Part shown: piece after piece, positions 1-64,000 of the stretch | How positions within the stretch are numbered: position 1 is the first letter of the stretch | How the letters are laid out: the number at the start of each line of letters is the position of its first letter | Assembly: GCA_947474995.1 (NCBI GenBank) | Contig: CANJNJ010000004.1 | Location: 1-64,000, forward strand | DNA length: 64,000 nt | Source: Opitutaceae bacterium | GTDB lineage: Bacteria; Verrucomicrobiota; Verrucomicrobiia; Opitutales; Opitutaceae | Direction: 5' to 3' | Notes under the pieces: model-generated | What the model saw: the letters and a program-made list of their open reading frames with translations, nothing else | The model's database searches: none | Told to the model about the DNA's origin: nothing | Translations under genes and position numbers: made by a program

Positions 1-520
1 CCAAACCCAGGACCGCGGCTCCAGTGACGATCGCCGGAAATGGAACCTTCAAAAAAAAGATCGCCCCAAAAGCCACCGCCGCAATCACCCCCATCACCGG
101 ACTGCGCAACGCGCGTTGTCCGATCCGGATGACTGCCGCCGCCACGATCGCGGTGACCGCCGGCTTCAATCCGGAGAAAATCGCGGCGATCCAAGGCACC
201 GCCCCGTAGACGACGTAGATCCAACTCAACGCCCACAATAAAATGGCCGACGGCAGCACAAACAGAATCCCCGCGGCAATCCCGCCCCACGTCCGGTGCA
301 ACAACCAACCACAGTACGTCGCGAGCTGCGTCGCCTCCGGCCCCGGCAGCAACATGCAATAGTTCAGCGCGTGCAGGAAACGCTGCTCACCGATCCATTT
401 CCGCTTTTCCACCAGTTCCGTGTGCATGATGGCGATTTGCCCGGTGGGCCCGCCAAAACTGATGAACCCCAGCTTCAGCCAGAAGCGAAACGCCTCCGCA
501 AATGTGGGATGGACGGACAT
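1..520 (-). CDS. chrA: Chromate transporter ChrA family, N-terminal part (runs off the left edge)
   Basis: Reading the minus strand from the ATG at 518-520 gives about 173 residues with no stop before the window edge. The start ([18 protein letters not shown]) is followed by [11 protein letters not shown] and a charged [12 protein letters not shown] stretch, which is the signature opening of the ChrA/CHR family. Later come [11 protein letters not shown] and several hydrophobic helices. The family exports chromate or related oxyanions across the inner membrane; the substrate here is not provable from sequence. Only the first CHR half is visible. A weak G-rich stretch lies just upstream of the ATG. 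Confidence in the family is high; the function in this organism is inferred. Confidence 0.88.
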
Positions 521-624
521 CAGCCCCAACCAAGCGCGGGCACCAGGCAAGCGCCAGCCTGCATTCAACGGCCGGCCTGTCTCCTCCCTCAGGCCGCCCG
601 ACGCGGCGCGATGCCGCAGTGCTC

Positions 625-697
625 GTAGTCCCGCCTTCAGGCGGAATCCGGATATTCGCGGGAGCCGGTCAATCCTTCCGCCTGAAGGCGGAACGAC
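625..697. repeat. REP-like pair of inverted hairpins
   Basis: Two 22-nt units lie at 625-646 and 676-697 and are reverse complements of each other at 20 of 22 positions. Each has its own self-complementary core (CCGCCTTCAGGCGG and its complement). This head-to-head arrangement with a 29-bp spacer is the layout of bipartite REP/BIME elements. It sits in the gap between the divergent chrA and glycosyltransferase genes. I did not see another copy in the window. Confidence 0.6.
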
Positions 698-804
698 CAA
701 CCGCCTGCTTCTTTTCCGTCCCTCGCCTGCCGCGGCGCCGCGAAAGCGGCATCACTTTGGCGCGCGACATTGCGTCACAAAGCGATCCAGTATCGGCTGA
801 CGGC

Positions 805-2067
805 ATGGCCCGGATCGTTTTCGCCACCATCGGCTCGCTGGGCGATTTGCATCCTGTCATCGCGCTTGCGCTCGAACTCCGACGCCGGGGCCATGGCGCC
901 GAGATTGCGACCAGCGAAATGTACCGCGAAAAAATCGGTGCGCTGGGTCTCACCTTTCACGCCCTGCGGCCCGATCTGCTGTCCCAGGGCGATCACATTA
1001 TTGCTGAAATCATGGACGGGGCGCGCGGTTCGCGGCGACTGCTGCGCGACCACCTGTTTCCCGCGGTGCGGCCCATGCACGCCGATCTTGCACCGGTCGC
1101 GGCCGGGGCCGACCTCCTCGTCGCCAGTGAACTCGTCTTTCCGGCCGCCATCCTCGCCGCCACCCGGGGCGTTCGCTGGGTGTCCTACGTGCTCGCACCT
1201 ATTTCGCTTTTTTCGCTGCACGATCCGCCGGTCCTGCCCTCTTTCGAGGCGGCGCGCTGGCTGCAGCGCGGCGGCTGGATTCACCGAATCATCAAGCCGC
1301 TGGTGAAAATCGTCACCTACTCCTGGTGGCGCCCGATCCGCGAGTTGCGCCGGGAACTCGGCCTGCCACCCGGCGCGCATCCGTTTTTCGAGGGGAAATA
1401 TTCGCCGCGACTCAACCTCGTGCTTTACTCGCCCGTCCTCCAGCCACCGCAACCCGACTGGCCCGCGAAAGCGGTGCAGACCGGATTCTGTTTCTATGAC
1501 GAGACGGCGACGAACCCTGCCCCCGGACCGGCGTTGCCTCCCGGTGTCGAAAGCTTTCTTCGGGCCGGCGATCCGCCCGTGGTTTTCACGCTCGGCTCCG
1601 CCGCGGTCTACCTGCCCGGCAATTTTTACGCGGAGAGCGTGCGCGCCATCCAACAGCTCGGCCGCCGGGCGCTGCTGCTGCTCGGAAAGAATCCGCCGCC
1701 CGCAAACCTGTCACCCTCGATCCTGGCCTGGGACTACCTGCCCTATGCGAGTATTTTTCCGCACGCGGCCGCGATCGTCCATCAGGGTGGTGTCGGCACG
1801 ACGGCCCAAGCCCTGCGGTCCGGGCGTCCCATGCTGGTGGTGCCATTCGCCCACGATCAATTCGACAACGCCGCCCGCGTCACCCGGCTCGGCGTGGGTC
1901 GCACCCTGTCCCGGTCGCGATACCACGCGAAGAACGTCGGGCGGGAACTGGCCGCCCTCCTCGGCCAAACAAGTTACGCTCAGGTGGCCGCCACCGTCGG
2001 CGCCCGCATCCGGACCGAGCAAGGCGTCCTGGTCGCGTGTGATGCCCTTGAGCAACAACTCCCCTGA
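805..2067 (+). CDS. Glycosyltransferase, GT1/MGT (UDP-glycosyltransferase-like) family
   Basis: The protein is 420 residues from the ATG at 805. The open frame extends upstream to 502 but that part has no family character and crosses the REP-like repeat, so the later start was chosen. It has a GT-B fold pattern: the N-terminal FATIGSLGDLHPVIALA loop is typical of the acceptor domain. The C-terminal HQGGVGTTAQAL near residue 326, followed by PFAHDQFDNA, is the nucleotide-sugar binding signature of UGT/MGT enzymes such as YjiC and rhamnosyltransferase B. It probably transfers a sugar to a lipid or secondary metabolite. Acceptor and donor cannot be read from the sequence, and the neighbouring genes do not help. 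Confidence 0.85.
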   Translation: MARIVFATIGSLGDLHPVIALALELRRRGHGAEIATSEMYREKIGALGLTFHALRPDLLSQGDHIIAEIMDGARGSRRLLRDHLFPAVRPMHADLAPVAAGADLLVASELVFPAAILAATRGVRWVSYVLAPISLFSLHDPPVLPSFEAARWLQRGGWIHRIIKPLVKIVTYSWWRPIRELRRELGLPPGAHPFFEGKYSPRLNLVLYSPVLQPPQPDWPAKAVQTGFCFYDETATNPAPGPALPPGVESFLRAGDPPVVFTLGSAAVYLPGNFYAESVRAIQQLGRRALLLLGKNPPPANLSPSILAWDYLPYASIFPHAAAIVHQGGVGTTAQALRSGRPMLVVPFAHDQFDNAARVTRLGVGRTLSRSRYHAKNVGRELAALLGQTSYAQVAATVGARIRTEQGVLVACDALEQQLP

Positions 2068-2151
2068 CGCCGCTCTGCCGGCGCCGCGACGCGCCAGGAA
2101 ATAGCGCGCCGCGCCTTTGCCCGGAACCGGCCGCCCAAATTGGGCAATAAC

Positions 2152-2171
2152 TTCATCCGTCCGCGGATGAA
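2152..2171 (+). terminator. Hairpin after the glycosyltransferase, possible terminator
   Basis: A perfect 8-bp stem (TTCATCCG / CGGATGAA) with a 4-nt loop lies 85 bp after the glycosyltransferase stop and just before the convergent small membrane protein gene. It is followed on the plus strand by ATCTTT, a poor T-tract, so termination is only plausible. Confidence 0.35.
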
Positions 2172-2180
2172 ATCTTTGCC

Positions 2181-2477
2181 CTAGCCGACCAGGTCGTACA
2201 ACACGCCGACCAACACCAGCACCCCGACCAGCAACGCGACCCGCGCGCACCAATTAAGAAACCGAATCTGCCGGTTCGCTTCCTCGGGCGTCACCTTGCC
2301 GTCCTTGGCGAGTTCTTCGAGCGCCATCCGGTGGTTGGGCGCATGCCAATGCATCGCCATGCCGAGAATCGTCAGAATCACTGCCGCCGCCAGGCCCACC
2401 TCCCGGAGCGTTCGCTCCGGGATGTCCCAAACCGCGGCCATTTGCACCAGGACCATCGAAAAGGCGGCGGCGTTCAT
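2181..2477 (-). CDS. Small membrane protein of unknown function
   Basis: This 98-residue protein has two hydrophobic segments, at about residues 24-42 (VGLAAAVILTILGMAMHW) and 78-96 (VALLVGVLVLVGVLYDLV). Between them is a charged loop, LEELAKDGKVTPEEANRQ. Its ATG (2475-2477) overlaps the TGA of the upstream amidohydrolase (2474-2476) in an ATGA arrangement, so the two are very likely translationally coupled. I do not recognise a family. Membrane location is predicted; a role in the pyrimidine pathway is only suggested by the coupling. Confidence 0.7.
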   Translation of the reverse strand: MNAAAFSMVLVQMAAVWDIPERTLREVGLAAAVILTILGMAMHWHAPNHRMALEELAKDGKVTPEEANRQIRFLNWCARVALLVGVLVLVGVLYDLVG

Positions 2478-3751
2478 GCTGGAGAGGCCGGGCTCCGTTC
2501 GGCTTTCGCCGCCATTTCCATCCAGCGGATCGCCTTGTCGGCAAGTTTATCGAAAGCCACCACGCACTGCTCCAGGTGCTCTTCCTTGGTGTCCTCGATC
2601 TTGTTGTGACTGATCCCGTGCAGGCTCTGGACAAACATCATCACGGTTGGCACTCGCGCACCTGAGACTTCCGCCGCGTCGTGGAGCGGACCCGACGGCA
2701 GACGGTGCGAGGTGCCACAGGTTTCCTTAATGGCGTCGTCGCACATCGTGATGAGTTCCGGATTAAAGGGCCGCGGGTCGATTTGCCACAATCTTTCCCA
2801 CGTAACACGCACGTTACCTCCCCGGGCGTATCGCTCGCTCGCCTCCCGGGCCTCCTGCAACATCCGCCCGAGAGCCGCCGCATCCAGGTGCCGTTGATCG
2901 AGGGTAATCCGGCACTCCTCGACCACGCTCGTCACGATGCCGGGCTTGGTCGTGCAGGAGCCGATGGTGCAAACACCCCCGTGCCTTTCCGCAATCCGAT
3001 AGATTTCCGGACTCATCCTGGCCGCAGCGAGAAACGCGTCCCGCCGGCGATTCATCGGCGTGCTCCCCGAATGCGCCGCCTGTCCGTGAAAGGTTATCGC
3101 ATGCCGCTCCACGCCAAAAGTCCCGAGCACCGCACCGAGGGGAAGATTCATATCCAGCAAGACCGGCCCCTGTTCGATATGAAGTTCGATGTAAGCGGCG
3201 GCGTCTTTCAGCTCCTTGCCGCTCTCCTTCACCCGGGTAAAATCGATCCCAACGTTCTTCAGGGCATCCGGCAGCGTGACACCATCACGGTCCCGAAGAC
3301 CGCGCGCCTCCTCCAGGTTGAGGCTGCCGGAACAGGCCGACGAACCGAACAGGCTCTTGCCGAACCTCGCGCCTTCCTCATCGGCCCAATCCACCAGCCG
3401 CACGGTCACGGGCGGGCGACCCTGGTATTGGGTGTTGAGCCGCCGGAGAATTTCGACGCCGGCCAACACGTTGAGGCAGCCGTCCAGCCACCCGCCATTG
3501 GGCACCGAGTCCATGTGCCCGCCGATCAGCAGCGCCTGCGCGGAAGAACCGCGCAGCGTCGTCCACAAGTTGCCCGCTTCGTCGACATGGGACTCCACCG
3601 GCAGGGCGGCCAGTTTCTGGCGCAACCACGCCCGCGTCACGACCCAGTTCGGCGTAAAGGCGACCCGCTGGGCCCCATTCTCGTCGGCCGTGAGTTTGCG
3701 CAACTCCTTTAGCTCGGCGATTGTTCGCTGCGGATTAAGCCGGACGCTCAT
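2474..3751 (-). CDS. N-carbamoyl amino acid amidohydrolase (beta-ureidopropionase type), M20 family
   Basis: The protein is 425 residues from the ATG at 3749-3751. An in-frame ATG 13 codons upstream is less likely because the family begins near MSVRLNPQRTI. Zn-ligand motifs of the M20/hydantoinase-carbamoylase family are visible: GGHMDSVPNGG (H79), WLDG (D90), DEEGARFGKS (E125/E126) and HIEQGP (H191). A C-terminal LHDAAEV contains the last conserved His. The family hydrolyses N-carbamoyl-beta-alanine, N-carbamoyl-L-amino acids or allantoate. The divergent neighbours preT, preA and dihydropyrimidinase point to N-carbamoyl-beta-alanine/beta-aminoisobutyrate, giving beta-amino acid, CO2 and ammonia, the third step of reductive pyrimidine catabolism. 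The substrate is inferred from context. Confidence 0.88.
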   Translation of the reverse strand: MSVRLNPQRTIAELKELRKLTADENGAQRVAFTPNWVVTRAWLRQKLAALPVESHVDEAGNLWTTLRGSSAQALLIGGHMDSVPNGGWLDGCLNVLAGVEILRRLNTQYQGRPPVTVRLVDWADEEGARFGKSLFGSSACSGSLNLEEARGLRDRDGVTLPDALKNVGIDFTRVKESGKELKDAAAYIELHIEQGPVLLDMNLPLGAVLGTFGVERHAITFHGQAAHSGSTPMNRRRDAFLAAARMSPEIYRIAERHGGVCTIGSCTTKPGIVTSVVEECRITLDQRHLDAAALGRMLQEAREASERYARGGNVRVTWERLWQIDPRPFNPELITMCDDAIKETCGTSHRLPSGPLHDAAEVSGARVPTVMMFVQSLHGISHNKIEDTKEEHLEQCVVAFDKLADKAIRWMEMAAKAERSPASPA

Positions 3752-3916
3752 TTTAGGCGACGGTTTCTCGTATGCCCGCCAGCCGTACACGGCCTGCGAC
3801 AGGCATTACCCTTCCACGTGAATCCGCCATGGTCATTCCGGGACATCGTTTGGGACGCTTTGCAGCTTGGAAAGTAGAAAGTGACCCGCCAGATTCAATC
3901 CAGCAACGCCGTCCAT

Positions 3917-3947
3917 CCCGCCGTAATTCTACGCCGTCCCGCCGTAA
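3917..3947. promoter_or_regulatory. Direct repeat in the divergent amidohydrolase-preT control region
   Basis: The 256-bp gap (3752-4007) between two divergently transcribed pathway genes must hold both promoters. It contains two exact copies of CCCGCCGTAA at 3917-3926 and 3938-3947, spaced 21 bp start to start, about two helical turns. That geometry suits a regulator bound on one face. No regulator gene lies beside it and no clear -35/-10 pair was picked out. Confidence 0.3.
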
Positions 3948-4007
3948 CTCCCCGGCGATTAACTGCGCCCGTGGGTTTCGTTCCGCACCGGTTCAACCCG
4001 TCCGTCC

Positions 4008-5456
4008 ATGCCCCTCCAGCCGCTTCTCCCCGCCGCCGCGATCGCCGCCAACCTGGCCGAAATTAAACCGCCGCTTCGCTCGCAGGAGGCGTTCGTTGAA
4101 GCCAGCCGCTGCCTTTATTGTTTTGATGCGCCGTGTATCATGGCCTGCCCGACGGGCATCGATATTCCGGCCTTCATCAAGAAAATTGCCTTCGGCAATC
4201 CGGCGGGAGCTGCCAAGACCATCCTGACCGCCAACATTCTCGGCGCTTCCTGCGCCCGGGTCTGCCCGACCCAGGTTCTGTGCGAGGGCGCATGCGTACT
4301 CGAGGACCGGGACGAACAACCGATTCAGATCGGCCGGCTCCAGCGCTTCGCGACCGACGATGTCGAGCAGCGCGGAATCAAAGTTCTGAGGCCCAGCGCC
4401 AAAAATTCGGGAAAAAAGATCGCCGTCATCGGCGCCGGCCCAGCCGGCCTCGGCTGCGCTGCCGAGCTCGCCCAGCTCGGCCACAGCGTGACCGTGTTCG
4501 AAAAACAAAGGCAGGCCGGCGGACTCAACACCTACGGGATCGCCTACTACAAGATGAAGCCCGAGGTCAGCCTCGCCGAGGTCGAGATCGTCCGGTCCCT
4601 CGGCGTCGAAATTCGCTGCGGTGTAACCGTGGGCCGGGACCTCCCAGTGAGCCAGCTCGAGCAGGACTTTGCCGCGATCTTCGTCGGCGTCGGCCTCGGC
4701 GCCGCGACCAAGCTCCGGATTCCAGGCGAGGACCTGCCCGAGGTGATGGACGCTTTGGATTTTATCTCCGCCATCCATACTGAGCCGCACGAACAAATTC
4801 CCCTCGGCCGTCGGGTCGCAGTTATTGGCGCGGGCAACACCGCCATCGACGCCGTCACGCAATCCAAACGCCTCGGCGCCGATCGCGCGTTCATCGTCTA
4901 TCGCCGCGGCGAGCCCGAGATGTCCGCCTATGATTTCGAGTATGCTCAGGCCAAGGACGACGGCGCCCACTTCCTGTTCCACGCCGCTCCCGTCGCCGTC
5001 GTCGCCACCAACGGCCACGTGTCCGGACTCAAACTTGTCCGCACCCGTCTCGTCGGGGACAAAGTTGAGATTCTTCCCAACACCGAGTGGATCGAACCTT
5101 GCGACCTCGTTCTCAAGGCCGTGGGCCAGGAGAAGCAGGCCAAGCTGCTGCGCGACCTGTTTCCGCAACTCACCCTCGAGGCCAAGGGGGTCATCCAACG
5201 CGACCCGCTCACCGGCGCCACAAATCTTCCGCATGTTTTCACCGGCGGCGACTGCGCCAACGGCGGCCGCGAAGTCGTCAACGCCGTCGGCGAAGGCAAG
5301 AAATCCGCCCACGCCATTCACGCCTTCCTCACCCGGGAAATCGCCACGCTCCCGGTTCAACCGTCCCGCCTCGGCGCCAAGCAAGGCCCCACCGGCTCCG
5401 GCCTCCTCAGGCCTATCAGGGCTCACGAACTCGAAAAGGAGCTTCGGCAGAAATAG
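4008..5456 (+). CDS. preT: Dihydropyrimidine dehydrogenase subunit PreT (FAD/NAD and Fe-S subunit)
   Basis: This 482-residue protein is organised like the small subunit of glutamate synthase. The N-terminal cysteines C35, C38, C43, C47 and C82, C86, C92, C96 can hold two 4Fe-4S clusters. A GAGPAG FAD-binding turn lies at about residue 142 and a second GAGNTA dinucleotide turn at about 274. Near the end, FTGGDCANGGREVVNAVGEG is the conserved FAD-contacting region. The E. coli homologue passes electrons from NADH to PreA, which reduces uracil or thymine. preA follows 41 bp downstream, so the heteromeric enzyme is complete. In mammals both parts form one polypeptide. Assignment is firm. Confidence 0.93.
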   Translation: MPLQPLLPAAAIAANLAEIKPPLRSQEAFVEASRCLYCFDAPCIMACPTGIDIPAFIKKIAFGNPAGAAKTILTANILGASCARVCPTQVLCEGACVLEDRDEQPIQIGRLQRFATDDVEQRGIKVLRPSAKNSGKKIAVIGAGPAGLGCAAELAQLGHSVTVFEKQRQAGGLNTYGIAYYKMKPEVSLAEVEIVRSLGVEIRCGVTVGRDLPVSQLEQDFAAIFVGVGLGAATKLRIPGEDLPEVMDALDFISAIHTEPHEQIPLGRRVAVIGAGNTAIDAVTQSKRLGADRAFIVYRRGEPEMSAYDFEYAQAKDDGAHFLFHAAPVAVVATNGHVSGLKLVRTRLVGDKVEILPNTEWIEPCDLVLKAVGQEKQAKLLRDLFPQLTLEAKGVIQRDPLTGATNLPHVFTGGDCANGGREVVNAVGEGKKSAHAIHAFLTREIATLPVQPSRLGAKQGPTGSGLLRPIRAHELEKELRQK

Positions 5457-5464
5457 CTCGCCCC

Positions 5465-5487
5465 ACGTCACACTTCACCCGTCACAC
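5465..5487. repeat. Half-site of the GTGAC tandem-unit repeat between preT and preA
   Basis: CGTCACACTTCACCCGTCACAC lies just before the preA start codon and resembles the right-hand arms of the inverted repeats near 9043-9071 and 12164-12192. No matching left arm is present here. Confidence 0.45.
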
Positions 5488-5497
5488 CCGCCCGCCC

Positions 5498-6814
5498 ATG
5501 GCCGACCTCTCCACGAATCTCGCCGGCATCAAGTCCCCCAACCCTTTCTGGGTCGCTTCCGGTCCTCCCGCCAATACCGCCTATCAGGCGCACCGCGCCT
5601 TCGCAGCCGGCTGGGGTGGCGTCGTGTGGAAGACCATCGGCGACCCGATCGTCAACGTCGCGTCGCGCTACTCCGCGCTCAATTACGGGCCGCAGCGGAT
5701 GATCGGTTTCAACAACATCGAGCTCATCAGCGACCGTTCCGCTGAGACCAATTTTCGTGAAATCGCCGAGGTCAAGAAGCGCTGGCCGAAGCACGCGGTC
5801 ATCGCGTCGCTCATGGTCGAGTCGCGGGCGCAGTGGCACGAATTCGTCAAACGCTCCACCGACGCCGGGGCCGACGGCATCGAACTCAACTACGGCTGCC
5901 CCCACGGCATGTGCGAGCGCGGCATGGGCTCCGCGGTTGGGCAACAGCCGGCCGTCGCCGAGAAGATCACGAGTTGGGTCATGGAGGTCGCCACGATTCC
6001 CGTCATCGTCAAACTGACGCCCAACATCACCGACGTCACGGCCGCCGCCCGCGCCGCCAAACGCGCCGGCGCCAACGCGATCTCCCTCATCAATACGATC
6101 AACTCGATCACCAATGTGAACCTCGACACGTTCGTGCCCGAGCCCACGGTCAACGGACTCAGTTCGCACGGCGGCTACTGCGGACCGGCCGTGAAGCCGA
6201 TCGCGCTCAACATGGTGCAGGCCTGCGCGGCTGACCCCGACGTCCGCCTGCCCATCTCCGGCATCGGCGGCATCGCCAACTGGCGCGACGCGGCCGAGTT
6301 CCTCGCCCTCGGCTCGACCAGCCTCCAGGTCTGCACGGCGATCATGCACTACGGTTTTCGGATCGTGGAGGACATGAACGAAGGCCTCAGCGCCTACCTC
6401 GACAGCAAGGGCATGAAGTCGGTGAACGAACTCATCGGTCGCGCCGTCCCGACACTGCAAAAATGGGAGCACCTGGATCTCCGCTGGCAGCGCGTCGCCC
6501 GGATCGACTACGACAAGTGCATCGGCTGCAACCTCTGCTATATCGCCTGCGAGGATGGCGCGCATCAATGCATCGACCTGAAAGCCCCCGAGGAACTCGG
6601 CGTGGGACTCGGACCCGGACGCGTGCCCCACAAGCCAGTGCCAAAAGTCCGCGAGCAAGATTGCGTCGGCTGCAACCTCTGCTCGCTCGTCTGCCCCGTC
6701 GACGAATGCATCACGATGACCGAAATCTCCAACGGCCAGTCGCCGATGACGTGGAGCAATTATCAGGAGCGACTCGCGAAGGGCGAGATGAAGCCAATCC
6801 CGCCGCATCGATAG
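5498..6814 (+). CDS. preA: Dihydropyrimidine dehydrogenase subunit PreA
   Basis: The protein is 438 residues from the ATG at 5498. The frame is open back to 5087, but that part overlaps preT and is arginine-rich shadow sequence. It has an FMN-binding TIM barrel of the dihydroorotate dehydrogenase class with KLTPNITDV and SGIGGIANWRDAAEF motifs. A C-terminal ferredoxin domain follows, with C341/C344/C347/C351 and C389/C392/C395/C399 for two 4Fe-4S clusters. It reduces uracil and thymine to 5,6-dihydropyrimidines with electrons from PreT. The active-site loop reads GCPHGMCERGMGSAVG. From memory, mammalian enzymes carry the catalytic Cys where V147 stands here, and bacterial PreA proteins commonly differ at that point. 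Confidence 0.93.
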   Translation: MADLSTNLAGIKSPNPFWVASGPPANTAYQAHRAFAAGWGGVVWKTIGDPIVNVASRYSALNYGPQRMIGFNNIELISDRSAETNFREIAEVKKRWPKHAVIASLMVESRAQWHEFVKRSTDAGADGIELNYGCPHGMCERGMGSAVGQQPAVAEKITSWVMEVATIPVIVKLTPNITDVTAAARAAKRAGANAISLINTINSITNVNLDTFVPEPTVNGLSSHGGYCGPAVKPIALNMVQACAADPDVRLPISGIGGIANWRDAAEFLALGSTSLQVCTAIMHYGFRIVEDMNEGLSAYLDSKGMKSVNELIGRAVPTLQKWEHLDLRWQRVARIDYDKCIGCNLCYIACEDGAHQCIDLKAPEELGVGLGPGRVPHKPVPKVREQDCVGCNLCSLVCPVDECITMTEISNGQSPMTWSNYQERLAKGEMKPIPPHR

Positions 6815-6819
6815 GAAAT

Positions 6820-7083
6820 GAAGCTCCAAGCTCCAACATCCAAGCTCCAGAGAAAGGCCAAGGAATCCCCATTCTTTCTTCGCATGATTGCCGCGTCCGA
6901 GCCAAAGTTAGTGAACGAAGCCCGTCAGCGCTAGCGCGAGGCCAGGGAACTGCACCTCATCTTCGCCAGCAGGTATCGCAAACCGAAAGTCTGAATCGAA
7001 GCCGATCCACCAACCATGCCCGAATTTTCATCGATTGATTTTTCAAGTTTCTCTGGCGCTTGGATATTGGAGCTTGGAGCTTT
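6820..7083. repeat. Inverted repeat of CTCCAAG-type tandem units enclosing a gene remnant
   Basis: The left arm (6820-6855) is built from repeats of the unit AAGCTCCA and the right arm (7048-7083) is its near-perfect reverse complement. Arms of 36 bp bracket 192 bp. The arms start five bases after the preA stop codon and end about 20 bp before the mmsA start codon. The interior carries the 3' end of a decayed four-helix-bundle gene (see 6872-6994). The architecture matches the 8611-9071 element although the unit sequence differs. Confidence 0.75.
6872..6994 (+). pseudogene. Remnant of a four-helix-bundle (S23/TIGR02436-type) gene
   Basis: One frame reads FFLRMIAASEPKLVNEARQR, then TAG at 6932-6934, then REARELHLIFASRYRKPKV and TGA at 6992-6994. 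The pattern LRMIAASEP...EARELHLIFA resembles the C-terminal third of four-helix-bundle proteins as I remember the family. The N-terminal two-thirds are absent and a stop interrupts the rest, so it is non-functional. It lies inside an inverted repeat of tandem units, as does the intact relative at 8642. Family assignment from such a short piece is moderate. Confidence 0.5.
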
Positions 7084-7103
7084 CTCCGCCTACTAATTCT
7101 CTC

Positions 7104-8597
7104 ATGCCCACCGCAACCCTCACTCCCTGCCCCAACTACATCGGCGGCGAATGGCAGACGCCCAGCGGCGCCACCACGCCCGTCTTCAATCCGTCCACCG
7201 GCGATGTCATCGCCGCGTGTCCGGCCGGCGGCCTCGCCGAGGTCGAAGCCGCGGTCGAAGCCGCCTCACTCGCGTTTCCCGCCTGGCGGGAAACGCCGCC
7301 CGTCGAGCGCGCCCGCGTGTTCTTCCGCTATCGCCAGCTCGTCGAGGCGAACTTCGACAAGATCTGCCAGGTCGTCTCGCGCGAGCACGGCAAGACCAAC
7401 GCCGAGGCGCGCGGCTCCATTTTTCGCGGTCTCGAAAATATCGAATACGCCTGCGGCATTCCCACGCTCCTTTTCGGCGATTCGCTGCGCAACATCGCGC
7501 GCGGCGTCGACTGCGACACCATCAACCTGCCGCTGGGCGTCTGCGTCGGCATCACCCCTTTTAACTTTCCCGCCATGGTACCGCTGTGGATGTATCCCAC
7601 CGCGATCGCGTGCGGCAACACGTTCGTCCTGAAACCGAGCGAAAAAGTCCCGCTCTGCGCCATCCTCCTCGGCCAGTTGCTCGAGCAGGCCGGGCTTCCC
7701 AAGGGCGTCTTCAACATCGTCCACGGCGGCAAACCCGTCGTCGACGGGCTGCTCACGCATCCGAAGGTAAAGGCCATTTCCTTTGTCGGCTCCACCCCCA
7801 TTGCCAAATACATCTGGGAAACTGGCACGAAGCACGGCAAACGCGTCCAGGCCAACGGTGGCGCGAAAAACTACATCGTGGTCATGCCCGATGCCGACAT
7901 CGCCAAGTCCGTCGAAAATCTCACCACGGCAGCCTTCGGCTGCGCCGGTGAGCGCTGCATGGCGGGGTCCACCGCGATTGCCGTAGGGGCCGCGGCGGAG
8001 CGTCTGCTTCCCGACTTGGTCAAGGCCGCGAAAGCGATCAAGGTCGGCCCCACCGACCGAACCACGCAACCCGACATGGGGCCCGTCATCACCGCCGCCC
8101 ATCGCGACCGCGTGCTCAGCCTTGTCGCCAGCGGTGAAAAGGAAGGCGCCAAAATCATCGCCGATGGCCGCGGCGTGAAAATCGCCGATGCCCCCCGCGG
8201 TTTCTATCTCGGCGCCACCATCGTCGACGGCGTGCAAAACAACATGACGCTCGCCCGCGAGGAGGTCTTCGGCCCCGTGCTCAACGTCATGCGCCTGGAC
8301 GATCTCGACGCCGCCATCGAGCAGGCGAACAAGTCTGCGTTCGGCAACGGCGCCGCGATCTTCACCAACAACGGACGCGCCGCCCGCGAATTCACCATGC
8401 GGGTGAAAGCCGGGATGGTCGGAGTGAACGTCGGGGTACCGGCGACGATGGCCATGTTCCCCTTCACCGGCTGGGACGATTCCTTCTACGGCGACCTCCA
8501 CATCCAGGGCAAGGAAAGCATCCAGTTCTACACCCAGCAAAAGGTCGTCAGCTCAAGATGGTTTGGCGGCGACGTGGGGGATGTGTGGAAAAAGTGA
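7104..8597 (+). CDS. mmsA: CoA-acylating (methyl)malonate-semialdehyde dehydrogenase
   Basis: The protein is 497 residues from the ATG at 7104. An upstream in-frame ATG at 7035 lies inside the repeat element and was rejected. It is an aldehyde dehydrogenase superfamily enzyme of the MMSDH class: YIGGEWQTPSG opening, GITPFNFPAMVPLWM, FVGSTPIAKYI, and the nucleophile Cys in GCAGERCMAGS (C285). The class oxidises malonate semialdehyde to acetyl-CoA or methylmalonate semialdehyde to propionyl-CoA using NAD+ and CoA. In this cluster it would take the product of the class III aminotransferase, completing uracil and thymine breakdown. Myo-inositol or valine catabolism is the usual alternative, but no such genes are nearby. 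Confidence 0.92.
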   Translation: MPTATLTPCPNYIGGEWQTPSGATTPVFNPSTGDVIAACPAGGLAEVEAAVEAASLAFPAWRETPPVERARVFFRYRQLVEANFDKICQVVSREHGKTNAEARGSIFRGLENIEYACGIPTLLFGDSLRNIARGVDCDTINLPLGVCVGITPFNFPAMVPLWMYPTAIACGNTFVLKPSEKVPLCAILLGQLLEQAGLPKGVFNIVHGGKPVVDGLLTHPKVKAISFVGSTPIAKYIWETGTKHGKRVQANGGAKNYIVVMPDADIAKSVENLTTAAFGCAGERCMAGSTAIAVGAAAERLLPDLVKAAKAIKVGPTDRTTQPDMGPVITAAHRDRVLSLVASGEKEGAKIIADGRGVKIADAPRGFYLGATIVDGVQNNMTLAREEVFGPVLNVMRLDDLDAAIEQANKSAFGNGAAIFTNNGRAAREFTMRVKAGMVGVNVGVPATMAMFPFTGWDDSFYGDLHIQGKESIQFYTQQKVVSSRWFGGDVGDVWKK

Positions 8598-8610
8598 CGC
8601 CCAGTGCGAT

Positions 8611-9071
8611 GTGACGTGTGGCGTGTGACAAGTGACGAGCAATGAAATCCGCAACCCGTTTCGATAATCCTCCCGCAGAAGGTTATCGTGACCTACTCGT
8701 CTGGCAGAAGGGAATCGAAGTCGCTAAGCTCACCTATTCGCTCACTCGGGTTTTTCCTTCTGACGAGAAATTTGGGTTGGTTTCGCAAATGCGCCGCGCA
8801 GCGGTGTCGATTTCATCAAATATCGCTGAAGGCCAGGCGCGCCACACGACCGGCGAGTTCATCCCATTCATCTCTCACTCCGAAGGTTCGGTCGCAGAGC
8901 TCTCCACTCAATTTCATCTGGCTACAGAACTCGGTTTTCTGAACCACGAAGCCGCCGCACCACCACTCGCCTTGCTCGAAGAACTCCGCCGGATGCTCAA
9001 CGGCCTGCGCCGCAAACTCGGCGAACGCCGCTGAAATTTCAACTCGTCACAAGTCACACGTCACATGTCAC
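8611..9071. repeat. Inverted repeat of GTGAC tandem units enclosing the S23-type gene
   Basis: The left arm 8611-8639 and right arm 9043-9071 match as reverse complements at 25 of 29 positions. Each is built of units like GTGACGTGT. They lie immediately outside the four-helix-bundle gene (8642-9034). The right arm contains the start codon of dihydropyrimidinase (ATG at 9065), so the repeat end and the downstream coding sequence overlap. A related but gene-less pair lies at 12107-12192. Confidence 0.75.
8642..9034 (+). CDS. Four-helix bundle protein (23S rRNA intervening-sequence protein family)
   Basis: This 130-residue protein has the family hallmarks: YRDLLVWQKGIEVAKLTYSL at about residues 16-35, then FGLVSQMRRAAVSISSNIAEG, and a terminal amphipathic helix ending LRRKLGERR. 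The family (TIGR02436, related to the Avd accessory protein of diversity-generating retroelements) forms pentameric helical barrels of unclear cellular role. The gene interrupts the pyrimidine operon between mmsA and dihydropyrimidinase and is bracketed by an inverted repeat. This suggests arrival as a small cassette rather than a pathway function. No retroelement reverse transcriptase or 23S rRNA gene is nearby. Confidence 0.88.
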   Translation: MKSATRFDNPPAEGYRDLLVWQKGIEVAKLTYSLTRVFPSDEKFGLVSQMRRAAVSISSNIAEGQARHTTGEFIPFISHSEGSVAELSTQFHLATELGFLNHEAAAPPLALLEELRRMLNGLRRKLGERR

Positions 9072-10447
9072 TCTTGATCAAGAACGGCGAAATCATCACC
9101 GCCGATACCCGCTACACCGCCGATATCTACTGCGAGGGCGAAACCATCACGCGCATCGACAAAAATCTGCGCGCCCCGGCCGGCGCCACCGTCGTCGATG
9201 CCACGGGTAAGTACGTCTTCCCCGGCTTCATCGATCCCCACGTCCACATCTACCTGCCGTTCATGGGGACGTTCTCGAAGGACACCTACGTCACCGGCTC
9301 CCAAGCCGCACTCGTCGGTGGCACGACGACCCTCATCGAGATGTGCTGTCCGGCGCGGAAGGACGATGCCCTGGCGTCCTTCGAACTCTGGATGGCGCAG
9401 GCCGCCGGGAAGTCCGCGTGTGATTTCACGTTCCACATGGGCGTGACGAAGTTCGACGGCACGACCGAAGCCCAGCTGAGGGAAATCGTTCGACGCGGGA
9501 TCAGTTCTTTTAAAATCTTCCTCGCTTACAAAGGGGCCTTCGGCGTCGACGACACCGAACTCTACCGCACGCTTAAACTCGCGAAGGAACTCGGCGTCGT
9601 GGTCGCCGCCCACTGCGAAAACGAGACCCTCGTCGCCGAGCGGTGCAAGGAACTGCTCGCCGCGGGCAGAACCGATCCCGGCCAGCACCACGAGAGTCGC
9701 CCGCCCGCGGTTGAGGCCGAGGGCGTGCATCACTTGATGACGTTTGCCGAGCTGACCGGCGCGGCCACCTACATTGTCCACCTGAGCTGCCAGGAGGCCC
9801 TCGACCAGGCGATCGCGGCTCGGCAGCGCGGCGTGCGGGTCGGGATCGAAACGCTCATCCAATACCTGACCCTCGACAAATCGTACGCCGAGAAGCCCGA
9901 CTTCGAAGGAGCCAAGTACGTGATGTCGCCGCCGCTGCGCGATCAACGGAACCAAAGCGTGCTTTGGAACGGAATCCGCGACGGGCTGATCAATACCGTG
10001 GCGACCGACCACGCGCCCTTCGATTTCGAAAAGCAAAAGCCGATGGGCAAGGACGACTTCACCAAGATACCCAACGGCATCCCGTCGCTCGAAGAGCGCA
10101 TCAACCTCCTCTACACCTACGGCGTAAAGACCGGCAAAATTGACCTGCACACGATGGTCAACGCCGCGAGCACCGTGGTCGCGAAGCAATTCGATCTTTT
10201 TCCGAGGAAAGGCGCCATCCAGCTGGGCGCGGATGCCGATCTCGTCGTCTTCGACCCGAGCTATCGCGGGAAGATCTCCGTCCAGACCCAGCACATGAAC
10301 GTCGACTACAGCGCCTTCGAAGGCTGGCCGCTCGAAGGACGGGCGAGCGTCGTCACGGTCCGCGGCGAATTTGCCGCTCGCGACGGCAAGTTCACCGGGA
10401 CACTTGGCCGCGGCCAGTTCCTGCAGAGAAAACCCAGTCATTTTTGA
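9065..10447 (+). CDS. hydA: Dihydropyrimidinase (D-hydantoinase family)
   Basis: This 460-residue cyclic amidohydrolase has all metal ligands visible. DPHVH gives H59 and H61, SFKIFLAYKGA gives K150 as the carboxylated lysine, AHCENE and VHLS give the next histidines, and ATDHAPF gives D315. It opens 5,6-dihydrouracil or dihydrothymine to the N-carbamoyl-beta-amino acid, the step between PreTA and the amidohydrolase at 2474-3751. Its ATG lies inside the right arm of the GTGAC inverted repeat. The next methionines are too far inside to serve as starts, so the repeat supplies the 5' end of the gene. The length is typical for the family. Confidence 0.94.
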   Translation: MSLLIKNGEIITADTRYTADIYCEGETITRIDKNLRAPAGATVVDATGKYVFPGFIDPHVHIYLPFMGTFSKDTYVTGSQAALVGGTTTLIEMCCPARKDDALASFELWMAQAAGKSACDFTFHMGVTKFDGTTEAQLREIVRRGISSFKIFLAYKGAFGVDDTELYRTLKLAKELGVVVAAHCENETLVAERCKELLAAGRTDPGQHHESRPPAVEAEGVHHLMTFAELTGAATYIVHLSCQEALDQAIAARQRGVRVGIETLIQYLTLDKSYAEKPDFEGAKYVMSPPLRDQRNQSVLWNGIRDGLINTVATDHAPFDFEKQKPMGKDDFTKIPNGIPSLEERINLLYTYGVKTGKIDLHTMVNAASTVVAKQFDLFPRKGAIQLGADADLVVFDPSYRGKISVQTQHMNVDYSAFEGWPLEGRASVVTVRGEFAARDGKFTGTLGRGQFLQRKPSHF

Positions 10448-10593
10448 CCGCGAATTGCCGGCATGAAAACGGATAATGGCCCCGGGCCTGTCAGCGGAAT
10501 ATTCGCCTGCGAGAGTTGCACGGGATTCTTCGCTGACGCGCAGAATGAGAACATTGGGGCGCCGCTCCCTGAAATTCGTGACTAAATAATCCC

Positions 10594-12102
<1,509 letters not shown>

Positions 12103-12106
12103 TCGA

Positions 12107-12192
12107 GTGACATGTGACGCGTGATATGTGACAAGTTTTCGGTCGCCCATCGATCGCTTCCCACTTGTCACACGCCACAAGTCACCCGTCGC
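12107..12192. repeat. GTGAC tandem-unit inverted repeat without a gene
   Basis: The left arm 12107-12135 and right arm 12164-12192 match as reverse complements at 21 of 29 positions, separated by 28 bp. The units are the same type as at 8611-9071. The element fills the permease-aminotransferase gap and ends eight bases before the aminotransferase ATG. In RNA it could fold into a long imperfect hairpin. Confidence 0.65.
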
Positions 12193-12199
12193 AATTCTC

Positions 12200-13540
12200 A
12201 TGAAATCGATCCCGCTTCCGTCCACGACCCACCAACCGGTGCCTTATTCCGGTCCGTCCGCCGAAAAGGTTCTCGCCCTCCGGAAGCAATACCTCAATCC
12301 CGGGCTCTTCCTCTACTACAAGAAACCCCTCATGATCGTGGAGGGGAAGATGCAGTACGTGTGGGACGAAACGGGAAAGCGTTATCTCGACGGCCTCGGC
12401 GGTATCGTGACGATCAGCGTCGGTCATTGCCATCCGCACGTGCTCGCGGCGGCCCAAAAGCAAAACGAAACCATCCAGCATTCGACCACCATTTATCTCC
12501 AGCCGCGGATTGCTGAGTTTGCGGAGAAACTCGCCTCGAAAATGCCCGGCGACCTGAAGGTTTGTTACTTCTTCAACTCCGGTTCCGAGGCCAACGATCT
12601 CGCGCTGCTGATGGCCCGGCTGCACACGGGCAACTACGACGCGATCGCGCTGCGTAATGCCTATCACGGCGGCAGTCCCTCCTCGATGGGTCTGACCGCG
12701 CAGAGCTCGTGGAAATTCAACGTGCCGCACTCGTTCGGCATCCACCACGCCATCGCGCCGTATCCTTATCGCGGGCCCTACGGCTACGATGATGCCGACG
12801 CCGGGCAGAAGTACGCCGCCGACGTCAAGAACCTCATCGACTACGCCACGCCGGGCAAAGTCGCCGCGTTCATCGCGGAATCGATTCAAGGCGTGGGCGG
12901 CTTTGTCGAATTTCCCGCCGGTTACCTGAAGCACGCTTATGCCCACGTGCGCGCCGCCGGTGGCGTGTGCATCGCCGACGAAGTCCAGACGGGCTTTGGT
13001 CGGACCGGCACGCACTTCTGGGGCTTCGAGACGCATGGCGTCATTCCGGACATCGTCACGCTGGCCAAGGGCATCGGCAACGGGGCCCCGCTGGCGGCCG
13101 TCGTCACGACGCCGCAAATCGCCGCCACGATGACCCAAAAGGTCCACTTCAACACCTTCGGCGGCAACCCGGTCGTCAGCGCCATCGGCAAGGCCGTGCT
13201 CGAGGTCATCGAGCAGGAGAAGCTGCAGGAAAACTCCCTCCAACTCGGAAACTATATCCTCGCTGGCCTCGAGAAATTGAAGGGCAAGCACAAGGTCATC
13301 GGCGACGTCCGCGGCAAGGGCCTCATGCTCGGGATCGAGTTCGTGAAGGATCGCGCGACCAAGGAGCCAGGCAAGGAAGCCTGCGCTCAAGCCGTCGAAA
13401 ATGCGCGTGAACTCGGACTCCTGCTCGGCAAAGGCGGACTCTGGGGACAGACTATCCGCTTCGCTCCGCCGATGTGCCTCACGAAGGCCGACGCTGATTT
13501 TCTCCTCGCCGTGCTCGACGAGGCGATCGGGGCGGTGTGA
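12200..13540 (+). CDS. Class III PLP-dependent aminotransferase (probable beta-alanine/beta-aminoisobutyrate transaminase)
   Basis: The protein is 446 residues from the ATG at 12200. The open frame reaches 12128 but that stretch is repeat sequence. Fold-type I class III signatures are present: [40 protein letters not shown], and the PLP lysine in LAKGIGNG (K290). It is closest in style to the AGXT2/alanine-glyoxylate and beta-alanine-pyruvate aminotransferase group. In this cluster it would convert beta-alanine or beta-aminoisobutyrate to the semialdehyde used by MmsA. Substrate is inferred from context; the amino acceptor (pyruvate, glyoxylate or 2-oxoglutarate) cannot be read. Confidence 0.87.
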
Positions 13541-13599
13541 GCGCCACGTCTGCGTCAGCATTCATTTCACCTGTGTCGTAACTCGTCGCGAAAGCTATT

Positions 13600-14655
13600 A
13601 TGATTAAAAGAACCATTTTTTTGATGCTCGTCACGGCTAGCCTGGCCGTCGCCGGCGATCCTGCCCCCGCCTCACCCGTCCGGGTCGCCACCGTGATCGG
13701 CGGACACGTGCATCCCTCCCTTTGCGTCGCGCGGAACGGCGATGTGCTAGCCGTCTACAACAAGGAAGGCGGCGGCGGCAAAGAACTGCTGCTGAGCCGC
13801 TCGTCGGATGGAGGTCGCACCTGGAGCGCCTCGCGGTCCATTGACGGCATTGCCGACTGCTCGATTTATCCCGGCTCACTGACCACCTTGAGCGATGGAC
13901 GCATCGTCCTGCAGTGGTCCTGTTATCGCGCCGAAGGCCAGAAGCTGTGGCGCGAGCCGCAATTCTGCACGAGCAGTGACGACGGTCGCACGTGGTCGAA
14001 ACCGCGTCCGATTCCGCTGCCCGAGCTCAATAACTACAGCTGCCTGCGCCACCCGCTGCTGGAACTGTCGCCCACCCGTTGGGTCCTTCCCTTCTACGAC
14101 GGCACGGTCGTGTTCGATACGGAGACTTATAAAACCGAACCGTTCGGTGATAAGCGTAATCACGGGATGGTCCCCATGGTCAAAACGTCCCGGGGAACAT
14201 TCCTCAGCGGCGCGCCCATCGCCAACTCGACCATGCCGGTTTCCACCCCCCAAGACATCGTCCGCGGACTTCGCTCCGTCGATCAAGGGCGCACGTGGCA
14301 GGCCCTGCGGGCGTTCCCGACCTTCGGCGTCGCGGGCTACGATCTAACCGTGCTGAAGAACGACTGGCTCGTCCTGACGTCGATCGTTTATGGGATCGGC
14401 CAGGACGGAGAATGGGCCTATCAACTCACCGTGTCCCGCGATGACGGTCGCACGTGGGAATCCGATCGTGCCGTTACGATCTACAATCCCGGCCGCCGGA
14501 TCGCCGGTCGTGGCTGGCCGCGCACGGTGCAAGTCGACGCCGAGACCTTGGGCACGCTGTTCTACAATCTCGACGCCACGCAACCGGGCGGGCCCGGCGT
14601 ATTTTTCGTCCGCACCCCGATTCGAAACCTCGGCGTGTTGTCATCTAATAGATGA
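13600..14655 (+). CDS. Secreted sialidase-like BNR-repeat protein
   Basis: The 351-residue protein starts with a signal peptide (MIKRTIFLMLVTASLAVAG). It has four Asp-box motifs of the form S-x-D-x-G-x-T-W at about residues 68-75 (SSDGGRTW), 125-132 (SSDDGRTW), 226-233 (SVDQGRTW) and 279-286 (SRDDGRTW), as in six-bladed sialidase propellers. Such enzymes act in the periplasm or outside the cell on sialic acids or related glycosides. The catalytic arginine triad and Tyr/Glu pair cannot be assigned with confidence by eye, so a non-sialidase glycan-binding role remains possible. The TGA overlaps an ATG (ATGA) that may start the next gene. Confidence 0.82.
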   Translation: MIKRTIFLMLVTASLAVAGDPAPASPVRVATVIGGHVHPSLCVARNGDVLAVYNKEGGGGKELLLSRSSDGGRTWSASRSIDGIADCSIYPGSLTTLSDGRIVLQWSCYRAEGQKLWREPQFCTSSDDGRTWSKPRPIPLPELNNYSCLRHPLLELSPTRWVLPFYDGTVVFDTETYKTEPFGDKRNHGMVPMVKTSRGTFLSGAPIANSTMPVSTPQDIVRGLRSVDQGRTWQALRAFPTFGVAGYDLTVLKNDWLVLTSIVYGIGQDGEWAYQLTVSRDDGRTWESDRAVTIYNPGRRIAGRGWPRTVQVDAETLGTLFYNLDATQPGGPGVFFVRTPIRNLGVLSSNR

Positions 14656-15983
14656 CAAACCCGGGTACATCCGTTCCCGCGACGAATTTTTTTGCCATCC
14701 GCCCCAGAATGAGCCGCTTTCAAAAAATCGTCGGTGCCGGCGTCGCGGCGTGCTCCATGGCAGCGGCGACCGCACCAGCAGTGGGCCCGGTCTTCCAGCC
14801 CTCGGGGCCGGAGGCCGCGGCCTTCGGCGAGGCCCAACACTTTCCCGCTGGTGACCGCGCAACCTGGCAGGAAGCGCCTTACTTGGTTGGGTCCTACAGT
14901 CGCTACGACACCATCTTCCCCACTCACCGGGTGGCGCGTGGTTCATCGCCGTGGAATTTTCGCCGGTCTCAAAAAGAGCCGGAAATCCGCTATGAATTCG
15001 GCGGGCAAACGCACCCGCTCGACCACTACCTCGCGCATTTTCCCGTCACGGGCATTCTCCTGCTGCAGGGCGACACGATCCTCCTTGAGCGGTACCAATA
15101 CGACCGGACGGACACCGACCGCTTCATGTCGGCGTCGATGGCCAAATCGGTCATGTCCCTGCTCGTCGGGATCGCACTTGAAGAAGGCCACCTCAAGTCC
15201 CTCGAAGATCCGGCGGCGCGCTACGTGCCCGAGTTGAAGGATTCCCTCTACGGCCAGACGTCCATCCGTTCTCTGCTGCAAATGTCGTCCGGGATCGAAT
15301 GGGACCGCGAGGTCAACGGCGTTAAAGACAACGTCAACACCGAGAAGTTGATCGATGGAATGTTCGACCCCAAGGCCAATCCCCTCGCCCTCGTAGCGGC
15401 CTCCAACCATCGCGCCTTCCCGCCCGACACCCACTTCGACTATTCGGCTGGAGACAATGAAGCGACCGCTCTCGTCCTCAAGCGGGCGACGGGAAAATCT
15501 CTTGCCGAATATCTCACCGCGAAAATCTGGCAGCCCATCGGGGCCGAGGCCGACGCCACGTGGTGGGCCGATCGTTCCGGCCTGGAGTTTCCTTCCTCTG
15601 GATTCAACGCCGTGCTGCGCGACTATGCCCGCCTCGGCCGCCTGCTGGCCTACGAGGGCGCCTGGAACGGGAAGCAAATCGTGCCCAAGGCCTACGTCCT
15701 GGCCGGGACGACGAACCGCCCCGAGGACCGACATCTCCTGCCCGGCGCGCCCACGCCCTATTACGGCTACGGTTACCAAATCTGGACGTTGCCCGGTTCG
15801 CGGCGGATGTTCGTTTTTCGCGGCGCCAACAGCCAGTACGTCTTTGTCGATCCCTGGTCCAAGCTGGTGTTGGTCCAAACCGCCGTTCGCTCCGAGGGCG
15901 CGGATGCGGTGAACGGCAAATCCGAAAGCCTCGCGCTCTGGCTGGCGATGGTAAAACAGTTTGGCTCCGAGGCGCGAAACTAG
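14652..15983 (+). CDS. Serine hydrolase, beta-lactamase/penicillin-binding-like (class C fold)
   Basis: The protein is 443 residues from the ATG that overlaps the sialidase stop. A start at 14709 (424 residues) is attractive because it exposes a signal sequence, MSRFQKIVGAGVAAC, whose VAAC fits a lipobox. The catalytic SxxK is SMAK (S162 and K165 in the long numbering). The second motif is YSAGDNEA, where class C enzymes have Y-x-N. The family covers esterases, D-amino peptidases and beta-lactamases. An envelope-exposed hydrolase is likely, with an unknown substrate. ATGA coupling to the sialidase-like gene suggests a shared job, perhaps on a glycan or its acyl decoration (inference). Confidence 0.82.
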   Translation: MTNPGTSVPATNFFAIRPRMSRFQKIVGAGVAACSMAAATAPAVGPVFQPSGPEAAAFGEAQHFPAGDRATWQEAPYLVGSYSRYDTIFPTHRVARGSSPWNFRRSQKEPEIRYEFGGQTHPLDHYLAHFPVTGILLLQGDTILLERYQYDRTDTDRFMSASMAKSVMSLLVGIALEEGHLKSLEDPAARYVPELKDSLYGQTSIRSLLQMSSGIEWDREVNGVKDNVNTEKLIDGMFDPKANPLALVAASNHRAFPPDTHFDYSAGDNEATALVLKRATGKSLAEYLTAKIWQPIGAEADATWWADRSGLEFPSSGFNAVLRDYARLGRLLAYEGAWNGKQIVPKAYVLAGTTNRPEDRHLLPGAPTPYYGYGYQIWTLPGSRRMFVFRGANSQYVFVDPWSKLVLVQTAVRSEGADAVNGKSESLALWLAMVKQFGSEARN

Positions 15984-15996
15984 GCCGCCGGGACGT

Positions 15997-17148
15997 TCAG
16001 CGCTTCAGTTTCAACAGTCGCTCTCCGGCCGCGTGCAGCGTGGCGGGCCGCTTGGCGAAATGGAGCCGCACGTAGCGATTCTCGCCGTCCGCAAAAAAAC
16101 TCGAGCCCGGCACTGGCGCCACGCCGATTTCCCGGGTCATCCAGTGGGCAAACTCGACGTCGCTGGTGTAACCAAACGGCGAGATATCGATCATGACGAA
16201 ATAGGCTCCTTCCGGCCGCGTGTAAGCCAGGCCCGTTTGGTCCAGATACCCTAGCAGCACATCGCGCGAGGCGGCGTACTCGGCGGCCAGCTGGTCGTAG
16301 TAGCTCGCGGGAAAATTCAGCGCGGTGACCACCGCGTGCTGCAACGGAGCCGCCGCGCCAATCGTGAGAAAATCATGCACCTTGCGAGCACGCGCGATCA
16401 CTTCGGGGGCCGCATGCACATAGCCAATGCGCCAGCCAGTAATCGAATAGGTCTTGGAAAATGACGAACACATCAGCGTCCGCTGCGCCATCCCGGGCAG
16501 GGTCGCGAAATACGTGTGCCGATGCGGAGCGTAGACGATATGCTCGTAGACCTCGTCCGTAATCACCCAAACATCGAATTCCTCCGCCAAAGCGGCAATC
16601 TGTTGCAGTTCCTCACGCGTAAAGACCCGACCACAGGGATTGGAGGGATTGCAGAGCACGAAGGCCTTCAAACCGCTCGCGAAAGTCCGTCGGAGTTCAC
16701 CGGGATCAAATCGATAGTGCGGCGGGTGGAGGGGCACGTAGACCGGCTGGGCGCCGGAGAGAATCGCGTCGGCGCTGTAATTCTCATAAAAGGGGGAAAA
16801 GAGTCCGACTTTGTCGCCCGGATCGCACACCGACATCATCGCCACCATCATCGCCTCGGTCGCCCCACACGTGACGACAAGTTCCCGCTCCGGATCCACT
16901 GTGACCCCCATGAAACGCGTGAGCTTGGCGCTCAGCGCGGTGCGAAGCTCCGCGGAACCCCAGGTAGTGGCATATTGGTGTCGCGGCGTGTCGAGTGCCT
17001 CTTTTGCCGCCTGCACCAAGGCCGCAGGGGGATCCCAATCGGGAAAGCCCTGGGCCAGATTGATCGCGCCGTGGCGCGCAGCGACGCGCGACATTTCGCG
17101 AATGAGGGACTCGGTAAAACCCGCAGTTCGAAGCGAGGGGCGAGGCAT
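15997..17148 (-). CDS. Class I/II PLP-dependent aminotransferase (kynurenine/methionine aminotransferase-like)
   Basis: This 383-residue protein starts at the ATG at 17148. Fold-type I markers are INLAQGFPDWDPP near the N-terminus, CNPSNPCGRVFT, ITDEVYEHIVY, the PLP-lysine motif SFSKTYSITGWRIGY and a C-terminal YVRLHFAKR arginine. The opening resembles YbdL and kynurenine-oxoglutarate transaminase III, which act on methionine and aromatic amino acids. The substrate cannot be told from sequence. It lies 15 bp downstream of the LysM lipoprotein gene on the same strand, so the two probably share a transcript although no functional link is evident. It converges with the serine hydrolase gene, with only 13 bp between stops. 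Confidence 0.88.
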   Translation of the reverse strand: MPRPSLRTAGFTESLIREMSRVAARHGAINLAQGFPDWDPPAALVQAAKEALDTPRHQYATTWGSAELRTALSAKLTRFMGVTVDPERELVVTCGATEAMMVAMMSVCDPGDKVGLFSPFYENYSADAILSGAQPVYVPLHPPHYRFDPGELRRTFASGLKAFVLCNPSNPCGRVFTREELQQIAALAEEFDVWVITDEVYEHIVYAPHRHTYFATLPGMAQRTLMCSSFSKTYSITGWRIGYVHAAPEVIARARKVHDFLTIGAAAPLQHAVVTALNFPASYYDQLAAEYAASRDVLLGYLDQTGLAYTRPEGAYFVMIDISPFGYTSDVEFAHWMTREIGVAPVPGSSFFADGENRYVRLHFAKRPATLHAAGERLLKLKR

Positions 17149-17163
17149 GAAATTATCGGAGCT

Positions 17164-18054
17164 TCAGGGGTTGGGAATACGCAGCGCCATCCCTGGTTTC
17201 AAATCCTTCGCCTCGCGCAACACGTCGCGATTGGCATCGAGAATGCCCTGGACTTTCAAGGCATTCGCCGACGGGCCATAATACTTGCGCGCAATGCTCC
17301 AGGTCGATTCTCCCGCTGTCACCGTGTGGGCCCGACCTGGTGCCGGCACTGCTTTGGCCGAAGCCGTCTTGTTCACGGGCACAGGTATCCTGGCGACCGG
17401 CGCAGACACCGGGGCGGGGGCCGGTTGAATCATCGGCTGCGCCACGGCCACCGGCTGGGGTGCCGGGGCGAGTGCCATCGGCGAACTCGGCGGCGCGGCG
17501 ACCGGCCGGGCCGGATCCGGCAGCGTCAGCATCCGTGGGGTGCGAACGAGCGGCATGGCGCCGCCACCGCGCAACGTGGCAAGTTCGGCCCGCATCTCGG
17601 CGTTTTCCCGGCGCAGCCGCTCGAGTTCCTCCGCGATTTCAATCCGCACGGATTGGTCGTCCCCCGGTCGCGCCGGCAGGCGCACCGCAAATTCCCGGGT
17701 CGCCGCTTCGACGCGCTGACGCACCAAACCCGCCTGGGGCGAATTTGGCAGGAGCTCGAGGTACTTGTGAAAATGGTGGATCGCCTCGATGGGATCCTTG
17801 ATGTGCTGCAGATAAATCAAGCCGGCCTCGAGGTGCGAGTCCGGGGAATATTGCTCGCCGCGTTTCTCGATCACTTTGAGAAATAGCGTCAGCGCCTCGG
17901 GCGCGCGACCTTCGCGCAGGCGCTGCTGGCCCTGGCGAAAATTCGGTTCGTCCGTCTCCGCCGCAAACGGGGTCGCCGCACGGTCACTGCAGCCCGCGCC
18001 CAGCAACAGCACCAGCAGTGCGGTCAGGACGAAGAAATTGCGGCGAACCGTCAT
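17164..18054 (-). CDS. LysM-domain lipoprotein with TPR-like region
   Basis: The protein is 296 residues from the ATG at 18052-18054. The frame continues upstream but the later start gives a proper lipoprotein signal, MTVRRNFFVLTALLVLLLGA then GC. After the Cys there is a helical tetratricopeptide-like segment (NFRQGQQRLREGRAPEALTL and YLQHIKDPIEAIHHFHKYLE). Then come a coiled coil (EELERLRRENAEMRAELATL), a Pro/Ala-rich linker and a C-terminal LysM domain (HTVTAGESTWSIARKYYG ... LKPGMALRIPNP). LysM binds peptidoglycan, so it probably links the outer membrane or periplasm to the cell wall. No partner is obvious. Confidence 0.85.
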   Translation of the reverse strand: MTVRRNFFVLTALLVLLLGAGCSDRAATPFAAETDEPNFRQGQQRLREGRAPEALTLFLKVIEKRGEQYSPDSHLEAGLIYLQHIKDPIEAIHHFHKYLELLPNSPQAGLVRQRVEAATREFAVRLPARPGDDQSVRIEIAEELERLRRENAEMRAELATLRGGGAMPLVRTPRMLTLPDPARPVAAPPSSPMALAPAPQPVAVAQPMIQPAPAPVSAPVARIPVPVNKTASAKAVPAPGRAHTVTAGESTWSIARKYYGPSANALKVQGILDANRDVLREAKDLKPGMALRIPNP

Positions 18055-18128
18055 CTTGCGGTGAATGAGATTGAACGAGGACTCGTTCGCCGTAAATTCC
18101 GCAACCTGCGGCGACGACTCAACTCTAA

Positions 18129-18434
18129 ATGGCTCTGCAACCGAAAACCGTTTTGTCCCGAGGGCGCGCGCGCCTTCAAATCGAGAACGCGGCCCTGATG
18201 GCCAGCGACGGCGGTTCCCGAAGCAGCGCCCTGACCGGGAGGGACTTTCTGCCACAGCCTGCCTCCACGTTCATGACCCGGCAGCCCAAAGTCAGCGCGG
18301 CAGACGCCTTGGGTGTCGAAGCGTTGCGCCGGCTTGAAGCGCACAAGAGCGAGGACCTCATGGTCGGTGATTCCCGCGGACGCCCGGTCGGGCGGATCGA
18401 CCATCAGGACCGGCCAAAATTGCGAATCGGGTGA
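18129..18434 (+). pseudogene. kpsF: Internally deleted kpsF (arabinose-5-phosphate isomerase) remnant
   Basis: The 101-residue frame joins the two ends of a KpsF/GutQ-type protein. LSRGRARLQIENAALMA resembles the N-terminal helix before the SIS domain. From ALTGRDFL through FMTRQPK and DALGVEALRRLEAHK to RPVGRIDHQDRPKLRI it resembles the second CBS domain and C-terminus as remembered from the family. About 200 residues are missing: the whole sugar-isomerase (SIS) domain and CBS1. The reading frame is kept, so a tiny CBS fragment could still be made, but isomerase activity toward ribulose-5-phosphate (for KDO) cannot remain. Its TGA overlaps the GTG of the next, also broken, gene. Confidence 0.6.
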
Positions 18435-19580
18435 AGTCGCCGTTGCGCATTGGGATTGTTGGGATGGGAGGCTTTGCGGGCTCCCATCACCGGGCGATCG
18501 CCCATTTGGAAGAGCGCGGCGCCGCCCGACTCGTTTGCACCTGCGACCCCGATCCCGATTCCTTTACCGGCGAACGATAATCCTGGCGACTGGCGCACGG
18601 GGCGTGCGGGTGTTTTCGGACTACCGGGTCATGCTGGAGGAATGTCACCGCGAATTGGACATGGTCGTCGTGCCCACGCCCATTCCCCTGCACGCCGAGA
18701 TGCACGCGGCCGCGATTGCCTACGGACTGCCAGTGTACCTGGAGAAACCGCCCACCCTCGATTATTTAGAACTCGAAGAGATGATCGCGACGGACTCCCA
18801 GGGGCGCAAATCGTCTCATGTGGGATTTAATTTCATCATCGAACGACAGCGGCTCGCGCTGAAGCAGCGCATCCTGGCGGGGGAATTCGGCGCGATTCGG
18901 CTCGCAAATCTGGCCTCGCTCTGGCCGCGGCCACGAGCTATTTCCGGCGCAATACCTGGGCTGGCCGCCTGCGCATGGACGGCCGGGTGGTGCTCGACTC
19001 TTGCTTCGGCAATGCCATGGCGCACTTCGTCCACAACATGCTGTTCTGGGCGGGCGGCACCGAGCTGTTTAGTTGGGCCCAGCCCAGTGCAGTCCGGGCC
19101 GAACTCTATCGGGCGCATGCGATCGAGGGTGCAGACACCTTCTTCGTCGAAGCGGACACGGCGACAGGGATCACCTTGCTCTTTGCGCTTTCGCACGCCT
19201 GCGCCGGCGCAAGCACGCAATCGGAGACGATTCTCTGCGACCGAGCCACGTTGACCTATCTGGTCGGCCAGCACGTGGAGATTCGGTGGAACGATGGACG
19301 CGTGGAAACTCACCCCCTGGATCCCTTCGATCCCCTGGTCGAAAACCACCTCCACTACTTTCGCTATCTGCGCGGCGAACGACCGCGCCCGGCCACGACC
19401 CTCACTGACTCCCGGCCTTTTGTAATGCTCAACGACCTCGCCCATGTGTCGAGCGGCCGGATTGCCGTCATTCCCCAGGCCCACGTGAGCCACGCCCGGG
19501 ATGAAAAGGAGCAAAAGGATTATCTCCACGTGACGAACTTGGCCGGAACCTTGGAAAACTTTCTCATTCGCGGCCTCTGA
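18431..19580 (+). pseudogene. Broken Gfo/Idh/MocA-family oxidoreductase
   Basis: Three frames together give one NAD(P)-dependent sugar oxidoreductase. From the GTG at 18431 the Rossmann start reads RIGIVGMGGFAGSHHRAIAH and stops at TAA 18578-18580. The reading resumes in another frame near 18595 (RVFSDYRVMLEECHRELDMV, then PTPIPLHAEMHAA and VYLEKPPTLDYLEL). Near 18925 it shifts again to the frame reading DGRVVLDSCFGNAMAHFVHN through to the stop at 19580. One nonsense codon and two frame changes make loss of function likely. The GTG overlaps the stop of the kpsF remnant, suggesting an old coupled pair in sugar metabolism. Confidence 0.8.
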
Positions 19581-19816
19581 CCTGGGGCCAACGGATGGGA
19601 CCGGGCACCAGGAGAAGTCGTCACGGCTGCCGATCTTCCACGCTTTCATCGCACCGTACACGCCATGACCGGTGAATGACCGATCCAACCGCCGGTGAAG
19701 CGGCACAAATAGTCGTCCAGGTTTCGCCGGCTAATGGCGTTCACCGCTTTGGCTACAAAAGCGCCTGCCGTTCGGCCGCCGCTTTACACTTCGGAAAGTT
19801 TCACCAACTTGCCTGC

Positions 19817-21460
19817 ATGCCCACGCCCGCCTTCGTGTACCAAGATCCGCTCCCCCTCGCCGGAGATGACACCGAGTATCGCCTGCTTTCGAAAGAAGGC
19901 ATCAGCGCCGCGACGTTCGAAGGTCGCGAAATCCTGAAAGTCGACCCGGAAACCATCGCGTATGTCACCCAACAGGCCTTTCACGACACCTCGTTCATGC
20001 TGCGCACGAAACATCTGCAGCAGGTCGCGGCCATTCTCGACGATCCCGAGGCATCGGAAAACGACCGCTACGTTGCCCTGACGCTGCTGAAGAATGCCGA
20101 AATTGCCGCGCAGGGCATCCTGCCGATGTGTCAGGACACCGGCACGGCGGCCGTCTTCGCCAAAAAAGGGCAGCAAGTCTGGACCGGAGCGAACGACGCC
20201 GAGTGGATTTCCAAGGGAGTCTACGAATGCTTTACGAAGGAAAATCTGCGCTATTCGCAGACCGCGCCGCTCGACATGTGGAAGGAAGTGAACACCGGCA
20301 CTAACTTGCCGGCGCAAATCGACGTGTTCGCGACCGCCGGAGCCCAGTTTGAGTTCCTGTTCGTGGCCAAAGGCGGAGGCTCAGCCAACAAGTTGTTTCT
20401 CTTTCAGGAGACGAAGGCCCTGCTCAATCCGAAGAGCTTCGAAAAATTCGTCGCCGACAAGCTGCCGTTGCTCGGGACCGCCGCCTGCCCGCCGTATCAC
20501 TTGGTCTTCGTTGTCGGCGGAACCAGCGCCGAAGCCTGCATGAAGACCCTCAAGCTCGCATCGGCGAAATATCTGGATGCGTTGCCGACCACAGGTAACG
20601 AGCACGGCCGGGCCTTCCGCGATCTCGGGATGGAGGAGAAGGTGCTGCAAATCGCGCGGGCCACCGGCATTGGCGCCCAGTTTGGCGGGAAATATTTTGC
20701 CTTGGACGTTCGCGTGGTACGCCTGCCACGCCACGGCGCCAGTTGCCCGGTGGGGATGGGGGTCTCGTGCAGTGCCGATCGCAATATCAAGGCCAAGATC
20801 ACCAAGGACGGCGTTTTCCTGGAAAAAATGGAGGCAAACCCCGGTCGCTTCATCCCGGCGGCGCTACGCACCTGGAAAGGCGACAAGATTGTCCGCATCG
20901 ACCTCAACCGGCCGATGAAGGAAATTCTGGCGGAACTTTCCAAGCACCCGGTGACCACGCGTGTTTCGCTGACGGGATCATTGATCGTGGCTCGCGACAG
21001 CGCGCACGCGAAGCTCAAGGAGCGCATCGACGCCGGCCAAGGGTTGCCGCAATACCTCAAGGATCACCCGGTTTACTACGCCGGCCCGGCGAAGACGCCC
21101 ACGGGATATGCCTCGGGTTCATTTGGGCCCACCACGGCGGGCCGGATGGACAGTTACGTCGATTTGTTCCAATCCCATGGAGGCTCGATGGTGATGCTCG
21201 CCAAGGGCAATCGCAGTGCGCAGGTCACGACCGCGTGCAAGAAGCACGGCGGATTCTATCTCGGAAGCATCGGCGGTCCGGCCGCGATTTTGGCCAAGGA
21301 AAACATCCGCAAGGTCGAGGTGCTTGAGTACCCCGAGTTGGGCATGGAGGCGGTGTGGAAAATCGAGGTGGAAGAATTCCCGGCGTTCATCCTCGTCGAC
21401 GACAAGGGCAACGATTTCTTCGCGAACGGTTGTGCCGCCTGCCTGCCCGCCAAAAAATAG
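19817..21460 (+). CDS. Class I fumarate hydratase (4Fe-4S)
   Basis: The protein is 547 residues from the ATG at 19817, matching the usual length of E. coli FumA/FumB. The open frame from 19676 has no family sequence. It has the conserved PMCQDTGTA (cluster Cys), [53 protein letters not shown] and [14 protein letters not shown] segments and a C-terminal [11 protein letters not shown]. It interconverts fumarate and L-malate in the TCA cycle using an oxygen-sensitive 4Fe-4S cluster. A 236-bp spacer precedes it, with no evident gene. It converges on yjbQ with 26 bp between stops. Confidence 0.94.
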
Positions 21461-21486
21461 GACCACGCCGTGGAACGGGGCGGTGT

Positions 21487-21906
21487 TTATTCACCCATCA
21501 CGGTGACCACCACCCGTCGCGCGTGTGACGCCCGCCGGTGTTCCCAGAGGAAGAGGCCCTGCCAAGTTCCCAACATCAAGCGACCGGCAGAAATCGGCAC
21601 GTTCTCGCTCGTGCGCGTCAGGGCCATTTTAATGTGACTGGGCATATCGTCCAAACCTTCGGCCGTGTGCGTAAAAAGCGGATCGCGCTCGGGCACCAGG
21701 CGGTCGAACCAAGCTTCGAGGTCCTGACCAGCCGACGGATCCGCGTTTTCCATGATAACGAGCGAACAACTGGTATGCTGGCAGAAGATCGTGGCGACGC
21801 CCCGATTCACTTTACTGCGGTCCACCTCCCCGGCAACGAGCGCCGTGATTTCGTGCAGCCCTTTGCCTGAAGTTCGAATTGCCAGCGTAGTTTGGTGAAC
21901 GGGCAT
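21487..21906 (-). CDS. yjbQ: YjbQ/UPF0047 family protein
   Basis: This 139-residue protein has the conserved UPF0047 motifs: TIFCQHTSCSLVIMENADPS in the first half, HTAEGLDDMPSHIKMAL in the middle and GRLMLGTWQGLFLWEHR near the end. Structures of the family show a trimer with a metal-binding His cluster, and some members have weak thiamine-phosphate synthase activity. The true role is unclear. It lies after the sigma-factor operon terminator and so is probably transcribed separately. Confidence 0.9.
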   Translation of the reverse strand: MPVHQTTLAIRTSGKGLHEITALVAGEVDRSKVNRGVATIFCQHTSCSLVIMENADPSAGQDLEAWFDRLVPERDPLFTHTAEGLDDMPSHIKMALTRTSENVPISAGRLMLGTWQGLFLWEHRRASHARRVVVTVMGE

Positions 21907-21976
21907 ACGCCGCGATTTAGACGGTCATCTCAAACTGCTTCAAAATCATTCTAAGCCGGCCAAGCGGCGCATGGGC

Positions 21977-22003
21977 TAAAAAAAGCCCCGCGTCAGGCGG
22001 GGC
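21977..22003 (-). terminator. Rho-independent terminator of the sigma factor operon
   Basis: On the minus strand GCCCCGC-CTGAC-GCGGGGC forms a 7-bp GC stem directly followed by seven T residues (read as A on the plus strand at 21978-21984). It lies 25 bp after the stop of the anti-sigma-like gene and before yjbQ. Confidence 0.85.
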
Positions 22004-22027
22004 AGCAACGAAACAAAATATTTTTGT

Positions 22028-22876
22028 TCAGAACTTGAAGGACAAACGATCGCCTCGGCCACTCAACCGATGGGTCTGATCGTAGAGGCGATCGTCGGAA
22101 ATTTGACTCACCACGCGTTCCCCTGTGCGCAGCGGAGCGTCAGGCGAAGTCATCATGGCCATGGCTGACTGCAAGCGAGCCCGGCGCGCTTCGCTCGGCG
22201 TCGCCATCTGCGCGAGAGGCTCCACGGTCGTCGTCCGGGCCGGCAATAAGCGCGCTTCAAAACCATAGGAGGCACCCAGCAGGCCCCGCGTAACGGCGGG
22301 CTCGGCGGCCTGGGCCGCGGCGAGATTCGCCGCGATCAAACGCCCGGACGTCATGGCTGCCGTGGTGCGTGCACCCGATGAACCGGCGAGGAGCGACATC
22401 CCATACAAATCTGCCGTCGATGAATCCGACCGCGAATTTTCAGTCAGTGCTACCGCCGACTCATTTTCCCGGACTTCATATACTCCGTAAACTCCAGGAG
22501 CCTCTTCGCCGATTGTCGCCAAGTTCGCACTTCCCGCACTACCGCCCCCGGAAACGGCATCTGATGAGGGACTCTCGGAGACTGTCGCGACCGAGCCCGC
22601 GTCATTTCCGGTCACAACCAATGGTTGTGACTGGCGGACCGTAACGAGTGTAACCGCGAGGACCGCCGTAGCACCGAGCGGCAACCGGTAGCGCGCAAGC
22701 CCATTGAAAATTACCGGCACCTGGTGCCACCACGCCCGCTTCTGCACCAAAGCGGCGAGCTGCTTGGCCCGAAGTTCGCGATCAAACTCAGCCCAAAATT
22801 CCACGGGGGGCCGCTCGGCTCTCTTTAAACGAATTAAATCCTCAACCGTAATCGGTCGTTTACTCTCGTCGTTCAT
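22028..22876 (-). CDS. Membrane protein paired with ECF sigma factor, possible anti-sigma factor
   Basis: The 282-residue protein has a charged cytoplasmic-type N-terminus (MNDESKRPITVEDLIRLKRA) and one hydrophobic segment at about residues 64-82 (YRLPLGATAVLAVTLVTV). A long Ser/Ala/Thr-rich exported tail has no recognised domain. Its ATG overlaps the TGA of the sigma factor gene (ATGA), the standard arrangement for a sigma/anti-sigma pair. The Cys/His motif of the zinc anti-sigma family is not present, so the assignment rests on topology and gene order. The terminator at 21977-22003 closes the operon. Confidence 0.6.
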   Translation of the reverse strand: MNDESKRPITVEDLIRLKRAERPPVEFWAEFDRELRAKQLAALVQKRAWWHQVPVIFNGLARYRLPLGATAVLAVTLVTVRQSQPLVVTGNDAGSVATVSESPSSDAVSGGGSAGSANLATIGEEAPGVYGVYEVRENESAVALTENSRSDSSTADLYGMSLLAGSSGARTTAAMTSGRLIAANLAAAQAAEPAVTRGLLGASYGFEARLLPARTTTVEPLAQMATPSEARRARLQSAMAMMTSPDAPLRTGERVVSQISDDRLYDQTHRLSGRGDRLSFKF

Positions 22877-23511
22877 CGGCGCAGGTAGGGCTGAAGTTCA
22901 GCCTGTAAAAGTTGTTTCGCATAATGCAGCCGTGATCGCACGGTGCCCACGGAACAGTCCATGATTTCGGCTATTTCCTGATGACTCAGGCCATCAATTT
23001 CAAAAAGAGTTACCACGGTGCGATGCTTGATAGACAATTTCAGCATGGCATCGTTCAATTTTTCCTGCAGCTCACGGACGTAGGCGCCCCGGTCAACCCC
23101 TGTTTTATCTGTAAGAGCTGCAATGATTTCCTTAGATACCGGCTCTTCAGCATCGATACTTTCCAAGCTGAAAAACGAGCGCAGTCGCGATTTCCTGAGG
23201 TGACTGAGAGTTGAATTGACCGCAATCCGGTATAGCCAGGTGAAAAACGCCGACTGTCCGCCAAAACGGTGGATCGACTGGAAAGCCTTGATGAAAGAGT
23301 CTTGCGTCAAGTCGGCCGCATCCTCGCGGTTCGACGTCATGTTATAGATGATTCCGTAGACCCGCTCGCGATACTTATTGATTAGGCGATCGAAAGCCGC
23401 GACGTCGCCGGCCTGAATCTTGCGCACCAAATCTATATCCGCATCCGCCTCCTGCCGCCGTTCCGGGGATGCAACCAGCGTCTTACCCAAAACTTTGGTC
23501 GCTTCGGTCAC
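22873..23511 (-). CDS. RNA polymerase ECF-type sigma factor (sigma-70 family, SigE-like)
   Basis: The protein is 212 residues from a GTG at 23509-23511. An ATG at 23652 exists but would run 80 bp into the 3' end of the upstream gene and adds a basic, non-conserved leader. Region 2 is IQAGDVAAFDRLINKYRERV with NMTSNREDAADLTQDSFIKA. Region 4 is LSIKHRTVVTLFEIDGLSHQ then EIAEIMDCSVGTVRSRLHYA, a helix-turn-helix. It resembles group IV sigma factors that answer envelope stress. The coupled membrane protein downstream would be the signal input. The target promoter cannot be told from this window. Confidence 0.88.
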   Translation of the reverse strand: MTEATKVLGKTLVASPERRQEADADIDLVRKIQAGDVAAFDRLINKYRERVYGIIYNMTSNREDAADLTQDSFIKAFQSIHRFGGQSAFFTWLYRIAVNSTLSHLRKSRLRSFFSLESIDAEEPVSKEIIAALTDKTGVDRGAYVRELQEKLNDAMLKLSIKHRTVVTLFEIDGLSHQEIAEIMDCSVGTVRSRLHYAKQLLQAELQPYLRR

Positions 23512-23572
23512 AAGGGAAACGAAATGCCAACCTGCACACCGGGGCAACTCGAATTTTTCACCAACTCGTAAA

Positions 23573-24694
23573 TCAATGGGCAGTCTCCAGCGCGGCGACT
23601 TGCGCTCCGAGAAAGTCACAAAGATTAAGGAGCAGCGGCGTCGGCGACTCACGGGGCCAGTCCCGCATCGCCACCCGGGCAGCCGTCAATTCGCGATGGA
23701 CGGCATCAGCCACGGCGGCAAACACCCCGTGGTCACGCATTTGCAGCAAACGCCGTTCGAGTTGCGGCGGTCGCTGCCCGGTGACCTCGGCCGTCAATTC
23801 CGTCGCTTCATTCGCCGGCAGCCGTTCGAGCAGGATTAGGAGGGGAAGGGTTAGCTTACCACTGGCGAGATCTGTTCCCAACGTCTTGCCCAACCGCGAC
23901 TCCTCGCCAAAGAAGTCCGCCAAGTCATCGTAGATTTGATAGGCAATACCTAGGTGGCGCCCAAACGAACCCACCGCGTCCACGTAACCGCTGGGAAAAC
24001 CGGCCAACTTGGCGCCCAAAAAACACGAAACTCGAAAGAGTTCGGCGGTCTTCAAATCGACAATACGCTGGTAATCAGCCCGCGTTATGTTGGTCGAACC
24101 GCGGCGCAGCGTCTGCACGATCTCGCCGGCACAAACCCGCCGCGTCGATTCGGAGACTGCGGCACAAATTTCCGTGGTCGGAAACTGGGTGGCCAGATGC
24201 AGCGCGTGGGCAAAAATGGCGTCACCAAGCAGGACGGCGGCGGTGGCGCCAAATTCTCGCGCGGCCGTCCGTCGTCGGCGGCGGACATCGGCTTCGTCCA
24301 TGATATCATCATGCACCAGCGTCGCGAGATGCACGAGCTCCACGACGGCCGCCACTTTGACCAAATCGGGTTTGATTTCTTCCGCTCCCTGCCAGCCGCT
24401 GAGAAAAACGAGCGTGGGCCGGATCCGTTTGCCCGAGGTATCGATGCAATAATCCGCCATCGTCCGAATCTCGGGCTCGAAGGAATCGAGTTGTCCCCGC
24501 AAAAATCTATCCAATTCTGCCAAATGCGGGGCAATTTGCTTGAAAACGCCGTCAAAGGCCTGGGGCGTCGTCCCATCGTTTCTCTGTAGGACCGGCCTGA
24601 TCTCGCTCATGAATCCAGCCCGATCGATGCCCGCCGGACGATTCGGCGGAAGACGAGAGGCCCGTTCGGCTGGCTCTGGACGAACACTGCTCAT
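23573..24694 (-). CDS. Polyprenyl diphosphate synthase (octaprenyl-type, IspB-like)
   Basis: This 373-residue protein is longer than the usual 320-340 because of its N-terminus; an internal ATG at 24610 (MSEIRPVLQRND) is an alternative start. The trans-isoprenyl synthase motifs are clear: GKRIRPTLVFL, the first Asp-rich motif LVHDDIMDEADVRRRRRT and the second, YQIYDDLADFFG. KTLGTDLASGKLTLPLLILL follows. It condenses isopentenyl diphosphate units into the long all-trans chain used for menaquinone or ubiquinone. Chain length is not certain from the residues before the first motif. It may be cotranscribed with the sigma factor gene 61 bp downstream. Confidence 0.9.
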   Translation of the reverse strand: MSSVRPEPAERASRLPPNRPAGIDRAGFMSEIRPVLQRNDGTTPQAFDGVFKQIAPHLAELDRFLRGQLDSFEPEIRTMADYCIDTSGKRIRPTLVFLSGWQGAEEIKPDLVKVAAVVELVHLATLVHDDIMDEADVRRRRRTAAREFGATAAVLLGDAIFAHALHLATQFPTTEICAAVSESTRRVCAGEIVQTLRRGSTNITRADYQRIVDLKTAELFRVSCFLGAKLAGFPSGYVDAVGSFGRHLGIAYQIYDDLADFFGEESRLGKTLGTDLASGKLTLPLLILLERLPANEATELTAEVTGQRPPQLERRLLQMRDHGVFAAVADAVHRELTAARVAMRDWPRESPTPLLLNLCDFLGAQVAALETAH

Positions 24695-24755
24695 GGATCG
24701 CTGGACCTTGGACTAGAAATAGGAAATGACGACTCAATAGTCAAAGCGCTCCCTG

Positions 24756-25358
24756 ATGAACCACCCCGCCCTGCTGGCATTGCTTATCGCCGCGTCCCTT
24801 TACGTCGGAAAACTTTGGTGTAGTGATCGACGCGCCGGGACACCGAACGCGTCCGCCCTGCCTGGCGCAACGAGGGCACCGCTTCGCGCCTCGCTGTTTG
24901 CCGTGGCCGGCAGCCTCGCCTTGCTCGCGCTGGAATCCTTGGGCGAGGTTTCACTCGGAATCGCCAACCAGCAGTCGACCATGACTTGGTTGTTTGCCCT
25001 TTATTCGGTTACCGGCGCACCGCTCATCGAAGAGCTGATCTTTCGCGGCTGGCTGGTGGTCGAACACCGTGGGCGGGCCACGCTTTGGGTCGCCGCCGTC
25101 GGGGCATCAGTGGTTTTCGCCGCCTTGCATCCGTTTCTTTGGCGGTGGGACGACGCCGGATTCGCGCTCACCACCCACCCCAAGGGCTGGTTCAGTACGG
25201 CAGCTGTCTTCGGCACATCCCTGTGGTTTTACGTCGCGAGATTCGCGTCCTGGAACCCCCATCGGTCATTGCTTCCGTGTTTCGCCGGCCACGCCGCAAA
25301 AAACCTTGGCGTGATTCTGATCAAGGCCGCAACGGGATTCATGGGCGCCCTTTGGTGA
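24756..25358 (+). CDS. CPBP-family intramembrane metalloprotease (CAAX protease-like)
   Basis: The 200-residue protein has about five membrane segments. The ABI/CPBP signatures are EELIFRGW (E92, E93, R97), the second motif FAALHPFLW and the third FAGHAAKN, which provide the metal-coordinating Glu and His residues. Bacterial members cleave substrates in the membrane or act in immunity to self-made peptides; the substrate here is unknown. It is divergent from the polyprenyl synthase gene, separated by 61 bp, and converges on the giant Ig-repeat gene. Confidence 0.85.
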   Translation: MNHPALLALLIAASLYVGKLWCSDRRAGTPNASALPGATRAPLRASLFAVAGSLALLALESLGEVSLGIANQQSTMTWLFALYSVTGAPLIEELIFRGWLVVEHRGRATLWVAAVGASVVFAALHPFLWRWDDAGFALTTHPKGWFSTAAVFGTSLWFYVARFASWNPHRSLLPCFAGHAAKNLGVILIKAATGFMGALW

Positions 25359-25371
25359 GCGAGCGCCCATG
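25340..25371. terminator. Inverted repeat between convergent genes
   Basis: A perfect 9-bp inverted repeat (CATGGGCGC at 25340-25348 and GCGCCCATG at 25363-25371) with a 14-nt loop spans the end of the CPBP gene and the gap to the giant gene stop at 25375. No T-tract follows on either side, so bidirectional termination is only possible. Confidence 0.3.
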
Positions 25372-25374
25372 GGA

Positions 25375-28300
25375 TCACGGAACTTCGTAGACTTCGATTA
25401 GGGCAACTCCCGTCGCCGAACCTGGCGCGACGACTTGGGCGTTGTAGCGACCGGGCGGCAAATTCATCAGCACGGCGGCGTCCTTGCTTCCACCATTGAG
25501 CGGGAACGCGCCGACTGACACCGCCGCTGAGTTCAAGAGCGAGGTATCGTTGCCCTGCTCCCAATTGTCGTTTTCCCGGATGACGACGCCGTCGTCCGCC
25601 CGTGTGACCCGCAGCAACGGATCGCTCAGCGTTCCGGGGAAGTTAAAGGGCGCGCCACCCAAGGTCGGACCAACCGCGCGGATCAACAGCTTTTTCGCCG
25701 TGTTACCGCTGACCGTAAAGCCGGCACTGAGCTGGTTTTGAGCGCCCGCTCCGACAAATCCACGGGTCGCGACATTGGTGAGCTTGTTCGCCGAGAACGG
25801 TTGCAGCGTGTCGAGGTCGTAGAGTTCGAGGAGGGCGACGCCGGTGGTATTGTTCACGCCCGTCACCTCTGCCACGTACGATCCCGGCGCAAGTTGAACG
25901 AGCAGCGCGGCATCACGACTTGACGCGGCCAATGGGAAGCCGCCGGCGACCGCCGACGCGTCGGCGAGGGCCGAGCCACCACCCCAATTGTCGTTGGTGA
26001 AGACGAGACCGCTGCCCGAGAGGCGCAACTGCGGATCCGCCAGGACACCCGTGACGCCAAACGCCCCGAGGGTTGGGCCGATCGCCCGCACCAACACCTG
26101 CTTCGGCGAATCCCCGGAAATCGTGAAGCCCGCCACCAGGATACGGTCACCCACGCCCACTTCCGCTCGCGTGGATAGATTGCGGAGGAATCCGTCGCTA
26201 AAGGAGACGCCCGAGGACACCGCGGCGATGAACGTTCCGCCCGGTCCGCCCGTCAGGGTCCCCGTCAGAAAGCCCGTGGCCGGATCGGCCCGGCCGGTGT
26301 AGCGGTTACCCGCCTGGGTCGTGATCGTGAAGTTACCCGTGGTTCCCAACGTGCCGTTGCCGGCGTCGCGGAATGTTCCGTCGGAGGTATAGATCGTAAT
26401 TGAACCATCCGGCCCGACGATGGCGACAAACAAGCTGTCGGCGCGACCGGAGAAGTTCCCGGAATAGAGCCCCGACGCCACGGTGCTCGCGCTGGAGAAG
26501 CTGAGCGGCCCAATGAAGGTGGCACGCCCGGCGTCCATCGAGCCCGATATGCCGGTATCGCTCGCGGTGCCCGAGATTTGGGCCTTGCCGACACTATCAA
26601 CCTGGATGAACCCACCGCCGGCATCGAGCGGCAGGCTCGGGAAGAAGTAAATCCGGTTCGCCCCCGTGGAGGTAAACCCGATGAACGTCGCACTCTTGCC
26701 GCGGACATTGATGGCGGAGAAGCGACCGGATTCTCCCGGGGCCGCGTACGAGCCGTTGTAAACAATGTCCGCTCCGCCGGCTCCGGGCAGCACCGCGAGC
26801 ACCGTGATGGCGGCGGAGGTGGTCGCGGCTCCCGAATTATCGATGGCAATTGCGGTCACGCGATAGATGCCTTCGGCGCCCGGCGTCCATTGGGCCGAAT
26901 ACGGCGCGGTGTTCTTGGGCGCGCCAACGGCGAGCCCGTTGGCAAAGAACTGCACACTCGCGATCGTGCCGTCGGCGTCAGTGGCCGTGGCCGTAAGGTT
27001 CGCGCCCGAGCCCACGCGGACGGCTGTGCCATTCGACGGCCCCGTCATCGTCACCGTCGGGGCACGATTGGAGACAACGGTGACGGTGATGGCCGTTGAG
27101 TTGGTCACGTTGCCCGAATCGTCGGTGGCTTGCGCCAGCACCGTGTAATTGCCGGCCGCGCTCGGCACCCAAGCCGCACTGTAGGGCAAGCCACTGGCCG
27201 TGCCGACCACATTGCCGTTGGCCATGAATCGCACGGAAGCGATCGTTCCGTCCGTATCCGTGGCAATCGCGGTGAGATTCACCACGCTGCCGCCATTGAC
27301 GAGCGTCCCGTTGGGCGGACTGGTGAGTGAAACCGCCGGAGCATTATTACCTCTGACGGTAATGCTGATTGCCGCCGCACTCGAGGAGGAGAGACCGGCG
27401 CTATCCGTCGCGATCGCCAGGAAGCTGTAGGTGCCGGGAGCGTTGGGCGTGAACTGCGCAGAATACGGCGAGGTGATATCCGTGCCGACGCCGACGCCAT
27501 TGACGAAAAACTGCATCTGCGCGGTCGGCCCGTTGCCGCCACTGGAAGTCGCCGCAATCGGGATCAAATTACCCACGCTGTATAATGTCGTGGCGATCGG
27601 GTTGGTTATCGTCACCGCGGGTGCCGCCGAGCCAGTGATGGCCACGACAATCGGCGTGCTCGTGGTAACATTTCCGACATTGTCCGTGGCGACCGCGGTC
27701 AGGCTGAACGTGCCGGCCAAGGTTGGCCGCCAACTGACATTGTAAGGGGCGCTGGTGGCCGCACCAAGAGAAAGACCGTTGGTAAAGAATTGGACACTGA
27801 CAATCGCGCCATCGGCATCATTGGCCGTCGCGGAAATTAGAACTTGGTTACCAAGACTGTAACTGCCCGCCGCCGGACTGGTCAGGGCCACGGTCGGCGG
27901 AGCGTTGGCGCCAATCGTCACCGTGACGGGCGCGCTGGTGGAAACATTGCCGCTGTTATCGGTAGCCTGCGCGGTAAGCACGTAATTGCCCACCGATCCC
28001 GGCGACCAAGTGGCCGTATACGGAGAAACCGTGTCAATTGCGCCCTGGGGAACGCCGTTAACAAAGAACTGAACCTGCGTAATCGAACCGTCGGAGTCCG
28101 CGGCATTTGCCGTCAGGTTGAGGTTGGCACCGACCGTGTAAGAACTGCCGTTGGTCGGATTTGTGACGGAGACGGTCGGGGCCGCGGAGGCACCCACCGT
28201 CACGGTGACGGGAGCAGAATCCGTGATGTTTCCGAGGTTGTCCGTGGCGCGGGCGCCAAGCGTATAGGTGCCGAGCGCGTTCGGCGCCCACGCGGCCGCA

Positions 28301-31300
28301 TAGGGGAAGGCGCTATCCGTCGAAAGCGCGGCGCCATTGAGGAAAAATTGCACGCTAGTAATGAAGCCCGTCGACGACGTGGCGGCGGCGTTGATCGTCA
28401 CCGGCGCATTGACCCCCAGCGTGGTGGAATTTGCCGGTGCGCTGATGGCGACACTTGGTGCCGTACCGCCGCTCACCGTAATTCGGACGGTTGCGCTCGT
28501 CGTAATATTTCCACCATCGTCGATCGCCACCGCTTTCAACACGTAATTGCCCGTCGCGCTCGGCGTGAAGATGACATTATACGGGTAAACCGTATCAACC
28601 CCGAGCGAAGTGTTGTTGGCAAAGAATTCGACGCTCCTGATCGTGCCATCGGAATCGAACGCGGACGCGGCGATCAACGTCGCGCTGCCGACCGGCAGGG
28701 AAGCTCCGGCGGCCGGAGAGACCAGCGACACGGAGGGCGCACCAAGGCTTACGCCCGCAACCGTGACGTCAACCGCCGCACTCGTTGTCTGATTGCCGAG
28801 TGAATCCGTGGCAATCGCCGTGAGCGAAACGGCACCGGTACCGGCTGGCGTCCAGGCAAAATTATACGGGAAGGTGCTATCCGTCCCCAAGGACACGCCG
28901 TTCGCCAAGAACTCAACCTTGGCGATGGTGCCGTTGGCGGCGTTGGCGCTCGCGACAATCGTCTGCGTCACGCCAACGTCGAGCGAGGAACCTACCGCCG
29001 GACTCGCGATACTGACCGTCGGCACGTTGCCGCCGGTGACCGTGACGGTGACCGGCGCAGCCTGGGTTTGAATCCCGAAATTATCGGTGGCCGTCGCACT
29101 CAAGGCGAAAGTCCCAATCGTGGCGGGAGTCCACGGGGCCGTGAACGGGAAGGTCGCGTCCGTCGAGAGCGAGACGCCGTTCACGAAGAATTCCACTTTA
29201 ACGACGGTACCGGTACTCGAAGACGCCGTCGCCGCGATCAGCTGCGGCGTGTTCACGCCGAGCGTCGCACCCGCCGCGGGACCCGTGATGGTCAAAGTCG
29301 GCGGAGGTGTCGTTACGGTGAAGGAAATAGGTGTCGCATTTCCCTGCGTGCCGTTGCTGTCGATCGCGACGGCCGTAATCGTGGCCGTTCCGCCAGCCAC
29401 CGGAGTCCAAGTGACACTGAAAGGCGCTGTCACATCGGTGCCGAGCGAAACGCCGTTGGCGAAAAACTGCACGCTCGTGACGGTCGCCGGCGCGACCGGG
29501 ACCGCCGTCGCCGATACTGTTTGAATAGTCCCGACAGGACCCGCACCACCCGCGGCAGGCGACGTAATCGTGACGCTCGGTCCAACGGCCGCCACCACAT
29601 TAAACGCCACCGCAGTGGACGTGGTCGAATTGCCGAGGGAATCAATCGCAATTGCCGTAACCGTATAGGCGCCGAGAGCCGCCGGCGTATACGCTTGGGT
29701 GTAGGGGAAGGTCGTGTCCGTGCCGATCGAGGCGCCATTCACGATGAATTGCACGCTCGTGATCGTCGCTGGGGCTGTCGCTGTCGCCGTGGCACTGAAG
29801 GTTTGAGCAGAGTTTACCGTAATGCTTCCGCCCGCAACCGGATTGGTAACCGCGACGACCGGCGGAGTTCCTGCCGTGACCGTGACGCTCACGCCACCTG
29901 AACTTCCCGTAAGCGATCCACTGTCAGTCGCGACCGCCGTTAGCGTATAGGGGCCAGCGGTTGTCGGCGTCCAGTTAATCGAATAGGGCGAGGTCGCATC
30001 AGTACCAATCGAGACGCCGTTGGCAAAAAACTGGACACTGGAAATCGTCGCCGGGAACGAGCCAACGGCCGTGGCCGAAATTGGCACCGCGATATTTACG
30101 GGGAAGCTACTGGCCGCAGCCGGAGCGGTAATATTCACCACCGGCACGCCTGCGGCTGCAACATTGACTATGACCGCCGCACTCGTCGTTTGATTACCAC
30201 CGTTGTCCGTGGCGATGGCCGTAATCTGATAGCCGTTGCCGGGGGTCGACGTGGCAACCGGCGTCCAGAACACCGTATAAGGGAAGGTCGTAACGGTTCC
30301 GAGCGAGATACCATTGGCAAAGAACTGCACACTCGCGATCGTGCCGTCTGGATCGTTGGCACTTGCGGTGATCGTAACGACCGGGGCCGGCACCGTTCCA
30401 ATCTGAACAGATGTTCCGGTGGTGGGCGTAACAATGCTAACCGACGGCGAAGTCGGGCTTACGGCGTTTCCGGTAACGGACACCGGCGCACTCGTCGCCC
30501 GATTGCCGAGGGTATCGATGGCGACCGCCGTCAGCGAATAGGTGCCTGTGACGATCGGGGTCCAACTCGCCGTAAAGGGGAAAGTCGTGTCCGTGCTCAG
30601 AGCGACGCCGTTGACGAAGAACTGCACACTCTGAATAACCGCACCTACTTGGGTCGCGGCCGCGGTCGCGATGATGTTCTGCGGGAAGCCGACGTTGACG
30701 GACCCCGGGGACGTGATGCTCACCGTCGGGGCCGAGCCGGCCGCCACCGTGTAAACCACCGGCGCCGACGTGACTGTCGTGCCCACACTGTTGGTCACGA
30801 CCGCGAAAATCGAATACGAGCCCGTTGACGTGGGCGTCCACGGCACCGAGTAGGGGAAGGACGTCACCGTGCCGAGAGACACATTGTTCGCGAAGAACTG
30901 GACCCTCAGCACCGAGGCGTTGGTCACGGCCACGTTGGCGGTGACCGTCTGCGCCACATTTACCGGCAGGCTGCTGGCGTTGGACGGACTTGCGATCACC
31001 ACGGTCGGGACCGGCGCGCTGATAACCGTGACGGAAATCGGAGCCGATGTGGTCTGAATGCCGGACGCATCCGTGACCACCGCGGTGAAGACGTAGGTGT
31101 CAGGCGCGGCCGGCGTCCACGATCCCGTGAAGAACGGCGCGGAGCCCTGGCCTCCGGGGGCGGTGGAGCCACCACCAATGGCCACTCCGTTCACGTAGAA
31201 TTGCACGCTAGTGATAAAGCTCGATCCCAGTCCGACCGTCGCACCCATCGCAATCTGCTGACCGACCACATAGGTCGCACCGCTGTTGGGCGAGGACAGT

Positions 31301-34300
31301 GCCACGGTGGGCGCGCCACCGGCACCGACTGCCGCCACGGTTATGCTCGAGGACGAACTCGTGGCCTGATTACCGGCCGAGTCGATGGCGATTGCCGTAA
31401 TCGCGTAGGTGCCGATGGCCACCGGCGTCCACGGCGCGGTATATGGGAACGTCGTATCGGTCCCGAGAGAGACGCCGTTGGCGAAGAATTGGACACTCGC
31501 GATCGTGGCGGTACCGACCGCGTTGGCCGTAGCGATAATCGTTTGCGCCGAATTCACCGCGATCGTCGAGCCGTTGGCAGGCGCCACAACCGTGACCGTC
31601 GGCGCATTACCAGCCGTGACCGTAACCGTGTTGGTCGCAGAGGTTGTGGTCGCACCCAAGTTGTCAGTCGCAACCGCCGTAATCGCGTAGCTGCCTGCCA
31701 CCGTCGGTGTCCAGCTGACCGAATACGGTGAGGTCGTGTCCGTCCCCAGCGACACACCATTCGCGAAGAACTGCACACTGGCGACCGTGCCATCGGCATC
31801 GCCCGCCGTGGCCGTAACGACATTGACCGACCCGACGCCCACGCTGGCGAGATTGGCCGGGGCCGTGACCGTAACTGTCGGCAGCGCATTGGCACCGACC
31901 GTTATGGTAACCGCGGCGCTCACGGTTTGATTGCCCGAGGTGTCGGTCGCGAGTGCCGTCAGGGAATAGGTCCCGTTGGCCACCGGCGTCCATGTTCCCG
32001 TATACGGGAAGGTCGTGTCGGTCCCAAGGGAGACACCATTCGCAAAGAACTGCACACTGGCGATGGTCCCGACGACCGAGGTCGCTGTGGCGGCCAGATT
32101 ATTGGTCGACGCAACGGCCACGTTGGTTCCCGTTACCGGCGCGGTGATACTGACGGACGGGGCATTGCCGCCGCTAGCGGTAATTGAGATCGCTGCCGAG
32201 GTGGTCTGAGCCCCAAGGTTGTCCGTGGCCACAGCCGTCAAAGTATAGGCGCCACCGATCGTCGGCGTAAATGATGCGGAGTACGGAGAGGTCGTATCGG
32301 GCGCACCGAGCGCGGTTCCATTGACGAAGAACTGAACATTCGACACCGTGCCGTCCGAGTCCGTAGCCGTAGCCGTAATCGCGGTGGCCACCCCTACCCC
32401 AACGGTGGCCAGATTCGCCGGTGCCGTGATGCTGATCGCCGGAGCGACGTTCGCCGCAACCGTGACCGAAATGACCGCACTTGTCGTTTGATTGCCGATG
32501 GTGTCGGTCGCAACGGCGGTGAGCGAGTACGCACCGGTCGCGGGAGGATTCCACACGACTTGGTAGGGGAATGTCGTCAGATTACCAAGGGACACGCCGT
32601 TGGCAAAGAACTGCACACTGGCAATCGTCGCCGGTGCGGTAGCTGCCGCATTCGCCACGATCGTCGGCGTCGTGCCGAACGAGATGGTCGCGAGATTGGC
32701 CGGACTCGTGATGCTCACCGTCGGCGCCGTGCCGGCCGTGACCGTGACACCAACGGCGGTCGACGTGGTTATGTTACCGGCTGTGTCCGTGGCCACGGCT
32801 GTCAGCGAGAACGCCCCCAGCGACACCGGACTCCAGGTCGCAGTGTAGGGGAACGTGTTATCGGTGCCGAGCGATACGCCGTTGGCGAAGAACTGCACGC
32901 TGGCGATCGTGGCCGGCGAAACGGCGGTGGCGGTGGCCGAAATGGTCTGCGTCGTATTGACCGGGATGACCGCCGCCGACGCGGGCGACGTGATGCTCAC
33001 CGCTGGAGCCGTCCCCGCGCTGACGGTAATGCTTACCGGCGCCGAGGTGGTTTGAATTCCAGTCGTATCCGTGGCGACCGCGGTCAAAGTATAACTGCCG
33101 GTCGTGACCGGCGTCCACGGCGCGGTGAAAGGGAAGGTATTGTCGGTGCCGAGGGAAACCCCGTTGGCGAAGAACTGCACACTCGCAATGGTCGCCGGGG
33201 CGACCGCCGTGGCCGTCGCCGTGATCGTGTTGACCGAATTTACCGCGATCGTCGACAGCGTCGCCGGCGCAGTGATCGCGACCGTCGGGGCGGCATTGGC
33301 CGACACCGTCACCGTCACGGTCGAACTCGTCGCTTGATTCCCGGCGGTATCCGCCGCCACGGCCGTAAGGACAAAGGTGCCGGTGGCCGTCGGCGTGAAG
33401 GTGGCCGAATAGGGAAATGTCGTGTCGGTGCCCAGCGAAACGCCGTTGGCAAAGAACTGTACGCTCGCGATGGTCGCGCCGGCCGCATTCGCGCTGGCCG
33501 TGGCCGTGACCGTGTTGGCAGAACCAACCGCGATTGTCGCAAGATTGCTCGGGGATCCGATGCTGACTGTCGGCGCCGTGCCACCCGCAGCGGTTACCGT
33601 TACAACGGCCGATGTCGTCGTGGCGCCGAGATTATCCGTGGCGACCGCCGATATTGCGTAGGATCCGGTGGCGGTCGGGGTGAGCGTGGCCGCATAGGGC
33701 GAGGTGGTGTCGGTGCCCAACGACGTGGCCGTGCCGCCATTGAAGCTGACGAAGAATTGCACACTCGCCACGCTGCCGTCGGCATCGGTCGCGGTCGCGT
33801 TGACCGCAGCCACAGAACCGACCGTGAGGACAGCTGCGGGCGCCGGGAGGGTGACGCTAACCACCGGCGCGGCATTCGTCACGGTAACCGCCACAGCCGA
33901 TGACGTCGTGGTCGTACCGAGATTGTCCGTGGCCACGGCAGTCAGGCTGACCGGGCCAGACGTCGTCGGTGTCCACAAGACGCTAAATGGCGACGTCAGA
34001 TCCGTGCCGATCGAAACGCCGTTGGCAAAGAACTGCACTTGCGCCACCGTGCCGTTGCTGTCGGAAGCCGTGGCCGAAACCATGGTCGCACTACCCGTCG
34101 GAACGCTCGCGCTCGCCGCTGGCGCGGTGATGCTGACGCTTGGCGGATCGTTTACCGTGACGGTAATGGTCGTGGTCGCTTGATTACCCGCCGTATCGGT
34201 GGCGGTGGCGGTGAGTGTATAAGCACCAATCGCCGTAGGGCTAAAGGTCGCCGAATAGGGCACCGTCGTGTCGGTGCCGAGCGAAACATTGTTGGCGAAG

Positions 34301-37300
34301 AACTGGACGTTCGCGATGGTCGCCCCGGCGGCGTTGGCGATCGCATTGGCCGTAAACGCATTGGTTGTTCCAACGACAATGACCGCGGCGTTGGACGGCG
34401 CGGTGATGCTGACGGTCGGCGTCGTGCCGCCGGTGGCGTTCACCGTCAGGCTGACGACGGTGCTGAGCGTTTGATTGCCAGCCGTATCGGTGGCGAGCGC
34501 CGTTAGCGAATAAGTACCCGTGGCCGTCGGCGTAAAGGTTGCGGCATAAGGGAAGGTGGTGTCAGTGCCGAGCGAGACGCCATTGGCAAAGAATTGCACG
34601 CTGGCGATGGTCGCCGTCCCGGCGGCGGTCGCCGTGACGGTCAGGCTGACCGGGGTGCTCACCGCGCTGGTGGAACCCGTGGTCGGGGATGTAATCGCAA
34701 CGCCCGTGGGCGAATTTCCACCGGAAACGGTCACAACAAACGCCGCAGAAGTGACAGCCGCGCCGAGGTTATCGGTCGCAATGGCGGTGAGTGAATAGCT
34801 GCCAGCGATAACGGGCGTCCATGACACCGTGTAGGGTGAGGCCGTCACCGTGCCGAGTGCGACAGGTGTCGCGCCGGCGTTGCTGACAAAGAACTGCACG
34901 CTTGCGATCGTACCGTCAGAATCGGCCGGCGTCGCGGTAACCACATTAGCCACCCCCACACCCGAGGCCGCGGTGGCGGAAACCGTCACGGTTGGCTGAG
35001 CATTGGTCGCGACGGCCACGGTCGTCGCGGCCGTCAAGGTCTGGTTTCCCGCCGTGTCCGTCGCGAGGGCCGTGATCGCGTAGGAACCCGTCGCGACCGG
35101 AGCAAAGGTCACGGCATACGGATAGGTCGTATCGGCACCCAGTGACACGCCATTGGCGAAGAACTGCACACTGGCAATCGTGGCGCCGGAAGCGACGGCC
35201 GCGGCCGTGGCCGTGATATTGGCGTTGGAATTTACCGCCACGCTCGAAGGGACTGAGAGCGATACCGTCGGAGCGTTACCACCAGTGACGGTAACAACCC
35301 GGTTGGCAGACGTTGTCGTGGCACCGAGATTATCGGTCGCGACTGCCGTTAACGTGTACGTGTCGGCGATGGTTGGCGTCCAAGTAATGGAGGCGCTCGT
35401 GAAAGGAGCCGTCGTGACGGTGCCGATTGAAACCGGCGTCGTTGCCCCGGTGCGACTGACAAAGAACTGCACACTCGTAATTGTCCCGTCCGTATCGCTG
35501 GCATTGGCGGTGACCGCCGTCGCGGCCCCCACTCCGATGTTCGCCGCGGGCGGACTCGCAAGCGGCACCGTAATACTGACGCTGGGCGCAACGTTCGTGT
35601 TAACGGTAATGTTGACGGTCGAACTCGTGGCCTGATTGCCCACCGTATCGATCGCCAGCGCCGAAATCGCGTAGCCGCCAGTCGCCGCCGGCGTAAACGT
35701 CGTGGAATAGGGAAACGTGGTATCGGTCCCCAGGGAGACGCCATTCGAAAAGAACTGCACGCTGGCGATCGTGGCACCGGTGACATTCGACGTGGCGGTG
35801 GCGGTCACCGGCACCGTCGAACCAAAGGCCACCGTGGACGCGGTCAGCGGGGCCGTGACAGAGACCGTCGGCACCGCCCCGGCGCTCACCGTCACATTGA
35901 CCGCGGCGGACAGCGTCTGGTTGCCAGCGTTGTCCGTCGCAATAGCCCGAAGGACGTAGGCACCGGTGGCCGCAGGATTGAAGGTCGTTCCGTAGGGGAA
36001 CGACGTATCCGTCGCAATGAGCGACCCGTTGGCAAAGAACTGCACGCTTTGGATCGTGCCATCGGAGTCGGACGCGCTCGCGTCGATCGTGATCGCGGTG
36101 CCGATCGCTGTGGTACTCGCATTGGTTGGACTCGTGAGGCTGACCGTCGGCGCGGTGTTGGACGTGACGGTAATTTGGCCCAGCGACGAAACCGTCGAGA
36201 TCGTACCGGTCCGGAGCACCGCATGAACATCGTACGTGCCGGAGCGCGTGAGCGAGCGAATGAATTGATAGGGCGAACCGGCGACGGTGGTGGCCTGCAC
36301 GCCGTTCAGATAGAAATCGATTTTCGGCGGCGTGTCGGTGCCGAAGTTGTGCGTCGCGTTGAAAACAATATTTTCTCCGACCGAATAGGTCGCGCCGTTA
36401 ACCGGGCTGATCAGCGTGACCGTCCCCGCCGACGCGGTGGTCGAGGCTTTACCGTTGATGAACAGCGGCACGGTGAAGACCGAATTGCCGAGCGAATCCG
36501 TGACGCGGGCGGTGATCACCACCTGACCCAGTGTGCTCAGCGTGGTCGTGGTATAGAACGGCGACGCCGCATCGGTGGCGATGTTGGTGCCGTTAACGAA
36601 GAACTGCACACTCGTAATGGTGCCGGCCTGAGACACCCCCGTGGCCGCTAGAATCAGGGTGGAGCCAACGCGCACATCGACCGCCGCAGCCGGATCAATG
36701 GTCGTCGTGGAACCACTATCGACCGCCGGGTTGTTGAACGTCAGCGCCACCGTCGGCGCTACGCCGGAGGCCGCTGCCACCGTCACCGCCGAGGCGGCTG
36801 ACGTTACCCGATTGCCGGCATTGTCCGTCACGACCGCCGTGAACGAATGTGCGCCGGTCGTCGTGGGCGTATAGGTCGTGAAATATGGCGCCGTTGCCTT
36901 GCTGCCCACGACGAGCGTGCCGTCCAGGAATTCGACGAGCGAAACCGTGCCATCAGGATCGCTGGCGATCGCCGAAAGGACGACGGGCTGGTTCACGGTA
37001 AAGGTCGTGCCTGTGGGCGGCGTAACGACGGAAATACTTGGCAGGCCGGGAGTCGGCGAACTGACCGTCACGGTCACCGTCGCGCTCGTCGTCTGGTTCC
37101 CGGAGGTATCCGTGGCCAACGCGGTCAGGGCATAGGAACCGGTGGCGGTCGGGGTCCAGGAGGCCGCATAGGGGAAGGCGGTGTCGGCACCGAGCGCGAC
37201 TCCGTTGGCAAAGAACTGCACGGTGGCGATGGGAGCGGAACCTGATGCGACCGCCGTGACTGTCTGCGCGGTATTCACCGGAACGGCGGTGCTTGAGCCC

Positions 37301-40300
37301 GGCCCGGTGATGGTAACAGTCGGCGCGGTACCAACATTAACCGAGACGGCCGCGGACGTGGCGGACGTACCAATATTGTTCGTGACGGTGGCCGTCAGCG
37401 AAACCGCGCCGGCCGTCGTCGGCGTCCACGATAAACTAAATGGCGAAGTCGTGCTGGTGCCAATCAGCGTCGCGCCGGCAAAATATTGCACGCTTGAGAC
37501 GGAACCGACCGGGCTGGCTGCGCTGACCGTCAGCGTTGTCGCCACGTTGATCGGCAGTGTGGCGGCCGCCGCTGGCGCCGTGATTGACACGGTGGGCGCG
37601 ACCGAGCCCGAGACGGTCAGGGCGACGGAGGAACTCGTGGTCTGATTGCCCGCGGCATCGGTCGCGAGCGCGGTCAGCAAATAAGAACCGGCGACCGTCG
37701 GTGTCCACGACGTCGTATACGGAAAGGTCGATACGGTGTTAATCGCCACGCCATTCACCTTGAATTGAACACTGGCGACCGTGCTCGCGGCCGAAGTCGC
37801 GGTGGCAAGGATCGTGGTCGGAGCGTTGACCGTGATGGTACTCGCACCCGGCGATGTGATCGAAACCACGGGACCCGTGCCGACCGTAACCGCAACCGCG
37901 GCCGACGTGGTTTGGGTACCGAGGGAGTTTGTCACGGTCGCGGTCAGCGACACGGCCCCGGCGGTCGCGGGCGTCCAAGCCAGGCTGAAGGGCGACGTCG
38001 TGCTCGTGCCGATGGGGGTGCCACCGTCAAGGTATTGGACGCTCGTGATCGAACCGACCGGAGTCGACGTGGTGGCGGTGAGCGTGGTCGCCACGTTGAT
38101 CGGCACGGTGGAACCCGCCGTGGGCGACGAAATGGCCACGGTCGGCGCGAGAGAAGTCGTAACCGTAATAGCCACTCCCGCACTCGTGCTAATGTTACCG
38201 GCCAGATCGGTGGCGCGGGCGGTCAGCGAATAGGAACCAGCCGACGTCGGCGTCCAACTTACGCTGTAGGGGAAGGTACTGGCCGTGCCAATGGAGACGC
38301 TGTTGGCGAAAAACTGCACGGTGGCGATGTTACCCGCCGCCGACGTCGCGGTGGCCAGGATCGTGTTCGTGGTATTCACGGCGATATTGCCGGCCGACGG
38401 CGCGGTAATCGCGACCACCGGTCCGGTACCGACGGTGACGGCCACGCCCGCGGACGTGGCGGTGGTGCCGATCGGGTCGGTCACCGTCGCGGTCAGCGTG
38501 ACGGCACCGGCCGAGGTGGGCGTCCACGCGAGACTAAAGGGCGACGTCGTACTTGTGCCGATCAGCGTGGCGCCGGCAAAAAACTGCACGCTCGTGGGGG
38601 TACCGAGGGGCGACGCCGCGCTCACCGTAATCGTCGTGGTCGCATTGAGCGCCACGGCCGCGCTGGCGGCCGGGGAAGTAATTGAAATCGTCGGCGTGAC
38701 CGCCGTGGCGCTCACCGTCACGCTATTGGCCGAGCTGGTCGTGGCATTGCCAACATTGTCGGTCGCGACAGCGGTGAGTGAATAGGTGCCAGGCGTCGCG
38801 GGCGTCCAGGAGGCGGTATAAGGATACACGCTATCCGTGCCGATCGAGGTGCCATTGGCAAAGAACTGCACGCTCGCCACGACTCCGGTGGCGGACGATG
38901 CCGTGGCCAGAACGGTCTGGGTGGCGTTGACACTGACGGTGGCGGCGTTCGCCGGCGAGGTGATCGACACACTCGGCGCGGTGCCGGCGGGAACGGAGAC
39001 GGCGGTGGAGGTCGCCGTCACGCTCGCACTGTCGGTCGCAATCGCAGTCAGCGAATAGGTGCCGGACGAGGTCGGCGTCCAGGAAGCGGTGTAGGGAGCC
39101 GTCGTGTCAGTACCGATCGAAACGCCGTTGGCGAAAAATTGGACACTACTGATCGTCGCACCGGGGGTCGAAGCGGAGGCGGAAGCACTGATCGTGGTCA
39201 GGGAGTTCACCGGCACCAGCGTTCCGCCAACGGGACCGGTGATGGAAACACTCGGCGAGGCGTTGATGGTGACAGAAACGCTGCTGGACGCACCGACGTT
39301 GCCGAAGCTGTCGGTCCCGAGCGCGGTCAACGTATAGGTGCCGACGGCGGTCGGTGTCCACGTGGTCGAGTACGGAAACACCGTGCTGGAGCCCACGCTG
39401 GCGCCGTTGACGTAGAACCGCACCGTCGAGATGACGCCGATGGTGGTGGTCGCACTGGCGCCGATGGTAACGGGGGTGTTGACGAGCGAAGTGCTGCCGG
39501 TGCCGGGGCTCGTGATCGAAACCGTAGGCAGCGTGGCCGAACCTGGAAGCGCGTTGATCCGGCGGTCGATGAGAATGACGTCGCGCGCACTGTTGGCATC
39601 CGGCGACGTCAGATTTGTCGCGCCATGGACCAGGCCGTTGGAGCCTTCGGCATCCGAAGGCACCGCGATCCAGCGTCCGTCACCGCTGATCGCCGGGTAA
39701 ATGTCCGCCGCGGCCGTACTCTGCGAGGCGTTGGCGGCGAAAGTCTGGTAGCCAAACCGGCTGACGCTGGCAATCTTGGTGGAGATTGTGACGTCGAAGG
39801 AACCCGTCGCGTTGACATCACGATCGTGAATGTAGGTGTTGAGCGAGCTATTGCCGCTGCCCGTGCCAAGATATTGGCCATAGGTGTCGCCAGGTGCGAG
39901 ATCGCTGTCGAGCGAGACGAAGGCCACGTAGCGACCAGTCGAGCTAATGGCAGGGTTAAAACTGCCGAGCTTCGAACCCGTGACCGCGTTCGAGGTGGGA
40001 TCCGATCCCTGGGTCCCCGAGCTATCAACACTCACTCGCGTCGTGGTCGCAGCGGCTCGGTTGTAGACGAAGGCGTCCGACACGCCATTGGTGTCACTGG
40101 CCCCAATGAGGTTCGTCGCGTCGGACGCAAAGGCGACATAGCTGCCATCGGAACTGATCGACGGCTGGCGGCTCGGGCCACCCGCGGCTTGCACGCCCGC
40201 GACCCCAACGCTTACCCGAATGGTCGAACTACCGGCAAGGTTGCGCAGGAAAACGTCCCGGAGGCTGTTCGTGTCACCGGCGACTAGATCGGTCGCGTCG

Positions 40301-41820
40301 GACGCGAACGCGACATAGGTGCCATCGGAACTGATGACCGCCTGCAGGGATCCACCATTGCCACCGGCCGTGCCGGCGGAATTGAAGGAAACCAGCGTGG
40401 TGGTACTCAACGTGCGATCGCGGAGGTAAATCTGCACGACGCCCGTCGTGGCGCTCGCCGAAAGATTTGAGGCACTCGATTCAAACACGAGATAGCGCCC
40501 GTCCGAGCTGATCGACGGCCGGAAGGAAGCGCCGTTGGACTGCGTGCCGGCCGTCGCAATGCTCTCGCGCGAGATGTCGCCGTTCTGCGTGTCGACGACG
40601 AATATATCCGAAAAGCCGTTGGTATCGTTGAGCACGAGGTTCGTCGCCTCGGACGAAAACGCGACATAGCGGCCGGCCGCACTGATAACCGGCGTGTTTG
40701 ACGCACCAGTGGCGGCAACACCTTGCTGGGAGACATTGATCCGACGTATCGTCGACGTGTTATTATCGAACAGGAAGATGTCCCGCACGCTATTCGTGTC
40801 GCCGGAAATCAGGTTCGTCGCATCAGACGCGAACACCGTATAGCGCCCGTCGGATGAAACGGACGGATTGTCGCTGTAGGCGTTGGCGCTGGCCGAGCCG
40901 GTCGTGCTGACGAGATAGGCCGTGGGAAATGCCGTGGGTTGAAGCGCGAGGCGCGAACCCGCCAAATCTCCCCAAATATTGTTTCCGTTTACGGTCGTGT
41001 CGTTCTCGATCGTCTCCGTCACGGCGCCGAGGGAGTCGATTTTCGCCAGGACGTAATAGGAGCCGGAGTAGTTGCCGGGCAAGAGTTGGCTCCAGCTGAT
41101 CGTCTGGGTCGAACTGTCGGCGTTCTTCTTCGTGCTGACATCGTGAAACGTCAGCATGAAGTCGTCGGCATCGCCGAAGGTCGCGTTCTGCGACAGCACA
41201 ACCATGATGCGAAAATAACTCGCCCCCGTGCTTGGCACCCACGGCACATTGTAAGAGCCGTTGCTCGAGGTGTTGTTGCGATACGTCAACGACATCGGCA
41301 GCACGTCGCCGCCCTTGTAATTGGTGCCCGAGGTGTAGGTGATGCTCGTGATCTGGAGGTCCGGCGTGCCGGTGACGGTGAGGACCGTGCTCGAGGCGCT
41401 CAAGACTCCCCCCGCGATGGTGCCGGAACTGGGAGCGCTCATCGTCACGACCGCGCTGTAGTTGCCTGCCTCCGTCGTCTGCGTGGGCACGGTGAATGTA
41501 TAGTTCATCGTTCCACTGCCGCCGGCACCGGCGATCGCGCCGGCCGCGGTGGCCGTACCGCTGACCGTGAAGAAGTATGCCGTGGCGGTATTGGTAAACG
41601 TAACGGAGATGCTGGCCGTTCCACCGGAGGCAAAATCGTCCGCTGGAGTCGCGGCCCCTGAATTGGTCATGGTCACCGCCAGCGTGACACTTTGATTGGG
41701 CGCCGCGGACGCCGGCGAGGCCGCCACGCCCGTCGGCGTGAGAATGGGAGCAGCAACGGAGGTAGCCGCCAAACCGAGTGCGAACGCCGCACCGAATAGA
41801 AAACGCAGCCAAGGTTTCAT
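25375..41820 (-). CDS. Giant secreted protein with PD40-like propeller and about 45 tandem Ig-like (Big_7-type) repeats
   Basis: The protein is 5,481 residues from the ATG at 41818-41820, which has a good ribosome site (GAGGTG, 8 bp upstream) and a signal peptide (MKPWLRFLFGAAFALGLAAT ending SVAA). Order of parts: a CARDB-like N-terminal region to about residue 295; a region at about 300-755 with repeated SSDGRYxxFAS blades, like TolB/PD40 propellers; 45 Ig-like repeats by hand count at about 763-5005. Each repeat is close to 94 residues with a core VQFFANGVSLGTDTTFPY and a tail TAVATDxxGNxTTS. A unique 190-residue block follows, then two related C-terminal domains each holding LVRAIGPTLG or LIRAVGPTLG. 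No LPXTG, transmembrane tail or PEP-CTERM is visible. It follows pilQ by 50 bp. An adhesive or matrix role is inferred. Confidence 0.9.
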   Translation of the reverse strand: MKPWLRFLFGAAFALGLAATSVAAPILTPTGVAASPASAAPNQSVTLAVTMTNSGAATPADDFASGGTASISVTFTNTATAYFFTVSGTATAAGAIAGAGGSGTMNYTFTVPTQTTEAGNYSAVVTMSAPSSGTIAGGVLSASSTVLTVTGTPDLQITSITYTSGTNYKGGDVLPMSLTYRNNTSSNGSYNVPWVPSTGASYFRIMVVLSQNATFGDADDFMLTFHDVSTKKNADSSTQTISWSQLLPGNYSGSYYVLAKIDSLGAVTETIENDTTVNGNNIWGDLAGSRLALQPTAFPTAYLVSTTGSASANAYSDNPSVSSDGRYTVFASDATNLISGDTNSVRDIFLFDNNTSTIRRINVSQQGVAATGASNTPVISAAGRYVAFSSEATNLVLNDTNGFSDIFVVDTQNGDISRESIATAGTQSNGASFRPSISSDGRYLVFESSASNLSASATTGVVQIYLRDRTLSTTTLVSFNSAGTAGGNGGSLQAVISSDGTYVAFASDATDLVAGDTNSLRDVFLRNLAGSSTIRVSVGVAGVQAAGGPSRQPSISSDGSYVAFASDATNLIGASDTNGVSDAFVYNRAAATTTRVSVDSSGTQGSDPTSNAVTGSKLGSFNPAISSTGRYVAFVSLDSDLAPGDTYGQYLGTGSGNSSLNTYIHDRDVNATGSFDVTISTKIASVSRFGYQTFAANASQSTAAADIYPAISGDGRWIAVPSDAEGSNGLVHGATNLTSPDANSARDVILIDRRINALPGSATLPTVSITSPGTGSTSLVNTPVTIGASATTTIGVISTVRFYVNGASVGSSTVFPYSTTWTPTAVGTYTLTALGTDSFGNVGASSSVSVTINASPSVSITGPVGGTLVPVNSLTTISASASASTPGATISSVQFFANGVSIGTDTTAPYTASWTPTSSGTYSLTAIATDSASVTATSTAVSVPAGTAPSVSITSPANAATVSVNATQTVLATASSATGVVASVQFFANGTSIGTDSVYPYTASWTPATPGTYSLTAVATDNVGNATTSSANSVTVSATAVTPTISITSPAASAAVALNATTTITVSAASPLGTPTSVQFFAGATLIGTSTTSPFSLAWTPTSAGAVTLTATVTDPIGTTATSAGVAVTVGTGPVVAITAPSAGNIAVNTTNTILATATSAAGNIATVQFFANSVSIGTASTFPYSVSWTPTSAGSYSLTARATDLAGNISTSAGVAITVTTSLAPTVAISSPTAGSTVPINVATTLTATTSTPVGSITSVQYLDGGTPIGTSTTSPFSLAWTPATAGAVSLTATVTNSLGTQTTSAAVAVTVGTGPVVSITSPGASTITVNAPTTILATATSAASTVASVQFKVNGVAINTVSTFPYTTSWTPTVAGSYLLTALATDAAGNQTTSSSVALTVSGSVAPTVSITAPAAAATLPINVATTLTVSAASPVGSVSSVQYFAGATLIGTSTTSPFSLSWTPTTAGAVSLTATVTNNIGTSATSAAVSVNVGTAPTVTITGPGSSTAVPVNTAQTVTAVASGSAPIATVQFFANGVALGADTAFPYAASWTPTATGSYALTALATDTSGNQTTSATVTVTVSSPTPGLPSISVVTPPTGTTFTVNQPVVLSAIASDPDGTVSLVEFLDGTLVVGSKATAPYFTTYTPTTTGAHSFTAVVTDNAGNRVTSAASAVTVAAASGVAPTVALTFNNPAVDSGSTTTIDPAAAVDVRVGSTLILAATGVSQAGTITSVQFFVNGTNIATDAASPFYTTTTLSTLGQVVITARVTDSLGNSVFTVPLFINGKASTTASAGTVTLISPVNGATYSVGENIVFNATHNFGTDTPPKIDFYLNGVQATTVAGSPYQFIRSLTRSGTYDVHAVLRTGTISTVSSLGQITVTSNTAPTVSLTSPTNASTTAIGTAITIDASASDSDGTIQSVQFFANGSLIATDTSFPYGTTFNPAATGAYVLRAIATDNAGNQTLSAAVNVTVSAGAVPTVSVTAPLTASTVAFGSTVPVTATATSNVTGATIASVQFFSNGVSLGTDTTFPYSTTFTPAATGGYAISALAIDTVGNQATSSTVNITVNTNVAPSVSITVPLASPPAANIGVGAATAVTANASDTDGTITSVQFFVSRTGATTPVSIGTVTTAPFTSASITWTPTIADTYTLTAVATDNLGATTTSANRVVTVTGGNAPTVSLSVPSSVAVNSNANITATAAAVASGATIASVQFFANGVSLGADTTYPYAVTFAPVATGSYAITALATDTAGNQTLTAATTVAVATNAQPTVTVSATAASGVGVANVVTATPADSDGTIASVQFFVSNAGATPVALGTVTASPYTVSWTPVIAGSYSLTAIATDNLGAAVTSAAFVVTVSGGNSPTGVAITSPTTGSTSAVSTPVSLTVTATAAGTATIASVQFFANGVSLGTDTTFPYAATFTPTATGTYSLTALATDTAGNQTLSTVVSLTVNATGGTTPTVSITAPSNAAVIVVGTTNAFTANAIANAAGATIANVQFFANNVSLGTDTTVPYSATFSPTAIGAYTLTATATDTAGNQATTTITVTVNDPPSVSITAPAASASVPTGSATMVSATASDSNGTVAQVQFFANGVSIGTDLTSPFSVLWTPTTSGPVSLTAVATDNLGTTTTSSAVAVTVTNAAPVVSVTLPAPAAVLTVGSVAAVNATATDADGSVASVQFFVSFNGGTATSLGTDTTSPYAATLTPTATGSYAISAVATDNLGATTTSAVVTVTAAGGTAPTVSIGSPSNLATIAVGSANTVTATASANAAGATIASVQFFANGVSLGTDTTFPYSATFTPTATGTFVLTAVAADTAGNQATSSTVTVTVSANAAPTVAITAPATLSTIAVNSVNTITATATAVAPATIASVQFFANGVSLGTDNTFPFTAPWTPVTTGSYTLTAVATDTTGIQTTSAPVSITVSAGTAPAVSITSPASAAVIPVNTTQTISATATAVSPATIASVQFFANGVSLGTDNTFPYTATWSPVSLGAFSLTAVATDTAGNITTSTAVGVTVTAGTAPTVSITSPANLATISFGTTPTIVANAAATAPATIASVQFFANGVSLGNLTTFPYQVVWNPPATGAYSLTAVATDTIGNQTTSAVISVTVAANVAPAISITAPANLATVGVGVATAITATATDSDGTVSNVQFFVNGTALGAPDTTSPYSASFTPTIGGAYTLTAVATDNLGAQTTSAAISITASGGNAPSVSITAPVTGTNVAVASTNNLAATATSVVGTIASVQFFANGVSLGTDTTFPYTGTWTPVANGTYSLTALATDTSGNQTVSAAVTITVGANALPTVTVTAPANLASVGVGSVNVVTATAGDADGTVASVQFFANGVSLGTDTTSPYSVSWTPTVAGSYAITAVATDNLGATTTSATNTVTVTAGNAPTVTVVAPANGSTIAVNSAQTIIATANAVGTATIASVQFFANGVSLGTDTTFPYTAPWTPVAIGTYAITAIAIDSAGNQATSSSSSITVAAVGAGGAPTVALSSPNSGATYVVGQQIAMGATVGLGSSFITSVQFYVNGVAIGGGSTAPGGQGSAPFFTGSWTPAAPDTYVFTAVVTDASGIQTTSAPISVTVISAPVPTVVIASPSNASSLPVNVAQTVTANVAVTNASVLRVQFFANNVSLGTVTSFPYSVPWTPTSTGSYSIFAVVTNSVGTTVTSAPVVYTVAAGSAPTVSITSPGSVNVGFPQNIIATAAATQVGAVIQSVQFFVNGVALSTDTTFPFTASWTPIVTGTYSLTAVAIDTLGNRATSAPVSVTGNAVSPTSPSVSIVTPTTGTSVQIGTVPAPVVTITASANDPDGTIASVQFFANGISLGTVTTFPYTVFWTPVATSTPGNGYQITAIATDNGGNQTTSAAVIVNVAAAGVPVVNITAPAAASSFPVNIAVPISATAVGSFPATISSVQFFANGVSIGTDATSPYSINWTPTTAGPYTLTAVATDSGSLTGSSGGVSVTVTAGTPPVVAVTNPVAGGSITVNSAQTFSATATATAPATITSVQFIVNGASIGTDTTFPYTQAYTPAALGAYTVTAIAIDSLGNSTTSTAVAFNVVAAVGPSVTITSPAAGGAGPVGTIQTVSATAVPVAPATVTSVQFFANGVSLGTDVTAPFSVTWTPVAGGTATITAVAIDSNGTQGNATPISFTVTTPPPTLTITGPAAGATLGVNTPQLIAATASSSTGTVVKVEFFVNGVSLSTDATFPFTAPWTPATIGTFALSATATDNFGIQTQAAPVTVTVTGGNVPTVSIASPAVGSSLDVGVTQTIVASANAANGTIAKVEFLANGVSLGTDSTFPYNFAWTPAGTGAVSLTAIATDSLGNQTTSAAVDVTVAGVSLGAPSVSLVSPAAGASLPVGSATLIAASAFDSDGTIRSVEFFANNTSLGVDTVYPYNVIFTPSATGNYVLKAVAIDDGGNITTSATVRITVSGGTAPSVAISAPANSTTLGVNAPVTINAAATSSTGFITSVQFFLNGAALSTDSAFPYAAAWAPNALGTYTLGARATDNLGNITDSAPVTVTVGASAAPTVSVTNPTNGSSYTVGANLNLTANAADSDGSITQVQFFVNGVPQGAIDTVSPYTATWSPGSVGNYVLTAQATDNSGNVSTSAPVTVTIGANAPPTVALTSPAAGSYSLGNQVLISATANDADGAIVSVQFFTNGLSLGAATSAPYNVSWRPTLAGTFSLTAVATDNVGNVTTSTPIVVAITGSAAPAVTITNPIATTLYSVGNLIPIAATSSGGNGPTAQMQFFVNGVGVGTDITSPYSAQFTPNAPGTYSFLAIATDSAGLSSSSAAAISITVRGNNAPAVSLTSPPNGTLVNGGSVVNLTAIATDTDGTIASVRFMANGNVVGTASGLPYSAAWVPSAAGNYTVLAQATDDSGNVTNSTAITVTVVSNRAPTVTMTGPSNGTAVRVGSGANLTATATDADGTIASVQFFANGLAVGAPKNTAPYSAQWTPGAEGIYRVTAIAIDNSGAATTSAAITVLAVLPGAGGADIVYNGSYAAPGESGRFSAINVRGKSATFIGFTSTGANRIYFFPSLPLDAGGGFIQVDSVGKAQISGTASDTGISGSMDAGRATFIGPLSFSSASTVASGLYSGNFSGRADSLFVAIVGPDGSITIYTSDGTFRDAGNGTLGTTGNFTITTQAGNRYTGRADPATGFLTGTLTGGPGGTFIAAVSSGVSFSDGFLRNLSTRAEVGVGDRILVAGFTISGDSPKQVLVRAIGPTLGAFGVTGVLADPQLRLSGSGLVFTNDNWGGGSALADASAVAGGFPLAASSRDAALLVQLAPGSYVAEVTGVNNTTGVALLELYDLDTLQPFSANKLTNVATRGFVGAGAQNQLSAGFTVSGNTAKKLLIRAVGPTLGGAPFNFPGTLSDPLLRVTRADDGVVIRENDNWEQGNDTSLLNSAAVSVGAFPLNGGSKDAAVLMNLPPGRYNAQVVAPGSATGVALIEVYEVP
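26800..39530. repeat. Coding tandem array of about 45 Ig-domain units, roughly 280 bp each
   Basis: Each unit re-uses nearly the same DNA words, for example GCGAAGAACTGCACACT (reading plus) for the FFANG core and a GTATAGGGGAA-like segment for the FPY core. The blocks between about 31.4 and 35.8 kb look the most alike, while the units near 36.2-36.8 kb are divergent. The array can support recombination and is a site where short-read assembly may collapse or expand copies. Confidence 0.85.
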
Positions 41821-41870
41821 TTTGACACCTCGTGTTTGAAAGCGGGCAGGCAGAGTGGGCGAAGGAATGC

Positions 41871-43778
41871 TCATTTCTTCTCCTCAGGAATCAACTTGCG
41901 GAAGATTGAAGTCTTCGCGGGGCCTTTTTCGTTAGAATTTAACTCGCCGGGCTTCGCATCCGACGGGAGGAAGGGATTGGAACCGTCCCGGAACCCCGGA
42001 AGGTCTTCGCGCTTCATGTTCAGTTGCTTCACGCGACTCGAATCGAACACCTGTTCCACCGCCGCGCCCTCCGCACTGATCGTCTTGGCCGTGATGAAGA
42101 TAATCAGGTTGGTTTGCTCGATCCGCTTGCCTTCGGACCGAAAGAGCCGGCCGAGCAGTGGAATCGAGCCGAGCACCGGCACTTTGTTGTCGGCGTTACT
42201 CGACGAACTCGTGAGCAGCCCGCCGATACCCATCGTGAATCCGTCCTTCAGCGATACCTGCGTCAGGGCCTTCCGCGTGTCGATGATCGGGATGGCGTTG
42301 CCGTTAAACGTCACGCTGTTCAGCGACTGACTGACTTCCGGGCTGACCGTCAGCTTGATAAAACCCCGGGAGTTTACCTGCGGGGTTACTTTGAGAATCA
42401 CGCCGATCGGCTTGAAGTCGAAGCCGTTGACCTCGAGGTTGCCCGTCTGCTGGTTGTACTGATACCGGGGAATCGGACGTTCCTGACCGACGTTGATGGT
42501 CGCCTCGGTGTTGTTGAGGGTGACAATCGTAGGGTTGGAGACAATCTTGACGCTGTTCTGAGTCTGGAGCGCGCTTAGTACCAGCGCGAATTGATCCGCG
42601 GAAAACACGGCGGTCATGCCGCGGCTCGTGGCACCGGTGTTGGCGATTGTATTGAGCAGATTAAGCGCGTTGGTCGCCGTGTTCGTCACCGCGTTGTTCA
42701 CCCCATTTGTGATTGCGTTATTTGTGCCATTGGCGCCGGTCGTCGACGAGTTGGTGTCAAGGCTGCCGTTGTTGCTGGTGGTTGACGTGGAGGTAGGCGT
42801 GCCGTTGTTCGAGGTGACCGTACCGGTATTGGACGCACCATTGGACTGCGTGGTGCTTACCTGATTATTGGTTGTCGCCGTGGTTCCGTTGGTATTGGTC
42901 CCCGTGGTGCCGTTCGTGGTCGAACCGGTCGTGCCATTCGATCTGTTGCTGCCGTCGTTAGCCGTCTGGCCGCGGGTGCGGTCGAAGTTCCCGTTGAATG
43001 GCCCGGCGGCCACCTTGTAGTTCGCCAGCGAGGCCCAATTCACCCCGATGTTCTTCACGTCGCTGTCGGTGACTTCGACGAACTTGGTCTCGATCATGAC
43101 CTGGTCCGTCGCGCGATCGAGCGTCTCGATAATCGGTCGAATGCGGTTCATCCGCGACGGCCGCTCGGTGATGACGAGGGCATTGCTGCGGGCATCGACC
43201 ACAATTTTGCCGCCCGCGGCCGCATCCACCAGCGTCGTAATGGTGGGAAGAATATCCGCCGCCCGCGCGTAGTTGATCAGAAAAACTTCCGTCGAGACCG
43301 GTTCCTGCGTGAGGCTTTCGTTGCTGACGATTTTGATGATATTGCCGTCCTCGATGTAGGTGTAGTTCACGGGACTGAGCACGGTCTGGAAAATTTGCCG
43401 CCACGTGACATCGCGCAACTTGACCGTGGTCTTGCCCTGCAAGGCGTCGGGCATGGCTAGATTCAATTCAAAGAGATCGGCCACGTTGCGGAGAATGCTG
43501 CGAATATCCTCATCCGGGAAATCGACCGAAAGCGTGTCCCGACCCGCGGCATCCTTGCTCTTAATTGCCGCGGCAGCAGCCTTGGCCGCCTCATCACTCT
43601 TGGCGGCCGCATCGGCCGCCGCGGGCTTGTCGGCCAATCCAGCGTCACCCGGCACGGGCGTGGGGGAACCGGGCGCCACAACCGCGGGCGCCGCGGGCTG
43701 CTGCGCGAAGGCGCCCACGCCGGTGACGGCGGCTAGCATCGCGAAAACAACAATCGGCAGGGGCGAGCGAGTTCTCAT
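41871..43778 (-). CDS. pilQ: Type IV pilus secretin PilQ-like (GspD/PulD superfamily)
   Basis: The protein is 635 residues from the ATG at 43776-43778, preceded by GAGGTAAA; the frame runs further upstream but overlaps pilP. It has a signal peptide (MRTRSPLPIVVFAMLAAVTG...AFA), an Ala/Pro-rich linker, a secretin N-domain at about 83-150 (SVDFPDEDIRSILRNVADLF) and a second N-domain to about 265. An Asn/Thr/Gly-rich low-complexity insert follows at about 270-380. The secretin domain at about 385-590 contains VPVLGSIPLLGRLF and TNLIIFITAKTI. It forms the outer-membrane ring through which the pilus passes. AMIN domains of classic PilQ are not seen. Gene order pilM-N-O-P-Q supports the pilus rather than type II secretion assignment. 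Confidence 0.87.
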   Translation of the reverse strand: MRTRSPLPIVVFAMLAAVTGVGAFAQQPAAPAVVAPGSPTPVPGDAGLADKPAAADAAAKSDEAAKAAAAAIKSKDAAGRDTLSVDFPDEDIRSILRNVADLFELNLAMPDALQGKTTVKLRDVTWRQIFQTVLSPVNYTYIEDGNIIKIVSNESLTQEPVSTEVFLINYARAADILPTITTLVDAAAGGKIVVDARSNALVITERPSRMNRIRPIIETLDRATDQVMIETKFVEVTDSDVKNIGVNWASLANYKVAAGPFNGNFDRTRGQTANDGSNRSNGTTGSTTNGTTGTNTNGTTATTNNQVSTTQSNGASNTGTVTSNNGTPTSTSTTSNNGSLDTNSSTTGANGTNNAITNGVNNAVTNTATNALNLLNTIANTGATSRGMTAVFSADQFALVLSALQTQNSVKIVSNPTIVTLNNTEATINVGQERPIPRYQYNQQTGNLEVNGFDFKPIGVILKVTPQVNSRGFIKLTVSPEVSQSLNSVTFNGNAIPIIDTRKALTQVSLKDGFTMGIGGLLTSSSSNADNKVPVLGSIPLLGRLFRSEGKRIEQTNLIIFITAKTISAEGAAVEQVFDSSRVKQLNMKREDLPGFRDGSNPFLPSDAKPGELNSNEKGPAKTSIFRKLIPEEKK

Positions 43779-43779
43779 T

Positions 43780-44343
43780 TTACCTCGTGGGTCTAATCGG
43801 ACGGGTGATTTCTTCACCGCGATAGCGCAGGGTGAAGGTGGTACGGTCGATGGCGACGAGCTCGAGCTCGTAGTCCTGATTATTATAGGTGACGCCAAAT
43901 TTAGTGCCGACCTCGAAACGGTTGGTGCCGATGATCAGCCGGGGCCTGCCGCCGAGCGTGATAGAGCCCGAGGGCTTGAGCAAACCGCCGAGCACCTCGA
44001 GCGTTTCGCGGTCGCCGACCGGGCCGGCGGGTTGAGCCGGCGCGGCCGTGGGACCGGATGCCCCTGGCCCGCCTGCGGCGGTTCGCGGACCGGCTGGAAC
44101 CGCGGCTTTGACCTCGTCGGGATCCGGCTGTTCAAAACCAGGGGGATTAAATGGCTGCGGCAGTTCGGCCGGCAAGGGCGCGGGGGCCGGCGGCCGCGTC
44201 AAGCGTTCGGCGACTTCAACCGTCGCCTGCCGTCTGGCCGGAGGGACCAAATCGGACGTCACCGCTGCCGCGGCGGCGGAAAACGCTTGGGCCACCGGAA
44301 GAAAAACCGCGGCACCCGCGAGAAGGAAGAAGCGCGAGTTCAT
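43780..44343 (-). CDS. pilP: PilP-like periplasmic protein of the pilus platform
   Basis: The 187-residue protein has a signal peptide (MNSRFFLLAGAAVFLPVAQA), a Pro/Ala-rich linker and a small C-terminal beta domain (RLIIGTNRFEVGTKFGVTYN ... YRGEEITRPIR). Length, position between pilO and pilQ and this layout fit PilP, which bridges the PilNO complex to the secretin, but direct motif similarity is weak. Its TAA ends one base before the pilQ ATG and its start overlaps the pilO stop by 4 bp, so translation is coupled. Confidence 0.62.
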   Translation of the reverse strand: MNSRFFLLAGAAVFLPVAQAFSAAAAAVTSDLVPPARRQATVEVAERLTRPPAPAPLPAELPQPFNPPGFEQPDPDEVKAAVPAGPRTAAGGPGASGPTAAPAQPAGPVGDRETLEVLGGLLKPSGSITLGGRPRLIIGTNRFEVGTKFGVTYNNQDYELELVAIDRTTFTLRYRGEEITRPIRPTR

Positions 44344-44897
44344 GGCAGACCGAGCAGTTCAAGCGTGATGGTTAGAGTGAGCAGGCCGCTGCGGCCAGTG
44401 CCCGTGGTGCCGCAGGTCGCACTCGTCACGCGGCAAAAATGTGCGCCACTTTCCAGCCGATGAAGAAATTCAATCATCTGGGACAGGTTGCCCTGCACCG
44501 AGACCGTAAACCCGACCGGATTAAAACTTGGTTTGGTCCCCTTGGGTGCGGCGACCAGCGAACCCTGGCGAAAATCGATCAACTTGGCCCCGGATTCGTT
44601 CTCGAGCTTGTAGAAATATTGGCTGTTCACCCCGAGCTGCCCGGCGTGGACGATGCGTGAGTCGATTTCCTTGCTCGCGGCCACCAGCACGTCGAGTTGC
44701 TCCTTCAATTGGGCGGCATTCTTGATGTTGGCCGCGTACCGCGCCGCTTCCGCGGACTTCTGCGCCAGCGCCGCTTCGGCATCCGGAATTTCACTGCTCC
44801 GGAAATAGATGCCGGCGCCCAGGATGAGACAGAGCAGGCCACACCCGACGCTGATGGGGTTTTTCTTGATGAACGCGAGCAGCTCGGCGGTGTTCAT
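44340..44897 (-). CDS. pilO: PilO-like inner-membrane pilus assembly protein
   Basis: The 185-residue protein has one N-terminal membrane helix (ISVGCGLLCLILGAGIYF), a coiled coil of Ala/Glu/Lys-rich repeats and a C-terminal alpha/beta domain with GFTVSVQGNLSQMIEFLHRL. That last phrase is characteristic of the PilO/GspM ferredoxin-like fold. It is expected to pair with PilN in the inner-membrane platform. The 4-bp overlaps on both sides indicate a tightly coupled operon. Confidence 0.75.
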   Translation of the reverse strand: MNTAELLAFIKKNPISVGCGLLCLILGAGIYFRSSEIPDAEAALAQKSAEAARYAANIKNAAQLKEQLDVLVAASKEIDSRIVHAGQLGVNSQYFYKLENESGAKLIDFRQGSLVAAPKGTKPSFNPVGFTVSVQGNLSQMIEFLHRLESGAHFCRVTSATCGTTGTGRSGLLTLTITLELLGLP

Positions 44898-45514
44898 TTC
44901 TTGGCCCCTTTCATGCGCAGGGTAATTTCCACCGCGAGCCGGCCCGAGGCCGGATTGCGCGTGATATTGGTCATTTCCGCCGGCTCGAAACGCTGGAGCA
45001 GCGGCTTGTCCGTCTTCAACAACTCGAGATAGGAGTTGGCGTAGCCCGCCGCCGCATCCGGCGTGCCGCGCACCGCGAGCCGGAGCACGAGACCGGCGTC
45101 CCGCAGATCGATGCTGTCGATCGCAATGTTGGAGGGTAATCCCTGTCCGAGGTGGAGAATCAGATCCGAAACCACCGCCCGGGACTTCACGAACGCATCA
45201 ACCTCGTTGATCTTCGCTTCTTCCGCCTGAAATTTCTTGAACAGCACGACCGACTGATCGCTCGGGGGCTTGTCCCGCTTAATCTGGCGATCGGCCTCGG
45301 CGACCTGACCGCGAAAGACGTGGAGCTGCCATTCCTGAAAACCAAAATAGATCACCAGCGCGATCGCCGCGAAAATCGCGGCGCCGTTGATGAAGAACGC
45401 CGTGCGCACCACCTTGATATCCGGCAACTTTTCATAGTTGCGGAAATTCGGGTGCCAGGGCGCCGCCTGGAGCGCGGCCGCCGCATCACTTTTTTTCTTC
45501 AGCAGGGACAGCAT
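44894..45514 (-). CDS. pilN: PilN-like inner-membrane pilus assembly protein
   Basis: The 206-residue protein has a short cytoplasmic N-terminus with PWHPNFRNYEKLPDIKVVRT, then a membrane helix (AAIFAAIALVIYFGFQEW). A coiled coil and a periplasmic domain ending in AVEITLRMKGAKK follow. Topology and order match PilN, although the N-terminal INLLP motif that binds PilM is not obvious. The gene overlaps the end of pilM by 29 bp. Confidence 0.72.
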   Translation of the reverse strand: MLSLLKKKSDAAAALQAAPWHPNFRNYEKLPDIKVVRTAFFINGAAIFAAIALVIYFGFQEWQLHVFRGQVAEADRQIKRDKPPSDQSVVLFKKFQAEEAKINEVDAFVKSRAVVSDLILHLGQGLPSNIAIDSIDLRDAGLVLRLAVRGTPDAAAGYANSYLELLKTDKPLLQRFEPAEMTNITRNPASGRLAVEITLRMKGAKK

Positions 45515-46538
45515 GGACGACGTTGTAATGGGCCATCAGGGCAAAGAGACCAAACCATCGCACTTCCTGTGCGTTCTTGGCCAGGGTGTCAGGCAACGTG
45601 ACGTGGCGGGATTGCAGCCACGGAACGGGATTTAGTTTGAGGCTGGTAATGCCGAGGGACGCCGCGAACGCGGCATCGAGCCAAGCGAGCTTCGGCGACA
45701 GCTGCGTGGTCAGGACCTGACCAACGGACTGCCCGGTCTGAACCTCATAAAACCCGATCGAGGACTGAAGCTCCTTGAGCAATTTCTTGATCAAAAGCGG
45801 ACCCATCCCCGTGAAGTCGAAGGTATTGGAATAAAACAGTTTTCGTGCTGACTCCTCATCCTTCAGGCCCAGTTCTTTCTGGACGATTGGTACCATGGCG
45901 TCGAGTCCCTGCGGGATCGGGCGCGAGGCCTCCACTCCATTCGCCGTCACGATAAACGAATGCGTGGAGTCGGCCCCGATTTCGAGCACCAGCGTTGGAG
46001 TCTTGGATTTGGCATGAGCGAGGCAGTCCACCACTCCCCCCAGCGTCGAAACCGTCCCCAATTCGAGCCGCTCCGGATAAATTCCGTTTTCGAGCAATGC
46101 GTTCTGGGCCGCATTCACCTCTTCCGTCAGCATGCCGCAAAAGAGCACGTCTTTCTGCACCGCCTTGGCCACGTCGAAGTCGGTACCCTCGGTCGAGTTC
46201 AGAATCGCGATGGTGTACTTGTCCTGTTCGATGCGAAACTGCTGGGAACAGACTTCGGCAAAGTACCCGGGTTCTTTAACCCGCTTGAGCTCGAGCGAGT
46301 GCCGTCGCACCAGTCGCTTTGCGGGATAGGTGCCGACAGTCGCATGCAAATAACCGCTCGGGCTCTTCTTCGGCTGAATCTGGTTAATCGCCTCCTCCAG
46401 CGCCGCGGGGTCATTGGGCGGGCACTCACGCATATCCTCGATGGTGAACGGCCCCACGGGCGCGGAGGTCCGGGCCAGCATGACGGCATAGTCGTTCAGC
46501 TCGACGAAGAATCCTTTGGCTTTCTGGGAGAAAAACAT
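45486..46538 (-). CDS. pilM: PilM-like cytoplasmic ATPase-fold protein
   Basis: This 350-residue protein has the actin-like PilM pattern: a beta-strand start KGFFVELNDYAVMLARTS, the phosphate-2-type TLVLEIGADSTHSFIV near residue 190, and ELQSSIGFYEVQTGQSVGQV in the second half. The GADSTH stretch replaces the usual G-A/D-x-x-T-x nucleotide loop closely. PilM sits at the cytoplasmic face of the pilus machine bound to PilN. It is the first gene of a minus-strand operon pilM-N-O-P-Q plus the giant Ig-repeat gene. The upstream gap is AT-rich and probably holds the promoter. Confidence 0.8.
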   Translation of the reverse strand: MFFSQKAKGFFVELNDYAVMLARTSAPVGPFTIEDMRECPPNDPAALEEAINQIQPKKSPSGYLHATVGTYPAKRLVRRHSLELKRVKEPGYFAEVCSQQFRIEQDKYTIAILNSTEGTDFDVAKAVQKDVLFCGMLTEEVNAAQNALLENGIYPERLELGTVSTLGGVVDCLAHAKSKTPTLVLEIGADSTHSFIVTANGVEASRPIPQGLDAMVPIVQKELGLKDEESARKLFYSNTFDFTGMGPLLIKKLLKELQSSIGFYEVQTGQSVGQVLTTQLSPKLAWLDAAFAASLGITSLKLNPVPWLQSRHVTLPDTLAKNAQEVRWFGLFALMAHYNVVHAVPAEEKK

Positions 46539-46589
46539 GCGTGCGACCGGTTCGGTCGGAGGGCTAGAAATTAGAGATCATTTTCAGTA

Positions 46590-46669
46590 GGGTGTTTTAG
46601 CTATAATTATAGTCCTATAATTTATATTATTTAGTCTCATAAACATGTTAAAACGGTCCCTAAACACCC
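46590..46669 (-). promoter_or_regulatory. AT-rich control region upstream of pilM with inverted GGGTGTTTTAG boxes
   Basis: In a GC-rich genome this stretch is strikingly AT-rich. It contains a perfect 12-bp palindrome CTATAATTATAG (46601-46612) that gives a TATAAT hexamer on the minus strand. It is flanked by an inverted pair, GGGTGTTTTAG at 46590-46600 and CTAAACACCC at 46660-46669. No convincing -35 box was found at 17 bp. A promoter for the pil operon is plausible but unproven. Confidence 0.4.
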
Positions 46670-46796
46670 CAGTTGTTACAAGATTAAACAACGGAAATCC
46701 CCCTACGTATTTCCCCATTTACCAATTCTTGAGGCGGCTAACCCAAGTTCCGCAGGTTGAGAAATCAAACAATTGGCTGGTGGGTGGTTGCGCGAT

Positions 46797-47700
46797 TTAA
46801 ACCCCGGTTTTCGGCACTACCTTCGCGACTTTTCGAAGGCCTTTCGGCAGACGTAACCCGAGATGGGCGAGCAATTGGGCGGTTGCCGGTTCGGGCGTGG
46901 CGACGACGCGCAACCGCGGTTCGCTGGTCGGGTCGCCGCGTTTGGCGGGCAGGAGCACCTCCATGCTTTTGATGCGGGCGACGTTCTTGAGAAGTTGACG
47001 GGCGCAGGTACCCCAGGCCCTTGCCCTGCCTCCCTTGTTCGAGTGCGCGTCCCAAGGCCAGCGGCAGGGAAGCACCCGAGGGCGGGCGCCTGCACGCGGG
47101 CTTCGAGCCGATGATAAATGGGGCGCAGCCCGAGGTCGCTTTTGGCGGTGCGGAACGCCGGCTCCGCTTGCACCAATTGGATAGACCAGCGCCACAGTTG
47201 CGCCGGATCGGTCTCTTCACGGTTGGTCCGCAGCAGATACGCGCTTTTTGGCCGAGGCGCGGAGCCACCGTTTCCAGATCGGGTTAGCGGCGTGCGACCC
47301 AGCCAGGCGTCGATTTTAGCGAGTGCGACGGTCAACCCGTCGCTTTGGCGCTAAAGCATGGCGCGCTCTTTCTCGGCCCGGGCCGCACTGCGGCAAAGCA
47401 CGTATCTTTCGGCCGCCGCGCCATCGGGTGGGTGGCGAGGCGCACTTCCAAACCCTCTTGGACCGCGTGCGAGTCCGACTGCTCCAGCAGGATCGCCTCG
47501 TGCTGGCAGCTCTTCGGGGTGCCCACCAGGTAGCGGGCCTTCGCGGGCGCGCAGAAGCGCGATGTTCGCCTCGCCCACCAGCCCGCGGCCCATCACCCTG
47601 ACGATCTCCTCGACGGTAGTGACATCCCAATGTTCGGCGATGCGACTCCGCGGGACGTTTTGTTTTTTCACCGGAGGAACATGCCGGCCGTATCGCCGAG
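46797..47700 (-). pseudogene. Decayed IS1634-type DDE transposase
   Basis: Pieces in different minus-strand frames assemble into the middle and C-terminal part of an IS4/IS1634-like transposase. From about 47700 down the order is: a piece with [20 protein letters not shown] and VGEANIALL; then VGTPKSCQHEAILLEQSDSH; then YVLCRSAARAEKERAML; then TVALAKIDAWLGRTPLT; then YLLRTNREETDPAQLWRWSI with VQAEPAFRTAKSDLGLRPIY; finally RVVATPEPATAQLLAHLGLR. At least three frame changes are needed. The N-terminus and terminal inverted repeats were not found. It marks an old insertion between pilM and the bS22-like gene. The 270 bp beyond it (about 47700-47965) holds nothing recognised. Confidence 0.75.
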
Positions 47701-47965
47701 AATCTACCCGCCAACAATGGGGTGTTCGGCACTCCATTGACTTTCGGCGTTCCCTCCCTCGGAGCCGACGCGCCCTCGCCCGACTCTCGCCTCCGAGAGT
47801 TTTTCCTTCACCGACGAACGGCGGAACTCGGGCTAGGAAAACACGTCTGGAAACGCCGGCGGCCAAAAAGCACCAGACTTGGGGCGCCCCTCGCTGCCAT
47901 TGCGGACAGCTTGCCCGCCACCGAGCCAAGCCGACCCAACGGGAGTGCGCCCGGCGGTAGGACGC

Positions 47966-48000
47966 GAAAAAGAAAACCCGCCGCGAAATACGGCGGGTTT
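47966..48000 (-). terminator. Rho-independent terminator after the bS22-like gene
   Basis: On the minus strand AAACCCGCCG and CGGCGGGTTT form a 10-bp stem with a 7-nt loop, followed by a T-rich run (TTTTCTTTTTC). It lies 44 bp after the stop of the small basic gene. Confidence 0.85.
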
Positions 48001-48044
48001 GAAACTGCAAATCGTCGGCGCCGACGAACAGGCGCAGCGCTGGT

Positions 48045-48146
48045 TTATTTCTGCCAGGTACGCTTCTTGTGGCGATTAGCCTTCAAGCGCTTCCGGCGCT
48101 TGTGCTTGTTCATCTTCAAACGACGTTTCTTTTTCAGATTACCCAT
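48045..48146 (-). CDS. bS22/COX24-domain small basic ribosomal-type protein, 33 residues
   Basis: The minus-strand ATG at 48144-48146 starts [20 protein letters not shown], and the frame ends [10 protein letters not shown] before the TAA at 48045-48047. More than half of the residues are Lys or Arg. The KKRR...[10 protein letters not shown]...RHKKR pattern is that of the AURKAIP1/COX24 family, whose actinobacterial member is ribosomal protein bS22. A small-subunit component is the likely role, though it is not proven in this phylum. It has its own strong terminator and lies alone between the transposase remnant and the helicase gene. Confidence 0.85.
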
Positions 48147-48207
48147 GGTGATTGGATTTGGCGAGTGGGCACCGTGCGATGCCCCCGCGGGGCTGTAAAG
48201 CGGGAAA

Positions 48208-51200
48208 TCACACCGAAGGCACTCCCACGCATTGCGCCATACCGCTAAAAACCAGCTCGGCCGAAACCGAAGCCTCGTCCATTCCCGTCAGAATCGCGAC
48301 CACCCGACGATAAAGCGCGATTTGCCCGGAGTGCCTGACTACGGCCGCCGCGAGCGCCGCCTCGTCGTTCAGCCGATCCGTTTTAAAATCAAATACGGTC
48401 GCCCGAACCGGGCCAGCCTTGTCCCTCACCACCACAACTCGATCAAAGACTCCGGTGACCCACGTGCCATCAAGGACGATTTCAAACGGGCGCTCGCGCC
48501 AAACTTCCGCGCCCCCGTCCGCCCCGGCAGTAATAGCGGGGTAGGCCCAAACGTCGGCGGTCTCCCGCGCGCGCAGACACGCGAGGGCTTCTTTCATCAC
48601 CGCCGCCGGCGTGCCTTTGGCCGCCCAATCAATAGCAAACCGCTCCAACTCCTTCGCCCCACCCCATTCCACTTCCGCCAGCAATGCGTGCACCGCCGTG
48701 CCAAACTCGGCCATGGCGTCTCCGGTGAGCGAAAACACCTGGTCGGCCCCGATGACCCCCATTCGTTCCCCCGAGGGGCGGCGACCGGGGTGCCGCGGCA
48801 CCCGCATCGTCGATAGACTTTCCAGCGATGCCACACTTTCCCCGCTGCTTTTTGCCACTGGCTGGGTCCCGATCTTTTCATGCCAGGCCGGATCGCCCGA
48901 ACTCCAGCCCTCGGCAAAGCCAAGGCGCCCCACGCTGATCGGGGCCAGCGATTCACCAAGGGCTGCATCGATTAGCTTGGGATAATTGCGCGACTCCGAT
49001 GAACCCACCGGCTTGGTGATAAGGTACATGGCCCGCTTCGCCCGGGTCATCGCCACATAGAGGAGCGACATCGCCTCATAACCCGCCTCGGCCTCCGCCT
49101 CGCGCACATGGGCATTCAGCGTTTCGTCGTGTTCGAAAAACAACTTGGGCGGCAAATCCAAGACCCACTCGACCGTCCGATCCGGCGCGCGCTGCACGGC
49201 GAGGCCGCCGCGACGCTGGTCAATCCGCTGACCTTCGAGATCGGGCAGAATCACCACGTCGAAACCGAGCCCTTTGGCCTTGTGAATGGTCATGACCCGC
49301 ACCGCTCCCGAAGCGTCGCCGTCGCGCACCGTGTATCGCTCAATGAAGGCGGCAAATTCCGCCGGGTCGCGGCTTCCCGTCGCATCAAACGTCTCTGCCG
49401 CCGCGAGGAATTGCCGGCCTCTCTCCCGACTAAAGGCATCATCCGCCGCCAAGCGCCCTTCCAGCCGGCGCACCCAAAATTCCATCGTCCGTCCAAAACC
49501 ATCCGCGTGAATCTGCGCCATCACCCGATGCGTCAGCGCTTCCCGAGTCGTCACGTTCTCTTCCGCCAGGACGGCCTGGAGCGGTGTCATGCCCACGTGT
49601 TCCCATGCCAGGGTGTCTCCCGGATGGGCCGCCGCTTGGACCATCGCGAGCAAGGCGGAGCCGAGCGGGTTATCTGTGCCGACATGAAGATCCGCTTCCG
49701 CCAGCGCGGGGATCCCGCCTTCGCGCCGCAAATAATCCGCCAACTCGGTGGCCATGGCGTTGGTCTGGGTCAGCACCGCGCACTCGAGCCCGCGTTCCAG
49801 CGGCGCCAACTCGTGGAGTAATCGCACCATCAGGGCCAGGCGAGCCCCCTCGTCGGCCGCGCACAACCAGGCCGCCTGGCCACCCAATCGGGGTTGCGCC
49901 GATTCGTGCGGCCGCCACGCCAGGTTCCACGCGGCACTCGCCGAACCGGGAAACAGGTCGGCAAAGACATCGGACCGGCCAAACACGGCGTTGACCATCT
50001 CGATGACCGCGGGACCGGACCGATACGATTTCAGCAAATGCTGCTCCACAATCGTGCCGGGCGCCGCCGAATTGTAGTGGGCAAAGATCTCGTGAAACAA
50101 TCGCGGGTCGCCCTCGCGCCAGGTGAAGATCGCTTGTTTGACGTCGCCGACGCAGAAAAAAGTCCGCCCCTGCGCCGGGTCCTGCACCGCCTCATCGATC
50201 AGATTTCGCAACACGCTCCATTGGCCAAAACTCGTGTCCTGAAATTCGTCGAGCAGCCAATGATCGAACTGCGCATCGAGGCGGTAGTCCACGAACAGCC
50301 GGCCGTCGGCATCGCCAGGATCACGCGTGAGCGTTTCCCCGCTGAGGTCCGGCATCAACAAGCGCTGCACGTCGCCGAAGGTCAGCTTCCCACTGCGCCG
50401 CACCGCCTCGTGATAGACGCTATCGTAGCCGCGCAACACGGCGTGAATCCCCCGGGTCGTCTCCAACCGCCGCCGAAGTTCGGCGCCGACGATGGCGCGA
50501 ATGATGGCCACCAGGTCGGCGCACTCCTCCGTCCCCAGGGCCAGCCGGCTGCGCTCGACAGTCAACTCGGCCTGGCCCCGGCCGAGATCGGCCCACACGT
50601 CCAGGGCGTTCTCCAAGAGATAACTGAGTGGCTTCGGCAACGGAGCGCCCGGTCGCCATTCGGGCAGCGCGGCGAAGAACGCGTCCCAGCGCCCCTGTTG
50701 CTTCACGGGTAGACTGCGTTTGGCCAGCAGGGCGCGCAGCGACGTCACCGCGTCGGCCAGCTTTTTTGTCGGTGGCACCAGCCATTCGCTCCCTTCCGGC
50801 CAGATGCGATTCGGTTCACCCCAGGCCAGAGTCGAGCGCGCCGCGAGGAACACTTCCTGATGCTCGTCGAGAAAGGCGTCGAGGCGCGCCCCGAGCCGCT
50901 TCTCCTCGGTGCCAAAGGTGGCCCGCTTGAACGCCTCCACGAACTCCTGCTGCGCGGCCTCCAGCCCGCCCGTGTTCCGGGCGAACATGCGCTGCAGCAC
51001 GCGCCGCCGCTCGAGCCGGGCGGCATGTTCCTGCAGCACTTCGAATTCGCCCGCCAGACCCAGTTCAAACGGAAACGCCCGGGCAATGCGGGCGAAAAAA
51101 CCGTCGATGGTGCCCAACCGCAATCGGTGCATGGCCTCAACCACCTCGCGCAACATCCGGACGAAGTCGGCGCTCGCAAGGGAACCGAGGCCAATTTCTC

Positions 51201-51417
51201 GCCCAATCTGGGCGGCATAATCCGCCTCGCGGGCCGCCCGGGCGAGCTTCCGCAGAATCTCGTCAAAAAATTCTCCCGCCGCCTTGCGGGTGAACGTCAG
51301 CGCCACGATGCGTTCCGGGCGCGCGCCGTGTGCGAGCAGGCGCACAAACTGATTCGTCAGCGCGTAGGTCTTCCCCGAACCCGCCGAGGCCAGAATCATG
51401 ATGTGCCGCGCCGTCAT
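48208..51417 (-). CDS. addA: AddA-like UvrD/RecB-family helicase-nuclease
   Basis: The protein is 1,069 residues from the ATG at 51415-51417, which overlaps the TGA of the addB-like gene (ATGA); the longer open frame to 51483 is therefore rejected. SF1A motifs: Walker A ASAGSGKT at residues 10-17, [15 protein letters not shown], motif [15 protein letters not shown], motif [20 protein letters not shown], motif [18 protein letters not shown] and motif [19 protein letters not shown]-terminal RecB-type nuclease contains VFDFKTD and GQIALYRR. With AddB it would unwind and resect double-strand breaks for RecA loading, the role of AddAB/RecBCD. Confidence 0.87.
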
Positions 51418-54296
51418 GGGTTCGGGCGGGCCTCCGGCCCCGGGGCGTTGGCCAAAACGGGCGGGGCGCCCTCGTCCAACCATGCGATGCTGTCCCCCGC
51501 CCCATGATGAAACAACGCCGCAAAAGTATCGCGGTCGTCCGGCAACTCCGCGGGCGGCCAGAATTCGCCGGCCCGAATTGCCGCCGCGACGCCCTCCGCG
51601 CAGCCGCGGGCGGCCGCCAGCACCTCGGGCGTCAGATCACTCCAAAGCGAGAGCGCCGTTTCGCCGACGGCCTTCGGCAAATTAAAATATCCCGCCGCCA
51701 CCTCCGGCGCCTCGGCTTCCAAGGCCCGCAGGTACAGCGGCAGCTGCAGGTCCGTCCACGTGTACTCCGCCTTTCCCCACCGCACCCGTCGCCAGGCCGG
51801 CAATGCGGCGTCGGCCGATCGCGCCAGACGCAGGTGCGCCCGGGCCGGCGGCGTCGCCGTATCCGTCGTCTTGTAATCCAGCACTCGCCAGGCCCCGGTC
51901 GTCTCGTGCCGGTCAATCCGATCGATTTTGCCCCGGATTTCCAAACCACCCAAGTCGATCGCAAATTTCCATTCCACCCGATCGATCACCCAGCCTTCCG
52001 CCCGCTCGCGCGCCTGGACCTCGGCCGCCTTCGCGAGGCGTTGCCGGGCCGATTCCAGCTGGATGACCAGCGGCAAGGTCAGCTGCTCGCCGAAGCGAAC
52101 CCGGATCGTCCGATCCAATTCGGCCAATAAAAAATCGCGCAGCACTCGCTCGTCCTGGCAGTCGCGCAACGCCGGCTCGAGGGCCATCGCTTCGAGCGCC
52201 GCGTGGCACACGATGCCGAAGTCCCGGGCATCGAGCTCGGTTTTTTCCGCATCGACCGGCTCCATCCGCAGCACTTGGGCAAGGTAGAAGCGAAACGGGC
52301 AGGCCAGCCAGGTGCGCAAACCCGTGACCGGCACGCGGGTCGGAAGCGGGGCGCGGCGCGGTGCCAGCCGCCAGGCGCGTTTCCAGGGCAGATTGAGCCG
52401 CGTCGCCGCGATGGGACGGAAGAGGAAGTCGACGCGCGCCGGCAACTCCGCATCCGGGCAACGCAGCAGCAGCCGGGACGGCCGCAACGGTTCGCCGGCG
52501 GTGGACGTCTTGGCAACCAACAGATCGAGACGCCCGGCACCCGCGTTCCGCCACGCCGCGATCGCCTGCAGCAGGTAGGCGTCGCGGGCGAGCCGCGCCG
52601 CGTTGGTTTTCAACGCGAGCTTCTCGCGCAACGTCTCGGGCAGGAACGCATCACCCACGACGGCCTCGGGCAGGAAACCGTTGTTGACGCCCGCGACGAC
52701 CAGATGCGGCGCGTCTTCCCACAACAATTCCAGCCAGCCCTGCAAATCGAGGGCTCCGGCCGGTTTTTCCTCGGTGCGGCGCGATTCGGCGAAAAGCCCG
52801 AGCGCGAGTTGCCAGCCTTCATCCGGCGTGAGTCCGCCGAATTTCCCGGCGGCCAGTCCAACCTCGCGAGCGAACCCCCGCCAAGCCTCCGCCGCATCGA
52901 CCGTCCGGGCATCGTCGGCCCGCGCCAGATCGAAACGGCGGCCGCCGAATATTAGCCCGAGGGCCGCGACCGCACAGTCGGGAAACGGCGCGTGGCCCAG
53001 GATCCCGTGCAATTCGGCCATCAGTTCGAGCCCGAGGTGCAGTTCGCGATCGGCCTTTTTCTCCCTCGCGTGCCGGAACGCGGCGGGCAAGTCCGGGGGC
53101 AGGCATCGCCCGCGCAAATCGTCGAGCGCCTCCAGCCAGCGGGCCGCGGAAGTTCCGGGGCCGCCCCGGGCCACCAACGCGGTCAAAAAATCCGGGCAGC
53201 GGGCCAGCGCCGCGACGGTGTCAAACGAAGGTTCCCGGCCCAGCGCCGCCAGGGCGGACAACAGCGCATGCAGGCTCTCGCCGCGCCGCGCCCGGCCCTC
53301 GGGATTATAGCCCGCCAGGCCCGCGCGCCCCAGTTCCACTTCCAGCCGGGGCAACACCTCGGGGTCGGCGGAACCGACCGCGATCAAACCATCGGGCGGG
53401 ACATAACGCTGCGCCGCCGCCACGACCCACTCCGCCGCGGTTCCGGGATCGGCGCAAAGCTGCACCCGGCGCTCGAAGTCGGGCAGCACCAGCGTTCGCG
53501 CCGCCCACGTCGCCGGCACGGGCCGCCCCCAGCCATCGAAGGCCTCCTTCTCCGCCGGCGGCGCAAACACGACGACGTCCACGGTCAGCTGCTCGGCCCA
53601 CCGCGCCAAAACTTCGAGCGCCAGCGGCAAGGGATCCGGCACCGCGAGCAGCACCACCCGCCGCACACCCGGCGGCAGCGGCGGGTCGGGCAGTAACTTT
53701 CTCCGGGCGGCCGGTGGCGCGCAGAGGCCTTGGGCCGCGAGTTTCGCCGCGTGCAGGTATTCCAAACCCGCGAGCTGGCGCCAGCGCGCCGCTTCCACGA
53801 AATCGGCGCCCGCCTGCGCCACCACGTCGGCGATGGCCAGCCCCCCTTCCGCCAACTCCGTTTGCAAACCAGCAAGGGTCTGGGCCAGCCGCCACGCCCA
53901 GGCAAAATCCCGGCGCGGCGGGGCCACGGGAAAAACTTCCGGCCACTCCGCCAGGTCAATGGCCTGCGCCACCCCGGCCCAGGCGAGCAGCGATTCAAGT
54001 CGCGTGGCGACGCCAGGGTCCGCCGCCGCGCCGGCCAGCAATGTATCCGGAGTGTGAACGCGGGGAGGGAAAACCGCGGCGCCCCGGCTGGCGGCATGGC
54101 CGGCGAGCGCTTCCCGCAGGCGCCGGCCCGACTGCCGCGTGGGAACAATCACCAGAACGGCAGAGAGATCCAAGGCCCCTGGACCGGTCCACTCCCCGGC
54201 CAGCCACGCCGCGGCCTGCGGGAGCAAGGGGCGTCCCCAGGGGATAAAATGGCGGTGTACGTTTTCGGGGGGAGCAACCACGGCGACCCGGAGCAT
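51414..54296 (-). CDS. addB: AddB-like PD-(D/E)XK nuclease family protein
   Basis: The protein is 960 residues from the ATG at 54294-54296 (MLRVAVVAPPENVHRHFIPW); an in-frame ATG at 54347 is less likely. The first two-thirds look like the inactive helicase-like part of AddB, with VLVIVPTRQSGRRLREAL and VVAGVNNGFLPEAVVGDAF. The C-terminal third is the nuclease domain with IRGKIDRIDRH, WRVLDYKT and DLQLPLYLRALE. No Walker A is present and the four-Cys Fe-S signature of Bacillus AddB is absent: one CPF Cys is seen and no C-terminal Cys group. It overlaps addA by 4 bp, so the two are made together. Confidence 0.82.
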   Translation of the reverse strand: MLRVAVVAPPENVHRHFIPWGRPLLPQAAAWLAGEWTGPGALDLSAVLVIVPTRQSGRRLREALAGHAASRGAAVFPPRVHTPDTLLAGAAADPGVATRLESLLAWAGVAQAIDLAEWPEVFPVAPPRRDFAWAWRLAQTLAGLQTELAEGGLAIADVVAQAGADFVEAARWRQLAGLEYLHAAKLAAQGLCAPPAARRKLLPDPPLPPGVRRVVLLAVPDPLPLALEVLARWAEQLTVDVVVFAPPAEKEAFDGWGRPVPATWAARTLVLPDFERRVQLCADPGTAAEWVVAAAQRYVPPDGLIAVGSADPEVLPRLEVELGRAGLAGYNPEGRARRGESLHALLSALAALGREPSFDTVAALARCPDFLTALVARGGPGTSAARWLEALDDLRGRCLPPDLPAAFRHAREKKADRELHLGLELMAELHGILGHAPFPDCAVAALGLIFGGRRFDLARADDARTVDAAEAWRGFAREVGLAAGKFGGLTPDEGWQLALGLFAESRRTEEKPAGALDLQGWLELLWEDAPHLVVAGVNNGFLPEAVVGDAFLPETLREKLALKTNAARLARDAYLLQAIAAWRNAGAGRLDLLVAKTSTAGEPLRPSRLLLRCPDAELPARVDFLFRPIAATRLNLPWKRAWRLAPRRAPLPTRVPVTGLRTWLACPFRFYLAQVLRMEPVDAEKTELDARDFGIVCHAALEAMALEPALRDCQDERVLRDFLLAELDRTIRVRFGEQLTLPLVIQLESARQRLAKAAEVQARERAEGWVIDRVEWKFAIDLGGLEIRGKIDRIDRHETTGAWRVLDYKTTDTATPPARAHLRLARSADAALPAWRRVRWGKAEYTWTDLQLPLYLRALEAEAPEVAAGYFNLPKAVGETALSLWSDLTPEVLAAARGCAEGVAAAIRAGEFWPPAELPDDRDTFAALFHHGAGDSIAWLDEGAPPVLANAPGPEARPNP

Positions 54297-54430
54297 GGGC
54301 GCTGGTTTGCCCAACCCGCAAGGACACTCACGGGGAACGGCGGCCAAGGTGGCCGCGCGCGCGGTCCCCAGTTTGCCAGCCTAAAACAATTCTATCCTCG
54401 CCCCGGAAATATTCCGCGGCCCGCAAACGC

Positions 54431-54709
54431 TCAGCTTGCGCCCGCCGGTTTGCCCGCGAACAAATACTTCGAGGTGTGCGCCTTGGCGCGGGATACCGCG
54501 TTCCGGTGGACGACACCCGACTTCACGGCCTTGTCCATCGCCGACACATAGGCCGAGGCGGCGGTCTTCACCCCGGCTTCGTCCTTGGCGGCGATCAGGG
54601 TGTCGAGGCGCTTGCGCAACGTCTTGAGGCGGGTTTTGGTCCCACGGTTGCGGTCGGTCAGACGCACGGTCTTACGCGCGGCTTTGATAGCGGATTTGGT
54701 GTTGGCCAT
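54431..54709 (-). CDS. rpsT: 30S ribosomal protein S20 (bS20)
   Basis: The 92-residue protein starts at the ATG at 54707-54709. MANTKSAIKAARKTVRLTDR is the usual S20 opening, and the rest is a basic three-helix bundle ending AHTSKYLFAGKPAGAS with the conserved KGVIHKN-like segment as SGVVHRNAVSRAKA. It binds 16S rRNA in the small subunit. The open frame extends upstream to 54970 but that part overlaps the response regulator remnant and is not S20. S20 genes commonly stand alone, as here. Confidence 0.95.
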   Translation of the reverse strand: MANTKSAIKAARKTVRLTDRNRGTKTRLKTLRKRLDTLIAAKDEAGVKTAASAYVSAMDKAVKSGVVHRNAVSRAKAHTSKYLFAGKPAGAS

Positions 54710-54872
54710 GATCGGACAGAGATTGGAGCCGAGCAAACACTCAAACGCCCGCAGGGGAGTCAAGGGTTTTGTCGCACCCACGTTTTGCGCCCTCTCTCGA
54801 AAAAGGGCGGTCGCGGGAAGCATTTGCCCTGGATTGGACCGACTCCGCAACTCCCGATGGAACTTGCGGAGC

Positions 54873-55538
54873 ATGGCCAAACTATCGCCCGCTCCGAGCC
54901 GAAGCTTGCTTGTCGATGACAGCGAATTGGCCCGACGAGGGCTCCAAGCGGTGCTCGCGACCCAAACCATCCTCCCCCCTATGCGTCGTCGGCGCGGTGA
55001 CCACGGCGGCCGCAGCGGTGGCCACCGCGATCCGTCTCATACCGGACCTGGTGCTTCTTGATGTCAGCCCGCCGGATGGTTCGGGCTTCGACGCCTGCCG
55101 CCAAATTCTCGCCCAGCTCCCGGCGCCCCGGATCATCGTGCTAACCGCACCCTCGACCGACAGCTATTTACCCGAGCCCGTTACTTCCGGCGTCCACGGG
55201 TGCCCCTTGAAGAAAGTCTACTCCGCCAGCCCCCTGCGGGCGAATCAAGAGGTCTCCACCGGCGGTTCGATTCTCGGCTCGGACGTGACCGCGCGGGTCT
55301 TGAAGCTATGGCGCGGCGGCAACTCCGCGCCTCGCCCGGACCTGGCCACCTCTCCGCCCAGGAGGGACGGGGCCTCGCGCTCGTGGCTGAGGGGCTCACC
55401 AACAAACAGGTTGGCGAAAGGCACGGACTGAGCGAAAATACGGTGAAAAATTATCTCGGGAATGTGTTCGAAAAGCTGCAAATTAAGCGCCGCGCCCAAG
55501 TTGCCGCCATCTTCGCCCGGCAGGCCGCTTCACCATGA
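54873..55538 (+). pseudogene. Frameshifted NarL/FixJ-type response regulator
   Basis: Three segments form one regulator. From the ATG at 54873 the frame reads SLLVDDSELARRGLQAVLAT, the receiver start with its acidic pair. Around the C-rich run at about 54970 it must shift to reach PDLVLLDVSPPDGSGFDACR (the phospho-acceptor Asp) and RIIVLTAPS. A second shift at about 55300-55345 leads to LSAQEGRGLALVAEGLTNKQ and HGLSENTVKNYLGNVFEKLQ, the LuxR-type helix-turn-helix, ending at 55538. All key residues survive, so decay is recent or the indels are sequencing error. Its position just before the pilin genes suggests a past link to their control. Confidence 0.75.
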
Positions 55539-55693
55539 ATACGTGCCCTCATGCGTTTGCGGGGGATCTCGACGCCAAGCCCTGCTCCGCCAAGCGTGAC
55601 CAGGCCCGATCCTCCCTATCTCCGTTAGGGCTGAATTGCAGGCCGTCTGCCCCTAACCACTTTTCGCGGCCACGACTATCCTCTGCTGTTCAC

Positions 55694-56221
55694 ATGCCAC
55701 CCTTCGCGCCCAAGCTTTCGAGTTCCCTGAGTCAGCCCGCTCGCCGGCGGCATGACTCCAAGGTCGCGGGCTTCACGATCATCGAGGTGGCGATGGCCAC
55801 GTTCGTCATGGCCTTCGGGATCGCGACCGCGATCATCGCCCTGCAAATGGGATTCAAGGCGCTCGACGTCGCACGCGATGCCACGCTCGCCTCGCAGATC
55901 ATGCAGAGTGAAATCGAACGCCTGCGGTTGCTGCCGTGGAACAACGCCTCCACGACCGCCGTAGACAGTATTTGCGAACTGCCGGCCAGTGAAACGGTGG
56001 CGTTGGCGTCGATGTTCGCCTCCAGCGCCAGGCTAACGAATAAGTTCACCGTCATCCGCACCGTCACACCCGATCCCGACCGGCCGGCCGATGTCCGCTT
56101 CATCACCATCACGGTGACGTGGCGCTCCTACGACGGACAGGAACATACGCGAAGTTTTTCCACGATGTACGCCAAGAATGGGCTCTATGACTATTACTAC
56201 ACACTGGCCAATCCCCACTAA
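55694..56221 (+). CDS. Type IV pilus modification/minor pilin PilV-like protein
   Basis: The protein is 175 residues from the ATG at 55694; the open frame back to 55535 is low-complexity and not pilin-like. The leader ends KVAG and is followed by FTIIEVAMATFVMAFGIATA. This is a class III prepilin signal with Gly at -1, Phe at +1 and Glu at +5 and a long hydrophobic helix. The C-terminal part is short and beta-rich (VRFITITVTWRSYDGQEHTR), as in PilV/PilI minor pilins. It would be cleaved by PilD and prime pilus assembly. The next pilin gene overlaps its end by 44 bp. Confidence 0.8.
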   Translation: MPPFAPKLSSSLSQPARRRHDSKVAGFTIIEVAMATFVMAFGIATAIIALQMGFKALDVARDATLASQIMQSEIERLRLLPWNNASTTAVDSICELPASETVALASMFASSARLTNKFTVIRTVTPDPDRPADVRFITITVTWRSYDGQEHTRSFSTMYAKNGLYDYYYTLANPH

Positions 56222-56789
56222 GGTCCGCACCGGCCGGCGAGCTTTCACGTTGGTCGAGCTCATGATCGGCGCTTCGCTGGGCGCCGTCGTGATGACCGGG
56301 GTCATGTCCACGTTCCTCTTCCTCGGACGCAGCAGCGCGAATATCCGCAACTACAGCGACATGGAGACGCAGGCTCGCCGCGCCCTGGAGACTTTTGCCG
56401 AAGATACCCGCCAGGCCAGCGCGGTGACGTGGGTCAGCAGCACCTCACTCACCCTCGTCGTGAATGCCACGAACATTTCCTATGTCTTTGATGTCGGCGC
56501 GCCAAATTCCGCTGGCGTCTATAACGCTGGCCGTCTTACCCGGACCGTCGGCGGCACCGCCACCACCCTGCTGACGGGGATCACCTCTTTTAATTTTCAG
56601 GCCTACACCATCACGGGCGCGCTCATCTCAGACTTTAGTTCAGCTTCCGCGCGAACCACGGCCAACGGCACCACCAAGCAACTCCAGATTTCCCTGTCAG
56701 CCGTCCGTTCGACGCAGACCGTGGCAAGCGCCACCAATATTGTTCTCTCCGCCCGCTACGTGATGCGCAACAAGCGGGTCACGGCCTAG
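56178..56789 (+). CDS. Type IV minor pilin, PilW-like
   Basis: This 203-residue protein has the prepilin sequence RTGRRA then FTLVELMIGASLGAVVMTGV. The residue before the cleavage site is Ala rather than the usual Gly, which prepilin peptidases accept in some substrates. Glu at +5 is present. The body has long beta strands typical of PilW (LTLVVNATNISYVFDVGAP, LSARYVMRNKRV). It starts inside the end of the preceding pilin gene and is followed 6 bp later by the PilX-like gene, so the trio forms one operon. Confidence 0.8.
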   Translation: MGSMTITTHWPIPTKVRTGRRAFTLVELMIGASLGAVVMTGVMSTFLFLGRSSANIRNYSDMETQARRALETFAEDTRQASAVTWVSSTSLTLVVNATNISYVFDVGAPNSAGVYNAGRLTRTVGGTATTLLTGITSFNFQAYTITGALISDFSSASARTTANGTTKQLQISLSAVRSTQTVASATNIVLSARYVMRNKRVTA

Positions 56790-56795
56790 TCCATC

Positions 56796-58277
56796 GTGGT
56801 TATGAAAACAAATCTCCGGCGCTCCAGTTCCCAGCGTGGTTCGCTCCTCATTGTCGCCATGCTCCTCTCGGCCGTCATCGGCATTTCCGTCGCGAGCTAC
56901 ATTCAGCTCACGCGCACGGCGCTGAATATCTCCAACCGCTCGCTCTATAACAACGCGGCCATCAATTATGCGGAACAAGGCATCGAGGAAGCCATGTATG
57001 GCATCAACCAAATGGTGGCCGATTCGAGCTATGAGTGGCCGCACTGGAACCGCGACGGCCTGAATATCCGGCGCCGGTGGCGCGGGGTGGATCTGAGCCA
57101 AAACGCCACGGCCGACTATCGGGTCTACCTCTATAATTTTTCGGGCACGCCGGCGCCGAAGGCCGTTGCCCGGGCCCGGATCACGCTGGGCGGCAGCAAC
57201 AGTGCCCCCATCGAAAAATGGATCGAAGTGCAGCTCGCCAAGACTTCCAAGTTCTCGAACGGACTGGTGGCCAAGAACTCGATCGTCTTTAACGGCAACA
57301 ACGCGATGGTGGACAGTTGGAATTCGGATCCCAACGGAAACAGCTCGGTCATTCATCCGTATTTGCCCGCGTATCGAAACGACAATGGCAGCGTAGGGAG
57401 CATTTCCGTCAGCAGCAGCGCCGTCTTGGTCAAGAACGCCGATGTCTGGGGCTTCGTCGCCACCGGCGGCGCCGATCCGACCTCCTTCGTCGGGGCCAAC
57501 GGCTCGATTCTCGGCTCGGGTTCCACGGCGGACGCGACTTGGACGAACTCGTCGGTCGACCCGTCCCGGATCTCGACCAATTTTTCCGCCACCTTCGATG
57601 CGGTGGTGACGCCCACGCCGGCGGCGATCACCAATCTCGGGACGCTAAACACCGACGGTCAGGAGCTACCCCAGGCGGCCGATGTCGCCGCAGGTCGCGC
57701 GGCCTCGGATGGGTATTACTATTACGACGGTAACAACATTAATCTCGTCAACAAAGTGCTCATTATCACCGGCAAGGTGGTACTGCGCCTTTCGAATACC
57801 GGCACCAGCGTCAACGTCGGCGGCGGCAGTGGAGAAATCAGAATCGGCACAACCGGCGCCCTGTCGATTTATGCGCCGGGCGCCGTCTCGATGAGCGGCA
57901 AAGGCATTTCCAACGGAGTTGAGTCCAATGGCACGGCTGGGCTGCAGGCGGAAGAACTGGGCCAGCCGATTAAATTTCAGATCTGGGGGACCGCGGTCAG
58001 CCCGGCCACCCAGGCCATCGACGTCAAGGGCAACGGCGCTTTCAGCGGGCTGGTCTATGCGCCCCAGGGCACCGTTTCGGTGGTCGGCAACGGCGCGGTC
58101 TGCGGCTCGATTGTCGCCAACAATATCACCCTGACCGGCAACGCCGAATTCCACTACGACGAATCGCTCTCCAACTTTGGCGGCGGGAATCCCTTCCGTG
58201 TCTCGGTCTGGCGGGAATTGACCAGCGCGAGCGACCGGGCGGCGTACTCGAGCGTGATGACCGGCTGGACCTTCTGA
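56796..58277 (+). CDS. PilX-like pilus-associated protein with large C-terminal domain
   Basis: The 493-residue protein starts at 56796, with an alternative start at 56802 (MKTNLRRSSSQ). The N-terminus RRSSSQRGSLLIVAMLLSAV gives a PilX-type single helix that lacks the Glu at +5, as PilX proteins often do. The rest is a large Gly/Ser/Asn-rich domain with repeated beta segments such as SIVFNGNNAMVDSWNS, GALSIYAPGAVSMSGKG and FSGLVYAPQGTVSVVGNGAV. This resembles the beta-solenoid DUF7305-type domain of exported PilX-like proteins. A tip or minor pseudopilin with a surface domain is likely; exact function unknown. Confidence 0.72.
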   Translation: MVMKTNLRRSSSQRGSLLIVAMLLSAVIGISVASYIQLTRTALNISNRSLYNNAAINYAEQGIEEAMYGINQMVADSSYEWPHWNRDGLNIRRRWRGVDLSQNATADYRVYLYNFSGTPAPKAVARARITLGGSNSAPIEKWIEVQLAKTSKFSNGLVAKNSIVFNGNNAMVDSWNSDPNGNSSVIHPYLPAYRNDNGSVGSISVSSSAVLVKNADVWGFVATGGADPTSFVGANGSILGSGSTADATWTNSSVDPSRISTNFSATFDAVVTPTPAAITNLGTLNTDGQELPQAADVAAGRAASDGYYYYDGNNINLVNKVLIITGKVVLRLSNTGTSVNVGGGSGEIRIGTTGALSIYAPGAVSMSGKGISNGVESNGTAGLQAEELGQPIKFQIWGTAVSPATQAIDVKGNGAFSGLVYAPQGTVSVVGNGAVCGSIVANNITLTGNAEFHYDESLSNFGGGNPFRVSVWRELTSASDRAAYSSVMTGWTF

Positions 58278-58480
58278 CGACGACCTTGACTCCGTGATGC
58301 TCCCCTCATCCGGATGCGTCACAATTTTTTTTAACCTGGCGCCTCCGCCTTCCGCGCTTTCCGAGTGCGGCCAGCCGACTTCGCCGCCGTGTACGCGGGC
58401 AACCTAAGTTTCTGAATGGCGGCACGCCCGCAACGGATTCCGGCACGCACTTTAACTCACCGTTTTCGGCGGCCGGAAAT

Positions 58481-58976
58481 TCTTAGCTTTGGGGCCGGTA
58501 AGCCGGATTCTGTTCCACGCCTTGCGGCGCTTCGGTCGTCATTTCTCTCACGCCCTCGCGGGCGAGTCCTGCGTCGCCCTGCTTTGCTCGGCTTGCGCCG
58601 AGCTCCACAGGGCGAAGCCGGATGCAGCATACCCGTGGCTATCGGACGGGCCGCCCAGCCACCTATTTTGCCTTGCACCGGAAGGGGTTTTTCGTGCCGT
58701 CCCGCTCGCGCGTGACGCGGTGGGCTCTTACTCCACCTTTTCACCCTTACCCTCGACGCCCGGCTTTCACCGAACGACGAAGGGCGGTTTGTTTTCTGTG
58801 ACACTCTCCGTCACCGCGCTTTGAAACGCGGCGCCTGCGCTCGCCTTGCGGCTGGCGCAGCATCCTGCCCTACGGTGTCCGGACTTTCCTCTCCGAACTT
58901 TCTAAAACGGGCGCGGGTTTAGCCCGCGCCTTGGGATCAAAGAACTCGGAGCGACGACCAGGCCCCAAAGCTAAGA
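58481..58976 (-). ncRNA. rnpB: RNase P RNA (class A)
   Basis: On the minus strand the 5' and 3' ends pair perfectly over 16 bp (TCTTAGCTTTGGGGCC at 58481-58496 with its complement at 58961-58976), forming helix P1. Inside are the universal blocks GAGGAAAGTCCGGACACC and AGGGCAGGATGCTG near the 5' end, CAAACCGCCC, GGTAAGGGTGAAAAGGTGGA with TAAGAGCCCACCG, GTGCAAGGCAAAATAGG and, near the 3' end, ACAGAATCCGGCTTACCGG. This is the catalytic RNA that trims tRNA 5' leaders. At about 496 nt it is longer than the usual 350-420 nt, with extra length mainly in the P12 and 3'-half helices. Short open frames across it are artefacts. Confidence 0.95.
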
Positions 58977-59110
58977 GGCCAACGAAACCGACAAAACCCC
59001 GCTGCGCAAGCGCACTATCCGCGCCGGATTCCGGGACTCGGGTCCCGTAACAGGGGTCACGGTTGAGACCGTCGATCGCCTAATTTCTGATCTTTCGGGT
59101 CCAGTTATTC

Positions 59111-59132
59111 GGGCTCGGTTCAGCCCGAGCCC
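59111..59132. terminator. Hairpin between the zinc-ribbon gene and rnpB
   Basis: GGGCTCGG and CCGAGCCC form a perfect 8-bp stem with a 6-nt loop, 61 bp after the stop of the minus-strand zinc-ribbon gene. No T-run follows, so it is only a candidate terminator. Confidence 0.35.
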
Positions 59133-59192
59133 TTAGGATTGGCCGACCGAAATTATGGACCTTGTAACATGTAACGTCCCGACCCCTTTGGA

Positions 59193-59912
59193 TTACGCCT
59201 CCCAGTAGACGATCCGCCCGCACTGGTCACAGGTCGGCAGCGGCGTGGTGGGGTCGGCCCCCTTGCCCCGGGCACCCGACTCGACCTCGCTCGAAACCTT
59301 CAAGTGACAGCCGCCGCATTTGCCGCCGGAGATGGCCACGATGGCCGGCATATTCCGCGCCGCGATGCGGTCGTAGACCCGCAAGCGCGGTTCGGCCACC
59401 GGGGTGCGAGCGACCGCCACCTCCGCCTGCGCCGCCTTCAACTCGGTCGCCAGACTGGCTTCCCGTTCGCGCAGCATCGCGATGCGCGCCTCATGGCCGG
59501 TAATATTCGCCTTCAGCACGGCCTCGGCGGCCGCGAATTTCTTCTTCGCCTCATCGATGGCATACATGACCTCGAGTTCCTTGCCCTCGAACTCTTCGAT
59601 TTGCGCCTGCGTCGTCTCGATTTCGTGGCCCAGCGCCTGGTATTCGTCGTTCTTTTTGACAAGCGACTGCTGGGTCTTGTAGCGGGCGAGCTTGTCCGCC
59701 GCCGAGCCGATTTCCGTCTCAATCGACTTCTTCTTCAGCTCCAGCTCCCGCATTTCGTTCCGGGCGGTGTCGATGGCACCCTTTTCCGCGGCGATTTTCT
59801 TTTCCACCGACGCGATGTCGCCGGGAACCGCCTTGACGTGGGCCTCCAACGCCAGCCGCTTGGAGTCACGATCTTGAAGGATGAGAAGCGGTGCAATCGC
59901 GGGGTGGGCCAT
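59193..59912 (-). CDS. Coiled-coil protein with C4 zinc ribbon (CT398-like family)
   Basis: This 239-residue protein has a long N-terminal coiled coil (residues about 30-170, rich in Glu/Lys/Ala) followed by LRVYDRIAARNMPAIVAISG and a zinc ribbon. The ribbon has CGGCHLKVS and, after a short linker, CDQCGRIVYW, giving four Cys as CxxC...CxxC. Members of this family are widespread and structurally similar to chlamydial CT398, which interacts with flagellar, type III or transcription components. No firm biochemical role is known. It is divergent from gyrB across a 607-bp gap. Confidence 0.85.
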   Translation of the reverse strand: MAHPAIAPLLILQDRDSKRLALEAHVKAVPGDIASVEKKIAAEKGAIDTARNEMRELELKKKSIETEIGSAADKLARYKTQQSLVKKNDEYQALGHEIETTQAQIEEFEGKELEVMYAIDEAKKKFAAAEAVLKANITGHEARIAMLREREASLATELKAAQAEVAVARTPVAEPRLRVYDRIAARNMPAIVAISGGKCGGCHLKVSSEVESGARGKGADPTTPLPTCDQCGRIVYWEA

Positions 59913-63054
<3,142 letters not shown>

Positions 63055-63060
63055 GCTGAA

Positions 63061-63170
63061 GGAGTCAGGAGCCAGGAGCGGAGGAGGCAGGATGCAAACC
63101 CAAGTATTCCGACCTCCCTTCGTTTCCGGTCTCCGACTCCTTCCCTCCTGACGCCTTTACTCCTGACCCC
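63061..63170. repeat. GGAGTCA tandem-unit inverted repeat between gyrB and gyrA
   Basis: The left arm (63061-63091) is built of units such as GGAGTCA, GGAGCCA, GGAGCGG. The right arm (63135-63170) carries the complementary ACTCCTT, CTCCTGA, CTCCTGA units. About 43 bp lie between them. It fills nearly all of the gyrB-gyrA gap. The arrangement copies that of the CTCCAAG and GTGAC elements in the pyrimidine cluster. Confidence 0.6.
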
Positions 63171-63178
63171 TTTCCCGA

Positions 63179-64000
63179 ATGTACACCGCCTCCGAAAAAC
63201 TTTTCTCGGCCAACATCACCGACATCATGCAGACGGCCTACATCGAATATTCGATGTCGGTCATTGTCTCGCGGGCCCTGCCGGACGCCCGCGACGGCCT
63301 GAAGCCCGTCCAGCGCCGCATCCTGTACGCGATGCTGCGCGAGGGCCTGCTGCACAACCGCCCGTTCGACAAGTGCGCCGGTGTCGTCGGTGAAGTGCTG
63401 AAAAACTACCATCCGCACGGCGACTCATCGGTCTACGATACGCTGGTCCGCCTCGCCCAACCTTGGGTCATGCGTTACCCACTCATCGATCCGCAGGGTA
63501 ACTTCGGCTCGGTCGACGGTGATCCGCCCGCCGCCTATCGTTACACCGAAGCCCGGCTCAACGCCATCGCCGAGGATTTGCTCAAGGATATTGAGGAGGA
63601 CACGGTCGACTTCGTCCCCAACTACAAGGAGTCGACCACCGAGCCCTCCGTGCTCCCGTCGGCGCTGCCGAACCTGCTGATGAACGGTTCGACCGGCATC
63701 GCGGTCGGGATGACGACTAACATCCCCCCGCATAACATCGACGAAATCATCGAGGCCACGTGCGCCATCATCGACCGGCCCAGTATTTCCGTCGATGAAC
63801 TCTGCGGGATCGTCAAAGGCCCGGATTTCCCGACGGGTGGCGTCATTTCCGGCCGCGAGGGCATCCTCAGTTACTTGAAGACCGGCAAGGGTATCGTGCG
63901 CACGCGCGGCAAGGCCCACACCGAGGAACTCAAGAACGGCATGGAGCAGATCGTTATCACGCAGATTCCGTATAACGTGAATCGCAACACCCTCGTCCTG
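63179..64000 (+). CDS. gyrA: DNA gyrase subunit A, N-terminal part (runs off the right edge)
   Basis: From the ATG at 63179 the frame is open to the window edge (274 residues). [20 protein letters not shown] and [12 protein letters not shown] are the standard GyrA/ParC opening. The quinolone-resistance region reads [14 protein letters not shown] with S83 and D87 (E. coli numbering coincides), the sensitive-type residues. The catalytic tyrosine is Y122 in [29 protein letters not shown] follows. GyrA breaks and rejoins DNA in the gyrase heterotetramer. Its place right after gyrB favours gyrase over topoisomerase IV. Confidence 0.95.

Follow-up and report, generated by a model that had tools for sequence, protein, structure and literature searches.

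The pilMNOPQ operon of an Opitutaceae bacterium was found to be followed directly by a gene for a giant secreted Ig-repeat protein, and, as read from gene order and sequence, such giants have a real and recurring link to secretins. The giants are probably tied functionally to the secretin machines, serving at the cell surface as fibres or adhesins presented alongside the pilus. The source genome is a MAG of the Opitutaceae (Verrucomicrobiota), a family from soil and freshwater. The window is the whole stretch of 64,000 nucleotides that was analysed, and coordinates refer to it unless another contig is named.

The locus had been described as six co-directional genes with overlaps or with gaps of 50 bp or less. 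Six such genes were present on the minus strand, from 25375 to 46538. The product of pilM (46538–45486, minus strand, as are all the genes of the operon; 350 aa) matched TIGR01175 at an E value of 1.5e-11, under the family cut-off. Its orthologue preceded pilNOPQ in most of the genus relatives, with 63–83% identity (41–43% in G014 and G021). The pilN-like gene (45514–44894; 206 aa), overlapping pilM by 29 bp, was assigned from its position and conserved synteny, and sequence family searches gave no significant family match for its product. The pilO/GspM-like gene (44897–44340; 185 aa; 4-bp overlap) matched NF040576 (GspM) with an E value of 2.9e-5, and T2SSM_b was matched in five of nine aligned members (best E value 0.0012), which is a weak GspM/T2SSM_b signal. 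The pilP-like gene (44343–43780; 187 aa; 4-bp overlap) was likewise placed by position and conserved synteny, and its product gave no family match.

The listed ORF of pilQ, the type IV pilus secretin gene, opens at TTG 43898. A likelier start is ATG 43778, which has the RBS GAGGT and lies 1 bp past the pilP stop, giving a gene of 43778–41871 and a product of 635 aa. This product contained the Secretin (PF00263, E value 2.2e-45), Secretin_N and STN domains, and scored 252 bits against TIGR02515, just below the cut-off of 284. It thus had a secretin domain with N0/STN and N1, a place downstream of pilMNOP, and conserved synteny. Attempts to identify PilN, PilO and PilP from sequence or solved structures failed, PilO alone giving a weak signal. 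PilM and PilQ are therefore identified by sequence, and the other three mainly by position.

The conserved neighbourhood of the operon was uvrD, pilMNOPQ, a slot for the giant gene, rce1 on the opposite strand, a polyprenyl synthase gene and a gene for an ECF-type sigma factor. Nearly all of the related pilQ loci were in Opitutaceae/Opitutae MAGs of the Verrucomicrobiota. In the window, a fragment of an IS1634-family transposase (E value 6.8e-11) lay between pilM and uvrD at 46817–47335 (minus), with perhaps another part at 47351–48010 (minus). Because uvrD precedes pilM by a few hundred bases in relatives, an IS may have inserted into the promoter region of the pil operon in this genome. An isolated prepilin-like protein with an N_methyl motif was encoded at 56178–56789 (plus), about 10 kb from pilM, and an RNase P RNA gene (58489–58924, minus) was found not far from it.

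The ORF of the giant (25375–41874, minus; 5,499 codons) opens at 41874, where it overlaps the pilQ stop as ATGA. The first start with both an RBS and a signal peptide was ATG 41820, 50 bp past pilQ, and from this likely start the protein is 5,481 aa long (25375–41820). The RBS, GAGGTG (41826–41831), was read in the sequence, and the same motif stood at the same distance ahead of many orthologues. A Sec signal peptide (41749–41820; ORF residues 19–42), composed of K/R, a hydrophobic segment and then A-A-P, could be aligned across orthologues.

Behind the signal peptide came a head (39565–41748) of two beta-sandwich domains and a propeller. The propeller matched PD40 in Pfam and, in an AlphaFold model of the head (mean pLDDT 75), gave TolB as the best Foldseek matches (E value 2e-14), in keeping with the propeller-like head originally predicted. 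The stalk (26800–39528; giant residues 783–5025) was counted by an iterative HMM profile. It gave exactly 45 Ig-like domains (hits with E < 1e-20; Big_7/PF17957 by Pfam) spaced at about 94 aa, where about 45 had been claimed. Two small beta-barrels (26203–26787) followed in the model (pLDDT 88), resembling the fHbp/TbpB barrel with a Z score of 10.6 over 91 residues. The paired C-terminal beta-sandwich domains of the prediction were also present, as a tandem pair at 25378–26187 that aligned in 23 orthologues. Their nearest folds were PPC/collagen-binding (Z score 8.6), and from the model the pair is tentatively PPC-like.

An assembly artefact, or a tandem expansion at the DNA level, was rejected. 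Near-identical DNA tandem arrays were absent, there was no in-frame stop, and the family recurred in many assemblies, with complete lengths of 1,056–6,384 aa.

At the junction between pilQ and the giant gene in the window, a promoter-like site was looked for and none was seen, and the only terminator-like site was on the other strand. Among the related loci, the gap between the pilQ stop and the start of the signal peptide had a median of 44 bp (80% within 22–62 bp; n = 48), often with GAGGTG. As far as sequence can indicate, the giant gene and pilQ are likely co-transcribed.

The slot behind pilQ was surveyed in 80 loci. Seven that ended within or just after pilQ, or had a broken pilQ ORF, were left out, leaving 73 informative Opitutaceae loci. 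In 51 of the 73, the slot between pilQ and rce1/polyprenyl synthase held a gene for a large secreted protein. This was an Ig giant with a PD40 propeller in 27 and, in 19, an Ig protein that was shorter but shared its C-terminus (some of them cut by contig ends and typed from the N-terminus). In five it was a giant of about 2,100–2,400 aa with an RCC1 propeller (Pfam gave the RCC1 match in two). The slot was empty in the other 22, and rce1/polyprenyl synthase followed pilQ directly in many Opitutaceae as well as in G033, of an outlying family of the order. Since pilQ has no giant behind it in about 30% of the Opitutaceae surveyed, the pilus does not need the giant.

Within the window's genus, the slot was occupied in 21 of 21 informative genomes, namely 20 relatives (including G038 and G039) and the window itself. 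This count took only genomes with pilQ and its downstream side on one contig, and the set overlaps the 80 loci. Mapped on a tree of 76 PilQ sequences, the slot switched among its four states 13 times, and presence or absence changed seven times.

The heads of the occupants were a TolB-like propeller, an RCC1 propeller or a GSGYTSAPTVTISGGG repeat, and most occupants carried Ig domains, in numbers ranging from a few to over 45. The parts of the giants appeared to be modular, because the GSGYTSAPTVTISGGG repeat head stood before the propeller in some giants, and a second full or partial head was found within one ORF in G003, G023 and G039. Among the slot occupants, neither a common N-terminal sequence nor a single shared C-terminal module was seen, the RCC1 types ending differently; no secretin-recognition signal was therefore visible. 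In G032, of another family of the order, three consecutive giants of 2,194, 2,616 and 2,929 aa stood behind pilQ (L054, L073), the first two with RCC1-like N-termini.

The PD40 head was searched for in 27 genomes of the genus. It was present in 13, directly behind pilQ in 12 of them, and in the thirteenth (G011) it was split by a contig break, consistent with the same order. A search of 22 further genomes, in which the slot was empty or held an RCC1 giant, gave only two remote heads, in proteins of 4,602 aa (G056) and 1,752 aa (G058). Both were directly behind an Amuc_1098-type secretin (at +81 and +63 bp, respectively). All 14 head copies with readable context were thus directly behind a secretin, and none in the 27 genus and 22 other genomes was shown to have moved away from one. 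The finding that had been named beforehand as refuting the link, a giant gene placed elsewhere in most relatives, was thus looked for and not obtained: the slot was occupied throughout the informative genus genomes, and their propeller head occurred nowhere else.

The window genome encodes four secretins. One of them, encoded on contig C151, is part of an operon with homology to Amuc_1101–1098 (MUL2) of Akkermansia. In the related loci, secretins of the Amuc_1098 type were only 27–28% identical to PilQ. The C151 secretin scored 428 bits against NF042912, with a threshold of 750, and is by sequence a homologue of Amuc_1098 but not an equivalog. It was followed after 25 bp by a gene for another secreted Ig-repeat protein, so that this operon (locus L185, 4943–11727, on C151 of G000, the window genome), with its Amuc_1101/1100/1098-like genes, also ended in an Ig giant.

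In the genus, an Ig giant followed the second operon in all 17 cases with readable downstream DNA, and the complete proteins were 2,082–3,189 aa long with the same paired C-terminus. An Ig giant was likewise placed in G026, of another family, and a 1,358-aa protein with the same paired C-terminus stood behind the Amuc_1098-type secretin in G083, of another genus of the family. Such a protein was absent from this position in G098 (same family) and in most other orders. In G017 the second operon was present in two copies (L200 and L201), and both copies had an Ig protein of their own. A phylum-wide rule was rejected, as mostly other genes, for example dephospho-CoA-kinase-like ones, follow the Amuc_1098-type secretin outside the Opitutaceae. 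A possible exception there was a 1,856-aa ORF at +143 in G104. Behind the T2SS-like secretin on contig C47 of the window genome, no comparable Ig-giant gene was found.

The original prediction, that the giant is a pilus- or secretin-linked adhesin, was supported for the secretin link by the occupied slot in the genus, the specificity of the head and the Ig giant of the second operon; the adhesin role and the exit through the secretin are what we infer. The adjacency was kept through many changes of occupant and was repeated behind a distant secretin; neither inertia nor chance readily accounts for this, and we therefore interpreted the giants as probably tied in function to the secretins. We give about even odds to a reading in which the giant serves the pilMNOPQ machine as its dedicated partner at the surface, an adhesive fibre linked to the secretin.

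It had been claimed that no type I secretion genes lie near the giant, and no TolC-type match was found on the window's contig (C4), about 11 TolC-like proteins being encoded elsewhere in the genome. The genome also contains a GspD/E/F set with pseudopilins, T2SS-like, on C47, and, elsewhere, PilB/PilC/PilT-like genes, pilins and pseudopilin clusters (C109 and C47). The paired C-terminal module of the giant matched 46 genomic places, almost all of them distant from any secretin, and was covered by no Pfam family in the scans. This module, with TbpB/fHbp-like barrels and PPC-like sandwiches, may serve for sorting to the surface or for anchoring, as a domain specific to the lineage.

Because the module is spread over so many places and the slot occupants have no export signal in common, a general export route is conceivable. 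The giant might then only be co-regulated with the pilus genes, and leave the cell by a T2SS-like or other route used by all proteins with the paired module. The spread of the module, the GspD/E/F set with its pseudopilins and the lack of a visible common signal all favour such co-regulation. However, it leaves unexplained a propeller head found only behind secretins, and also the Ig giants at the ends of two distantly related secretin operons, although co-regulation could account for part of this. We consider this explanation rather unlikely. Passage of the giant through the secretin is itself suggested by analogy with TcpF (PMC9565799) and InvL (PMC9245377), and is weakened by the same observations, since no common export signal was seen in the occupants and the C-terminal module is carried by dozens of unrelated proteins.

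The giant could instead be a structural part of the pilus or secretin apparatus, such as a scaffold or a periplasm-spanning or cell-wall-bound collar, rather than cargo or an adhesin. The shared operon layout and the strong secretin specificity would fit such a part, and the modelled barrels and PPC-like domains could attach to the envelope. Yet the occupant is missing in about 30% of the pilQ loci, and the roughly sixfold variation in length and the exchange of heads better fit an exposed, variable surface protein, which makes a structural role improbable. It is very improbable that the pil operon ends in a neutral hot spot, merely tolerating insertion of large surface-protein genes with no functional coupling. 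The site can indeed be empty, with rce1/polyprenyl synthase next to pilQ. But the occupants are on the same strand, closely spaced, equipped with signal peptides and related in architecture; the same pattern recurs behind the second secretin, and the heads were not found elsewhere.

The closest parallels among known systems are secreted factors encoded in pilus operons, PilY1, and Ig adhesins exported through a secretin. The RTX/Bap-type giants (LapA, SiiE and BapA) have thousands of residues of tandem Ig-like domains, and InvL, an Ig adhesin, is much smaller than the giant. RTX/Bap-type giants come with type I secretion genes and RTX tails, whereas neither was seen with the giant here; a type I adhesin of this kind was rejected, with no RTX match in the last 1,666 residues. 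A type Ve intimin/invasin was also rejected, as the N-terminus consists of a signal peptide, beta-sandwiches and a propeller and has no outer-membrane beta-barrel. InvL, a T2SS substrate (PMC9245377), is like the giant an Ig adhesin, with surface display dependent on a secretin system, but it is a lipoprotein of the intimin-invasin family in Acinetobacter with different domains.

TcpF of V. cholerae is a secreted protein encoded in a pilus operon and has been proposed to leave the cell together with the pilus by way of the secretin (PMC9565799). The giant resembles TcpF and CofJ (ETEC) in being secreted and encoded in a pilus operon, as judged from gene order, spacing and signal peptide. Unlike these colonisation factors, which are small soluble proteins secreted by type IVb pili, it is a giant fibre of Ig domains, and its gene follows a PilMNOPQ-type operon. 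A further mark of TcpF/CofJ-like factors is that their secretion requires the pilus secretin and binding to a minor pilin. PilY1, the tip adhesin of type IVa pili, is a pilus-linked surface protein with a beta-propeller, part of the tip complex (PMC7541494), and the giant shares with it a beta-propeller and linkage to pilus genes. However, PilY1 has its own C-terminal PF05567 propeller, acts as a partner of minor pilins and is encoded with them, whereas the propeller of the giants, TolB-like/PD40 or RCC1, sits at the N-terminus, and its gene lies behind a secretin. The giant was rejected as a PilY1, its head matching PD40 and not PF05567, and the pseudopilin clusters lying on other contigs. 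A PF05567 search of the 27 genus genomes gave no match, and none was obtained in the control genomes either.

The Akkermansia pilus locus (Amuc_1098–1102/MUL2) is homologous to the second secretin operon of the window genome, but among the Verrucomicrobiota sampled from beyond the Opitutales, including Akkermansia-type loci, that secretin had no Ig giant behind it. MUL2 has been linked to glycan attachment (PMC13174399), and the Akkermansia pilus locus is implicated in attachment to mucin or other glycans.

As an adhesive fibre, the giant would be transcribed together with pilQ and exported by Sec, and would then pass through, or be tethered at, the secretin or pilus. The propeller would be the ligand-binding head and the Ig chain its stalk, very roughly 45 × 4 nm, or about 0.18 micrometre, and the fibre could serve in adhesion to particles or glycans. 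Its mode of action would resemble that of TcpF and CofJ and of the propeller adhesin PilY1, scaled up.

No description of a link between secretins and Ig giants was found in the literature searched, a scope that excluded preprints and most subscription journals. Tentatively, the Opitutaceae may have an undescribed class of secretin-dedicated giant fibres, in which PilQ and the Amuc_1098-like secretin would each export or anchor their own Ig-stalk protein, with heads swapped like cassettes in a fixed slot. This bears on the path by which giant repeat adhesins traverse the outer membrane when type I and autotransporter genes are lacking, and on what decorates the pili of Verrucomicrobiota. With a slot behind two secretins, exchangeable heads and a natural series of presence and absence, the matter is directly testable in tractable Opitutaceae.
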